Shown here piece by piece: positions 1-64,000 of a DNA stretch of 64,000 bases. Under the pieces are notes generated by a model that searched no databases, was not told where the DNA came from, and saw nothing but the letters and a program-made list of their open reading frames with translations. Position 1 is the stretch's first letter. Each line of letters starts with the position of its first letter. A program made the translations under genes and the position numbers. Source of the DNA: Asparagopsis taxiformis. Lineage: Eukaryota; Rhodophyta; Florideophyceae; Bonnemaisoniales; Bonnemaisoniaceae. Where the stretch lies: positions 141,954-205,953 of the forward strand of contig JALQPE010002354.1 in assembly GCA_030407315.1 (NCBI GenBank), given 5' to 3'.

Positions 1-254
1 TTCAAAGTTTCACAGAAAACAAATTCCAGCGGAAAGGAGAACAGCTTGATTAGATCCATGACGCTCTGAAGATTGTCTATTTATACCACGTATATGTCCT
101 CTTACTCTTCCGTATTTTTTGGACGCAGAGTAATGCCGCTAGAGATCAATTCCAGAAATACTTTCTGTTACAGCTGATAGATACCCAAATGCCCGCAAAT
201 GGCAGAGAAATAATATTCATATACGTTCCTACCTGGGCAGACGTATTCTTGACT

Positions 255-724
255 TCAGATGGAGCACAGGGCAAATGTATAGAAAAGATTGTATCCGCTT
301 GATATGAAGAATGGATTCACACTGGAAGTAGTGTAACGGCGAGAAACAGCACAGGATTTTGGATTGTAACAAAATTTAGATCCCCAAATGGTACGAAGAG
401 GTCGGGTGAAGATCTGAAAACCTCTTTGAAATAGCTGTTCATCACAGAAAGTGATTGGAAATCGGTTGCCTAGTGGGTCTCCATGAGGATTTCGCGTAAA
501 ACTTGCGTCACGCAACGATACGGTATCGATAATTTTTCAGACAGGAATATGGTTCCTAGAGCATGTAAGCTCTCACCATCCAATTTTCTTGAACTGATAG
601 AAGAATCAGGCCGAGAAATAATATGAATACTCAAGGACTGAAGCTCGTCGAGAACGTATAAATTCATCCGGTCCTCTTCATAAAACAAATCGAAACGGGT
701 CGAATAGAACGACTCATGTATCAC
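255..724 (-). pseudogene. possible decayed coding stretch, unknown product
   Basis: Two overlapping minus-strand reading frames (724 to 470, then 515 to 255) could be one frame broken by a 1-nt shift near 480-515. The translation is not low-complexity, but I recognise no domain. It lies divergent to the coiled-coil gene that starts at 993. Positions 1-254 show nothing I can support. Chance open frames are a real alternative. Confidence 0.2.
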
Positions 725-992
725 GTGTAAAGTTCTAGAGAATTATTCAATCCGTTCAACTCATTTGCAGCCTATAGAAGATGGTAACCCATCATGCATT
801 GGAATTTGGAGGCTAGGATAGCATTCACAACTTAATAAACCTTGGGGAATCAAGGGAAAATGGATGATGCTCCGGAAAAAAGGTATAAGCACGGATCGAG
901 TGCTCAGAGAAGACTTCAGACTTTCGAAAGCATCAAATACACTGCAGAGGTTTTTCTTCAAGCTATCCGAATCACTGTGGTATTCAGACATC

Positions 993-2926
993 ATGCCATT
1001 GAAGAGAAAAGGAGATCAAATCAACAAAACTCCCGGTATCCATCAGCCAGTGCAGAAACTGAAGCGGACATCTTTTCAAAATGCACCAAGAAAGGGCAAT
1101 AAGCATTCTTCTCTTATAAATCCCAATCGTGTCGATGATTCTGGTGGAACGAGTACTCAGCTGCACAAACCGGTGATTCATAATCAGCCAACTGCATCGC
1201 CAATCCATTCGGAAGTTTATCCACATGATCGACCACGATATGACATATCATCTATACGGAGACTTCTCCTCGAATTTCAAAGCAGTCAAACAAACTTCAT
1301 CAAAGAAAGCCTCCATGAAATGGAAAAGAGCGTAGATAAAGTCTCTGCCAATGTGCAAAGATTGCAAAGCGAGGTTCAAACGCTTAGAGTTGTAAGTAAT
1401 TCTCCAGCTGCAACAGGCTCTACAGTTCGCAAGAGTGCCATTTCAGGGAAGAAGAACATCACGTATGATTATCTTCTTGAAAATGAGATTCCATACTTTC
1501 AGTTTGTGTTCAACTCCGAAGTAATATCTGCCGTGACAAGGTATGCAATTCTTTCAGAGCTCTCAGGACTGGTCTTGAATTCAGAAAACCTTGTGAAAGC
1601 TACAATAAGTTGCATTCGTGGAATGTTATTCGGATATATGCCTAAGGATAAGAAAACGGTTTTCGAATCTGGTCCAGGGGAAAGATTTTCTTTGCTCCGC
1701 CGAAAGGCTGTATACACAGCATTCCGCAGCATGTACAGAAACGATTTCAGACTTTTTCGGGATGAAGATCATGGATCTGACACGGCGTCTCTGGCTATTG
1801 ATGAGACCATTCGAGTCCAAAATCAAAGTATTTTGCAGGAAAACATACTTGCAGAAGATAAGGAGCGTTCAATACCTCGCCCAAAATGGCTCCGAAAAGG
1901 GTACGTCGAACTCTGGCATGTAGACTTCGTTCGAGGGTGGCTGGAGAAGACAGGAAGCGAGTATCGGAGCCCATGGCGATCTGGCTGCGATCGCATTCCA
2001 AACAATGGGTTCCCAAGGAATGTGATAGCAAAGTATGCTTCCATAAGACTTTGTAGACACTGGACGGAATATATGCACAATTTCAGGGAGCAAGCTCGCA
2101 TTACTTTTTTCACAGAGCTGGGGTACTTGTTCTCACCTTGGTCAGAAAAAGACGTTGGGAAGAAATTGGGGACTCCAAACATCTCCTTTGCTTTCCCTAA
2201 TGCATCGCACGCCTACGAAACTGTTTGTGAAATTCCTCTATGTACGAAAATATCGGCAGATAATTTCGTGAGTGATGACCAGAATATTTCTCTGTATCAA
2301 GGCGTTCTGCAGAAGAGCAAAGAAATGATACTTCGCGTGGAGCATGTTGTTTTCCTGCGAAGTACAGGCGGGAGTAGACGCGCCTCAAAGAACGGTCGTC
2401 CCGTTGTCTTGAGAAGAGTGATCAATTTTGTCCATGTAGCTTCCAAATTTCTCATTGCCTTTTTGGAGGAAACGATCATGATGGGCTTCTTGAAATACTG
2501 TCAGCACACAAAGGGTCACTTATATCATTGTACAGCCTTGCCTCACTTTTCCGTGAAATAGTCGAGGAGTTCTTCGAGGTTGCTGGGGAGGAAAAATTTT
2601 CTGGGAATTGTATTGGTGGTTTCGGAGACGATGAAGTAATGAAAAGCTCGGAAGAGAATACCTCCATTATGATGTATGATGAAACAGTGGTTTTGGAAGA
2701 TTTGAAGTTGGGGGACCTTGTCCCATCAATGACCCAGCGCCAACGGATTTTGAGGAAGATATTGACCGGAATGACTGAGATAGAATTTAACAGACTCCAT
2801 ATTGCTGACGAAGAGAATGGAACCGGTAGAAATTATATGACAGGTCGGGATCACTCCGAGGAAGTCGACTCGTTCTGTGAGGAATCGAGAGAAGATGAGC
2901 AGGATCTCGAGCAGTTCGACATGTGA
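993..2926 (+). CDS. coiled-coil protein of unknown function, one apparent frameshift
   Basis: I do not recognise the family. The frame is open from 864; the ATG at 993 (MPLKRKGDQ) is preferred because the upstream part is not protein-like. The N-terminus (about 90 residues) is basic and disordered. It is followed by a heptad-rich stretch (RRLLLEFQSS, then EMEKSVDKVSANVQRLQSEV) that should form a coiled coil, then a globular region of about 350 residues rich in Arg and aromatic residues. The first frame ends at 2561. A -1 shift in the T-run at about 2460-2464 joins it to a second frame (FGGNDHDGLLEILSAHKGS onward) that runs to 2926 with an acidic tail. The plan, basic tail then coiled coil then Arg-rich core, resembles the gene at 25063-27346, so both may be accessory proteins of transposons. 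That similarity is weak and by eye. Confidence 0.5.
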
Positions 2927-3690
2927 TTTCCGCATAATCCACGACACTTATGCGCCTCTTCATAAAGACTTCGGAAGCACTTTCGTCAATGAAGCACCTT
3001 CCACGCATCCGAACAGTTTTCTCCATAATGTTCTGAATGAAGCTAGAGTTCCTCAACTGACCTTTCAGCTTTTCGGGTACCCTTTTCAAAGCTCATGTTA
3101 CCGCAACCAGGCATCATGGGGGATTGGAAATGACTACCTCCATCCTCCGAAAATCTTGAATGAATGTTCAACTTTCATGAAAATGTAAGCAGCGATAGTA
3201 GTGGCGATGGAGCGGTTGAAAAGTGGTGCCGCATGCGGCTGCTGGTCCGAGCAATGCACAGGGATGAGAGATTATGGAGTAGAAAGTTGGTAAATCATTT
3301 TTCGGTATAAAAATGTGACGCAAGAATTTAGCAGCAGACATGGGGACTACACGGGAGGTGGGATTACGGGATTTAGCGCGGGATTGCATTCGGAGGTGAA
3401 CGATGACTGGAACGGCAGCGAAGCGGATAGTGGTTTTGGCAAAAAAGATAGTCACATTTACTCGTTAAACGAGATGGTCGACTTTTGTATCACGAAAGTA
3501 CAAAGGAATGGACATCGTCTCGATTACCGCCGAGCGGTTTTGGGCTGAGAGAAGCCGTTTGCCAAGAAGGTTTTGGAAAGCATACTCAGACCAAACAACT
3601 GAGGTAAATTCCTTCATATTCACCACGCAGTCTGCGGTGCAATACAAAATCGATCCGGTTCATCGCAGAGCTTTTCATTCACACAAATAC
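2927..3690. other. no recognisable feature
   Basis: Only short overlapping frames on both strands; nothing is supported here. Confidence 0.4.
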
Positions 3691-4990
3691 TCTATTCATA
3701 CATGCCATATGCACATAACGCCCCTGTCGCGTCGGATACCTTTACACAAAGCTTGCGCAAATGTGTGGGTAAGGTAGATCGCCTCACAATCGAATGCGAA
3801 CGAGCGGTTCATAATCGCGCTTAGCAGTATGGGAGTTGTCTTATGTCGCAGTGGGAAACTAGCAGATGCGAAGTTTGCAAAATCGGGCGCGTGCACAGCA
3901 AAGACAATATACTCATTCAGTTCTGTGGCGAGCATGTTAGAGTCATGTGGCAGTTGATTTCTCCATAGTAGGAAGATGATACAAGGCGAAAAAGACGCAT
4001 ATCTGACATGATGGGCTAACGCCAAACTAGGCGGCGGATGACATGGTGGGGATCACGAGTAGTGATCTGGTCATGTCTTTGGAGTAGGTAATGTAAGTCC
4101 GACGACGTGAGGATGCTTGATGACGGTTGGCACAAATCTTCAGCGACGTAGAGACTGTTGCTCACAGCGCCGGCGGAGAGCACGCGATGGAAAACAATAG
4201 TTGGTAGAACTTGTCCTTTTCAGAACACTTGTTCGTCCAGGTTCATCTCATGTGCTACCGGTGCAATTGAACGCTTGATTCGCGTGTATGCTCCCCGTGT
4301 TTGTGTGATGCCTGTTCGCTTGTAAAGTGGCGGTTTGACATGTACGCCACCGATTCGAATACTTGACCTAGGATGGAGAGCAATGCGTTAGGCGTATGCA
4401 AAAAACTCATCTCGATTGAGAAGATTGGCGATTGAGACGATTGGCTCCCGTTCAGGTATGAGAGCAGCTAGGATTGTAGAAATGAATTGATCTAAATCAT
4501 CAGTGAGGTGCATACACAGCAAAGGCTTCAGCGGAGCTTCACTGGAGTCACTCAAGGGCAGAGTAGCGGGTAGGGACAGCGGTACAGAGAAAGCAGCGCA
4601 AGTGAGATTATGAAGAAGATCAGAGACGCGGTTGTAGAGTCGACGGAGTGTCAAAAGGAGGTAATTTGAGAATTGAACGGCATGAGAGCTTACTGGATGG
4701 AAAGTTGATAAAGAATTTCGCAAAAATCTGCCTGTGTAAGCTAAAATAACTTGTCATTTTTGGAAAATATTTTGACAGCGAAGCTTGTCGGGATGCAAGT
4801 GACCTTGAATACCGTACCAGTTTGCTGATCGTGTGGTGTACCAGAATCCTTGGGGATCAGTTGAAAAAACTTGTGCGGATCGGGCGATGACACGAGCCAA
4901 CTTCAATGTGCATACGTGCCCGTTCTCAATCATAATGCGCGTGGGGTTTAGATTAAATTGAGCGTAGACGGTTCGTGTCGTTGAGATCAA
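3690..4990 (-). pseudogene. decayed host-type gene, product not identified
   Basis: Reading the minus strand from 4990 to 3690 gives successive protein-like stretches (4990-4754, 4723-4388, then in the same frame on to about 4035, then 4025-3696). They are broken by stops and frame changes. After the TAA near 4388 the frame continues as sensible protein (GGVHVKPPLYKRTGITQT) and then meets a TGA. Both stops are one C-to-T change from a Gln or Arg codon. I cannot name the family. The decay looks like that of the bromoperoxidase relic next to it on the same strand, so both may be old host sequence or transposon cargo. Confidence 0.3.
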
Positions 4991-5488
4991 AGAAATATAT
5001 CATGGACCTGTGTGCCGTGCACGGCATGCCGTCATATATTGTGTTCACACAGCCGCAGCCCGTCTTCTCAGGCGCTGTGTCGAGTGACCTCACGGTCAAA
5101 GAAATAATAGAATGAAGAGCTGGAAATTGATAGTTCCAATTCTGTGACATTGTTGGGATATGCATATAACCAGCTGGTTAGTCTGAGGAGACACAGTATT
5201 CTTTATAGTCTAGCTAGGAACCCGTTACCCCTGGCTGGCGAACTGCGATTTAGAAATGTACTTTGAAATCACACTCGCCTCATGGATACAGTTTTGATCC
5301 TTGAGGGTATGGGAGTTGGTCACTTTTACGATACAACATATTGAGATGAGGGACAAGTATGTCTGGGAGATGGGTAATCGCATGCTGTAGATTTCCTTCT
5401 GACCATATCCTGTTTTATTGAGTAACATTGCACGTAGATCAATACACTGAGAGCTGTATAACAGGATACGGATTACTGCTTTTTTAGG

Positions 5489-7061
5489 TGCAGATCTTTT
5501 CACCGTCAAACTTGCGAAGCGTCATGAGAAATTCTTCACCACACGTAAGCTTCTGTTCTTGCAAAGTACTAATATCTCCTCACCAACTTTGATACTTCCT
5601 AAGTAGTCCGGGTAGTAATGCAAGCCAGCCCGGTTTCGACCAATACTGATATCAGCGCACAGCTTATTCAGTTCACCTTCTACGGTCTACTTCTCATTGG
5701 TATTTACCTTCAACAGAGGCTTACCATCCGTGTCCCGAACGTGGCAGAAGTCGAGCTCATATTCATGGTCGAAGAATGCCTTGAGCACCGTCACACACGC
5801 ACCGGCAACTGTGGCATGACGTGCAGCATATGACGGGTACATCGGGCTTCCCTCCGCAAGCGCCATGGGCCGTAGTTACGTCTGGCGACTCTCACCCTCC
5901 GGTGAACAATCGTCTCGGCGTGCATGTTCATCATCCGAAAGCTTATTCTGCTCACAGTTGTGTTGCTCAATGCGTCACAGAATATCGCAGTCCAGGTCAT
6001 TCACCAGCTTCTCCACAGGGCAAACTTGGGATCACCGTTTGTCTTCTTGAAGCGTTCCACAAGCCCGCCGATAGCCTCCGGACGAAGAAGACGATGCAAG
6101 TTGCACCTTTGGAAGCGAAATGCCTTGAGTGCTCACGTAGCCACTTCCGTGCACAATGATAGGATGTGCGGTCCGCCAAACGTTGCAAATACTTGCTGCT
6201 TATCTACATCGTCATCAGCCTGGAACGAAATGTGTGGATCGAACGGCGCCTTGATGTAGAGGATGATGAAAGCATTCAAATATGCCTGGTACAACGCGTC
6301 GAAATGAACCCATGTCGCAAGGTTGCGTGGAGTTATAGTTGTAATGAAGCGGAACAGTGTATCATCATCGTGAATTTCACGTCGTAGTAAATCACAAGCG
6401 TTCTGCACATCTAGCCAGGATGCCCAAGATGTCATATAATCGCGTTTCGGCACTGCGACGCGGACACGCTGATCCATTCGCATACTTCCATACTGAATGG
6501 AACCATCCGAAATTTGCTGTGCATCGCCGATACCTTTCGTGGCTACGAGTAAGAACTGAGACAGATACGGGCCGAAGTTCTCACCGATCGTCACACTACG
6601 GAATACATTTTTCTTGGTATAAGGACACCCCTCAATCTAGCAATCTCTTCATCGGTCAATGTTGACAGACGCTGTGAAGGCTGCTCAATGAACTGTACCC
6701 AACGAGTGCGACTGATGGAAGCTGCGGTTGCACATCCATCACGTTCAAACTCTATGAACGGCACATCACGAAGAAGACCTATCTAATAGCTCTCTGAAAT
6801 CTCTGTGTCGAGGTCATCACTGTCGAGTTTCGGCGCCGGTGGTACGGTGACAGCTTGGACATCAGGGCCTTCTAGATCGTTTGTGAGACCGGCGGCTATG
6901 GATTCCCAGGGGCTCGTATCGGCAAAAGGATGCTTGTCACCCTTGGAAGCAATACCAGATATGAAGCGAGGATCCTCATCGATTCCAAGTTTAAGGCGTC
7001 TCAGCTCGAGAGGCCTCTCAACTCGTTCAGTGTCGGGGGAATTGAGTGATCTCAAATTCAA
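5489..7061 (-). pseudogene. vanadium-dependent bromoperoxidase relic
   Basis: In functional form the enzyme oxidises bromide with hydrogen peroxide using a vanadate cofactor, and is typical of red and brown macroalgae. Minus-strand segments in order resemble the family along its length: an N-terminal part (DLEGPDVQAVTVPPAPKLDS, 7061-6783), the RDVPFIEF helix region (6780-6600), the ENFGPYLSQFLL to FGGPHILSLCTEVAT core (6594-6133), the FNLHRLLRPEAIGG-like vanadate-pocket region (RCNLHRLLRPEAIGGL, about 6100-6050), the active-site region with SYAARHATVAG (about 5850, where a Gly before the catalytic His is expected but Arg is present) and a C-terminal GELNKL to GRNRAGLHY stretch (about 5670-5610). 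It is broken by a frame change near 6594, a TGA replacing an expected Arg codon after EVAT, a further stop after FALWRSW and a TAG near 5670. It is the strongest taxonomic clue in the window. Confidence 0.75.
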
Positions 7062-7613
7062 AGTCCAGTTGGATATGTTTTACAACTTCGCGGTCGTGTG
7101 AAGAGTGTGCAAACCGAGGCGCGCAGATTGCAAGAACTTTTTGTTTCGGAAACCCGCAAGTATGGGATCCTATAATCAGTTGGATAGTAGATGTAGCACG
7201 AGCCGTAATGGACATATTCAACCCGTCGCAAGTGTGATACTGTTCTGCAACCCCTGCCGGAATGTGTTGGTGATGGATAGACAGCTTTCAGCGTATGTGG
7301 ACACAAATTCAATTTCAATTGGCTGGAAAATTCAAAACTCAGGTACTATCATAACTTGTAATCCAAAATATCCACTCTCTGATATATCTCCCCTGCCTTT
7401 GCCGAATAAAAGTTGAATCACACAACTACTTCAATGCATCAATGGCACGTTGGGCTTACCTCTTTAATTGAATGGAAACGGCGCGTGAGTTTCCCACAGT
7501 ATTTGACCCTCATTCCCAAACTGCAAATTGCTTCCAGAAGTATCATTGCTTCATTGCCTAGCAAACACCCGACTCTATGCTCCTGGAGCTAAGGTGCCTT
7601 GATTCGAGGTGAG
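7062..7613. other. no recognisable feature
   Basis: The stretch between the bromoperoxidase relic and the 3' end of the next minus-strand gene holds no frame or motif I can support. Confidence 0.4.
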
Positions 7614-10399
7614 CTATATATCGTGTGTACGCAAGTCATATTCGAAGCTATAGAACACGTGTTCTTTGTTCTCCTTTCCTCTCTGCATTGATGTGTAAAG
7701 ATAGGCATGCGATTGACTCATTGCGTACAGGTCAGCATCTTCTATTCCAAGTTCCGCGTGTGGCAAGTCGCCACGAATGATAAAAATAGAGAATGGAGGA
7801 ATCTCGATAACTGTGGAAGAGAGTGTACCAGCTATACTGCTGACGATTTCATGAGGTCCAAACATCATTATATGACTCTTGTCCCATACACGCATATGAC
7901 ATGAGTCGTGTCCAGATATGTATATTCCATATTGGGCTTCAAACGTAGAAGGGCACCAGGCAGTGTCTGAATTCTTGTAAGGAATAACAGGGGAGCAGGT
8001 TCGAGGTGCTTGACGTGGTGCATTTTTAGTTCTTCGCATAGCAACAATCCCTTCAGATGGAAACCGTAGAGGTTTTGAATTGTTCCTGTCTTCTATTATG
8101 CTCTCTCCCAAAGCGCCAATATAGACTTCCACTCGCCGCAGACATTTTTCAATAGATTCTGTTTCCGGCATATCCATTTCATCGAAGTTAGCAACATAAA
8201 TTCCTTCAATATCATGACCATGGGAACTATTCTCATCTTCGTCGTCCCCCAGAATCACCCATGGACTCGTATCGCCACTACGTGGAAATGCAATGGTGCA
8301 TTTGCTCAAAATGAAATCAATGTCCTTGAAAATGTGCGAGCCTTTTGTTATTTCGGGTAAACAAATGTATCCGTTATGCTCCAAGCGAGCAATACTTTGC
8401 AACCGGAAAGCATTAAACGACAGATCAACATCAGATGATGGGAAAAGGTATAGAGCTGCGCAAGAAGCTGTAATTTCTTGCCGAATAACAGTCATTTCCG
8501 TTTTGGATACTACACCTTGCCAGGTCGCATCAGTCGAGCACGCTGTTGGGAGGTCTGAGATGCATGGTACATTTGGTAGAATATCACATTCAGACCCATT
8601 AGACCCTGGGACGACCATTTTTTCCCCAAACAGGCTGATGAAAAACGTCTTTTTGTCCCGGTGTATTTCGAAGGTGGTATATACGCAGGGTCAGAAACCT
8701 TGGAGCGCCTCCGAACTGATACCTTGTCATTACTACTGTCTCCATTGTTGTCTGGTTCATTAACGTTAGTTTCAGACTGACCATTTTTGCTCGAAACAGA
8801 GATAACATTGCGCATGAATATTGCAGGGTCAAAATAATTTGGATCACGAGCATGAGATTTTCCCAGTTTGCATACCGAAGCAGCCTCACCAACCCTTGCT
8901 TTGGCAACATTAGAATTGTATTGGTCACCTGTTCCCCAGAGAAGAGCAAATGAAACGACTACATCGACAAGTAAATACCGCCGGAAACATGGTTGTGGGT
9001 GGGAATCCAGGCGAGAGCAAAGAAGGTGATGTAGTCTGATTGGTTTTCTAGTTGAACCTCTGGCAGCCAACGAGCCTTGGAAGGACTGCTTGGCAACTGC
9101 CAGGAGTTGGTGAACAAATTGGAAGAGAACATTGACTGTATTTTCAGTCTTCTGAGATGGCAATCTCTCCAATCTGTTCAGATTACCACTGCACTCCCTT
9201 CGGTACAAAACTAATAGCATAGCACATTTCTCCTCATCGTTAGCCCGTGTAAATACGTCCAGGCCAAAATTCTGCAGTGTCCAATACTTTGATGTCAGTC
9301 TGACGTTGTTAAATGTGAACTGCTCCATGGAAATTCGATATGCGATTGGAGTAGCAAATAGCCCCATAGATGCAGTGATGTAGGCTGCTTGACGTTTTCT
9401 GAAACTGGATGTTACACGTTCAGTACCTCCGATGACCTCAGAATCCCATTCAGGACAGTCTCTTCTCAATGTTTTTGAGCTCTGGCAGTAGCCGATAAGT
9501 CTGACATTCTGCGCTCTGTCAATGATTGAAGCCTGTAGAGGCCACAGATGAGAATGCAATTGGCCAGATCTGACACTCTCCAGCACAGTTCTTTCATTAC
9601 CAAACTCATATAGACACGCTGCAACAAAGCTACGTGACAAGCACATATTGTCTGAGAATGACATAGCGCGTGTACCGTAGTTCCCCAAATTGCTCACTGC
9701 TCCAATCATTATTTTCTCTAACGGGGTTAGATTCGATTTATGACGTTCTCCACATGGTGTAAAAATTGTGCATGGTACTCCTGCATCCATATTAGGTATG
9801 TTTCTCGGCCCTGTAGTCTCTTTCCTCAGCTGCATAAAAGCAGCAACAAGCTGCACTCCACCTATCAATTCGAATCTACATTCCTGTCCAGTATCATGAG
9901 AAGAAGATGTACAGTCTGATTCACTGTCGAGACGGCTGTGTGGTTGTTGCACTGGGCAGACAAGTATTTTACCGGAGTAATTCAACCAACCACTTTCCAA
10001 TAGACTTCTCTTCAGCATCTGAACTTGTCCACTGTCAACATTGCGCAAAGGAAGTTGCGGATGCGAAAGCTTCAACAGCTCATCCTCCGAGAGCATTACT
10101 GGTACCAACCTATGAGGTATTAAATGCATTAAGTTCACCATTGAGTTTTCATGAGAGAATATCGTTTCGAGCTGTGCTGAATACTCAGAAAAATGCTGAG
10201 TTGTCCAGGGCTTATTTATACTCTGTGAAAGTGCGTATTGAGAGATTTCTTTCCTTGGCTCTTTTTGGGCAACGGTCCTGCGCTTCGGAGATTCATGCTG
10301 TTCATCGGATGCGGGCAATCTGGAAGTTGTGGACATCATATCCGTCGTATTGGACTGTCCAGGTCTTTTGCGAGTAGTGGCTTTTGGATCTGCTTGCAT
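7614..10399 (-). CDS. ParB-like N-terminus plus cupin-like C-terminus, one frameshift
   Basis: Two minus-strand frames (10399-8510 and 8618-7614) overlap by about 110 bases. A -1 shift at the A6 run at about 8633 (LGKK then MVVPGSNGSE) would join them into a protein of about 930 residues. The N-terminal part has a ParB/sulfiredoxin-like pattern: LRNVDSGQVQMLKRSLLESG with a following strand ILVCPV, then FELIGGVQLVAAF where ParB proteins have their G-x-x-R helix. The Arg is missing, so this call is weak. The C-terminal part ends with IPPFSIFIIRGDLPHAELG, a pattern seen in double-stranded beta-helix (cupin/JmjC/2-oxoglutarate oxygenase) folds, preceded by His-rich GHDSCHMRVWDKSH. The gene is head-to-head with the transposase at 11010, so it is probably a partner gene of that element. 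Neither domain is secure; DNA binding and oxidation are inferences. Confidence 0.45.
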
Positions 10400-11009
10400 G
10401 TTGAAATAGGTCGTAAGGGAGAGTACACTTCTCTAAGGCCGTATGGTGCAAAGCCAGTGGAGCTTGCACAATATTTATCTCATGGCATTGAAAAGCTGCA
10501 CGTCTAAAAAGTTTACTGTTCATATTTTGAGTGAAGCTTGGTATTGAGAGAAATTACAGTAGGCAGACTAGAAGCTCACGAAGGAGCAAGAGAAGATATA
10601 CATATATCAATTTTTTGCATTAAATTGCAACCCTGCTTCTAAAATTGGCAAGGTAGCTAATTTTTTTAAATGAAATTCTACTTTTTGAATCCATTGTGCT
10701 TATGAGGGGTATGTTTTCGGATATTGTTTCGAGTCCGTGGCTGCAGATATCCGGATGTACAGAATATGGCCTGCAGGACAGAATTCATCTCCGGAGAGCC
10801 ATATGACGAGGGCTAAAAGTGGCACAGAATAATTGAAATAGAAGTTCTATACAGAGAAATGACTGGTGATCTGCCAATAACATGTAACGATCCTTACGAC
10901 GGACCGGCTCCCAACGCCAGCAGAAACTTTACAAAATCCTAAGAGGACAAGCTCTTCAAGACACATTTAGAATACCCACATTTCCAAAAGAGTCTCAGAC
11001 TGTGAGAAA
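10400..11009. promoter_or_regulatory. intergenic region between divergent transposon genes
   Basis: About 610 bases, AT-rich in part, lie between the start of the minus-strand gene (10399) and the plus-strand transposase (11010). The position implies that both promoters are here. I see no recognisable box. Confidence 0.35.
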
Positions 11010-14000
11010 TTGCAAAGTTCGCAGCCACACCCATCTTTGATGGGGCGCCACAAACCTCAACTCTTTCGTGAACGTCGGAGAAGGTCGCTTCGATCTGGAT
11101 GGGAAGATCTTGCAGGAGGTAAACAACAATATTCTAGTCTTTTTCGAGGCCTCGAACCCAATGATCGCAGACGCTCCCAGTCTATTGCTCTGAATTCCAT
11201 GCCTCTGCCTCGCGGCGAAACATCTCCCCGAGGAAAAGAAAATTTCTCAGCGCGGCAATATATCCAAGATTCAAATCCCTGTGAGATTATCTTCGATACC
11301 GAAAGGAACAGCCCGTTGGAATTGCCGTTCCTCACACACAACACGTTACAAAACACCAACGCTATCCATGAATCTTCACCGAGATGGAACGAAACATACT
11401 CATCAGATGGAGAACTACTGTGTTCAGAAGGGGATGAAAGCGATGAACAGTCAAATGTCTGGAACTCTGAAAATCAATCTACTCAGAAAGGCATAAATGG
11501 AGAATATGCTGATGGAAGGACGATTCAAATGCTTGAAGAAATGGAAAAACAGTTGAGAACGCTATTGTCTTGGCCAAAAATGCTTTCAATCTTGTCTGTT
11601 TCAGGCATAGATCGTTTCACTGTCAAACAGTATGAACTTTTTATTTCACTGGCAAGGTCTCTAGACGATTCTCATTCATTTCCATCTTACTCAACAATAC
11701 ATGGTTCGATATGGAATTGCCTTCTTGATGTATGCTTTCCGAAGTCTCATGTGGTCAAGTTTCACCCGACTTCGAACTTTCAGGAGGTAGAGGCCTCTGA
11801 ACAGAGCACTGGTGCAGAATTATCATCAGCAGTCACTGGAACATCGAACTCCGGAGATCCCCAGGCTCTGTCGTCACCGAACCAGAGGAAACAATCCGTA
11901 AGAATTGTACTGCCTTCCGAGTGGGTGAGGAAGGATATCGCTACTCTAACGTTCTTCGAAGAAATATGCAAGAAGCATTCCGATACGGAAGGGCCTTCGA
12001 TTGAGAAATCTCCTGCAGTAACTATGAGGGAGAATTTTGCTCTTCCTTCCAGGCAATTTTATGTACTGGGTACCTCAGGACTTGAAAGAGGAGACTTGTC
12101 CAGGAGACATTATTTCTTTTCCGTGCAGAAGTTTACCACCGACAATTGAAGGTTTTTCACTTGAGAGGTATGGATGGCGATGTTCGGAGCCATCTACAGC
12201 AGAGAATGTCACGATGTTAACAGGGAAAATAGGAACAGTCTGGATGGTCGGAACATGCGACATTTCTTCCAGTTCAGAGAAGAATTCAAACGAGAGCTTG
12301 GACGCTGAAGTGCGGATCCAGTTCGAAGAAATCGCCCAACGTTTCTCATCTGAACAGCCTAAAGAACATAACTATCCGACTCGGAAGCTACGAAGAGTGG
12401 GCTTAAACAAGAGAAGGGGTGCGTTATACTCTAGTGGAAAAATCTCCAATATGCAATCTTGTACTAGTGGAACGAACGATGGGAACAACACCGAACTTCT
12501 CGAACAATTGAATACAAAATATCCTTCCGTTTTACCAGGCGATCTCTGTGCTTCAATATATCCTTTCGCTGAGTCCCATGCGCCCAGGGATGGAAAACAA
12601 GATCCTTCTTGTTACTTTGTTGCACGATTCTGGAAGGGTCGTAACAGGGATGATATGGAACGACTAATCTGGATGGAAGTTAAAAGTAATTCGAGAGATA
12701 CACCCAATGATCAAGATCCAGATGGTGAAGGATTCGGAAAAATATCAAGTTGTAACCTGCTCTACGAATGTACCGTGGTGGGGTTTGCGAAAAAAGTACA
12801 GACTAGTTCTTTACGAAATGAAATCGAAAATGAGCTTGCACCTCAGCGCGAGATCGATCATTGCTCAAAATTGCATTCAGTATCTGGGAGTCTGGAAAAC
12901 GGAAAGAATTTCGTAATATATCGAATGATGCTTTACCATGATGACTTTAACCCATCCTCGTCTTTGTATTCGCAAGGATCTGCGGGTGGCGTTTATATGG
13001 TTCCGTTGGGTCTATCTTCCGCAGCCCGGAACACCCCATCCTCAACACGTGTTATTTCAGTAACACCACCAGGAGTTAATTCAACAAAAGTATTGAAATA
13101 TATTGTCGAGGACCTCGTTGAGGGTACTGTGAATGGAGTTGAATGTGTGAGTCCATACGGTGACGACTTGGTAGCATTCATAGATGTAACTGCATGCGTT
13201 GCTGATTACCCTGCAGCAGCAAGCGCTGTGGATGTCATGGGACATATTTCAAACGTTCCATGCACTCACTGCATATTTCCAAGACGCCGAAACGACATTG
13301 GGAGTGCTCTTGGGTATTCAACTGATTTGCACTCGATGAGACCTTCCCAATTTCGATGTGCACAAAGAACCATAGCGGTAAGGAAGAATAATTTTATGGT
13401 TCGAGATGCGCAGTTGCTAGGAATGAAACCTGGAGGAGTAGATTATCTTGAGGAGTCACCCTACTTCATGCTCCACAATGAACTGTCGAAAAAGAGGCAT
13501 CTGATTCCTCTGACAAATCAAAATGTTCCTGTTGTTTCAGGGATTTTCGATCCTTACAGAAACTCAGCAGTGGCTCCAGATCACCTATTCATGGGTCTTG
13601 CTCGCAATTTACTTGACCTATGCTTCTCTCGCCTTACTACCGATGAGGTTCGAATGTCCGTTGACATAACTATATGCGGAGCGTTACGGTCGAACAGGCT
13701 GCAACGTCAGGTAAGCGTGTATAACATACAGAGAAAGAGTTTGAACAGCATGACAATTACTGGTGTTTTTAGTGTTCTCCTTGTTTCTTCACGAGTTTTC
13801 CATCAGCAATCAGAACTTGTTGACATATTCTGCGTTCAACTTCTCCAGGAACTGTCCAACCTGGTCTCTGAGACATACTGGTGGCCCAAGACGGAAATTG
13901 ACGGACAATTGGCGGCTCCGTACAGTTCAGATGGCGGTCTAGCCCTTCGAAACGAGAAACTTCATAAAATGGCAACTAGGTATGTGAGTTCAGTCCATTC

Positions 14001-15102
14001 GTACTGCACTCAATATCCTGAAGCAGGTAAGATTCTTGACAAACCAAATCTTCATCGAATGCTAGAACTTTTTGTGCATACGATACCCATTTTTGGTCAT
14101 GTTTCTATTGTATCAGAGATGGTCCTAGAGAGCGTCCATCAACCACTTAAGCGCTGTCTCTCTCGAGATAATAATCACGGGTCTTATGTGGCAGCAATTG
14201 AACATGTACTGTGCCAGGATTGGCAAATCAGGATTGCGACTCTGATTGAAAGAAGCGAAAGAGACCGTCGGAATGAAATCCCTGTCAGCTCCGAAAAACA
14301 AGACGCTACGTTGAGGAGTATGCGAAGTTTATTTCTGGGTCACGAGGCTCTGCGTCTTGATGAATCAGATAGGCTCTGGGAAAAGTTCGCATTGGAGACA
14401 GATAGAAGGATTAAGGAAGCTTTGCAGAATCCTGTTTCGAAATTTTTGGCAGGAACAAAAGGCGTTAATGCGTCATGGACAGAAAATGATCGAAGATGGG
14501 AAGGAGCTGGTCGTATCTCCATGGCTTTTAGTAAAGAGGTGGAGTTGGGAAAAGCAATGCTGTCCGATGCTATCATTCCAGGGGAAAATACTCAAGAGCT
14601 GTTGGTCTCCGAGGAAATAATCGTGTATGATCGCGCAAGATTTATACAACAGAAAAGAAGTGGAATGAGAAGGAAATCCTATGCTCATAATATTCTGCGG
14701 GCTGGAAGTGTGATACAAGTAGTTTGCGAGGATCATAAACTCCATCAGGACTTTGTCGACAACGAACCATTGGTTTCTTCCAAGGGATTCAGTGGGAAAG
14801 CTGGCGTGTTTCTGGTATGTGGAATTATCGGTGTAAATAATACACGCTTATGGGTGGTGTCAAGGAGAATGTACATGGATGGTAACACTGGTCTCTATAG
14901 TGTGAAGGAATACGGACGGGTACAACTAGTTGAACTTTCGAAAGTGGTGAGGAGAACCGGAGCAGTTCATGCATGCAAACAAGACGGAAATTGCACAGTT
15001 CTCCTGAAAGAGAAAAAGATCGAACACTGCAGGTCAATCTATAATGGTGGATACTATCACGTAATTCTGCGGTGTAATGGCTATCCGCCAAGAATGGGGT
15101 AG
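11010..15102 (+). CDS. Tnp2/Plavaka-like DDE transposase
   Basis: Two frames (11010-12149 and 12037-15102) overlap and should form one protein of about 1,340 residues. The join is either a 1-nt shift near 12040 or a short intron ending at the pyrimidine-rich TTCCTTCCAG at about 12042-12051. The first part holds a disordered Ser-rich tail and a helical region (LLSWPKMLSILSVSGIDRFT). The second part has features of CACTA/Plavaka/KDZ-type transposases: IDVTACVADYPAAASAVDVM followed by a Cys pair (NVPCTHCIFP), a DPYRNSAVAPDHLFMGLARN helix, and a C-terminal FGHVSIVSEMVLESVHQPLK motif. The protein would cut and move its own element. Catalytic acids cannot be assigned with certainty by eye. No terminal repeats were found around it. 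It ends with TAG at 15100-15102. Confidence 0.65.
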
Positions 15103-16530
15103 AACAGATTTCAAGCAATAGGATTTCAAGGGACGCGGAAGGTATTTTACCTTCACAGCGTTAGCTGAAGTACGAACAAGCAGTTGACAGATTGAAGACC
15201 GTAGCGGCACAGTCTGCACCCAACATGTGTTATCCAGCAGTTTCGGTGGCTCAGCGCACGCATTTTGAAATCAGAATGTCCGTCGGCGCCCAGCATCCGA
15301 GCGATAGAAACTGTCTGGTCTCAAATTTCCTACGCACTGATGCGTAGCAGTCGGCATGTCTGAGGCAAACGTTCGTGGTCGCCCCCAGAAGGGAAATATG
15401 TCTGCAGTTCCTCACCCCTCAGGAGGAACGTTTCTACGGTTAGGTCATCGCTTTCGTCCTACTCCCACCATCCAACTCTATCTCAAGACTCCGTAGCTTA
15501 GTCCGGACCGCTACCGGCAGGGCTATTGTTACACACTCCGGCAGAACCTCAGCCCGAAGGACTACAGAACTCCTATCCCTCGTAGCTGTCGGGAAACACT
15601 TCTGGTACACATTGCTATAATATTGCGTTCTCTTATATATCTATCAATGACCACATCGAGTTCTGGGTGTTGGATGCAAGCAGAATAATGCTGGAACATA
15701 TTGATAATGGAATCATAGAAAAAAGTTCTCTTACAGTTTTTACGATAAATGAGGAGAGAAAAAGCAAGACATAATTTAGGAAATGTTTCCATGAGCACTA
15801 TGAGAAACACTAGTCTAATGGGAAGAATCTATATATCTGGAATCGAAAAGTGTCAAATGAATGCAGAAAATCATTCTTTTGCAGTGAAAATAATACAGTG
15901 ACACATTGCAGCTATGCCGTCAAACATTATATTTCACATTTGTTCTATTCTGAACTTCTTTCTTCAGTTATTTGAAAGCATCAGGATGCATCCCCTACTT
16001 ATTTCAACGAATAAATATACATTCCTAATAAAAAAACATTATCGAATGTTTTTCTGTCTATCATTGCTGACGAACATTTTTTTAGATTAATACTTCTTGG
16101 GAGCATAGTTCAAGCTGTTTTACATTCCCCCTCTTCAAGAACGAAAAGTCAATTATTGCTTCCAAGTACAAAACATTCGGTTTAGTATTTTTTGCACAAT
16201 CCCAGACAACGTTACATTAATGGTCATCATAATCAAAGGTTACTGAGTACTTCATTTACTTTTGGAGTAATGATGGTTACAATCTGAAAGGTGTGCGGGG
16301 AAAATTTCACCGGGGATACATCGATGCATTCGTAATACTCCAATACTTTAATGAATTTTTGCAGCCTAGAAAAAGATTGGTCAAGTACTATTGTAATGCC
16401 CTATTAACTTTTGTAGCAATGGAGAAACCTCATACCAAATTTTCCGATGTATTTCGAGCAATACGTCACCCCGATGATTTTCTTGCTACACATCCATCAC
16501 TATTTTCTTGATTTCGTTGTCACGGAATAA
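15103..16530. other. intergenic, possible solo LTR fragment, AT-rich part
   Basis: 15240-15600 is GC-richer and non-coding, with a style (short CCGG-rich segments) like the gypsy LTR at 48676. It could be an old LTR, but no boundary is visible. 15600-16530 is AT-rich with no supported gene; a 72-codon frame at 16293-16511 has no recognisable features. Confidence 0.25.
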
Positions 16531-16544
16531 TTATTCTGTACGCA

Positions 16545-16690
16545 GTGAAAGTAGGTATGGAATGGAGGTGTGCACCGTGGAAACGGGGATAGGTAGCTGA
16601 AAATGCGTGCTAGAGTGGTATTGGGGTGTTTGAGGTACAGTACGGGGGAGGTGGGCACCAACTGGAAGGGGTGTGAGCGAGAGGATAAAA
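16545..16690 (-). repeat. dispersed repeat, inverted copy of 31828-31960
   Basis: Read on the minus strand, about 16690 to 16550 matches the plus strand at 31828-31960 with few differences. Shared landmarks are CCAGTTGGTGC at the start, then the CCTCCCCCGTACTGTACC region, then TTTCAGCTACCTATCCCCG. The similarity fades after the shared CATACCTACTTT. Confidence 0.7.
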
Positions 16691-16742
16691 AAATTAAAGA
16701 CGAAATTGGAGTCGACCGACAAGGAAAATAGAGTGGTCGCCG

Positions 16743-17042
16743 TGATGGATGCGGACATCCATGTCGAGCACGGCGGCAGAAATTTCTGGGCTCGAAATTT
16801 TGAATTTCTGAACCGGCGCCCGTCCTAGGTGGACCTAGACATGGCGGAAGTCCATCCCGAGGGGGACATCCGTGGTACTAGAAAAAATGAATGTCGTCCT
16901 AGTAATACTAGACGTACTGGACCACATGGACGTCCGGCTCTAGGCGGACATCCAAAAATACTGGAGAACATGGACGTCCGCCTAGTAATACTAGGTGTAC
17001 TAGAGGTTGTGGACGTCCGCGTCCATTTCCGAGAACACAGAC
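16743..17042. repeat. subterminal motif array (GGACGTCC / TACTAG), inverted relative to 32555-32720
   Basis: The stretch holds three GGACGTCC and three GGACATCC octamers plus repeated CTAGTAATACTAG and TACTAGA boxes. The inner end (GTACTAGAGG to GAACACAGACG, about 16996-17042) is an inverted match of 32555-32605. Arrays of short motifs near both ends are typical of the transposase-binding ends of CACTA-like elements. Confidence 0.6.
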
Positions 17043-17262
17043 GAATCTCGTTGCGGCGCTCGGAATTGTTCAGCTCACGCAACACTTCGTCGAGAACAGG
17101 ATGCTTCAGCGTTGCTATAGCCAAACGCGTCCACCGCCGGGCCGTGTTCGTTGAATTCATCATCCCCATGAACTGCGCCTCGAACAATGTTCGGATGACA
17201 TCAGACTCACGCAAGTCGCCAGCGTTTTCCACGTTATTTGCAACAGCAATCGTATGGATGAA

Positions 17263-18537
17263 CTACTGGATGGACGACAAGATTCGAACCAGGGAGCGCT
17301 CCGTCAGTTGCGTCCCAGTCGTATGGTTCGACCCTGCACTCTTGTGGATGATCTCATGAGGCTGAAGATCACTGTCGTCCTTGCGGCGAAGGTAGTACAC
17401 ATCCAGAGGCTGAGTAACCCAGCGCAAGCGGTTTGCCTCCTGTGGCACCTTGGTTCTGTGCATACGGGTGAGGCGCGTGAAGTCATCCGCAATGCTATGC
17501 ATAGCATTGAGACGATGCAGTCCGTCGATCACGGTCACGTTCGCATTGGCATGGAATTTGCCATTCTGGAACAGACGCGTGTCGGCGGGCAGATGTGTGT
17601 TCTGCGACCTAAGCACCGTCACAGTGATACGCGAAGAGCTCACATACCCCACAGCCAACATATTGTTGCGCAGGTCCTCCACGTGGTCTTCTTTCACATC
17701 GCGAAGGGTCACGGCCGGTTCTACTAGCTGCCTCACCAACACAGTCGCTCCTTCTCCGACGTAATCCGACGTCACAAACTTGGGCACCGTAATTTGCGTC
17801 CCCTGCTGCTCACGAATGCTTTCCGCCACCTCCGGTTCGTCGTCCACCTCGGTTACGTCCTGCGTAGTAGCTTCGGTGACGTTGGAGCGAGCAGGGTGCT
17901 TCGTGCCTCCACTGGAGGCTCTAGCAGAGCGAGCAGGGCGCTTCGTGCCTCCACTGGAGGGTCTCGCAGAGCGAGCAGGGCGCTTCGTGCCTCCCGAAAC
18001 CGGAATGGAGCGTGCTGGATGCTTCGTACCCCCCGAACCAGTGATTTCGCCTGCTGGACCGGTACTGGGCATCCGTCCCGAGCTGGCCTGGTTCGTCGCT
18101 GCGTTGAAGTTTGACGCTGCAGCAGGGGTACGAATGTCGCTAGGGCCATCCTCCGCAGCGGGGCACATCATCCGAGTATCCCAAGGGTAAAACGCCGCAG
18201 CGTATGCTCCACCCATCGTCTCCGGCGGTCCCTCGGCGCCATCAAACATGTACGGGAACGGGAGGTCCTTGAACTTGTCCTTAGTCGCAATGTTGCGCAC
18301 GACGATATAGTCCGCCTCGTCGGTTTCCGGCAGCTTGTGGTTGTGCAGCGTGCGCGGAAGGCCAACATCGCCACCAGCAGTGCTCACCGAAGCCGTCCCA
18401 ATATGCACAGCCGCACCGTCCACGTCCGCAAACAAATTGACATCGACGCCGCGCTTGAGTCCGCGAGACTCCGCTGACGCGCTCACTTGATCGCCGCAAA
18501 CCGTTGAAAACAAACTGCTGAAATGCGTATCCGCCAT
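17263..18537 (-). CDS. ParB-like DNA-binding protein with basic repeats
   Basis: The ATG at 18537 (MADTHFSSLF) is preferred; the open frame extends upstream to 18720 but that part looks like untranslated leader. The first 150 residues are poorly structured. Then come four basic units of about 17 residues built on GGTKRPARSAR and relatives (about 17885-18050), which look like AT-hook-type DNA-binding repeats. The ParB-like domain follows: TLRDVKEDHVEDLRNNMLAVG, then VIDGLHRLNAMHS, the helix that in ParB/Srx-fold proteins carries G-x-x-R. The frame stops at a TAG at about 17263-17265 directly after SSIQ. The same frame continues open with protein-like sequence (RTLFEAQFMGMMNS) to about 17040, so the TAG may be a nonsense mutation (CAG to TAG) or be read through. 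It reads outward from the inverted repeat at 18791-19096. DNA recognition for the methyltransferase at 21206 is an inference. Confidence 0.65.
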   Translation of the reverse strand: MADTHFSSLFSTVCGDQVSASAESRGLKRGVDVNLFADVDGAAVHIGTASVSTAGGDVGLPRTLHNHKLPETDEADYIVVRNIATKDKFKDLPFPYMFDGAEGPPETMGGAYAAAFYPWDTRMMCPAAEDGPSDIRTPAAASNFNAATNQASSGRMPSTGPAGEITGSGGTKHPARSIPVSGGTKRPARSARPSSGGTKRPARSARASSGGTKHPARSNVTEATTQDVTEVDDEPEVAESIREQQGTQITVPKFVTSDYVGEGATVLVRQLVEPAVTLRDVKEDHVEDLRNNMLAVGYVSSSRITVTVLRSQNTHLPADTRLFQNGKFHANANVTVIDGLHRLNAMHSIADDFTRLTRMHRTKVPQEANRLRWVTQPLDVYYLRRKDDSDLQPHEIIHKSAGSNHTTGTQLTERSLVRILSSIQ

Positions 18538-18790
18538 GGTTGTTGAGTTGGAAAGGAAAAGAGATGGTTGACGTTGACGTATTGGAGTGATGTGGATGGT
18601 AGGTTTCACGTTAAGTTGAAGAATGGTCGTGAACGCCAATCGCTGGAAATAATAACACAATAGAAACGAAATTTTGTTAGGTACACACCTATCGTGACCG
18701 CTGGAATGCAAGAGAGGCAATCGAGATGTGAGTGTCCTTTCGGAACGGGCCCGAGTCGGGCTCTCGAAACCTGACGAGGTGGCGTGAAGC

Positions 18791-19096
18791 AGGCAGTGTC
18801 CTTGATGTGTAATGTGTTAAAATTACAGCTGTCAAGCTAGGCGGCTTTTGGGGCGGCTGCGAGCACCCCTTTATCCGGGGAACACCCTGATTTGAGTTAA
18901 AATTTGGGCTATTCTCAAAAACATGCACATGTGAACATGTTTTTGAGATGGGGGTGTGCCGTACGGCACAATGGACCCGCCCAAATCATTGATTTTTGCA
19001 AGATTTTTTGTGCCCGAAATTGTAGAATTTCTGGGCTGGCCAGCAGTGCAATCGAGCTGGACATCCACCGGACGTCCATTTCAGGTTGGTCGTGTG
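18791..19096 (+). repeat. long inverted repeat, left arm (copy 1)
   Basis: About 300 bases match the reverse complement of 24618-24910 with small gaps. Inside lie a hairpin (CTCAAAAACATG at 18914-18925 with CATGTTTTTGAG at 18936-18947) and the perfect palindrome TGTGCCGTACGGCACA at 18955-18970. The ParB-like gene starts just outside and reads away from it. Confidence 0.85.
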
Positions 19097-19387
19097 CTGC
19101 CTACATCCACGCATTGCAGCAACTAAGTAGGCGGGTTCACTACTAATACAAAGTGCACAGAATATGAGTAACGTGATGGGTGAGTAGAGTTTGTGTTGAG
19201 GGAGTAAGGCGGGACCATGATGAAACACGGAAGAAGATTTCTCCCTACCATACCTTAGGCTTGAAGCCTGGAATCGACCCATGTTTCGGCGCCATTTAGC
19301 CTTACAGTTAGTGCTTACAGAAGCCAGTGACAACCCCACTCGGGGCGGCGGCCGGTGCCTGGGGCCGTTGTGGCCAAATTAGACACC

Positions 19388-19552
19388 ATGATTTGAATTA
19401 AAATTTGGGCTATTCTCAAAAACATGCACATGTGAACATGTTTTTGAGATGGGGGTGTGCCGTACGGCACAATCGACCCGCTGAAATCAAGGTTTTTTAC
19501 AATGTTTTTGCTGCCCGAAATTCTACAATTTCTCGGCTGGCCAGCAATGCAA
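19388..19552 (+). repeat. partial copy 2 of the palindromic repeat
   Basis: Same orientation as copy 1. It retains the hairpin and the exact 16-bp palindrome (19456-19471) and ends after GGCTGGCCAGCAATGCAAT, lacking the inner GGACATCC part. The sequence from here to 20060 has no supported gene. Confidence 0.8.
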
Positions 19553-20090
19553 TAGCTATCTGCTCTAAACCGATTCTAACAAGCAGAAAGAATCCTCTCC
19601 TTCATGACGATGCTCTCGAATTGAGTGCAATGCAACGGACTCCCTCCAAGAGAACGACAAAGCATCGTCTTTTCCAAGGCATTTCCGTACGAAAAATAAT
19701 CGAAAAACATATTTGACTTTGGCCTAACAGCTATCGCGAGCACCGTACTCAGCTATATTTCCTCTGTAATTTCCTTCCTCCAACCAATCAATAGCCGCTT
19801 GGTCACAGGCTTAAAAGCCTTCCACTATCTGTCCTATCCATCGAAGACCCTCGGAGGGTTCGATCCAGGCCTTGATCATCCATGATGGGTGTGCAACCCG
19901 AGAAATTGAAAATGGAACATATTGCGACAGGGACGAGATGTCATTCAATGAAAGAGATGTTCTCTTTCGTTTACTTTTTTCTAACAAGATTCTAAACGTC
20001 TACAAACCCTATGTCGTCCGTCCGTTTTCATCCCGGAGAGATGTGGATGTGAGGTAAGACGCAGTGGTGATGTTGTGTTGATTCCCACAG

Positions 20091-20400
20091 ACGGAGGTGG
20101 AGGAAGTGGCTACGGAGGAAGCCTGGAGAACTTCTTTGGTACTGACATCTCACATGTTGAACATGTGAGATATCAGTACCCATGGATGAGACGAAAAACA
20201 TGTTGAGGTCCGGTTCGGATATTCTTTCCATTAACGGAGGTAGAGGAGGCTATGGTGGAAGCCTGGAGAACATGTGGGATGTCAGTACCCATGGATCACA
20301 AGAAGAACATGTTGAGGTGCGGTTCGGATATTCTTTCCATTAACGGAGGTGGAGGAGGCTATGGTGGAAGCCTGGAGAAGAATAGAATAGTCCTATACCC
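20091..20400 (+). repeat. tandem repeat, about 110-bp units
   Basis: Three units begin with ACGGAGGTGGAGGAAG-like sequence at about 20091, 20235 and 20343, and contain GGAAGCCTGGAGAA and a conserved TACCCATGGAT. The first unit is longer because it holds an extra inverted repeat around CTCACATGTTGAACATGTGAG's arms (about 20146-20170). Confidence 0.7.
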
Positions 20401-20675
20401 ATGGATCACAAGAAAACGTTGTTAGGCTCCTTTTCGAAGCCCATTCGTCTCTTGAATAAATTTACCACCCAAATCATATACGATTGCCGAGTTGACACCC
20501 CGTATGTCTCGTTGGTAGACATAGCAGGGGTTCCACCACTCAGCTAGCGGGAAGTAGTTACTGATTATATGAGATATGGCTTAGCTCCCGCCAAAACCGA
20601 TAGCTCTGGGCTCAGGTTCTCCAAATGTGGTTATACGAATGTGTTCTGACAATGCTAGAAGACGAATATCTGCAT

Positions 20676-20880
20676 CCTGATTTGAATTAAAATTTGGGCT
20701 GTTCTCAAAAACATGCACATGTGAACATGTTTTTGAGATGGGGGTGTGCCGTACGGCACAATCGACCGCCCAAATCGATGTTTTTTGCAATATTTTTTCT
20801 GCCCGAAATTGTAGAATTTCTGGGCTGGCCAGCAATGCATCTGAGCTGGACATCCCCATGTCCAGTGGCCGTCCGGATGT
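20676..20880 (+). repeat. copy 3 of the palindromic repeat
   Basis: Full copy from CCTGATTTGAATT to the GGACATCC/GGCCGTCC part, with the exact 16-bp palindrome at 20745-20760. It lies about 330 bases upstream of the methyltransferase-SET gene and faces copy 4 (24618-24910) as an inverted partner. Confidence 0.85.
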
Positions 20881-21205
20881 CGCTCACCTGGTAAGCGTGA
20901 TGCACCTGTGACAACCTATGTGACTGCAGTCACAGCCGCCATGGCGGCCGTGCAGTACAACACTCAAAGACAGGGAATCACAATCTTTTTAAAATTTTTC
21001 TCTACCACGTATCCGTCACAACTTATTACCTACACCGGTTACGGGTTTCAAGACCTTTCCAGTGCTGTGCACCCGTATACTCTGTTCCGTTCGATATCAA
21101 CCAGTGTTCCTCACGAAAGAGTGCAAACGTCACGAGATACGTCGTCAAATTTGACTGTCTCGCCGAGCGGTCGCCATCCTGTACCGAATTTCCACTCATT
21201 CCATT

Positions 21206-24200
21206 ATGACGAATAAGCGCAGGCGCAACAGCAATCCGATCGTTGACGACGCAACCGTGCCAAATCTGCGCGAACCCGCTAGCCCTTGGGAGGATTCTAG
21301 TGACATGGGTACACGTCGAAACGTAGGTCGCGCCGCCCGCGAAACTACTCTCGCTGGCAAAGACTTCCTCCGCCTCTTGCTGGATTTATTCGCCCACTCA
21401 AGTTTCGCAGACTTGACGGACAAGCCGGGAGGTTTCACATACGCGGACCTTGGCGCTTGGGTTGCGCAGGGCACGGAAGAACAATTTGCGGCGCTGCAAG
21501 GTCGACTCAGCATGGCCTTCAGCGGTCGTTCGAAGAATGCTGGAGTCGAGGCGGATGTTGCCGAAATCGTCATGGCAGAGATGAACGTTGAGCGAGCCAA
21601 GCAGATTGTTCGTCTGGCATTACCGATTGCCGAGTTTTCAAGACAGGATGAGCGTATCGGGCAATGGGTTGAGCACTGCATCCTTTCTGGGATCGTGCCG
21701 CAGACCTTCCTTATTGGATGTAACATGCTTCCTTCGCCACTACAGGCGCCGCAGCGCGGGGAACCAAGCGCCTTCGTTCTTGCTCCACCGGAAACGTTCG
21801 AGGTATTGATGTATTTCCAAGCGTTGTCTATCATCCGAAATCACAACAAGAACCTGCCGCGTCGCCGAATAGGCGACGCGGCCGAAGAGGGGAACGAAGC
21901 CGCACGCGTCCCAGCCCATCGGAAAAGCACTAATCGAGCTTGTTACGTGGTTCAAGTTTTATACCATGCTTGGACCGATGTGGCCTTCGCCGCAAAGTTT
22001 TCCAGCTTCGAAGAGTTGATGGCGCCGTACATCATTTTCGACAGCAGTGAGCATTGGTTTGACGTGCTCGATGAAGGTCTATTCGCACCGATGGAGCAGA
22101 AGCTAGATCTCTACCACGACAAAGCTCCCCTATCTCATCCTGATGGATATGGTGGAAAAGTAGAGACAAGAACCAGTGCGCAGCACAGTGCATTTAGGGA
22201 CCTTGTGAGGAAGTTCTTCGACCGGTTGCAGTTTCTTATCGTCAACCCGGACCTGTACACCTGGCCGGAGTCCGACCGCTGGGGGGCGCTGGAAATATAC
22301 TTGTCAAGCGGAAATCCGGACAAGCTGCCAGCGTACTTTGACACCCTCGACGAAGACGTTATGGCTGTCCTCCGCCCGGCACCACAACCCGCGGACGCAG
22401 AAAAGGTCCCCAAGCCGGTTGATGACACTCCCACTCGTCGCAACACAGGAGGGAGAGGTTTGGTTCCGTCGACAAGACACACAACCAGGCTTCAACTTGG
22501 ACCTGGGAGGACCAGTCTTACTGCCCAAGGGCCGTCTCCCCCGTCACCGTCACCCCATGCGACAGAAGAGCAGGAAAGTGAAGGGCAGGCTCTCGCAAAG
22601 GACTTTCTTTCGAAAATGAGTCAGTATTGCCGGGTGTACGACGTCCCTTTCGAAGATTTGGTCAGTGCCGACGAGAGCCGAGAACACGTGCCCATCACGG
22701 GCAACGTTCAGCTCATTCTGACTGATCCGCCCTACAATGTTCGTCGGAAGAGGAACGATTCCAACTCTTCGTACGACAGGCTAACTGCAGAAGATATGCA
22801 GGCTAGCATCGAAGTGTTTGACGAGCTGTTGCGCCCCGGTGGCCACGGCATCGTGTTCTGCTCCGTTTTGCAGTTCTACGAATGGTTCCATTACTTGGAA
22901 ACGTACAAAGGACCGCAGTCAGAAGGCCCAACCGATGCTGCTGCCAGTGATGACGGGTCGGATGAAGAAGAGGTTACGTCCATGAATTCGGACTCCGAAG
23001 CATCGCAGCACAGTGGCGAAGAAAGTGCGGATGAGGAGGAGGACGAGGAGGAGGAGGACGTCGTTCGGAATTCAGTTTTCTTCGTTGACGAGGTACCTCT
23101 GTTGTTTGTCCGACTACCTGGGCACCTCTATCAAATGCCGGGGCGGAAGAGGTACCAACGCATGAACATGGCAGAGGTCGCTATCCACTTCTGGAAGCGA
23201 GGTGTTCCGTTCAAGACTGGAAGCGAGATGGTGGCCTATAGGAACCACGGATACATGGACGGCACGTACCCGGCGTGGTGCAACGTCACCATCAATATGC
23301 CCGCCATCGATTCGAATGAGATGGTGTGGCGAACAAGGAGCACAACCGGTGCTACGGTCAGAGTTCGTGCAGAGCAGAAGAGCGTCGCTCTCATGATGGA
23401 GTTGATCAGCCAGCATTCACAGCCTGGTGATATTGTTGTCGATCCATTCTCTGGCACTTTCGCAACGGGAAAAGCAGCTATGAGCTTGCCTGAGCACCGT
23501 GTTTTCGTCGGCAGTGACATGGACAAATTGTGTGTGGCACGATCGCTTCCAAAGCTGTGTGCAGTCATGTCACGTGTAATTCTTTCAAACAACACTGACA
23601 TGAGGGTCACGACAGAAGCGAAACAGAGTGCTGAGAAGTTCTTGGCGTCCCCCTCTGTCACGATGCGTACACAGAGGGAACGCAGGATCATCGAACCCCC
23701 ACCTGGCCTTCCCCTGTACCAGAGGTTCCCGAAATATATTCGGCAGTACCTCTGGCAGCTGTGCCCAGAGTCGATTGCGTCGCACGAGCACATGGAAAAA
23801 CCGGTACATTATTGGCCACCTTCCCTGCGCCGCTGGTTGCAAACTGAAAACCCTCGCGTGATGCGGCACACGATTGTGTTGCGAAAAAATTGAGCGTTCG
23901 ACCATCGCTGATTAAGCATCCAAATGCAGGAAGAGGGCTCTTCGCTGAACAGACATTTAATGTTGGCGACGAAGTATGTGCATACTACGGAACTGTTGTG
24001 TACTCTGATATGAGCAAGGAGTCGATGAGGTTCGCGTACGGAGAGGGTCACATGGCGATAACGAAGGAAACATTCTTGATGTATACCATCAAGCTGTATG
24101 CAACAGCAGAGGACGACGAAAACATCGAGCATCCAATTTGGATTGTTCCGGCTCCGTTCTGTTCGGCACATTTCATCAACGACCCGCGGTATTTGCGAGG

Positions 24201-24402
24201 TGAGGACACTCCGGCGGAAGACACCAGGCGGGTGGCCAACGTCGAGTTTGTCGAGAACTACAGCAGCGGTTCGACGGGGAAGAAGCTCAAGGCGAAGGAC
24301 CTAGAAAATCCGAAGATCATTGTAGTACGTGCAATCCGCGATATCTGTCCGGGGCAGGAGCTCTACTTTCATTATGGGACAGCGTTTAGAGCATGGAATT
24401 AG
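21206..24402 (+). CDS. DNA amino-methyltransferase joined to a SET domain by a 1-nt shift
   Basis: The first frame (21206-23893, 895 residues) starts at an ATG giving MTNKRRRNSN. Residues 1-400 are helical and unrecognised. The methyltransferase domain follows: catalytic motif IV LILTDPPYN at residues 504-512, KPGG-like RPGGHGIVF, a long acidic insert, then the cofactor motif VVDPFSGTFATGKAA at about 744-758. Motif IV before the glycine motif marks a beta-class N6-adenine or N4-cytosine enzyme of bacterial type. The frame ends at TGA 23891-23893, right after an A6 run. Shifting -1 there gives an open frame to 24402 that is a SET domain: AGRGLFAEQTF, YYGTVVY, SAHFINDPR, ANVEFVEN, and GQELYFHYGTAFRAW. 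So a 1,060-residue fusion writing both DNA and histone (or other protein) methyl marks is likely, provided the shift is an error or is programmed. Flanked by inverted repeats (copies 3/1 and 4). Confidence 0.75.
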
Positions 24403-24617
24403 GGTCACGAAAGATGTTTTCATTTCGACTACAAATAAAGCTATGTTCCAGAGTTGAGGTATATCATATAATGCAGCATGTCCAGCCACCATTAGTCCAG
24501 GGTGAAACCTATTGAGCAGTACTCGCCTGTCAAAAACCAATCGTTCACACTCCAGGTGCTCTTCATCCGAGCAGTGAACCTGACTGCTTGGATGCTGTTA
24601 TGCGTGCAGATGCAAAA

Positions 24618-24910
24618 TACACGACCAAGTTGAAATGGACGCCCGGTGGATGTCCAGCTCAGATGCATTGCTGTCCAGCCCAGAAATTCTACAATTCAGG
24701 GCAGAAAAAAATATTGCAAAAAACATCGATTTCAGCGGGTCGATTGTGCCGTACGGCACACCCCCATCTCAAAAACATGTTCACATGTGCATGTTTTTGA
24801 GAATAGCCCAAATTTTAATTCAAATCAGGACGTCTTCCGGACATAGGGGTGCTCGCGGCCTAGCTCGACAGCTGTAATTGTACCTCATTAAATACTGTTG
24901 ATGACTGCCT
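24618..24910 (-). repeat. long inverted repeat, right arm (copy 4)
   Basis: Inverted partner of 18791-19096 (and of the inner 200 bases of 20676-20880), with the hairpin and the exact TGTGCCGTACGGCACA palindrome at 24745-24760. The outer part, containing GAGCACCCCTA and AATTACAGCTGTCGAGC on the minus strand, matches the left arm's outer part, so the arms extend beyond the conserved CCTGATTTG edge. Confidence 0.85.
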
Positions 24911-25062
24911 ACCGTATACAATCTGGGCTGTTGGCGTATTCTCCGGTACTTGACCTGACCTGAACGTTCATCGCAGACCGTTGTGGTTACCAACACTATA
25001 CAGCAATCTTTTTTGTATCTCGTGCAACCCGATTGTACCATCGCTTCCGGGAAGGCTTCATT

Positions 25063-27346
25063 ATGCCGCCGCGTATTGCGAAGAAAGCTCCAAAGCCTCC
25101 GGGCCTCCAGAAAACCCGGTCAGCAGCTGCTGTATCGAGTGCCCGACAATCCCGTGCGAAGAAGCGGTCTGGGTCTACCGGCAGCATTGAACCGCGGTCC
25201 GGTAGTCGCAAGACGGACCGGCGCAGAACTGGGGATCCGCAGCGAGAAAGTGAGGAAGGAGGAACGGCGCGGAGAGAGATGAGGCTTGACCGAGGCAAGC
25301 GTGCTCGCAGGGACAGTGAACATCATGATGATGACATGATAGTGGCTCAAAACATGTTGGAATTGCGGCAGAGTGCTATGGCAAAGGTAGTTCCTCCCGG
25401 GTTGGCAGATGCGGAGGTGGTGCAGACGGAGTCCCAGCCGGGGGTTCGCGAGACACTGGAGGCTGTGACCCCCACTGCGCCAACTATGCCGAGTACATCA
25501 GCCCCAGCAGGTAATGCAGTCAGGGACCCGAGGATAGCGGCAAGGGATGTTGTTTCTGAGCAACGTTCACAGGATGCCAACTATCATCGGCGGTCAGGTG
25601 GTACTGAGGGGAGAGAGCAGCCGGAGTGCGGGCCTCGTCACAACAGACTGTCATTGGTGCCAAATATGCGCGTAACGCCCCCGCGACGTCAGGCTATTGC
25701 CGATGGAGGACATCATAATCCCGATAGCGTGCGAGATGGGGGGACGGTGAGAGCAGAGAGGTTGCATCCGCCGGAATCCATCGATTTAATGGCGAGTCGC
25801 ATCAATGCGCAGAAGAAGAAGATCGCGGAGCTGGAAAAAAGTGTTTAGCCAGGACATAGCAAACAAGGCGCTCACCACGGAGATAGTTGCGTTGGAGGCT
25901 AAGGTGAAGACTCTGCAGGCGGAAAATGCCAGCCTTACTGCAATTGCGAGAACAGGTAGAATCAGTGATCACGGTGGCGGTAAGTCGAAAATACAGAAAG
26001 CCATTCCTGTGAAATACCTTGGAGTTCTTAGGGCGGTTGAGGAAAACCTGACAAAGTGGTGCAAGAACGAGACTATGGAGCTGGACCCTATAGCGGAACA
26101 AACGCAGAGACGTTGGACTGGACGTACCATCGAGGTAGAGCCGGTAGAAGGGACACTTTGGAGCGAAAACGGTGTAGGATATATTGCTACCCCTCCGGGC
26201 TACATCATCAAGAATCTGCAGTGGTATACACCTTCGTACAGAGACGAGAGTGATCTGTTGAATGACTTGGTGCGACACGTACTGCGTCAAAGTCCGTGGT
26301 GTGATGTGTTTTCCGATGAGGAGCAGCGTGTGTGCTGTCAAGAGGCTGTGGCGGGGAGCAAGGAATTGAAAGTGAAGGTGACGCAGAAACTGTCCGACGT
26401 GATGAGTGCACGGAAGCGTAATGCGAGGGACAGATTGTTCGGTTCGCTGGGGTACACGAAATTAATGTCTAGATGCACGATGCTGACGACGCGAGCTGAG
26501 ATGGACGAGCGAGAGGATCAAAAGCGCGAAGCGTCTGAGAAGCTTTTGAAACGGGAAAGCAACGGTGATTTGGATATGGGGAGGTGGCGAACGGCACCGT
26601 TCTCAGAGCTGCGATACAGCAAAGGCATGGTTCCTGACAGCTTCGAAATGGAAGTGAATGGTGATGCATGGTTTAACAACCGAGTAGCTGTGAATGTGCT
26701 GGACATCTTCAGGGGTTATTCGATACGACCAGAACAAGTAATGGACATAGAGACGAGCATACTAACGCTGGCGCGCCTGGATGCTTGGCTAGTGACTACT
26801 GTGGAGTGTTTGGATGAACCGAAGGGGAAAGGAGGTGCACGGCAGAAGGAGTTTACAAGGCGGTACAGTCAATATGTGGGGGTAGCTTTTCAGCAATTAG
26901 TTGGTATGGTGGTGTACTGCATGTCTTGTCTCCAAGGCTCGCAAGCAAGAGAAGAAACGGACGTTGTCGAGAGCGATCAGCGGACTAGTGCACAGTCACG
27001 GCATGTGTTTGCAAGCCGTACTGTGACGAGAGAGGCTGTTGAAGTGTGGCAAAGCGGAGAGGGGTCTGGAATTGTTCATGTCGTTGATGATGTAAACCGC
27101 TGCTCATCACTTGTTCTAGTGTCCGAGGATTGGATTCAATCGCATATTACGTCAAACCTCGGTGCTGTAATGGATTGTGTGATTGCGCAAGGACTGATTG
27201 GCGCAGAACTTTTCGTCGTTGACCCATATGCTGGACACCTGAGTGCAAACCTGAATGTCGAAATCAATGCCCCACAGTATGGGGGCATGGAGCGGCGCCA
27301 TGCAGCCACTGCTGATAACGGTTTTGGCGTAATGGAGGATGGTTGA
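25063..27346 (+). CDS. coiled-coil protein of unknown function, one frameshift
   Basis: Starts at ATG 25063 (MPPRIAKKAPKPP), 150 bases outside the inverted repeat, reading away from it. Residues 1-230 are basic and disordered. The first frame ends at 25848. Removing one A from the A6 run at about 25837 joins it to a second frame to 27346, producing a continuous coiled coil (KKKIAELEK then VFSQDIANKALTTEIVALEA). A globular region of about 400 residues follows, with KNARDRLF-like SARKRNARDRLFGSLGY and a C-terminal tail. No family recognised. Conservation of the heptads across the junction supports a single gene. The architecture recalls the gene at 993-2926. Role in the element is unknown; DNA or chromatin tethering would be a guess. 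Confidence 0.55.
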
Positions 27347-27868
27347 AATTAGTGCAGTAAATGTGACGTTGGCTAGAAGGCTTATCTGTTGATAAAGTTT
27401 GGTCGCTTACCGAGCGTTTACTGAATCTGCGAGCTCACTACATAATTTGTATTCTCGCCGAGGTGCACCGGCGGTGCTAAGGACAGCCTGTTCAAGGCTG
27501 CTCCAGACAGACTGTCAGTGACAGTCTGTCCTAGCAAGCACCCGCTGCCAATCTGGTACACGTGGGCTTCTCTATCATATCATCCACACGTGTACACTTA
27601 TCATAACATTTTCCCTCTGCCATGATGGCAACCCATCTTGCCATTTCTAATTACTAATTGAAACTATGACAAACAAATTGAAACTTCAGAGGCCAGTTAC
27701 TCCGTAATGGAGTGTCGTAGGAGCCCCGGAGAAGTTGCTACCCGACTAATTCGAGCACGCTGAATACGATGAGATAGGTTTCAGAGCGCTCAGACCACTC
27801 CTTCATAGAGAAATCGAGGGTCAAAGTTTTCTCACGGAATTAGGCCTACCAGGCCCATTCTCAGTGAG
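27347..27868. other. spacer including the copia 3' LTR region
   Basis: No gene. A polypurine stretch with GGGGGAG (minus strand, about 27870-27885) lies next to the pol stop, so the 3' LTR of the copia element should begin at about 27875 and run leftward. Its far boundary is not visible because the other LTR is missing. A GACAGTCTGTC-like inverted repeat is present at about 27508-27530. Confidence 0.4.
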
Positions 27869-30800
27869 TCAATACTCCCCCTCTTTGACCTGCTCGATGG
27901 ATGAAATATCTGACACGCCGATCATCTCCCGGAGCTTGATAAATTGAACTCGTTGCAGGGGCTTGGTTAACAGATCTGCCGCCATATCTGATGTGGGACA
28001 GTAGTCAATGCCGAACAACGTCTTGAGTAAGCTGTCTCGGACGAAGTGATACCGAATGTCGATGTGTTTGGTACGAGTTCCTGAGGCATCGTTCCTAGCC
28101 ATCTTGATGGAACCTTGGTTGTCGACATTGATTAGGATCGGATCCGCCGAGCTGCTTCCACAGCCAAACCCAACAATATTACTCAACCAAATAGCTTCCT
28201 TCACTGCAGCGCTGAGAGCCATATATTCAGCTTCGGAGGAGGATTGCGCTACACAACTCTGTTTGTGAGATTTCCAGCTCACCGCTGCTCCAACCATCAT
28301 GAACACGTATCCGCTGGTGGATTTCCGATTGATCGTACAACCACCCCAATCTGAGTCACTATATCCGACAGGTGACAGAGGCTTCGATGCCCTGTACAGC
28401 ACACCAAGGCTTCGAATACCAGAAATGTATCTTAGAACACGCTTGACAGCAACCCAGAGAGATTTGGTTGGAGTCTCCACGAATTGGGCAAGTCTTCCAA
28501 CAGCAAATGCGATGTTGGGGCGAGTTCCCACTGCGAGATACATCAAGCTTCCAATGGCTTTGCGGTATAATGTAGAGTCGATAGCCTCTGTTTCAGTATC
28601 ACTGATGGAAATCTGAGCCTGCATAGGGGTTGCAGCAGGGCTTGAGTTCTCCATGCCGAATCGTTCCAATACCTTTTCAGCGTACCGAGTTTGATTCAAA
28701 TGAAGTAGTTCTCTAGGTGAGTCCCTTACGATTTCCAGCCCGAGGCACACTCTAGCTTTCCCACAATCTTTCATTTCGAAGCATCTACTGAACTCAGCCT
28801 TCAGCTCGTTCAACATGTCTCTGCTGCTTGAAGCGATAAGGAGGTCATCAACGTAGAGGGCAATGACTATCATCGAATCTTTACGGTACCTCACGTAGAA
28901 ACATGGGTCGTACGGAGAACTCTGGAATTCTAGTTCTGAAATGAGAAACTCGTCGATCTTTGCGTGCCATTGCCTCGGAGCCTGTTTTAGTCCATACAAA
29001 GCTTTCTGCAGTTTGCAAACATGATTAAGATACTTCGGGTCGACAAAGCCCTCCGGTTGTTCCATGTATATGTCTTGTTCGAGGTCTCCGTAGAGGAAAG
29101 CTGTCTTAACGTCCATTTGATCGCAATGGAGGTCGTGATGGACAGTCAGAGCGAAGAACATGCGAATAGTGCAGAACTTGACAACCGGTGCATATGTTTC
29201 AGCATAGTCAACACCGTACTTCTGCTGGAATCCCCGAGTTACCAGGCGAGCTTTATGTTTGACCGAGTGCTCACCAGTTTCACTGACAACATCTTTACGT
29301 TTGAACACCCATTTGGATGAAAGTAGGTTGACAGTTTCACTGCGAGGGACCAAAATCCAGGTGCGGTTTGTATAAAGGGAATTCATTTCAGACTGAATGG
29401 CACCGATCCAAAGGTCTTTCTCCTCCCCCTTGGTCACCTCAGTGAAGGTGAGGAGGTGTTCTGGAGTAGGATCGGGCGCGGTAGTGACGAGTGCAGTGGT
29501 TTTCCACCACTCACTCGGAGGTTTGCGGGTGCGAGACGATTTACGGGGAGCATTGAGTAACGAGGCATCTTGACTGTAGGATGGCGTTGGCGGAGGTGAT
29601 TGAGGTGAAATATGGTCCGAATCTGAACCTGAGTGGGAGGAAGAAGATTCATTTCTGGGAGTTCCTCCATAAGGTTTTTCCCTCATTGGGTCTTGTGAGG
29701 TATCTTCTAGACTGACATCAGCTCCAGTAATGTCTAGATGTGACGGTAGTTTCCTCGACCTCGTCTCCTCGAAAACGACATCGCGAGAGACTACTATTTT
29801 CTCATTCGTTAGATCCTACAGTTTATATGCCTTCTGTGATGTTGCATACCCTAGCATGATAGCCTGAACAGCACGAGAATCGAGCGCTTGGAGATGTGTG
29901 TTCGGGAGTTTGTACCAACAAATGCTTCCAAATGTTCGCAGGTGTGCAATGTTTGGCTTCCGCCCATACCATAGCTCATATGGAGTGGTTCCAGCGGGGA
30001 GAGCACGGCTGGTGAGACGATTTCGAATGTAGGCAGCACAAGAAAGTGCTTCCGCCCAGAACTCCAATGGAGTGGAATTGTGGAGAAGCATGGCCCGCAT
30101 ATGTTCCTTAAGGGTGCGATTCATGCGTTCCGCAACTCCGTTTTGTTGGGGAGTGTAGGCACAGGTAGTTTGACGTTGGATACCCCTGTCTTCAAGGAAA
30201 GAGCTGAATTCGTTTGAGAAGTACTCTCCTCCTCCGTCTGAGCGTAGTTGACGAATCTTGCATCCTGTTTTGAGTTTCAGTGAGGCGCAGAAATCGTTGG
30301 AATGCATCGAAACAGTCCGACTTACGGTGGAGCGGATACACAGTTAGGTAGCGAGACTTATCATCGATGAAGGTCACGAAGTATCGAGCTCCCCCTTTCG
30401 AACGTATTTCCATTAGCCCTGCCAGATCTGTGTGGATCAGTTGGAGAAGCTCGGAGGCTCTTGTCTCGGAGAATTTTGGGATAGCAGCACGAGGCATTTT
30501 ACCAGTAACACACCCTTCACATAGATTTTCAGGTGGGGACTGTTCAGGTTTGATTCGGAGTCCTTTGACCGCTGATGTCTTTGCCATACGAGAGATTCCG
30601 TTTTTGTGAACATGCCCAAGTCGCTCATGCCACAGCTGCAGTGACGCGATGCAAGCTAACTCAAAGGGCTGTTGTTTATTTCTGGAGGGCATGTAGAGGT
30701 CAATTGCATAGAGCCCGTGGCGTCTATGGCCAGTAGCTATTGATTCCCCGTTTTGGGTTAAGAGGACTGCATTGTTCGTGAACTGAACTCCAATTCCTCG

Positions 30801-31828
30801 AGCCGTGAGAGTACTAACGGATATGAGTGAGAATACGAAGGAGGGGACGTGGAGAACGTCCTGGAGTATGCAGATTCTTGCCTTCCCATTCACAAGGAGT
30901 GGCAGTTTGACATCGCCACATCCTACAGCTACAGAAGTGGATTTGTCTCCGAGAATCACTTGGAACGGGGTAACAGAACGGTACGAGACAAACATTGAGC
31001 GATCGAAGGTCATGTGTGAGGTAGCAGCGGAGTCGATGTACCATGTAGATGTGATTTGTACCGACTTAGCTGAATCCGAACAGGCTGACAAAAGGCAGAC
31101 GTACTCCTTTTCTTCATCATTGCTCGGTTCAGTCTCAGTGGCTACGGCTGCCATAGAGCCAATATTCCCCTGCGCCATAGACAAGTTCGGAGAAGTGCGT
31201 GGTTTATTATTCGAGCGGGAGCGAGATGGTCTTCCATACCTCTGCCAGCAATATGGCTCGGTGTGATTTGTTCGACCGCAATGGGTACACTTCTTCCGGT
31301 TGTTCCGAAACTGTTTTCCAGACTTGGAAAATAGAGCGGCTGTGTCTGTTGAGGAACTTCCCGGTTTTAAAATAGCTGCCCTGCGTTCTTCCTGAAGGAG
31401 GAGACTGCGAACTTTGTCGAATGTGAAGGTAGGATCTTCATCTCCAATTGCATCAAGAGCGGTTATCAGCGTCTGGAAGGAAGATGGGAGTCCATTGAGA
31501 ACAGCCATAGCCATTTCTTTATCATCAATGTCGACGCCCATTGCTGATAGTACCGTTGCCATTTGTCGAACACGGTTGATGTATACGAGCATCTGTTCAC
31601 CTGGCTTCATAGTCGCTGTGTAAAAGTCGCGCCTTGCAGCGAGTTTGTTTAGGAGAGTGTGCCTTTGATGCACGTTGCAGATCTCTTGCCACATTTCTAA
31701 GGCAGTCGTGGTGTGTGCAACATTTTTGAGCATTTCATCCGACAAGGTAATTCCGATGGCCATTCGAGCTGACTTGTCTTTGCGGAGCCATTTTAAGAGC
31801 TCTTCTTGGTCTGTCGGACGTCTAGGGC
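27869..31828 (-). mobile_element. Ty1/copia retrotransposon, 5'-truncated, frameshifted
   Basis: Minus-strand gag-pol in copia order: gag, CCHC knuckle (CTHCGRTNHTEPYC, about 31290), protease (WYIDSAATSH, about 31050), pre-integrase and integrase (HERLGHVHKNG, IHTDLAG, FIDDKSRY, SDGGGEY, QNGVAERMNRTL), reverse transcriptase (ending in YVDDLLI, about 28830) and RNase H (SEAEYMAL). It has a frameshift near 30300 between IDDKSRY and SDGGGEY and an in-frame TAG at about 29819 between YKL and DLTNEK. The start of gag and the 5' LTR are missing: at 31828 the coding sequence is replaced by the dispersed repeat also found at 16545-16690. It is therefore a dead copy unless supplied in trans. Confidence 0.9.
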
Positions 31829-31960
31829 GATCCAGTTGGTGCTCACCTCCCCCGTACTGTACCTCAAACACCCCCAATACCACTCTAGCACACATTTTCA
31901 GCTACCTATCCCCGCTTCCACGGTGCACACCTCCATTCCATACCTACTTTTCTGCTCTAC
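31828..31960 (+). repeat. dispersed repeat joined to the copia 5' truncation
   Basis: Begins CCAGTTGGTGC and is the inverted counterpart of 16545-16690. It directly abuts the truncated copia gag, so it marks a breakpoint or an insertion point. Confidence 0.7.
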
Positions 31961-32540
31961 CGTACAGATTTCGTATAACCAGTCCTCATACTACCTCAGA
32001 ATAGGGAAAAACACTCCTATCTCCTCGACCATGGTCTCCCCCATCACCTTTGAAACGTATTGTTCTTCAATACCCTCTCTCCTCTACCTTCAACCCCTCT
32101 CCTTCGCCCTCTCCACAAACTTCCCCTGCAGCTTACTCTTCGAAAACCTCTCACTCCCCATCGCGTACCCGACCTGCTCCACCCCTCCCTCCCTCAGCTG
32201 CTCCATGCCCCCCACGCCATCCGCATCTTCGATACCGTATACACCACCACCACCGGCCCACGCTCCTGCTCCCCCGCCGTCTCCCCAGAAACCTCCCCGC
32301 TCTGAAACACATATCAACCCCCCACTTCGCACCCATCCTCCCACTCCCTGTGGAACGACGCTAGTTCTAGAAGTAGCTGGTACGAGCTACGGACACGCTG
32401 TCCTTAACGAAACGAACGAACAGTGCCACCCGCTGGTGTTTGACTGTATTGGTAGGTAGAAAGGTAGAGTAGAGGGTTAGCAAGTAGACACGAGCGTCAT
32501 GACGCAACAATCCACGCGAGGATTACGTTCGGTAAACGAG
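31961..32540 (+). other. C-rich stretch, no supported gene
   Basis: Open frames here encode Pro/Ser/Thr-rich low-complexity sequence from a pyrimidine-rich strand (32090-32340). The segment 32355-32459 (EVAGTSYGHAVLNETNEQ) looks more protein-like and could be a gene fragment, but I cannot identify it. Confidence 0.3.
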
Positions 32541-32554
32541 GTGGCACGTCCGTC

Positions 32555-32720
32555 TGTGTTTTCGGAAGTGGACGCGGACGTCCAGTCTCTCTAGTACGGG
32601 TCCTAGTCGGCCCCGAGATTTACTAGAACAAATGAACGTCCGCGTCCAAAAAAAATAAAAAAAATTTGGATGCGGACGTCCACTTTCTCTAGTACATATG
32701 GCGGAATACTAGGGCCCGAC
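32555..32720. repeat. subterminal motif array, inverted partner of 16743-17042
   Basis: Contains GGACGTCC at about 32577 and 32676, the variant GAACGTCC at about 32633, and CTAGTAC/TACTAG boxes. 32555-32605 is the reverse complement of about 16996-17042 with a few changes. Probably the right end region of the element that holds the 17-27 kb genes. Confidence 0.6.
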
Positions 32721-32850
32721 ATCCAGTATACAATATATCAGCGAAAACCGGGAGGGAAGAAATTACAGCGGAAGGTAAATTCAGGGCCCATATCGGACCG
32801 TATTTTATTCTATCATTTACGAAACAGCTGGTATACAATACGTCTCTCTA

Positions 32851-32991
32851 GAATGGGAAATACATATCTGGTCAGAATAGGAAATAAATACCCGGTTAGA
32901 ATAGGAAATACGTATCCAGCCAGAATACGGAATATGTATCCAGCCAGAATACGAAATACGTATCCAGCCAGAATACAAAATACCTGTCAGC
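32851..32991 (+). repeat. 24-bp minisatellite, six units
   Basis: Units of the form GAATACGAAATACGTATCCA plus four bases start at 32851, 32875, 32899, 32923, 32947 and 32971 (last one partial). The period is a multiple of three, so an open frame across it shows an eight-residue repeat. Confidence 0.9.
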
Positions 32992-33359
32992 ATATCGTCG
33001 ATCACCCATCTCCTCAATATCGCGTTCTCCCTACCATCCGAACGCCATGCACCACCATTCGCACATACTTCAAGAACCCTCACGACCTAGATTACAAAAA
33101 CCCGCTCCTTCCCAATTCCATCCCCGCTTTCCTCGACACCACCCCAGCCCATTAAATCATCAAGACATCAAACACGAACATGGTCAGCAAAATCTTACAC
33201 CACTTGAAACCCACTCTCACTTCTATCGTATGCCCCAAAATATACACATACCAGAAACACCTCACAGCTTCATTCCCCATCTTCCTAGATCCCTTCTTCA
33301 CTCTCCTTGAGTCCTGCCGTTCCTGCTTCACCACTCCTGCATCACATACAAAACATCAG

Positions 33360-33800
33360 AATCAACCACAACAGTCAGATTCAAAAGCAACGCTTACCAC
33401 GACAGATATCCTAGAAACTCCCTTACTTACCTCTCATCCATCCTACACACAATACAAATCATGATTGAAAAACCTTGCAATGAATAATCAAAGTCAGCAT
33501 TCCATATCTTCGGAAAACACATCTTGGCACTCAATGAAACTTACCTTCCGTCATCAACATTCCTGCATCATCTACACAACATCGGAATCAACCACAACAG
33601 TCAGACTCAAAACCAACCTTCCCTCGCAGCATACTTTCAAAACTTCACATACCTCTCTTCCATCCTCCGCTCAATACACACCATGAGTCAACAGGCTTCC
33701 AATGAAAAATATCGCATCAACGGAAATAGTCAGACTCAAAACCCACGCTTCCCTCAATGCATACCCTCAAGATTCGCGCACGTACCTTCTTCCATCCTCT
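33360..33800 (+). repeat. degenerate direct repeats around AACAGTCAGACTCAAAACC
   Basis: Related blocks at about 33370, 33595 and 33725 share ACAGTCAGACTCAAAA-type sequence followed by CTTCCCTC and a CTCTTCCATCC box. No convincing coding sequence. 33801-34128 holds no supported feature beyond a 62-codon minus-strand frame (34021-33833) of unknown nature. Confidence 0.45.
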
Positions 33801-34128
33801 ACACTAAACAAAGCAAAGGCGGTCCAAGAATCTCAGTCGGTGATGAGGGCGGAGTGGAGCCTGCGGCGTCGACCGGACAGCTTTCTGCGTCCGCTTAAGT
33901 CTTGCTGTGCATACTCGAAATCATCGCCGGCAGTGAGATTGAGTATGGCCCAAGCCATGGTCTCTGAATCCCCGAACAATGAGATCCGGATCGAGAACAA
34001 CGAATATAAACATATAATCATATATATGAGAATCCATTTGCTTTACTTACATGATCCGTGGCATATCCGCTGTAAAGCACATTCAGATTCCACGAAGTTC
34101 GGAAATAGAAAAGTTTATTATTACAAAT

Positions 34129-34240
34129 AACACTGATTTTTGTATGAACAGAATATATTTTCGAGTTAAGAATAAATTTGTTTCGAAAATGATTGAATAA
34201 ATTTCCATATTCTGATATTGATTGACCTTTCCATAAATGT
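34129..34240 (+). repeat. element A left terminal repeat
   Basis: CACTGATTT, then TATGAACAGAAT at the same spacing as in the other two termini, then an AT-rich diverged part and TGATATTGATTGACC, which parallels GGATATTGATTGCCG at 52,320. Confidence 0.65.
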
Positions 34241-34304
34241 TCCGAAATCGATTGATCTCATGGTTATTTCATTTCCGTGGTGCAGAAATATTACAAAGAA
34301 CAGT

Positions 34305-36928
34305 TCAGTATTTCCCCAATGCTACTAAACCTGCTCTAATTTCCTTCTCTACTCCTGCTCTGAGTTTCTTGTTCGTCAAAGAATCAAACTCAGCTATTAC
34401 TGTATCCACAGAAATATTCCCTTGCCAAGGGTCTATATTTTTTCCTCTTCCAACTGTCGCCGGACGATACTTACCACTCCATGCATCCCCTTTGTCATAC
34501 ACTTCATACCATCTTATGAACAGATTTCTTGTCACGCCACTTCCATCCTGGATACATTCGATAATCTGTCCTAGCCAGAAAGGCATTTCCTTCGTACATC
34601 CGTATCCATTAACAGCAACAAATCGATTCCTAGAATAAGGTAGGTCTGTTTGAGCCATCATTTCCTGTAAATTTTCTTCATCCTCGTCAAACCCATGGTT
34701 GGAAAAACTCTGATTACTGTAAATTCCATTCAGCTCTACGCACTCTTCCAAGTTCCAATGTAGTGGTTCGTCTCTGTCTCTGTACACTTGAGCAACCAGT
34801 GCATGAAGTGATCTCATTTTAGCGACACTGTTCACCCTTACCTCCTCTGATCTGAGCCTTAGAAGAATTTTTTCCTTATCTGGTGGACAGACAACAGAGT
34901 TACAGGGTGCCGCGTGAAGGTTGGTGGAGATCGAGTAAATCCTTTGAGACCATTGGTCAATGCTGGAAGGCTTCTCCACTGGTCATCACAAGAAATTTTG
35001 ACATCACAAGCAGTTTTGAAGAAGGCAGAACCCCGTTCTGTTTCGGGATCTCTGAAGAATCTGAAGTAGCGGAACTTTGAAAAAGGTTTCACCTTCCCAA
35101 TACAGTTTTCCATCTTACATAAACCCGAGAAATTGATAATGTGTAGCATGCGGGAGACAGATGGTTCAGGCGTGAAAGACTTTCGCAGTTCATCGTGGAG
35201 ATCCTCCATAGTTGCTGCGTTATTGAATTTCAGTCTCCTTGATGTACAACTGAAGGCTTGGTCGATATCAGAGTGAGTGTGTCCTATAGGAAGGAAAGAC
35301 ACAAATATCTCTTCGTACACACCCCATGCCACTAAGCATTCCAAGTAGCAGAACAAGAATGAATTTTTGTTCTCCCGTGTGCAATTGTCAACTTGCAAAA
35401 AAAGTTTTCCCTGTAGTTTAGATCCTAATGCTTTGCTTGAAAGCGTTCTGTGAAGCGCTTCCACGATATGGTTAGCACCAGTTTCAAATTCTGCGGTCAT
35501 GGTGTACAACGAGAGATGTTTTCGGGCACCATGCTCTAGTACACCTATCAGCCTGACCTTCACACTATGCCCAACTGTCGCTTTTGTATTGACAGTGAAA
35601 TGGGGAAGCCCATATCCAGACTGGTCTGCACCATCCACGATAAGTGATGTATACTGCGAAGGGTACAACGCCGCTAGCTCACACCTCTTCTGATACTCTC
35701 TACGTTCCCGAGAAACCATCTCTATATGCAAACGTCTCCGTTCAAGAAGAGGAGCTGTACTCTTCTTGTCTGTTCCATACTTGGCTAGAGCGTCCCGAAT
35801 ATACTCACAATCAGTACATTTTGTGAATCGCTGAATTCTTCTTACTTTGATATCACCGCAATACTTCTTCCAAGTTGTGTAGAAGTATGCCAAAGAAGGT
35901 ATATTATGATATCCATGCAGAACAGTGTACTGTTCTCGGAAAACTTCATAGACAGATTTCTTTTGAAAGAGTGGAAGGTGTCTTTCGTTGGTGTCAGGCA
36001 TTCGCTCCGCTGTAGAATCCGCAAATCTGTCCAGGAAACATATAACAGAGTCCCTCTGTGGACTCTCTGGGTCTTTTTGAGCTGATGAAAAACAGACTGA
36101 TCTTCCATTTGCCCATGAAATCTTCACTGATCGTTGCATGTGTCTAGAAAACATGAAGGAAGACTCCAGGAATTTGTAGCAGACTTTCCTCCCGCAAAAA
36201 AGGTAAACTTTAGAGCTGGGATCGAATAATTTCTCCAAGTATCTTCGCCGATCAATCCTTCCCCATAAAAGTACTCGGCTGACTTCAGACCTCAGAAACG
36301 TTGGGTCTGTACTTCGAAAGCATCTCCTTTTCTTACAACAGAACTGTTTTCTGATGTCTAGATTAGATAAAGACGTGACATGCTTCCTCTTCTCGATCAT
36401 CCTTTTGCTCACACGATTTCCATTACTCCTCTTGTCGCTATCATGGCTTTTTCGTGGACTTGTATCCAACTGATAGATGGATGGTTTTCCAATTGGACAA
36501 GATGACGCACAAGAATCAGAATATCTTTCTGTTGCAGTACTTGGAGATAAGCAGTCAGATACAGAAGCTTGTTTTACTTCCAGCGGTGATTGAAATGGAA
36601 TATTTCCGTAACCGTCATTACGCTCCAAAAGAATTCCAGATTCCGAACGATTCAATGAACCTCTGACATATTCTTGGCGGTTTCTGTTGAAACGAATTGG
36701 AATTATATCATTGCTCAATGGAATTCCTTGGTTTGCAGATGATTTTGATCGGTTTGGATGATGCGGAAATGAGTTCTCGCTGGTGCATTGTTCAGCTTCG
36801 GCTTCGATCCCCAGCGTTGCAAGAATACCGACAGCACTTTTGTGAATCAGTTTGCGGTTGGTGTCGGAGAGGCAAAATGTGTCCTCCATGAGTTTGCAGT
36901 GGTTTTCACTTCGAACGCTCACTTTCAT
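34305..36928 (-). CDS. D-D-D transposase of element A (one frameshift)
   Basis: Frames 36928-34859 and 34979-34305 join by a 1-nt shift near 34913, giving about 870 residues; element B's frame confirms the join (CPPDRNKVLF versus CPPDKEKILL). Order: disordered N-terminus; Cys-rich domain with CC197-198, C203 and GRKVCYKF at 246-253; CTDC at 371-374; RNase H-like core with acidic residues in LIVDGADQSG (D432), LFLQVDNCTREN (D514) and GHTHSDIDQAF (D554/D556); then GLCKMENC; and a C-terminal all-beta-looking domain (RNRFVAVNGYGCTKEMPFWL, WYEVYDKGDAWSGKY). The core pattern (VDNCTRENKN, GHTHxDIDQ) matches the large uncharacterised protein group annotated as DUF7869, which I take to be a DDE-type transposase. 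It should cut and join the element's ends. Transcribed in the same direction as the methyltransferase, 210 bases downstream of it. Confidence 0.75.
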
Positions 36929-37139
36929 TGAGAGGTGAACAGAAGGCGGGCAAAATTTGTAAGTACTGATAGAGCATATAATTCAAATTTACAAAAACAG
37001 AGAACAAATTTGGCGCCAAATATTGTACAACGGTAATGATCGATGTGAAAAGATTTATTCCATTCTTCTCTAGATGTTTGGAATCGCTCTTCAGTAGTGC
37101 AATGTACAAAAATAGTACTCATTCGCAAACATCTTTATC

Positions 37140-40010
37140 TCAATTGGAACATCTCATGCTGTGTAGGTCCCAAGAGAATATTCCCGCTAAGCCCTTCAGG
37201 TTTCCCGGAGGCTTCTCGATGCCTCCATAACCATATGGGTATTTTTTATCGCCAGCATCCTCCTTAACTTTGAAGGAATAGCATGCAACTAGCTTCTGGC
37301 CATCTTTCTCGTACTCAGAGAGAGGAACATTATGAATAGAAGTATGTAAATCACTGTCATTATCTGGAGCTGACAGAAGCTTTGCATGACCAATAGTGAT
37401 TCCATCAAGGAGTAATTCAACTCCGTCCCCTCCTTTCAGCATATCGTTTCCACTTTGAACAATAGTACTGCTCTTTTCGATCATCTTCGTGATTTCTCCA
37501 CTGCTTTCAGCTTTTGAATTCTCTCGCGTCTTTCTCTTCTTCATTGCGTGGTGTGAGGATGGACTTTTTCGGTACAGTATCTCTGCCACTGCACGTAGCC
37601 TCTCATGGGCAAGACGAAATGTAGATGCGCTTGACTCGATTACTACACATGAACGTGCAGTTCGCAACGAAGCTATTCCAGTAGTGAAAGTACCTCCGTA
37701 AATATCCAAAACAGAACCCCGTTCTGGACAAAATGTATTGATTAGTTCAGCAAGCAGACCCACATTTTTCTCCTCTGTTAGGACGGGAGATTTCGTGCCT
37801 GGCAAAAGGAGCTTTTCTTTTGAAACGGGTATACCTGACATAGCAGCAAACCGTCTGCTTGTCTTTGAAGGAACGAAGTTGTAAGGGCTCCTCAAATCTG
37901 GCTTGAATGCACTTTTCGAAATTCCTGGTGCCCTTGCAATGACAGAAAATTCACAAGCGTTCTGAGGAAACTGATCACCTCTGTGAGCTTGCATCGTACT
38001 GGTATCCTTCATAATTACGAATGGGTATTCTGGTCCGGCAAATCCGATGCGGTGAAGTTCGTTGTAGAAAAGTTCGAAGTTTCGAAATGAAACAAATGCA
38101 AGAAACCACCCTCCCGGCTTCAAGACGCGCCTGGCAAACTGACATATCTCTTTCACTTCCTTGTCATCTATGAAGTTATCGTAAGAAGTGTTTCGCAAAG
38201 AACGAGATTTAGGCGTCCCATACGGTGGATCTGTCAGTATAAGATCGAAGAGAGCATCACCATCTGTCCAAACGGTCTTATCAAAATCTTGCCATTTCAT
38301 CTGGTGGCATGAAACACCCAATTCGTCAAGATAGTTAATTTTCTCATCCAGCACTTCTGTAGTACAAGCAACTCGTTTTGGACGCGTATTCAGTCGGACA
38401 GAATTGGCACTCGGAGCGTTTGATGGAGCGGAATTATTCCTGTTAACCTGCTTCGGTTGAACGGAATTTGGTTCCGAATTAGGTTTGGTCAAGACTTCTG
38501 ATTCAGGCATATCGCCTAGATCCTGTGGTAATGTTCTTGGTGCCTTTCCTTCTATAGTGATGCTCGGCACTGGATGTGGAACTTGATCTTCAGGAACTTC
38601 ATCCCCTTTAGTGATATCTTCAGCTGCGATTGGAAGAGAATCATCCGCGGAAGCTAAGGCAGTACAATTGTCTTTAGCCTGAAGTTCTTTCTCCCTGGTG
38701 AAATTCTCGGAAAACTTTTTTTCTTTAAGCGGTGCAGCCTCAGGACAAACTTTCCGATATTGTTTAAGAAGAGAATCTAAAACATCTCCATCATTCCCGA
38801 AATTGGCAGTAACTTCACAATCAAATTTTGTGGTACGGAGTAAGTTGTGCTTGACTACTTCCATTCCAGACGGCCATTCATCATCTTCTAAAAGAGCTTC
38901 AAACTTTCGAGCCTCCCTCATTGCACTACAAGCACTCTCAAACTGCTCCACTGTTACCTTATACGATGCTGCTTTGAACTTGTTCGTTCTAGAAATTTCC
39001 CTCAGCCGGTGGAGCGTGTTGATTTGATTCTTTTCTCCGTCCGGACCTGAGGCTCTCATGAACTTTGTCGCGGACTTGATTGAAGTTATGTTGATGAATT
39101 TCCTGTATACTCGACAATCGGTGCATCGCATATTCATGGATTTTTCCAGCGGTTTATATTCAGCAGAACTTGGTTCTGCCAAATCCGGGTGCTCTTCGTT
39201 CATGATTACTCCGATCTCATGTATTACACTTAGTGGAAGTCTAACTGCTGTTGTTGCTGCTTGTCTTATAGTATTATCCTTCAGATGCGTACAACCATCA
39301 TACGCTGAAGCGATCTGTTTCGCAGATGGAGCTCTACCATTCGACATGGTCTTCAATCGGTCAGCTTCATCTCTTAAACCGACCAAAGTATCATAGAAAG
39401 TTGATTCGATGTAAAAGGATGCATCATGTTTCTTATTCTGATGCCTTCCTAATTGCTTCAAAGTTTGCAAGCTGTGTCCGCCTTTCAGAATAGTCACAGG
39501 CCACAAGAAAGACTCCCAGTGTTCTGGATCTTCGTCTATTAACTCACGAATAGCAGTCATTCTGTGCATTCCGTCTACTACTCCGTACCAGACAGAACGA
39601 TCTTCTGCTTTTTCTGCGGCTTGGGATTCAGAGATAGGTTCCCCGTCCGAGCCGAGTTTAGATCGGAAGAAGTCCAACACATGTCTTTTCAAACCTCCCG
39701 TTAGCTCTACAACAATAGCATTATCAGATCCAGCAACAAATCCATCTCCAATATTCTCTATGGGCATTCCATCTCTCTTTCCCGAAGAAACTGTGGAACC
39801 TCCACTGAATATAGACTTCAATCTCAAGACACCAGAGCGGGATATTTGACGAATTGATGTCAACGGAATGCAAGATCGAGGATCTACACGGCTGTTTGTC
39901 GAGCCTTCCATGATATCAGCGAACAATGCTTTAACGGATGCATCCTCCCGACCAGAACTAGGTTCTGTCGAGCTTATTTTGTGTTTTGCTTGAAAGAATC
40001 GCTTACTCAT
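37140..40010 (-). CDS. ParB-like domain fused to beta-class DNA methyltransferase (element A)
   Basis: Intact frame. Open from 40160, but ATG 40010 (MSKRFFQAKHK) is favoured because element B has a matching MSSSFFKQKN start. Residue numbers below count from 40160. ParB/Srx-like part: TSIRQISRSGVLRLKSIF (101-118) and YGVVDGMHRMTAIREL (192-207). An Ala/Lys-rich helical region and a CTDCRVYRKF pair (346-355) follow. The methyltransferase part has FDLILTDPPYGTP (638-650), RRVLKPGGWFLAF (677-689), FPFVIMKD-like EYPFVIMKD, and cofactor motif SVLDIYGGTFTTGIASL (816-832) preceded by LLAELINTFCPERG. The DPPY-first order defines the beta class acting on N6 of adenine or N4 of cytosine. A C-terminal extension (about 130 residues) includes WDLHSM. 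ParB-methyltransferase fusions are known in bacteria and phages; a eukaryotic transposon copy twice this size is unusual. The target base and site cannot be read from sequence. Confidence 0.85.
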   Translation of the reverse strand: MSKRFFQAKHKISSTEPSSGREDASVKALFADIMEGSTNSRVDPRSCIPLTSIRQISRSGVLRLKSIFSGGSTVSSGKRDGMPIENIGDGFVAGSDNAIVVELTGGLKRHVLDFFRSKLGSDGEPISESQAAEKAEDRSVWYGVVDGMHRMTAIRELIDEDPEHWESFLWPVTILKGGHSLQTLKQLGRHQNKKHDASFYIESTFYDTLVGLRDEADRLKTMSNGRAPSAKQIASAYDGCTHLKDNTIRQAATTAVRLPLSVIHEIGVIMNEEHPDLAEPSSAEYKPLEKSMNMRCTDCRVYRKFINITSIKSATKFMRASGPDGEKNQINTLHRLREISRTNKFKAASYKVTVEQFESACSAMREARKFEALLEDDEWPSGMEVVKHNLLRTTKFDCEVTANFGNDGDVLDSLLKQYRKVCPEAAPLKEKKFSENFTREKELQAKDNCTALASADDSLPIAAEDITKGDEVPEDQVPHPVPSITIEGKAPRTLPQDLGDMPESEVLTKPNSEPNSVQPKQVNRNNSAPSNAPSANSVRLNTRPKRVACTTEVLDEKINYLDELGVSCHQMKWQDFDKTVWTDGDALFDLILTDPPYGTPKSRSLRNTSYDNFIDDKEVKEICQFARRVLKPGGWFLAFVSFRNFELFYNELHRIGFAGPEYPFVIMKDTSTMQAHRGDQFPQNACEFSVIARAPGISKSAFKPDLRSPYNFVPSKTSRRFAAMSGIPVSKEKLLLPGTKSPVLTEEKNVGLLAELINTFCPERGSVLDIYGGTFTTGIASLRTARSCVVIESSASTFRLAHERLRAVAEILYRKSPSSHHAMKKRKTRENSKAESSGEITKMIEKSSTIVQSGNDMLKGGDGVELLLDGITIGHAKLLSAPDNDSDLHTSIHNVPLSEYEKDGQKLVACYSFKVKEDAGDKKYPYGYGGIEKPPGNLKGLAGIFSWDLHSMRCSN

Positions 40011-40608
40011 CTTCTGGTCACAATCGAGCTCTGAGTAAAACTGTGGTTTCGCGCTGTGAACTTGACCAGGCTGAACCTTTGTCCAGAAACGAGGAACGAA
40101 AACGACAGGATAATTGAATGATTGGAGCCTCCTTTTGCTACATGAAGAGTTTTCTCGCAAGTGTTGAGTTCCATGATAAGTAAGTCAGTGAACCTTTTAC
40201 GAGTTCAAAATTTGTAAAGTTGCATTCCAGTCAGATTTCATTCCTCCCAATCAATCTGCATTTCGGGAGTAGTACTTTCGGCACACCTGGCAATCACATG
40301 GTCATCAGAGAGATGAGAAACTATATGGAAGTGATATATGGAATAGAAAGCCGGGCCAATGGTGTCGTTTATCTGTCTAGAAAATATCAATATTTGACAA
40401 CAGATATTTTGTCCTATCCTTCGCATAACCAATAGAAACGTTTTTCACATAGACTGCATTGAGTGACCATAATTGGTGGGCTTAGGGCCCAAAATTTTTT
40501 GATATTCCGGTGGCAATTTTGAAGGGTATAGTCTCGCGAGGTTACATTCAAATGGAAATAATCGTCCCGAGATGATGTGTCAGAATGCTCAAGCTAATCT
40601 TAGAACAT

Positions 40609-40649
40609 GAAACCTATGCATCAAATATCAATATTCGCGGATAGGTATC
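40609..40649. promoter_or_regulatory. palindromic noncoding element conserved with element B
   Basis: GAAACCTATG, ATATCAATATT, GATAGGTATC in this order, between the divergent methyltransferase and accessory genes. The same block occurs at 58993-59033 in element B. Much of the surrounding 1 kb differs, so it is a candidate binding site. Confidence 0.55.
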
Positions 40650-41237
40650 AATCTTGTCCAACTTGGAGGATGTATTCACCTCCCGTGTCACATTTTCCGG
40701 TCCGCATAGTCGACAGAAAAATAGTTCCAATTAATTCCGAACGTCTCTTTTGGGCTGGAAGCTTCTGAACAGAAAGTCATTCTGATGATATAACCAGAAC
40801 ACAGTTCTTTTTCACCTAAACTTTATGGAGAGTACATATGGGATTTTAATAGCTTCGCAACGGTTACTGGGTCTAAACCGTTCTGGTCATTTTTGGGCGG
40901 GACGCTTCGAGACAGAACAAGGTTCTGATGCGAGAACCAGAACACAGTTCAGTGTTACTTAAATTTCTTGCAATCTACAAAGGGAATTTGGATAGTCTCG
41001 TAGTGTTTTTGGGCTCGGGAAGAAGTTGTGCACCTTTCTGTACAAGTGTAAAGGTTTTTGGAAAGTTTACAGAACATTAAAAATTTTAAGTTCGTATCAA
41101 ATATCAATTGTGTTGCTGGAAGCTTCCAGCCAGAGCGACGTTATGATACAAATTTCAGAACATCGTTCTGTTTTTATTTAATTGCGTTGTAGCTGCTACT
41201 CTACGTTGGCGAAATGTGATGGGTTGTCAGAAACACC

Positions 41238-42320
41238 ATGGAAGGTACAGTGAAACGGAAGACTCTAGCGAGAAAGTCTCCTCGCACATCCCCGGTCGTC
41301 AAGGATGGATCCATGGAAGGTACAGTGAAACGGAAGACTCTAGCGAAAAAGTCTCCTCGCACATCCCCGGTCGTCAATATCCGTTCTACGGTAGGGAGGA
41401 AAGCGCCACGTTCAGCCAACTCTGGCTCCTCCCGCTCTGGGAAACGCATCCAAGAAGCTCAGGCTAGCGGCCTAAAGGCGAAGAGGGTTACCAAAGCCAT
41501 TGAAATTGAGAAAAGGGTAAATGACAAGGAGCTAAAAAATTTAACCTGCTGTAAGGATTTCTGCTTCAAGCATGTTGATGGAAAAAAGCTCTGTGAAGAC
41601 CTGAAAAGAGTTGCGAAAATGAACAAAGCGGAGCGGCGTTTATTTCTGGAATCACTGTTCGTGAAGGATTTCAAGTGTTACAAATATGGCACAATACGAG
41701 TTTGTTATGTGTTTCTAATGTCTACGTTCCTTTATTCAAGAGATATTCTATGGAAGACTAAGAGGATATTGTCAGGTAACAACGTAGAAGAACAGCAGGG
41801 CGATGAACAAGACAATATATCTGAGCAGTGCATTGATTTCGGAGATGGTGGTGGCGATGGATGCGGTGATAATGGTAGTAATGGTTCCGATGAAGACGAT
41901 TGTGTCGAACGTGGTGATGGTGGTGGCGATGGATGCGGTGATAATGGTATTAATGGTTCCGATGAAGACGATTGTGTCGAACGTGGTGATAGTGATGAAA
42001 AATATGCAACCAATTCATTTGTTATTATCAAAGGAGACGGTTGTACATCTGAGGAGCCTTTCTGGCTTGGCAAGATTCTCTCAACGAAGAAAGATCGAGA
42101 AGGCAACGTCTCCCACTTCAAATTGCACTGGTACAAGAAGTGTGCAGGTCATGCACTAACCTGCAAGTACCAACCTTGTGTGCTACCAAAGACTGGTCGT
42201 GCTTGGACAGATTCAGTTAGTGTAAGTTCTGCTATTCTAGATGTACCTTATCTTCGAGGAGGAGTGCTAGATACATTTACTTTCGAAACACTTCGACGTC
42301 AACTAGATCTATGGGAGTAG
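41238..42320 (+). CDS. transposase-derived accessory protein lacking the catalytic core (element A)
   Basis: 360 residues from ATG 41238. The first 50 residues are a 25-residue unit repeated twice (MEGTVKRKTLA...), a recent 75-bp duplication. The Cys domain follows (TCCKDFCF at 103-110, ERRLFLESLFV, RVCYVFLMSTFLYS), matching residues 195-262 of the transposase. An acidic Gly/Asp linker comes next, itself a 24-residue unit duplicated in tandem. Then the C-terminal domain (NSFVIIKGDGCTSEEPFWLG, LHWYKKCAGHALTCKY) matches the transposase C-terminus. The D-D-D core is absent. It is therefore probably a regulator or end-binding partner of the transposase, by analogy with truncated transposases that repress transposition; this is an inference. 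Divergent from the methyltransferase gene. Confidence 0.8.
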   Translation: MEGTVKRKTLARKSPRTSPVVKDGSMEGTVKRKTLAKKSPRTSPVVNIRSTVGRKAPRSANSGSSRSGKRIQEAQASGLKAKRVTKAIEIEKRVNDKELKNLTCCKDFCFKHVDGKKLCEDLKRVAKMNKAERRLFLESLFVKDFKCYKYGTIRVCYVFLMSTFLYSRDILWKTKRILSGNNVEEQQGDEQDNISEQCIDFGDGGGDGCGDNGSNGSDEDDCVERGDGGGDGCGDNGINGSDEDDCVERGDSDEKYATNSFVIIKGDGCTSEEPFWLGKILSTKKDREGNVSHFKLHWYKKCAGHALTCKYQPCVLPKTGRAWTDSVSVSSAILDVPYLRGGVLDTFTFETLRRQLDLWE

Positions 42321-42403
42321 AAACATAAATGTCAGCAACCATTTTACTCTTCCTTCATGCTAGTGAATAGCGACGACAGGAGGTTATCTGCTGATAAGCG
42401 TTT

Positions 42404-42605
42404 TTACAGCTCTTACAGTGAATTCCATCTCCGAATCGTCCGCCGTGAATGAGAATAGCTTGGGACCAAACCCAATAGAAAAGTTCTTCACCCGACTCCC
42501 CTGTAGTCTAGCGGCTAGATAATGACCGCTTTCGTGAATGAAAATGATAAATCCGAGCAGGAAGATGCCGGCACTCGTGCTTCGCTGCCGGTTGTCGAGC
42601 GCCAT
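42404..42605 (-). pseudogene. N-terminal fragment of a site-2 zinc metalloprotease (RseP/EGY-like)
   Basis: Intramembrane metalloprotease of the M50 family; the first membrane segment with the zinc motif is present ([18 protein letters not shown], HExxH type), followed by [13 protein letters not shown] and MEFTVRAV. The homology stops after RAV at about 42404, where family members continue with a conserved PLGG turn. The remainder is not found at either side of element A. So this is a fragment, not a gene merely split by the transposon. GTAAGA at about 42414 could instead be a 5' splice site; then it would be a first exon. Confidence 0.6.
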
Positions 42606-42641
42606 TCACCGCAAGGTTAGAATGTTGTGAAACAGAGCGCG

Positions 42642-42833
42642 ATGGATACGACCAACGGAGATTCTACAACTGCGAGAAGGAGACGCCAGCCAAGTGAGCG
42701 CCACTCCAAAGCCCATGCCGAGAGTCGTCATGATGATCCAGATCATTTCGTCATGTTCCTTATAGTCACTCTTCTGCTCGGCTTAGTGGCCTACCTCATT
42801 TATTATCTGCTGGGCTTGCGAAAAAGCGTGTAG
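42642..42833 (+). CDS. small single-pass membrane protein
   Basis: 63 residues from ATG 42642: a basic, His-rich N-terminus (ARRRRQPSERHSKAH), then one hydrophobic segment (FVMFLIVTLLLGLVAYLIYY) near the C-terminus ending LGLRKSV, i.e. a tail-anchored layout. It is head-to-head with the protease fragment, only 36 bases between the start codons, which suggests the two were moved together as a host block. Family unknown. 42842-43344 has no gene and could contain the promoter of the next relic. Confidence 0.45.
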   Translation: MDTTNGDSTTARRRRQPSERHSKAHAESRHDDPDHFVMFLIVTLLLGLVAYLIYYLLGLRKSV

Positions 42834-43344
42834 TGCAGTAGTCCAATTAAACGAAAACCAAATGTGTGCGTCACAATTGTGAACGAAATCATGTGAGATT
42901 CGTATCACTCGTAGATGCACTGCAAGCCGGTTTGAGAACTTGCCAAGCGCATTTGATTGGCATTGCAGTCGTCGTTTTTAAAGGGTGTGCGAATGAATCG
43001 CGACAACGACAATAGAGACCTTTTCCCCCGTAGCGACGGGCGGAAACAAGTTGAAAAGTTGTGCTCGCAACATGTGCAAAGAAACAGTTGAATCTATCCT
43101 GCAATGCCCAGAAATTAATTCCATTATTCCAGCAATCGCTGCTTAATTCAATACTGTAATGCTCAGATTCAAAACTTCAAATGGGTCGGCGCAACGAGCG
43201 CCAATTTTTGGTCAGCGCTGAACTCTGTCACTCGCTTTCGCCTGCATCTATCCCAGCACTCATATGCGGCTCTCTGTGCTTGTTTCTATACCGTGCGCTT
43301 CATCACTCATCTCACACCTGACGTACCCAACTTCTTAAACACAC

Positions 43345-46300
43345 ATGAAACCGGACGTTGATCCCGTTGCAGAAGCTGCAAAGCTACCGCTCTCTGAACG
43401 TACCTCGCACAAAAACTGGAAGGTTAGAGAAGCCGCCTACCGCGAACTCACTGACAAATTCAATGTCGCTCCAGAGGACAGCAAGATTTACACAGACTTT
43501 GTGGCTGCACTTCCAAAAATTGCTCGCGACGCAAATGCCCCCGCTCAGCTCATTGGCTTCGAAGCTATTGCAAAGTTTGCGGATACCGCTCCTCCGCCGC
43601 TAGTCAAGCGAGTCGCCACAGACGTTGTCATGGGCATCGTAGACAAAGGTTTGGCTGGTCGGCCTCTTAATAAGAGCAAAGTAATTGATGCGTTTTTAAT
43701 GTTTGTTGGCGCAGACGCGGGTGATGTGGCGGTGGAAACCATGGCTGCTAACGGTTTCAAGCACAGAACCCCCAAAGTTGTTTCCGCTTCTGTGGACAGC
43801 ATCTTACAAGCTCTTTCGACGTATGGAAGCTCCGCAGTACCTATTCTTGCGATTACAACAAAACTCCCCCCACTTTTCGGACATTCTCAGGAAACGGTTC
43901 GTAACGCTGCTAAAGCACTGGTCATCGAATTGCACCGTTGGATAGGCGACAAAGATAAAGTCGTCGTGAAGAACGCGAAAGAGGTCACTGTCGAAGAGGT
44001 CGAAGCCGCCTTCGAAGCCAACGCGAAAAATCGAAAACCTAAACCCAAGAAACTAACTCGCGCTATGGAGTAGCGTGTTCGTGCCAGCGCACAAGAGGGC
44101 GGTGGTAGCGATGAAGACGATGGATTCGGCGACGGAATCGCCGAAGAAGAGGAAATTGATCTTGCAGAGGAAATCGACCTTCTTGAAAAACTCAGCAAAG
44201 TCAAGATTGAGATTGAAGAAGAGGTCACCAAAGATTGGTACTTTGCGCTCGATTCGAAAAAGTGGAGTGCTCGTAAACTAGCACTGGACGCTGCGATCAG
44301 TATCATTGGTGATGCCAGACTAGTCCCTGGGACCCACCAAGAAATCTTTGTTCGCCTTCGAAAGATACTTACAAAGGACTCCAACGTCAACGTTGTTGCT
44401 TCGGCCGCAAAGCTTATCCGAGCCATGTGTTACGGACTCAAGAAAGCTTTTCCGAGCGGTGCTTCAAAGGGACTTAGCGTGGATCTATTTGGTACACTGA
44501 AAGAGAAGAATCGAATCCTTGTAGATGCTGTGTTTGCAGCTCTTGACGCTCTGCACGAAAAGAAATGCTTGCTCATCGTGAAGTTTTTGGATGAAATCAC
44601 CACTGCCGCATCACACAAAGTTCCAAAAGCTCGTAGTGAACTTTTGAAGTGGGTTGGACGATGTATTAGAACTGGCATGGCTCCTGTCGACTTGAAGGGT
44701 AATCCCCTGAAATGTTTTGGTAACATGTTTGTCAAAGCAACTGACGATTAATCTCCAGAGGTTCGTGAGGCTGCGCTTGCTGGTTTAGCTTCGCTACAGA
44801 AACTGTTGGGTGACCGAAATGTCGCTGCTTTCATGGAGAAGCTCGACAAGAAACGAAAAGACAAAGTTGCTACAATAGTTGCAGATTTACCTGAACCTAA
44901 GAAAGTTTCGTCTTCGAAAGCCCCTACTGCGCAGTCATCCGTAACAACCCGTTCCAAAGCAGCGAAGCAGGCAGCTGAAGCAAAAGCAGCAAAGGCTGCT
45001 GCTGCAAAGAAGCTATCCTCAGCACCAAAACGCGCGAAACCTCTACCCCCTAAGAAACCAGTTATCGAGGAAAGTGATGATGAGGGTGAGATATCCCTCA
45101 AATCTGATGATATTCTTAGTATAGCTGAAGAGCGCTTTGAGGGTTTCCAGCCCGATCAATGGAGTGGAAAGAGCTTCAAGGGTCGAGTTGCTGCAGTATC
45201 TACGGTCACCAGCGTTCTAGAGCCGAAAGAGACATTCACAGATGAAGACATAGCTATTTGCCTTGCTCTCTTAGCTTGTGAACCAGGCCTCAACGACAGT
45301 AATTTCATGGCGTTAGAACCAAAGCTTGAACTTTTCGGTATGGTTGCCACAAAATGTACTTCCCACTTGCCCCGCAAAACTCTCAAGCCGTTGTTGCTTA
45401 TTGCTGTTGAGAAGATTGGGGATATCAAATGTGCGAAGATAGCAAGCGCAATAATGATTTCATTTGCGGAGCCACGAGTGCGCGTTACCTTTTTGAAATC
45501 TTGTCCCAAGCAATTCAAGAAACAAAGAATAGTAGAGCAGTCGTTGGAATTCTGAAATTTGGTTCTTCTCTTGTCGAGGACTTTAGCGTTCCGGCTGTTC
45601 CTGGAAAAACGAGCGCAAAACTAACTTCAATCTCTATAGGGTTCGCCGCACCAGCAGCGAGAACCGCGGCCTTGGCCTTAGGTTGCAAAACAGCTTTACG
45701 ATATGGAGCTGAGAAATTCAGGAAGCTACTGGAAGAAGCTGAAACCCCGCAAGAATCATTAGAACTGTTTGATACAGAAATGCAGAAGTACACCCGTGAT
45801 CCAGATCCTCCCACTAGGAAAAAGCGATTTGGTGTCTCACAGAATCCTTCACCAGCAGTCGAAGAAGTTCCGGAAGAACCCGAACCTCCCATGGAAACCG
45901 TGAAGGCCGAACGTATGCCACCGAAGGTGGGTACTCCTATTCATAAACCTTCAAAGATTATCCCAGAACAACCTCGTGATGGACCACCAGAACACATTCC
46001 TTAGGAAACCCATGAACATCCTCCTGAAGAACATGAAGAAGAATCACAGCCACAGGTGAAGCCAACTGTTCGGGTATCTATTGCCAACGAATTCGCGCCC
46101 AACTCTAGAATTTTCCTGGACTTGAAGAACTCCAACTGGAAGAAAAGGCAAGATGCGTTGACAGCCATTACTCTCATTCTGGAGAACGCTGGTGATTTCG
46201 TCAAGCCGAATGTCGGTAGTGAGATCATTTCAGCATTGAGGGCACGGCTGAGCGATAGCAATCGTAACTTAGCTACAATGACGTTTTCTGTTGTCGGTCG

Positions 46301-46586
46301 CTTTGTTCAAGCGATGGGACCAGGTGCAATCATACATGTGAAAGCATTAGTACCGGCTGTTCTCGGGCAGGGATGTGTAGACATCAAGAAGAGTGTGAGA
46401 GAGTCTGCGATGAAATGTCTGGATAGCTGGTTTGACACAGTCGGTCTTGCACCCCTTATTCCATACTGTCATCTGCCTTTCGATAACCTGAACTCCGGTT
46501 TCAGGAAGGATTTATTAGAATGGCTCATACCAAGGCTACGTGGAGATATTGGGATACAAAGCGATCAAGTTCCTCGGCCAGTATGA
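43345..46586 (+). pseudogene. XMAP215/Stu2-type TOG-domain protein relic
   Basis: Members polymerise tubulin at microtubule plus ends through arrays of TOG domains. Here four TOG-like HEAT blocks can be followed: about 43370-43980 (HKNWKVREAAYRELTDKF), 44210-44850 (DWYFALDSKKWSARKLALDA, PEVREAALAGLASLQKLLGD), 45130-45750 and 46080-46570 (NSNWKKRQDALTAITLILEN), with KR-rich linkers between. The frame is broken by TAG at 44071, TAA at 44749, TAG at 46002, and a frame change near 45470. Between these lesions the sequence is long and clean, and all three stops are one C-to-T change from Gln codons. It ends abruptly at 46586 after the fourth block, so the C-terminal part is missing. Located inside the proposed limits of element A. 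Confidence 0.75.
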
Positions 46587-47104
46587 GCAACACAGACTCG
46601 TCGTGATGTATTGAATGCGACCTTGGATTGGCGGTAGTCATTTTGTACTACAAATATGTTTCGTCTACTCTAGCAGGTTGTCTTACCAGGCAACTATATT
46701 TCGACAAACCCACCAAGCGCGCCATACGGATCCTGTGCGTTTAGACAAGGGATATGCACTCGCATGTTCCAGTTAAACTATTCATTTATCTCCCTATGCG
46801 CATGGGTGCGATGCATCGGCAGACATGAAATGGATCGCTTTCATGCTGCTGCACCAACACGGCGAGCAAATATTAACAATAGAACCACGGTGCACATATA
46901 GTTTTTTATAAAATAAATACAGATAATGTTATCAAATAAGAACTCTAGTATGGTCAGATTGTTTTGAAAACTACCAATACGGTTGAAACGCGACTTTCAA
47001 GGCAGAAGCGAGCAGATTGTCGACAGGCTGTCAGAGGATTGTAAACGAACCAAGCTGCGACTGGTTGTAAGACAAACAAATTGGGTTGGGGCAGTGATGA
47101 ACTT
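46587..47104. other. no recognisable gene
   Basis: AT-rich in its second half (46900-46960). Nothing supported between the end of the TOG relic and the inverted terminus. Confidence 0.4.
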
Positions 47105-47251
47105 GGAGCTGTCAGCGCAATTCCGGCCAATCAGTCAATATGTTCATCTCATTGGCCACACTTCAATCAACTTACGATTAGTCAATCAACATCGAAAAAT
47201 TTTCAGATTCTGTTTCCGGAAGTACATTCTGTTCATATGCAAATCAGTGTT
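47105..47251 (-). repeat. element A right terminal repeat
   Basis: Read inward on the minus strand from 47251: AACACTGATTTGCATATGAA, then CAGAATGTACTTCCGGAAAC, and further in GTTGATTGAAGTGTGGCCAA. It matches element B's left terminus over more than 100 bases, with a small diverged patch. Confidence 0.75.
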
Positions 47252-47532
47252 AAATGAATTAATTGAAAATTCATGTCCCAGGCAGTCGTTCGTCCTTCCA
47301 TGCACACGTTGCCAGCACGCAATGTGATGTAACAGTTGGAAATGATTGAACTCTCGGTTAAATTCCACCGTTGGGATGTCAGCTGGAGTGAGCACAAAAC
47401 TACTACCCACAAAACTACGAACACGTTACATTCCAAGTCTCGAAAGCACCACAAAAATAAAATTGGTCGCATCAGGACGGCACAGTCTCCCCTGTTCAGC
47501 TCGCAATCCTCCCTTTTGCGTCAAAACTCGAC

Positions 47533-48671
47533 ATGGAATGCAAGTATGAAGGGTGCTTCTACTACTGCGTAGATGCTTATGCGCTCGCGCTGCATGAGCG
47601 AACGTGTCGCTACCGTTTCAACCCCTCTCCCCAACATTTCAACAACGCTCGTGTCCCTGCCGTCACCCATGAGCCTGCTCGAAACGGCGACCATGATTCC
47701 CCGCAACCCAGCTCCCCAGACCCAGAATCTGGTCGTGCTTCCTCCAGCGACTCACCCTGTGACGCTCCACTGCCACCAACCTCAACCCCCTCCCGCGCAG
47801 ACCTCCTCGTGCAATCCCTCGCCGCCAGTCTCACAACCCTCGAGTACAAGGCCGGCGCTGGCCGCGTGAGCGAAGTCATCACCATCCTACAAGACCCCGC
47901 ATTCTCCCTAGAAAAGTTCAACAGCGCCGTTCGCACCGTAGAAGAATGTCGCCACGTTACCGCTTCCATGGTCGAAACACATTTCCGCACCGAAGGTTAC
48001 AAGAGCCACATCATTCCAGACAAAACTGGTAAGTACTCGGCACAGCTGTACCTCCGCGACCCAGTCGACATGCTCCGCAGGCAGTTAGCACTGGCTAACG
48101 ACCAAAATACTCTCTTCCACCCCTCCCCACAGACCGCCCCAGACGGCACCGCAATATTTTCTCATCCCTACACACAGAATTCGCGAAAACGCTGCACCAG
48201 GTTACTAGACAGCGCGTGCAGCTCTCGGAAGATCCACAGGTCATATGGGCAGAGGAAACTGATCCCACCCCTTCGTCCTTTGCCGGCCTCCTCCAAGTGT
48301 ACTCCTACAAGAGCAGCACAAGCCTCAAGAGCTCCGCAATCGTCGCATACCCCATACACGTCACACTGCTCAACTTCTCCGCCCCCCTCCGTCGCCACTG
48401 CATCCGTACCGGCCTCACCATCGTCGGGTATCTTCCGTACATTGTTAACCCTTCGTCCAACGCCTTGTTCGGTGATGAAATGCCGACAACCTCTAGTTCT
48501 GCTAGTCGCGCTCGCAAAATTGATATTCTTCATAAAGCACTCGAAAAAGTGTTTTCGTCCCTATCCACCGCGTTCTCTTCCGGGTTCCCCTGCACAGACT
48601 CCACTGTGTCGTACCGCCTGGCGGTCCTCGCCGATCGAGGCGTGTCGCTTCCCTATTGGGTACCCACTTAA
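47533..48671 (+). pseudogene. N-terminal fragment of a Plavaka/KDZ-like transposase with a C2H2 finger
   Basis: Starts with a classical zinc finger (CKYEGCFYYC...HERTC, residues 3-26). A Ser/Pro-rich region and a helical region follow. The frame changes near 48180, after which the protein continues as QVIWAEETDPTPSSFAGLLQ, VYSYKSSTSL, AYPIHVTLLNFSAPLRRHC, TIVGYLPYI. This last pattern (target-protein strand, then GYLP) is typical of the N-terminal half of Plavaka-type transposases. The catalytic part is absent because the gypsy LTR starts at 48676. So this is an older element cut by the retrotransposon. Confidence 0.6.
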
Positions 48672-48675
48672 GGGA

Positions 48676-49290
48676 TGTGCCAATCACAAGGCACCAGCCA
48701 ACTGGCGTGTTTCCTATACTTGGGACAAGCTAAGGCTGATAAATAACCCTATCCGGGCCTATCGGCCCCGGCCAAGACCCCACAAGGGGCTTATTTTAAC
48801 TTAGGCTGATCAGCCATACATTACAATGTAAGCCTATTGGCAATGACCTCGCGGGTAGGCGAGCGCCAGTAATTGGGTTCTGATTGGTCACTAACTGGAT
48901 ATTTATTCCTAACCACTAACCCTAGCTTACAGTAGACTTAGTATAAAACGGCCACTGGAATAGCCAGTAGGCACGGTTTCTAGAGTAACGTAAACTCAAG
49001 TGGAATTACGACCCATTGGAACAGTGTTCGCATACCTATTGTTCAACCCCTCTCCGGGAAAACCTTAGGGTTAGCCAACAGCTCGACGGATTACGTCACT
49101 CGCTCTATCCATACGCCTCTCGCGTGAGCACCCCTTCGTCGCACAACCCCCTCCGGGTAACGACACCTTCTCTCTTACGAGACTACCCGCTGGGTACCTA
49201 TAAGGTTCATCTGCTCTACCACTTCCTCTACCGAGGCTCGGGACACCTGTCGGGTGGTTTGCCGCTCTAGCGGATTTTCTACCTGCTACA
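48676..49290 (+). repeat. gypsy 5' LTR
   Basis: Begins TGTGCCAATC and ends CTGCTACA (TG...CA). It includes TATAAAA at about 48940 as a promoter candidate, and is followed at 49291 by TTGGTCTCTCGACC, a candidate primer-binding site. The right LTR is not in the window before element B interrupts. Confidence 0.65.
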
Positions 49291-49367
49291 TTGGTCTCTC
49301 GACCTAGAACCTTGTACCCTCGGGTAAGTCTCTTTGAGAGAAATTTTCCTTCACAATCATCTTCACG

Positions 49368-51188
49368 ATGCCTCGTAACCCTACAGCGGGACCCTCTAGT
49401 GAGGACATAGCGCCTGCCAGCGACTTATCCGATTCGGATCTGATCGCCGAAGAAGGCGTGGTGATTAACACCCTGCAAGACCGAGCCGACCGAATCTTCA
49501 ACGAACGGTTGGAAGAGTTCAAGGCTGAATTCAGCACCGTCGTCGAGAAGACTGTTCAAGACCGCAGGGCGGAAATTGTAGACGCTACGGTCGAAACCGT
49601 CATGGAACTGGTCGAGCAAAAGCTGATGGCCGCCAGCCGAGAAGCCACCCAAGATCGGGACGCCGAGTTCCTAGCGGAAACCTGGAATCAGGTCAAAGCC
49701 GAATTCGCTAAACGCGTATCCCTTTTGGAAACTCGTCTGGAGGAGCTTTAGATTCACGGCTTTAGTGCCAGTCCATTAGGACAAGAGGAGTTTCCTGCTC
49801 GCCGCATCCGATCGGCTGACTTCCCTGACCCTACATCCGGTAGGGAGGAAGAAGAAGATCCCCGATTGGATCAAGTCGCAGAAGCAACCCGACACCTGTC
49901 GGACCGTGTCGACGCCCTCGCCGAATCACTATCCCAAACAGGGAATATCTCTCGCACGAGACAGCACACTCGTGCCACCGGATCTGTACCGGAAAATCCC
50001 TCGTGGGATGATGAAGAAGGACCTCTTGAGGAAGGCTTAGTGCCTTTGAAGGCCCGCGAACCCGCGTTCGACCTAGTGGTCTCCTATCGGTACTACCGAC
50101 TCAAGAACAAGTCCCTAACGACCGACACCCCAACGGGTAAATCAAGAAGCTTGTATAAGCTAACGGAGAAGATCCGTAATTTCAACGCGTCATTCACGCC
50201 GTTCGATGGTACGGAACCCATCGATATCCTCCGGTTCCTCTCGGAATTTCAAGATGCATGTGATTCATGCGGAGTCTCGGAGGGAGAAGCTACCAAGTTA
50301 CTCAAGTATTTCCTGGAAGGAGAACCTCAACGGTTTATCGCCGCTGAGGCGCGAAAGCGCAAGCTTCTCAACCACCTGCATCAGCAGATCACTTGGCCTC
50401 AAGCCGTTAACGCCCTTCTGGCTCGCTACGCAACGGACAATGTCCTAGCGGACGCTTATGACGCGGTAACGCGTATACGGCAAGGGCCGGATGAAGATGA
50501 AGCTGCATACGCAGACAGACTGCAGGACGCTGCTCTCCTGTGTGCGAACGTCTTCTCGGAAAGAGACTTGGTCAACTATTACCTCAAGGGCCTACGCCCA
50601 GAGGTTAAACACACCGTCAAGGTGACTATAGGCCGCAGTGGTGGAGAAGATTTTCTGGCCGTCCGTAACCTTGCTAAAGGACTCGGGGACTCTTTACGAG
50701 CATCGCTGCCCGCAAAGCCGAAGGCTTACCCTACCCGGGAAATTGCCGAACGCAAACGCAAGGCGATGCTCGCCACCCTACCCGGGGAGCCGTCCGCAAT
50801 ACCGCGGACCCCACCGCCGACATTACCTTCCCCTACCGGGAACCCAATGGGCGCGCCAATGCAGGCCCCTACCCTAACGGGAGAACATCTTAAACTCGCT
50901 GAGAGTATGATCCCCGAAGGGGCTGTTACTTGGAGATGCTCTGGCTGTCGCCAACCGGGGCACGTGTTGTACACTTGCCGTTACCTACCACCCTCAGTGG
51001 GAACTTACTTCGCCTTTGCGAACTACGCTTACCAGCAAGAACCGGAGCAGGTTATGCGCCGCCAACAGCGCCAGTCCAGTTCAACCGAAAAAGGGATTAC
51101 CCTAAAGCCGTGCTCCAACGGTCAAACCCTCCAACACGCATGGTCGTGTTCGCCGATGACGAAACTCATCCCATATTGGGCCCTCTGA
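49368..51188 (+). CDS. gypsy gag, with in-frame TAG and a frameshift
   Basis: ATG 49368 (MPRNPTAGPS). The frame is open to 49751, where a TAG follows LEEL, and then continues in the same frame (IHGFSASPLGQEEF) to 51188. The capsid-like part is around 50180-50720 (FDGTEPIDILRFLSEFQDAC). A CCHC zinc knuckle (CSGCRQPGHVLYTC) lies at about 50938-50980. Sequence after about 51070 fits better in another frame (PVQFNRKRDYPKAV to 51289), so a 1-nt shift is likely there. The TAG is one change from CAG. Confidence 0.7.
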
Positions 51189-51288
51189 GGCGAGACGTTT
51201 TAGAACGTAACGGATCTTCCGTAACGGCTCAAGACGTTGCCGACGCCCTAGACACCACCGACGACTCCGAGACGTCGTCGGAAAACTA

Positions 51289-52263
51289 ATGACGGGGAGT
51301 GAGGTGTCGCACTCCCGTCAGGAGGTGGAGCGATTACGCTACTCGGTGGACATCTCACCACTACCACCTCCGCAGGAAAAGGCTGCAACTCCCTCTAGGG
51401 ACCAAAGTCTTTCCCAGACACCAACCCCTTCGGGTTCCCCCACAGGGACTCGAACCGCAAGGCCGAAAGCCTCATGCCTGCTTAAGGCCGCCCATTACGT
51501 GGTAATGGGTTCCATCGGACTCGATCCGTCAATTCTCACGCCCATGCGTATGGTGATGGACACCGGGTCCGGACCATCGGTCATCCATGAAAGGAGCTTA
51601 CCCCACAATTGGGAACAATTCCAAGTCCCTACGGGGAAAGTTCCGCAACTGGCCGATGCTAACGGCAATCCTCTTCGGATAAAAGGCAAGATAATACTGT
51701 CATTACAGTTAGGCCATAAGTCCTTTGAGGAAGAATTCTTCGTCGCGCCTAAGTTGGCCGTACCCCTCATCTTGGGAACTGGGGCAATGAATACCCACGT
51801 AGACGCAATTAGGTGCCGGGCCCAACGAATTGATATTCACGACGGCGGGTCGATAGCTATCCTAGTGATGTCGCCTACGCGTAAAACATCCCCCACCCTT
51901 TCGTGCTACGTGGATACCTCGCGACCCTCTAATGGGATTAACTTAGACCGCCAACCTCATGGCATTCGATTGTCACAAAGTGTGAATGTTCCTCCGCGGA
52001 GTCAAGTAACAACTACTGTTGTATGCGCCGGTGGCGGCTTGAGTATACTCTCTCCGAGAGATCGGATCCTTCACCGACATCGTGTCTCTATCCCGAATGG
52101 GGTTGCGGAAGTCATCCCGCGACAGGAATTCCTGACTATATTAACTAACTTCGGTACATCCGACAAGTACCTCCCTAAAGGGACAATTATAGGCTATGCC
52201 CTTCGGGCACCCGAACGGCCAATGCGCCCCATGGCTCTCAGCCGCTCTAACCCTTCCTCCCAA
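51289..52263 (+). CDS. gypsy pol N-terminus with aspartic protease, truncated
   Basis: Starts at the end of the gag-side frame (ATG overlaps the preceding TAA) in another frame. The protease motif MVMDTGSGPSVIHE is at about 51550-51590, with the flap/second strand region (FFVAPKLAVPLILGTGAMNT, about 51740) downstream. The frame continues for a few codons into element B sequence and then ends (52347). Confidence 0.75.
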
Positions 52264-52372
52264 AACACTGATTTCCATATGAACAGAATGTACTTCCGGA
52301 AACAGAATCTCAAATTATGGGATATTGATTGCCGCAGACGAAGTTGATTGAATTGTGGCCAATGGGAAGGAT
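52264..52372 (+). repeat. element B left terminal repeat
   Basis: CACTGATTTCCATATGAACA, then GAATGTACTTCCGGAAACAG, then GTTGATTGAATTGTGGCCAA. It matches the inverted terminus at 47105-47251 and, more weakly, 34129. Confidence 0.8.
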
Positions 52373-52468
52373 ATAATGATTGACACACATTTCGCTGCAA
52401 TGAAATCATTTTCAAAATTAAAAATTTTCAGAATTCAAATTTTCCAAGATGCAGCGGTCCTATCTACC

Positions 52469-55024
52469 CTATCTACCATTTCCAAGTGAAGATAAACCGG
52501 CACGAATTTCCTTTTCGACTCCTGATCTCAATTTCTTGTTTGTGAGAGAAGGAAACTCAGCGATAACACTTTCTACTGGAATTGTTTCATTCCAAGGCTT
52601 TGAATGCTTCCCCTTCCCCAGCGAAGCCGGGTGGTATTTTCCTGACCAAGCATCACGTTTGTCGTAAACTTCATACCATCGTATGCGAAGCTTGCACACT
52701 ATCCCTTCCTTGTTCCGAATACATTCCACAACCTGTCCGATCCAAAATGGCATTTCTTTTGTACATCCCTCCCCATTTACGGCGACAAACCGGTTCCGAG
52801 AATATGACAGATTAGATACGGGCTCTGGATACTCGGCGTATACTTCATTTTCATCACAATGCATTATGTTCATAGAATCCCTTTTGTATTTTCCTTTCAG
52901 CTCGAAGCAATCCCGAAGATTCCAGTGCGGAGGTTCAACCCTATTTCTGTAAACATGTTCCACAAGGTCCAGAAGTGCCTGCATTTTCATAGGACAATTT
53001 ATCCTGGATTCTTCAGACCGTATTCTGAACAGAACCTTATTCCGATCTGGCGGAGACACGACATTGTTGGGCGGCGTTGAACGGAGAGAAGGTGGGCAAA
53101 TAGTGAACCCTTTCAGTCCTGGGGTGCTAGTGGGAAGTCTTTCCCACTGATCATCACTGAATACCTTCACATCGCATGCAGTGTTATAGAAGTCAGAATT
53201 CGTTTCTGGTTCTTCGTCCCGGTAGAACCTGAAATACCTGTACTTTGAGAAAGGCTTTACCTTCCCGATACAGTTTGTCTCCCTGCATAGGCCTGAGAAA
53301 TTGATAATATGAAGCATACGAACCACAACTGGCTGTGGTGTGAAGGACTTCCTCAACTCCTCGAGTAGTTCTTCCATAGTCACAGCGTTATTAGAATGCA
53401 TTCTTCTCGAGGTACAACTGAATGCTTGGTCAATATCAGCATGTGTATGTCCTACAGGAAGGAAAGACACGAAAACCTCTTGGAAAACTCCCCAGGCCAC
53501 GAGACATTCCAAATAACAAAACAAAAATTTGTTCTTGTTTTCGCGTGTGCAGTTATCGACTTGCAAGTACAAGGTTCCTTCAAGTTGTGAGCTCTCGGCC
53601 TTGGCTGACAGACTTCTATGGAGAGCTTCAATGATATGATTTGCCCCAGTCTCATGCTCTGCAGTCATTGTATATAGTGTGAGGCGTTTTCGAACTCTAT
53701 GTTCGAGTACACCAACAAGTTTCACCTTGAGACTGTGCCCAACGGTTGCTTTCGTACTCACGGAGAAGTGAGGAAGTCCATAACCAGATTGATCAGCACC
53801 GTCAATAATTAGGGATGTATATTTTGAGGGATACAATGTAGTTAGTTCACATTTCCTCTGGTATTCTCTTCTTTCTCTGGCGACCATCTCGATATGCAAA
53901 CGCCTTCTCTCGAGAAGAGGGGCAGTACGAGTCACATCTGTTCCGAGTCTCTCTAAGGCACTGCGAATGTATTCGCACTCAGTACATTTTGTAAACCTCT
54001 GAATTCTCCTTACTTTGATATCTCCACAATATGTCTTCCATGTGGAGTAGAAGTAAGTTAGAGAAGGTGGGTGTTGTGTACCATACAGAACAGAGTACTG
54101 TTCACAGAACATTTCATAGACAGCTTTTTTTGGAATAGTGGGAGATGCCTCTCGTTTGTATCTGGCATCCGATCTGCCGTTGACTCTGCGAACCGCTCTA
54201 GGAAGCATATTACTGCATCTCTGCTGGGAGAAGCCAGGTGTTTTGATTTTTGAATTGAACAGAAGCTTCTTCCGTTCGTATATGACTTCTTGACGGAGCT
54301 CTGTAGGTGCCGGGAAAACTTAAAAGAGGACTCAAGGAACTTGTAACAGACCTTCCTCCCTGCAAACCTGAAGATCATAGAACTTGGCTCCAGTAAATTT
54401 TGCAGATATCTTCTCCTATCTTCATTTCCCCAGAGAAGTACTCGGGAAGTTTCACTGGACAAGAATACACAATCTGTTCTCGAAAAGCAATTCTGTTGAC
54501 AGCATTTCATCTTCTTCATTTCTGTGCTCGACAGAGACAGAACAAGATTTCTCCTGAATATCTTCCTTCTGCTTTCTGGTTTCAACAACTTACCTCTTAC
54601 TTTGCTGTCGTACGGCTTTCTTTTCCGATTGTAGTGATTTTTGGAGTGGAAGTTCTCGGCAGAAACAAATTTGTTTCGCTCAGAAACTTTTAGAGCATCA
54701 GAAGAAACTTGTTCATTATCAGGATCGTCCATGTCGCTCAAGGGGACTTCAAATTCCTTGACCCAATGAGATCAGGTACAAAGTCATTAGATCCTTGATC
54801 CGCTCTTGGGTCTCTGTAGGGATTCCGTACATGTGCAAAACTTTCTCTGAACTCTCTTCTTCTCCTTTCTGAATTTTTTCTCCTTTCGTTATCAAGGCAC
54901 TGGATCCATGCGTAGTGAGTGTGAAACCAGGATCTACTCCCAATGAAAGTAGAATGGATTCGGCTTGGGTACGCAGTACATCGTGATCGCAGGGGGAAAG
55001 CGGGGTGGGATCTTGTGTGCTCAT
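52469..55024 (-). CDS. D-D-D transposase of element B (two frameshifts)
   Basis: Frames 55102-54749, 54741-54058 and 54208-52469 align in order with the element A protein, so one gene of about 850 residues is likely. ATG 55024 (MSTQDPTPLS) is a good start. Breaks: near 54760 and in an A7 run at about 54127-54133. Cys domain (KCCQQNCFS, GRKVCYKFLESSFKFS), catalytic motifs (SLIIDGADQSGYG, LYLQVDNCTREN, GHTHADIDQAFSC) and C-terminal domain (NRFVAVNGEGCTKEMPFWIG) are all kept, and the acidic triad is intact. Stop is TAG. Function as for element A. Confidence 0.7.
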
Positions 55025-55415
55025 TGTGAAAGATCCGAAAATGGTTCTGTTTTGATTGTTACGCAATAGTGGTTGAGAAAATAGAACAGGGATATCGGAC
55101 AAATCATATTTTCCTAGAGCTCTCTATACAAATTACGTATCTACAACTTTATCACTCAGGAGTCTGCTGTATCGGCTGTCAGGAAAACTTTGGCGTTGAA
55201 GAATTGTAACGGGAAGAAATATAATATACGTGTAACGGTATGTATTCCTAGACTCGAGCACAGCAGCATCCGTTACAGTATTTCTGAAGAATAGAAGTTT
55301 ACTGGAAAGGTTTCCAATTTCAGGCTATGGTGTACTTCTCGATAAGGGCAACAGGAGAGAACTGATAGCTGCGATTCGTCCATGTTCTACTATATGTTAC
55401 AAATGGTCGTGAAAA

Positions 55416-58265
55416 TCATTGCTTGCCGGAGATACAATTTGAAACTTGCATTGCATATAGATCCCATGAGAATACTCCTACGAGACCTTGCAAAGTCTTG
55501 GGTGGCTCCTCAACCCCACCATAGCCATACGGGTACGCATAGTTCTTAGTATTTTCCTTCACCTCAAAATGATAGCAAGATATGAGCTTCTGATCTTTCT
55601 TCTCATATTTGGTCAGCGACACATTATGAATTGAAGTTTGAAGAGCGGTACTTTCTTCCGGTCCTAGAAGAAGCTTTGCAACCCCCACAATGTTACCGTC
55701 TATCATGAGGTCCACTATATCCCCTCCTCTGGGAACTTGTCTTTCGTTTCCATCTTCTGTTACTCTTGCAATACAGTCAATTTCTCCACTGCTGTCTGTA
55801 TTTCTGGAATCCCCTATCTTTCTCTTCTTCGAATCATTTTTCGTTTTGGGAACCTTTGAATACAATATTCCGGCTACAGCTCGAAGTCTTTCATGAGCAA
55901 TGCGGAAAGTTCGGGCATTCGCCTCAATTACAACGCATGATCGAGCGGTTCTCATTGATGCAATAGGAGTTGTTAACGTTCCTGAGTACATATCCAAAAC
56001 AGAACCTCTTTCCGGACAGAAAGTATTGATTAGCTCAGAAAGTAGGGCAATGTTTTTTCCTCCGTAAGAACCGGGCCTTTGAGCCAGGAATAACAAGCTT
56101 TTCTTTAGAAACAGGTATATCTGACATCGCAGCGAACCTTCTGCTTGTCTTTGAAGGGACAAAATGGTACGGACTCTTCAGATCAGGTTTGAAACCATCT
56201 TTAGAAGCCCCTGGTGCCTTTGCGATCACTGCAAAGTCACATGCGTTTTGAGGAAAGTTTTCACCTCTGTGGTGTTGTATGGTTCGAGTATCCTTCATTA
56301 TAACGAAAGGATACTCTGGACCGGAAAAACCAATCCGATGAAGCTCACTGTAAAAACTTTCGAAGTTTCGGAACGACAAAAACGAAAGAAACCATCCACC
56401 GGGCTTCAGAACTCGTCTCGCGAACTGACAAAGAGATTTAATTTCTTTGTCGTCGATAAAATTGTCGTAGTTTGTGGTACGAAGTGCCTGGGACTTCGGA
56501 GTACCATATGGGGGATCGGTAAGGATGAAGTCAAAAAGGGGGTGGTTATCAGTCCATACCGTTTTGTCGAATTCTTGCCATTTCATCTGATAACAAGCAA
56601 CTCCCATTTGACTCAAGTGATCAATTTTATCTTCTGAGTTATTTTCATCTGGAGCAGATCGCTTTGGTCGAGTATTCAGCCTTTCAGAATTCAAACTTGG
56701 AACGTTTCCAGTACAGACAATCTCACCTTGCTTAGTTCCTGTTTTACCGGGATCAGAAACATGTTCCGATTTAGAAGTTTTGCTCTCGGAAGGCTTAACA
56801 ACTTCATTATGCTCTTGTTCAGACCTAGCGACAGTTTCTGCGCTGACTTCACCCTTTTCTGTTATTTGTTCTTCACCTCCATCATTCTCATTGGGTAAGG
56901 CACCCTCTGAAAGATCACCATCAACTTGAACAGAATCATACTCTGAAATGCTCCTATTTTGCTCAATGTATTTCTTTTCCTTCATTGGTGCTGCCTCTGG
57001 ACAGACTTTTCGGTATTGCTTCAAGAGCGTTTCAAGAATTTCTGTGTCGTTACCAGAGTTAGCAGAAACTTCTGTATCGAACTTAGTCGATCTAAGAAGG
57101 TTATTCTTGATTGCTTCCATGCCAGAGGGCCATGTTTCCTCCTCGATGAGGGACTCGAACTTCCTAGCCTCCCTCAAAGCATGACAAGCGCTTTCGAATT
57201 GCTCTACTGTGGCTTTGTAGGATGCTGCTTTAAACTTATTTGACCTCGAAATTTCTCTGAGGCGATACAGTGTGTTGATCTGATTTTGTTCTGCGTCCGG
57301 CCCCGTAGCGTTCATAAACTTGGTAGCTGACTTGATCGATGTAATGTTAATGAACCTACGGAACACCCGACAGTCAACTGTGTGCATTGCAGACACGGAG
57401 TCACCAATTTTCTCTCCTGATGAGAGGGTTCCGCAAGCTCTGGATGTTCCGAGTTCATTATCTTACCAATTTCATGAATGACTTTTAGTGGTAATCGAAC
57501 AGCCGTAGTAGCTGTTTGTCCCATAGTGTTATCTTTGAGATGTGTGCATCCATCATATGCAGAGGCAATTTGCTTTGCAGTTGGTTGCTTCCCGTTCGAC
57601 ATCGTCCTTAACCGATCTGATTCTTCGCGAAGACCAATTAGCGTATCGTACAACGTGGACTCGATGAAAAAGGATGCATCGTGCTTCCTGTTTTGATGCC
57701 GTCCCAACTGTTTCAAAACTTGTAAGCTATGACCGCCTTTCAGAATAGTAACGGGCCAGAGAAATGACTCCCATACATCTGGGCTCTCATCCATCAGCTC
57801 CAGAATGGCGGTGAGTCTATGCATCCCATCTACTACACCATACCAAACAGAACGACCTTCTGCTTTTTCGACTGCCTGAGACTCGGAAAGAGGTTTTCCA
57901 TCGGATCCTTTCATAGATCGGAAGAAGTCTACTACGTGGCGTTTCAGACCACCAGTGAGTTCGACTACGATCCCGTTATCGGAACCAGCAATGAAACCTT
58001 GACCATATCTGTCGTTATTTACTCGACCATTTCTCGTGTCCCGATCGAAGCTAGAACCGTTGAAAATTGCCTTCAATCTCATAACACCAGATCTTGAAAT
58101 CTGTCGAACAGAGGTTAAAGGGACACAAGAACGTGGATCTACTCGCATGTTAGTGGAACCCTCCATAACATCTGCGAAAAGCGCCATGATGGATGTGTCT
58201 CGTGGTGTGGAATGAGCATCTTGTGTACCGGAAATATTCTTTTGTTTGAAAAAAGAGCTGGACAT
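55416..58265 (-). pseudogene. ParB-methyltransferase of element B, two frameshifts
   Basis: Frames 58328-57312, 57396-56035 and 56162-55416 together match the element A protein end to end. ATG 58265 (MSSSFFKQKN) is the likely start. ParB part: TSVRQISRSGVMRLKAIF and YGVVDGMHRLTAI. Methyltransferase: FDFILTDPPYGTP, RRVLKPGGWFLSF, and SVLDMYSGTLTTPIASM, where the glycine-rich motif differs from copy A (TGI replaced by TPI). Breaks: near 57390 and a missing C near 56083 (KAR instead of KAPVLTEE). Two 1-nt errors in the assembly would restore an active gene; otherwise this copy is dead. Confidence 0.75.
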
Positions 58266-58992
58266 ATCTGTGATAGCCGTTTCCAAGCAAGAATTGTTGG
58301 GAGGGTGTATAAGCATAGAGTGGAACACAAATTGTCCTCCCAGATGTTTGGATAATAAGCAACGAAGCGCCGACGTCGGACTCCATGATGATATAAACGG
58401 AACAAAGTTCCTGAATAGTTTATTGCTACGCTCCCTGATCCGTTAAAGTTATAAACTCTCAGTACAATAACATCTCTTCACGTATAGTACAGGACTGAGT
58501 GTCAACCTGAAGGATGGTATTCCAGAGACTTACATGCAGTGGATTATTGCAAACTGGAAAATTTGCGGTGCAGGACGTCTAATTGCACCACTTGCTGAAT
58601 ATGTGAAGTAGAAATGACATGAACTCTGCTGGCTCAGGTTCGATACCGAAAGGAAGCAAACAGCACTTCAGGCCACATGAAGCTGAGCGAATGTATGACA
58701 AGTCAGCTCCATCTTGTAGTCAAGGCCATCACTCCACTCTTCGGTCTGGCTAGCCAGTCAGCGTTGAATATCAATATTGGACTATACATCTGACTACAGA
58801 CGTAACTAGAGATCCTTTCTCAACACATGTGGCTAAAATGAATCACTGAAACCGGTAATGGATTTTGAAAGGTGACCTGAACGACAAGTGTTCCCATGAT
58901 AATGCTTCATATCAAAATGTATTTTTAGTAATCCAATTACAAAATGGTAATATTCAGAACTATTTCTGCTCTATTCCTATTTCACAGCTGTA

Positions 58993-59033
58993 GAAACCTA
59001 TCCGTCTGATATCAATATTAGTCGATAGGTTTC
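58993..59033. promoter_or_regulatory. perfect palindromic noncoding element (element B copy)
   Basis: GAAACCTATC (58993-59002) and GATAGGTTTC (59024-59033) are exact inverted repeats around GATATCAATATT. Located between the methyltransferase and accessory genes, as in element A (40609-40649). Confidence 0.6.
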
Positions 59034-59485
59034 AATCTGCTTCAATTTGAGTTTCCACCATCACCTGGAAGAGCTCAGTTAGTACATCTTTCATGCATCC
59101 ATTTTACACCTGGTGAAGACAATGGCAACCCTACTCCTCACGCTGCTCACATTTCCCTAGCGGTGTATGTTGCAGTCAGATAAGTAGACCTACTTTGAAT
59201 TCGTAATTCCATACTGAACACCACTGGGAGTTCTCCATATGGACTAACTTCTTATTGTACTGGTTACCGTTAGAAGCAGCAGAACCTAAATAATATTCTG
59301 AAAATATTGAATCAATGAAAATTTCTTTGAATTGTTTCTGAGTTTGAATACTTTATCTTTATTTCGTATTCAGGATATTGTTCTGGTTCCAGCACCTAGC
59401 GTGAATATAACAGTTGGTTGTCAAAACCAGTATTTGATATTTGCCATACAACGTCGTATGGTACCATAAACGACTCGGTTTCAAA

Positions 59486-60481
59486 ATGCGTACGAGGTCT
59501 GGTCGCCCAACAACAGCGAAAAAAGTACCGCGCGGGTCGCTCAAGAAGAGCTCGGCGACTAAGGTACCCGTCCAAGCGCAAAAATCCCTACGCGCTGGAT
59601 CAAGCAAGAATACATCGCCCGTTATTGAAGATGAGCGCTCCCTAGAAACTGTTCCACTCCCAAGTCAAGCGAAGAGGTCAGTATCTCTCACAATTTCACA
59701 ACGAAGAAGACTATCGAATGCCAAAGAGCTCTCAGCTCCTTCTCAAATCAAGAAACTTACTACAAAGCATTGCTGTAAGCTAAAATGCTTCCAAAAGGTT
59801 GACCGAGATCAGCTATGTGATGATATGAAGAAAGTTGCACATATGAACCAGAAAGATCGACGCCATTTCTTACAATCTTTGTTTGTGCAAGAGTTTGAAA
59901 CGTACCGTTACGGTGGAAGGAGAGTTTGCTACAAATTTCTGAACCAAACATTCCGATTTTCAATTGATATGCAGTGGAAAACGAAAATGAAGCTTATTGG
60001 TGCGTCTGCCTCTCAACCAGTTGAATCTCCTGATTCGGAACTAGGTTCTGCTTCTGATAGCGAAAAGCAACCTGAAATTGATGAACAAGATCAGTTGCAC
60101 CCTGAGGAATCAGATGATATGGTCAACATTGATGAACAAGATCAGTTGCGCCCCGAGGAATCAGATGATATGGTCAACACGTTTGTTGCTGTGAAAGGGA
60201 CAGGCTGTTCAGCTGAGGAGCCTTTCTGGTTAGCAAAGGTTAAAGGTGTAGAAAGGGGAAAAAAGGAAAGAAATGTACTCAAGATCACAGTTGAATGGAT
60301 GGAAAAGAAGGATGGAAATGCTCTAACGTGCCGTTATGAACCATGTTTGAGAAGGAATGGATGCCCTTGGGTCGACCATATCTCTCCTGATAGTGTTATC
60401 CTTGAGATCCCGGAGCTTCTAGATGGTCGGCTGGATTCCTATTCGCGTGACTTCTTGACCAAGTTCCTAGACCTAGACTAG
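59486..60481 (+). CDS. transposase-derived accessory protein (element B)
   Basis: 331 residues from ATG 59486 (MRTRSGRPTTAKK); the frame is open a further 15 codons upstream. Basic N-terminus, Cys domain (KHCCKLKCFQ, DRRHFLQSLFV, RRVCYKFLNQTFRFS), an acidic linker with a 17-residue tandem duplication (NIDEQDQL.PEESDDMV), and the C-terminal domain (NTFVAVKGTGCSAEEPFWLA, CRYEPCLRRNGCPWVD). Same architecture as 41238-42320 and again without the catalytic core. It is intact although its element's other genes are frameshifted, which hints at selection or simply at fewer errors. A direct spacer (60482-60695) without features follows. Confidence 0.8.
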   Translation: MRTRSGRPTTAKKVPRGSLKKSSATKVPVQAQKSLRAGSSKNTSPVIEDERSLETVPLPSQAKRSVSLTISQRRRLSNAKELSAPSQIKKLTTKHCCKLKCFQKVDRDQLCDDMKKVAHMNQKDRRHFLQSLFVQEFETYRYGGRRVCYKFLNQTFRFSIDMQWKTKMKLIGASASQPVESPDSELGSASDSEKQPEIDEQDQLHPEESDDMVNIDEQDQLRPEESDDMVNTFVAVKGTGCSAEEPFWLAKVKGVERGKKERNVLKITVEWMEKKDGNALTCRYEPCLRRNGCPWVDHISPDSVILEIPELLDGRLDSYSRDFLTKFLDLD

Positions 60482-60695
60482 AATATTTCTGTGAACCAAT
60501 AGCAATGTGGCCAAGATCCACACCTACAAAACGCAGCAGAATTCAATTGCGGTTGCAGTATGTTTGAGCGACAAATGAGTAAAATCAACTTAGGCAGAGG
60601 ATGGCAGCAACGGAGAACGAAATATTTACTTCCAGTGACGTATAATATAACTGTGCACTGCGCAGGAACATCATCAGTTCACGTTGGAAATTTCA

Positions 60696-61617
60696 CTATG
60701 TCTTGGGGATGCAATCCGACACGACTACATGTGTGACGGCTTCATCAAGACACTGCAGCGTGCCCAAAATGTTGATAGCTCGTGTTACCAGTCCTCCCCA
60801 AACCGTCATCGATATTTGACTCTTCACTGTAACGAGTACTCCTTCCGTAGAAACCGCAGCCCAGAGCCGACCAGTGGGACAAACGCTAACACAATTGACT
60901 TCTGCTTTCATCAGCTTTTTTCGTCGAAGTAGACTTTCAGAGCGTGCGCCCGGAAGCGACATTTGATCCGCATGCCGCATCTCGCCATAGTCTACATCCT
61001 CCTCACTGTCGTCATTAATTTCATCCATCGCTTCCCCGCTGAGCGTCATCTTCTTACCCAACTGCCCACGATGTGAGTCAGGGCTCCAAGCAATACATGG
61101 TGGAGCAGTGGCGCCGACAATTAAAGTCAGCGTGTTTGTTAAGGCAGCATGGGAGGGGATTGAGTGAGCTGCACTCACCAGATTTCAACCGTAGAATCTG
61201 ATGCGAATGCAGCGAATGCCCCAGAAGGAGATATGCGAGGAGCTGTGATTTTAGAGAGGCGCAGAGACAGCGAGTGGGATATCCTGTGCGGATGAAGCCG
61301 AGACGAGGTAGCAGCGAGCGAGCTCGTCGACAAGCAGGATCTGTTAAGTCGTCTAGGATTTAGAAATGTGCAAGAGAGGATGGGTGCCCTCGAACGAGGT
61401 AGAGGGTGCGAGTTCGACCTGCAACGAGATCAATTTGAATGAGACGCGCTTCGGTAGTGAGCAACAAGGTGTTTCCTGATTTAGTGAAAGTCAACCACCA
61501 CCTGTGTATGGGGCACAAGAAGATGACGAATGGAATAGTTTGGAATAACCATTTTGAGGAAGATGGGCGATGAGAACAAAGTGTTGGTGGTTTGCGGATG
61601 TAGCGAACTGAGGTCAC
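60696..61617 (-). pseudogene. PWP2 (U3 snoRNP WD40 protein) relic
   Basis: PWP2 is a WD-repeat subunit of the small-subunit processome in the nucleolus. Fragments in order on the minus strand: SGNTLLLTTEARLIQIDLVA (61617-61360), LLVDELARCYLV and ITAPRISPSGAFAAFASDST..EIW (about 61330-61190, in two frames), then SLPGARSESLLRRK and CPTGRLWAAVSTEGVLV (61178-60800). These match N-terminal WD repeats and the C-terminal LPG/TGR-WAA-STEG region, while the middle is missing. Frame changes and stops show that it is dead, unless several introns are hidden. Confidence 0.6.
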
Positions 61618-61859
61618 GGGAAGGATGTCTATCAGGCCACTGTGAGGATGTTGCTGGTGTTACGACTCGCCGACGGATTTGAAAAAATTAATTCGTTGGA
61701 ACGCCCGTCCACGTGGCCACGAGTACAAAACAAGTGTCTTGCCAACTCGACAGATCATATCAAGTATCGCCACTTGGCCGGGCGTGACCTTCCTTTACAA
61801 CTTGGCCATCATCTTGATCTCTTTGCAAACTACTGAAGCTTGCCTCCACTTCTAGGTAT

Positions 61860-62702
61860 GAATCAAACAGCCCGAAAACCTTTCCGATTCATCGGCTGAT
61901 TCCTTTCATTCTGCACTTTCCATCGCCGAACATCTTCTATCCCACCTTCACCAACTTACCATCCAACACAACCTTTCCGCCTCATCACCACACAGCTCTC
62001 TGCGCCCACATCACACCTTCTACAACTCACACCTAAAATCCGCGTCACACTCCCAAACCTACCTCGCGAATCTTCGTGGCCAACGCATTGGAGATGAGTC
62101 TAAAATTCCTGGAGGACAAGTTTTCCAATGAAACAATCTGTACATCGAACGCGCGTGCGTAAAATTTGGTGTTCAGTAGAGCACCTTTGATGTCTTCTTC
62201 AAGGTGGACTGTGATTATGTCCTGGCCCGAGGCTATTGTTAGTCACAAGCTGTCTGCGACGCAGCCGTTCTTCTATACTGGATATTACATCAACGCGCGC
62301 GATGCAAATGAAATGCATCTGAATGGGGCTTTGCTCGTTTCGCAGCGTAATTTCTGGAATGTCGGTGGTTATGATGAACGTATACGCACCTATGGTTACG
62401 ATGATGAAGACCTTTACCGTCGGCTGGTTTCTACTGGTCTCAAGAGGCGTAATTTCAGCTATGATCATGTCTCTCATATTGGGCATGAAGATGCAAGTCG
62501 TGCACAGGAGGGTGTCAAATTCCCACGCGCCCAGATTGATCTCAATTCACTTGTGCTGGAACAGTTGAATGACCCACTGGGACGTCACGTAGTCACGGGT
62601 CAGTATATGAGCCTATTGATGACAACAAGTCGCGTTTGGTTGCGGGACGTACTTCCAGCGTGCCAACTTCCGAAGCGTGTGGAAGAACACGAACTGGACT
62701 AG
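61860..62702 (+). pseudogene. galactosyltransferase-like glycosyltransferase relic
   Basis: A DxD-like VDCD (in FFKVDCDYVLARG, about 62200) would bind metal and nucleotide sugar. After a frame change near 62235 the domain continues as EMHLNGALLVSQRNFWNVGG, YDERIRTYGYDDEDLYRRL, the acceptor-side motif of GT families with the glyco_tran_7C fold. Two TAG codons interrupt the upstream part. It ends at TAG 62700-62702. The upstream limit at 61860 is approximate. Confidence 0.55.
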
Positions 62703-62704
62703 AG

Positions 62705-64000
62705 CATGATATCCCAGTTCGAGGGCGCAGGCCAGAGAGACCGCTCCCGTCGCAGGCGTTTAGCGTATAAACTCGAGAAAGCTGGCAAGGAGCAACAGGG
62801 GATGATCATGCTCTTGCAGCTCTAGTCGCCAAGAAAAAACCAGGGGCGTGCTGCTCGTGCTGCACGTGCAAAGGCCTGAGATGCCAAACTAGGCGAATCG
62901 GAAGACAAGTCTGCTACTGCCAATGGGCATGCCGAAGAGGAGATTCCTGTTCCAGGTAACTCAGACGACGACGCTTTGACATGAAACATGGCAGACATGA
63001 CAGACGATGGTTCGGAAGAAAGCAGATAAGTAGACGCAAGCAAGAAATCAAACAAAGCTGCTGCACCTGTCTTTTCAGATGACAATGCAAAGTGGTGAAG
63101 CTCAAATCAAGTAACAGTGATGCAAACCTATTTGAAGATGAATCTATGGTTCAAACTTCCCGTCGCAGGTCTCTCGCCGTGCCCGCGATATTGACATGGA
63201 AGAAGAGCCAACAGAGAAGACCTGGCCTTTATCAATTGATGGTGATGTAGACGAATCTGACTCTGTACCGACCCCGACGCCGATAGTTCGGACGACGATG
63301 GTAGTCTGCCCCGGATAAATTGGAGCTCGCCTCACGACAAATTATCCAGGAGAAAGAACAAGAGGCCACGGAAGCAGAAGCAGAACTTCAGGATGAGCGT
63401 GACAGAGCAAAAGCGGCTGAATCCAAATTCAAACTTGAGGGCGGAGTGCTTCTCGCGGTACTGACGATGAAAATGCTGTTCTCGGGTCAACACGTGAGAA
63501 GTGTGCTACTGAAAATCCGTGGAATACTGCAAGTGCTTTGTGATTTTAAGAATCGCAAGGTAGCGTCCAAGTGTCGCTCTGACTACATTGATGCTCTCCG
63601 AGAGTCTGTTGCGAGTGCTCAGCTACAATGAGGAGCTGGCTACCATTCTCTTGGAATATTCTTCAATGCTGAAATTGTGGATTTCATGGAAGCGTCTGAA
63701 TCGCCAAGGCCACTCACCATTCGAACAAATACCCTGAAAACAAGAAGGGATCTTGCTCAATCTCTGATCAGTCGAGGTATGAACGTTGATCCAATTGACA
63801 AATGGTCGAAGGTGGGCTTGGTCGTGTATGACTCCCAGGTGCCGGGTGGTGCAACTCCAAAATATTTGTCTGGGCATTATATGATTCAATCCGCATCAAG
63901 CATTCTGCAAGTCGTTGCGCTTGCTCCGCAGGAGAATGAGAAGTTTGTTGACATGGCAGCTGCACCTGGTGGGAAGACTGCTTACAATGCCTCGGTGATG
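62705..64000 (+). pseudogene. NOP2/NSUN1 rRNA m5C methyltransferase relic, runs off the window
   Basis: NOP2 methylates 25S/28S rRNA in the nucleolus. The 63690-64000 stretch is clear (PRPLTIRTNTLKTRRDLAQ, KWSKVGLVVYDSQVP, YMIQSASS, DMAAAPGGKT as the cofactor motif). Upstream, RVLSYNEELATILL and the charged N-terminal region (62830-63130) fit the family but are split by at least two frame changes and several stops (TGA, TAA). The gene is cut by the window end. Confidence 0.75.

Follow-up and report, generated by a model that had tools for sequence, protein, structure and literature searches.

The stretch of Asparagopsis taxiformis DNA analysed here (64,000 nucleotides, hereafter the window) contains two elements, A and B. 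As a first-pass annotation had stated, both carry genes for a transposase (−), a ParB-methyltransferase fusion (−), and an accessory protein (+), with order and orientation unchanged between them. Methyltransferases borne by transposons are suspected of protecting or marking the elements that carry them, and our literature search found no reported target for ParB-fused methyltransferases. The question raised by the locus is what kind of element A and B are, and on which DNA the methyltransferase could act. The sequence itself offers a candidate target, a palindrome kept or regained within coding genes and missing from the captured host sequence, and self-marking by a mobile element becomes directly testable.

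A and B are copies of one high-copy TIR cut-and-paste transposon family. The family termini are AACACTGATTT...AAATCAGTGTT (AACACTG..CAGTGTT), with the end fixed by empty sites. Exact AACACTGATTT was found in the window at 34129 (+), 47241 (−), and 52264 (+), which agrees with the related termini proposed for A and B. A family of just two copies, as envisaged at first pass, was not borne out: genome-wide, there were 226+226 occurrences of AACACTGATTT against 32/21 for the reversed control, and 227 occurrences of an extended terminus against 0 in the control. Target-site duplications of 4 bp were perfect in 26/26 paired insertions examined, with 20 different sequences among the 22 sites judged distinct. 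Empty paralogous sites confirmed both window insertions; they read ...ACAAAT/GAATTAATTG in all four copies fetched for A and ...CCCAA/GAGGCC in all three fetched for B, in each case taken from 39 other flank matches listed. Tested within this genome, the termini are thus insertion boundaries, as had been predicted.

Both elements extend further than the gene blocks by which they were originally delimited (34.1–42.3 kb and 52.3–60.5 kb). A spans 34129–47251, its right part being captured host DNA, while B starts at 52264 and has its right end beyond the contig (Table 1). The aligned parts of A and four other full copies were 99.89–99.91% identical, with differing tandem-repeat numbers, and a copy of B at C145:22532-38510 measured 15,979 bp. 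The family is large and recently active, and includes intact, presumably autonomous copies. The XMAP215 copy in A is decayed, as judged from its reading frame; a role as useful cargo or addiction gene was rejected for the window copy because the host frame is open (2079 aa) whereas stops interrupt the element copy prematurely. The contents of the C145 cargo include SEL1, XPG-I, RsmB/F-like, and galactosyltransferase-like fragments; the single B cargo ORF scanned in the window (60696–61178) had no Pfam match. The expectation that the three genes would be co-located at other loci held within this genome for A, B, C90, and C504, but not for C158, C403, or the 10 kb fetched of C613, where no separate paralogue gene was found. 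In other organisms, methyltransferase and transposase matches lay on equal-sized contigs (P0001/P0013, 7926; P0004/P0018, 8748), and the three accessory matches lay on different, shorter contigs. A viral origin gained no support; a search of viral_contigs with the transposase and the methyltransferase gave no confirmed relatives of either.

Table 1. Features of elements A and B in the window.
Feature	Position	Strand	Remarks
Element A, complete	34129..47251	-	13,123 bp
Target-site duplication AAAT, left of A	34125..34128	.	4 bp, empty site
Left TIR of A, AACACTGATTTTTGTATGAACAGAATATATTTTCG...	34129..34165	+	palindrome degenerate there
Transposase of A (DUF7869)	34305..36928	-	predicted RNase-H DDD core and C-terminal BAH-like domain
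ParB-methyltransferase of A	37140..40160	-	1006 aa
Core-less transposase paralogue of A	41238..42320	+	N-terminal domain and C-terminal domain, BAH-like in transposase model
Captured host XMAP215 (TOG) 5' portion and upstream region, cargo	42408..46554	+	premature stops
Right TIR of A	47217..47251	-	one palindrome inside
Target-site duplication AAAT, right of A	47252..47255	.	4 bp
Element B, left part	52264..64000	-	continues past contig end
Target-site duplication CCAA, left of B	52260..52263	.	empty site
Transposase of B	52469..54741	-	two overlapping ORFs
ParB-methyltransferase of B	55416..58328	-	three ORFs, different frames
Core-less transposase paralogue of B	59441..60481	+	accessory gene of B
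Start of B cargo	60482..64000	.	ORF scan
Palindrome CAGAACCCCGTTCTG	35026..35040	.	A transposase gene; kept in B, homologous codons
Palindrome CAGAACTGTTTTCTG	36339..36353	.	A transposase gene
Palindrome CAGAATATCTTTCTG	36517..36531	.	A transposase gene
Palindrome CAGAACCCCGTTCTG	37712..37726	.	A methyltransferase gene; kept in B
Palindrome CGGAATTTGGTTCCG	38462..38476	.	A methyltransferase gene
Palindrome CAGAACTTGGTTCTG	39164..39178	.	A methyltransferase gene
Palindrome CAGAACGATCTTCTG	39593..39607	.	A methyltransferase gene; kept in B
Palindrome CAGAACTAGGTTCTG	39953..39967	.	A methyltransferase gene
Three intergenic palindromes (40770, 40913, 41156)	40770..41170	.	between A's divergent methyltransferase and accessory genes
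Eight spacer-5 palindromes of B	52284, 53030, 53194, 54260, 56000, 56754, 57848, 60036 (span 52284..60050)	.	52284 within left TIR
Ninth B palindrome, spacer 4	58955	.	motif count

Pfam domain DUF7869 (PF25273) matched both transposases (E 7.5e-48 and 4.4e-50; 163 and 170 bits, cut-off 26) and 45/46 aligned relatives at E 1 or better; no paper on DUF7869 was found in our literature search. The modelled transposase combines an RNase-H fold, three acidic residues (a DDD core), and a C-terminal BAH-like domain, and the D-D-D transposase recognised earlier from motifs is supported. The gene of A is frameshifted near 34.9 kb; its intact relative P0011 has 861 aa and is 99% identical. The A accessory protein aligned with the N-terminal part of the transposase (37% over 94 aa, E 5e-9) and with its C-terminal part (32% over 116 aa, E 2e-12), with no match to the catalytic core at E 1e-5. 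On these alignments the accessory gene is a transposase paralogue without a catalytic core, as had been suggested.

The product of the second gene, a ParB-methyltransferase of bacterial type, was modelled as a fusion of a ParB-like N-domain, a less certain HTH, and a beta-class amino-methyltransferase. In the A protein, the ParB-like N-domain occupies model residues about 88–246, the HTH region probably reaches about residue 414, and the N6A/N4C methyltransferase covers residues 613–868. The methyltransferase matched PF01555 (N6_N4 methylase, Pfam) and has the DPPY motif and the fold of the beta class. The ParB N-domain fold was recognised in a model of low overall confidence (mean pLDDT 61.7, pTM 0.34); structural matches to ParB, Noc, and pNOB8-like ParB extended to about residue 414 in a loose superposition (rmsd 5.6–12.7), and sequence profiles detected no ParB domain. 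The PF01555 match and the modelled N-domain uphold the DPPY methyltransferase with a ParB-like N-terminus described at first pass. At least 28 near full-length, stop-free genes were found among at least 48 methyltransferase matches in the genome (46 of 3446 first-look candidates were scored). Intact versions of the broken B methyltransferase and the frameshifted A transposase exist elsewhere, and a stop-free relative of the former (1009 aa) lies in C947.

At spacer 5, the 15-bp palindrome CRGAA-N5-TTCYG was present 11 times in the A core and 8 times in the B core, where 0.032 and 0.038 were expected; the other 12 spacers pooled gave 1 and 4, respectively. None was found in the cargo of A or B. 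The exact form occurred at 241 sites genome-wide, compared to 5 for the reversed control, and 40 of the 50 genomic sites listed were in contigs with an A-type methyltransferase. Three of the eight A coding palindromes were kept in B at homologous codons and five were not, while the B transposase and methyltransferase genes contained three coding palindromes of their own. Around 20 bp from the element end, the TIR palindrome matched the motif in A right and B left; the A left and B right TIRs have degenerate forms. An origin as a by-product of protein repeats was ruled out, because three sites lie between genes and the peptides encoded at the coding sites differ. Our literature search did not find such a palindrome in print in elements of this type, and none of the titles listed described a transposon joining ParB, palindrome, and methyltransferase. 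What appears new relative to print is a 15-bp palindrome that recurs throughout the genes of the two window copies and by which the element may recognise its own DNA and mark it chemically.

The palindrome is missing from most other subfamilies. The exact motif was absent from C352, C158, C403, and the fetched part of C613, all of which contain the methyltransferase, and occurred once in C90, which also carries it. At a PWM score of >=11, a degenerate form was counted 6 times in C352 against 0.3; the site counts were 6 versus 0.3 expected for C504, 1 versus 0.6 for C90, and 3 versus 1.0 for host DNA (window 1–33 kb). In C90, half-sites, and no more than half-sites, were enriched; no counterpart motif was found in C158, C403, or C613, and palindrome-by-spacer counts in other subfamilies were unremarkable. 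The 'HLKDNT' HTH is common to A, B, and C90, the last classed as without the palindrome, and C403, C613, and C158 have neither motif nor this HTH. The HTH-to-motif correlation across subfamilies is weak, since C90 breaks the pattern and kinship confounds it. A gapped-pair search in C352 also yielded CTAG-N5-CTAG, and the host stretch at 16.6–24.9 kb of the window contained more simple dyads than any core.

Our best explanation, held tentatively and at slightly under an even chance, is that the ParB-methyltransferase recognises the element palindromes and methylates element DNA in cis, while the transposase mobilises the ends and the paralogue modulates. The RNase-H DDD transposase would mobilise AACACTGATTT ends into 4-bp staggered cuts, a predicted chemistry for an observed insertion structure. 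The protein encoded by the second gene would join a ParB-like part to an adenine-N6/cytosine-N4 methyltransferase, and its HTH would recognise CRGAA-N5-TTCYG, dispersed in the element genes and at one end of each copy. This protein may load at the palindromes like ParB/Noc/KorB, making them putative ParB/KorB-like loading sites for self-marking by a presumed binder and methylase. The methyl mark could tell element from host DNA, work against silencing, or control transcription and excision. Through its N-terminal domain the core-less paralogue might vie with the transposase for the ends or bring it there, and through its BAH-like domain it might bind chromatin; such a chromatin-reader domain, modelled as common to both proteins, points to epigenetic targeting at a second level. 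The first-pass idea that the element marks its own ends stands insofar as the ends are among the candidate sites, but is too narrow, as these sites span the whole core. ParB-type self-recognition, with loading sites in coding sequences and ends and the predicted ParB-methyltransferase methylating the whole element in cis, is quite possible, if not probable. If true, a selfish element would have taken over plasmid partition machinery to put a sequence-addressed epigenetic mark on itself.

Several observations weigh against the self-marking reading: subfamilies that carry the methyltransferase without the exact motif, the HTH that C90 shares with A and B, the low confidence of the methyltransferase model, the lack of a ParB domain in sequence profiles, and the loose HTH superposition. 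Because the motif match sits in TIRs, the transposase or its paralogue may also be the binder. In this view the N-terminal domain of the transposase and the core-less paralogue would bind the palindromes, the paralogue as a repressor or end-binding factor, with the ParB-methyltransferase acting elsewhere. The domain retained by the paralogue, the match in one TIR each of A and B, and the three palindromes clustered between divergent genes fit this proposal. However, 8 of the 11 A core sites lie in transposase or methyltransferase coding sequence, where they would be decoys for the transposase, and the strict 5-base spacer would suit an HTH dimer such as ParB; we regard the proposal as rather doubtful. 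It is improbable that the methyltransferase gene was captured from bacteria and that its product acts in trans or on host DNA at large (e.g. derepressing silenced loci), the palindromes being a separate regulatory feature. The catalytic domain does resemble phage and plasmid methylases (24–28% identity among the matches listed), and subfamilies devoid of the exact palindrome retain the gene, but none of the subfamilies compared has lost the fusion to the ParB-like region, which is conserved throughout (the C158 HTH part was not alignable), and pN/pS was at most 0.50 in 10/10 methyltransferase pairs tested. Host-factor sites or structural signals that the element exploits, unrelated to its own proteins, are very unlikely: the palindromes are perfectly dyadic and one other variant recurs at 6 of the 50 sites listed, outside A-type methyltransferase contigs, but the genome-wide excess over the control, a single spacer-5 match in the 34 kb on the left side of A, and the lack of any match in cargo or at the host XMAP215 locus speak against them.

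The self-marking reading can be compared with known systems. The beta-class fold is shared with CcrM, M1.HpyAVI, and bdelloid N4CMT, whose solved chains, unlike the A/B protein, have no ParB module. We know of no methyltransferase in KorB of plasmid RK2. That protein is a bacterial repressor (PMC11790492), whereas the A/B protein is borne by a eukaryotic transposon. Fungal DNA transposons with TET/JBP likewise encode an enzyme that modifies DNA and presumably acts against silencing; it is an oxygenase, in other superfamilies, and the account in PMC12730594 refers to no ParB module in what it describes. DIRS hallmarks (reverse transcriptase, tyrosine recombinase) were absent from the long ORFs of A and B core and cargo scanned with Pfam.

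An EnSpm/CACTA identity, suggested by CACTG in the ends, was rejected because the empty sites place the end at AACACTG and CMCT motifs are missing (neither C(2)C nor H(3-4)H in residues 501–720 of P0011). Target duplications of 2–5 bp, as in the CMCT clade (EnSpm/CACTA, Plavaka, Transib), are found here, and its 5'-CA..TG-3' termini, a trait that holds 'in most cases' and does not exclude alone, are not. The red alga Bostrychia has giant EnSpm elements that go by the name Plavaka. Contrary to the first-pass view that no eukaryotic DNA transposon of this kind had been described, ParB-methyltransferases on algal transposons are already published, with green and red algae cited in PMC12477816, where Petroll et al. 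2025 are named for similar proteins in the Bostrychia elements. As represented in that citing paper, these are giant DNA transposons of a red alga that, like ours, bear accessory genes; A and B differ in lacking CMCT motifs and in their AACACTG ends and 4-bp duplications. Compared in this way, Petroll et al. 2025 may already describe the same kind of element. Sola1-1_Ec32 of Ectocarpus is also a giant DNA transposon, with a 1104-aa protein that joins a ParB-like domain to an N4C/N6A methyltransferase (PMC12477816); its methyltransferase is on the strand opposite the transposase, whereas both share a strand in A and B, and its description there mentions neither the core-less paralogue nor the dispersed palindrome present in A and B. 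Searches with the transposase in collections without Repbase Sola proteins gave no Sola signature. The AT-rich AWWT duplications of Dictyostelium Sola2 elements are unmatched here (2/22 distinct sites read AWWT), whereas the 4-bp duplication length is that reported for the Sola2 group (PMC3627910).

Two gene blocks, A and B, had been proposed by the first-pass annotation, and ORF and Pfam inspection of the window, which lies at the end of contig C2228 (assembly G000; 141.5 Mb, 3156 contigs), recovered both as described. AACACTGATTT inverted ends and perfect 4-bp duplications were present in 10/10 elements first taken whole, and such duplications in 16/16 further convergent end pairs examined at their ends alone. 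The sample comprised A and every convergent pair <30 kb apart among the first 100 listed places of 452 and of 227, and yielded 22 distinct insertion sites once four look-alike pairs on duplicate contigs were merged. Among the end places listed, adjacent ends on one contig were convergent (15), divergent (4), or parallel (3). The sequence interrupted by A is a repeat present 40 times or more, and that interrupted by B is a retroelement bearing gag and protease. Empty paralogous copies, examined from 39 other matches listed for each target, read ...ACAAAT/GAATT at the site of A (4/4) and ...CCCAA/GAGGCC at that of B (3/3; right flank of B taken from C145). These copies fix the boundaries and the 4-bp duplication of A and B, and within this genome the termini coincide with insertion sites, as the earlier proposal requires. 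Contig C145 holds a close reverse-oriented copy of about window 46.5-64 kb, complete B included; several insertion sites each present on two contigs suggest that some contigs of the assembly are duplicates or alleles. Judging by the 99.89-99.91% identity of A to four other copies over aligned parts, movement was recent.

Locations of features in the window and on related contigs
Feature	Location	Strand	Basis
Second methyltransferase and ORF with weak tnp2 match	window 12037-15102 and 21206-23893	both +	Pfam
Copia-type retroelement	window 27869-31895	-	RVT_2 E 3.7e-66
XMAP215-like cargo of A	window 42408-46554		match to C2212
Retroelement hosting B (gag/protease)	window 49866-52347	+	
Close copy with complete B	C145:22232-44231	reverse
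Tandem units	C481:27050-41895
Related element	C403:27001-41322
Related element	C158:48509-58610
Apparent same-site pairs	C158/C338, C534/C539, C673/C991, C837/C1581		duplication and flank

Genomic matches numbered at least 174 for the accessory gene, fragments included (113 of 1043 candidates scored), and at least 48 for the methyltransferase (46 of 3446 scored); 28 of these 48 were near full-length and stop-free, with 57-100% identity to A. Transposase and methyltransferase occur together in A, B, and the related subfamilies C504/C352, C90, C403, C613, and C158. The proposed co-location of the gene trio held for C90 and C504, which carry the accessory gene as A and B do; in C158, C403, and the 10 kb of C613 covered, accessory queries matched the transposase region only and no separate accessory gene was found. 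Between subfamilies, at saturated pS, pN/pS ranged from 0.33 to 0.50 in 10 methyltransferase pairs, some with partial genes, and from 0.26 to 0.51 in 15 transposase pairs; both shared genes look to be under purifying selection. A 5.8-billion protein set contained 45 transposase relatives, 3 accessory relatives, and at least 10 methyltransferase relatives (best 7999 candidates scored). The C403 and C158 elements have long inverted terminal repeats, with mirrored ORFs that extend over about 4 kb in C403 and 1.4 kb in C158.

The A core holds 11 copies of the palindrome CRGAA-N5-TTCYG (0.032 expected) and the B core 8, one of them within a TIR (0.038 expected; Markov resampling, 500 shuffles per region, dinucleotide content kept on average only); the 12 other spacers summed to 1 and 4 occurrences. 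Spacer-5 counts were zero in the A and B cargo, a gypsy-like stretch, and the host XMAP215 locus; the 34 kb left of A held one match. Genome-wide, exact CAGAACN3GTTCTG was found 241 times versus 5 for the reversed control, and 40 of 50 listed sites share a contig with an A-type methyltransferase. Another 4/50 form a tandem array on C481, whose four units of about 4.3 kb each carry one accessory-gene relative and one CAGAACATGGTTCTG palindrome, and 6/50, on other contigs, have one CGCGG-type variant between them. Contigs C46, C47, C232, C367, C464, and C495, without a listed A-type methyltransferase, have single CAGAACGCGGTTCTG-type palindromes, possibly of another repeat family. The intact B-type copy C947 also has 8 palindromes; degenerate sites are in excess in C504 and in C352, where the exact site is absent, and half-sites are enriched in C90. 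Motif counts and a PWM scan found no palindrome or counterpart in C158, C403, and the part of C613 covered.

Eight palindromes of A are coding, and seven share one reading phase. B retains three of these eight at homologous codons, one with both half-sites unchanged although spacer and amino acids differ; five have no counterpart in B, and the B transposase and methyltransferase genes hold three coding palindromes where A has none. Such gain at non-homologous places argues for palindrome function.

Because the dispersed palindrome accompanies a methyltransferase fused to a ParB-like fold, we suggest that the ParB-methyltransferase would load on the candidate sites and mark element DNA in cis, as KorB acts on plasmid RK2, which is reported to have 12 sites. 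In the main alternative, the transposase or its core-less paralogue would bind the palindrome, which also lies within one TIR of A and one TIR of B. The first-pass annotation knew of no eukaryotic DNA transposon with this gene set; PMC12477816 already places a ParB-methyltransferase on Ectocarpus Sola1-1 and, citing Iyer 2011 and Petroll et al. 2025, suggests that such proteins may bind and modify their own transposon. Both the transposon-borne gene and the self-modification idea are thus published. Candidate recognition sites were not found in the literature searched, where palindromes were seldom an explicit query.

The cargo of A matches the host XMAP215 locus on C2212 at 98.7% over 3345 bp and, farther upstream, in two more blocks (633 bp, 88%; 174 bp, 95%). 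The 2079-aa reading frame is open in the host and has stops in the window copy. Gene fragments are also present in the B copy on C145 (SEL1, XPG-I, RsmB/F-like, and glycosyltransferase-like) and inside the long inverted repeats of C403 (PRP8, N-terminal). All three resemble gene-fragment capture, of the kind we take to be Pack type.

The window also contains a copia-type retroelement and an additional methyltransferase gene of 895 aa (PF01555, E 2e-15), distinct from that of A and similar to it in the methyltransferase domain only. An ORF 6 kb from this additional gene matches tnp2 (Transposase_21) weakly, at E 0.045, below the curated cut-off, and the two may represent another methyltransferase-carrying transposon family.
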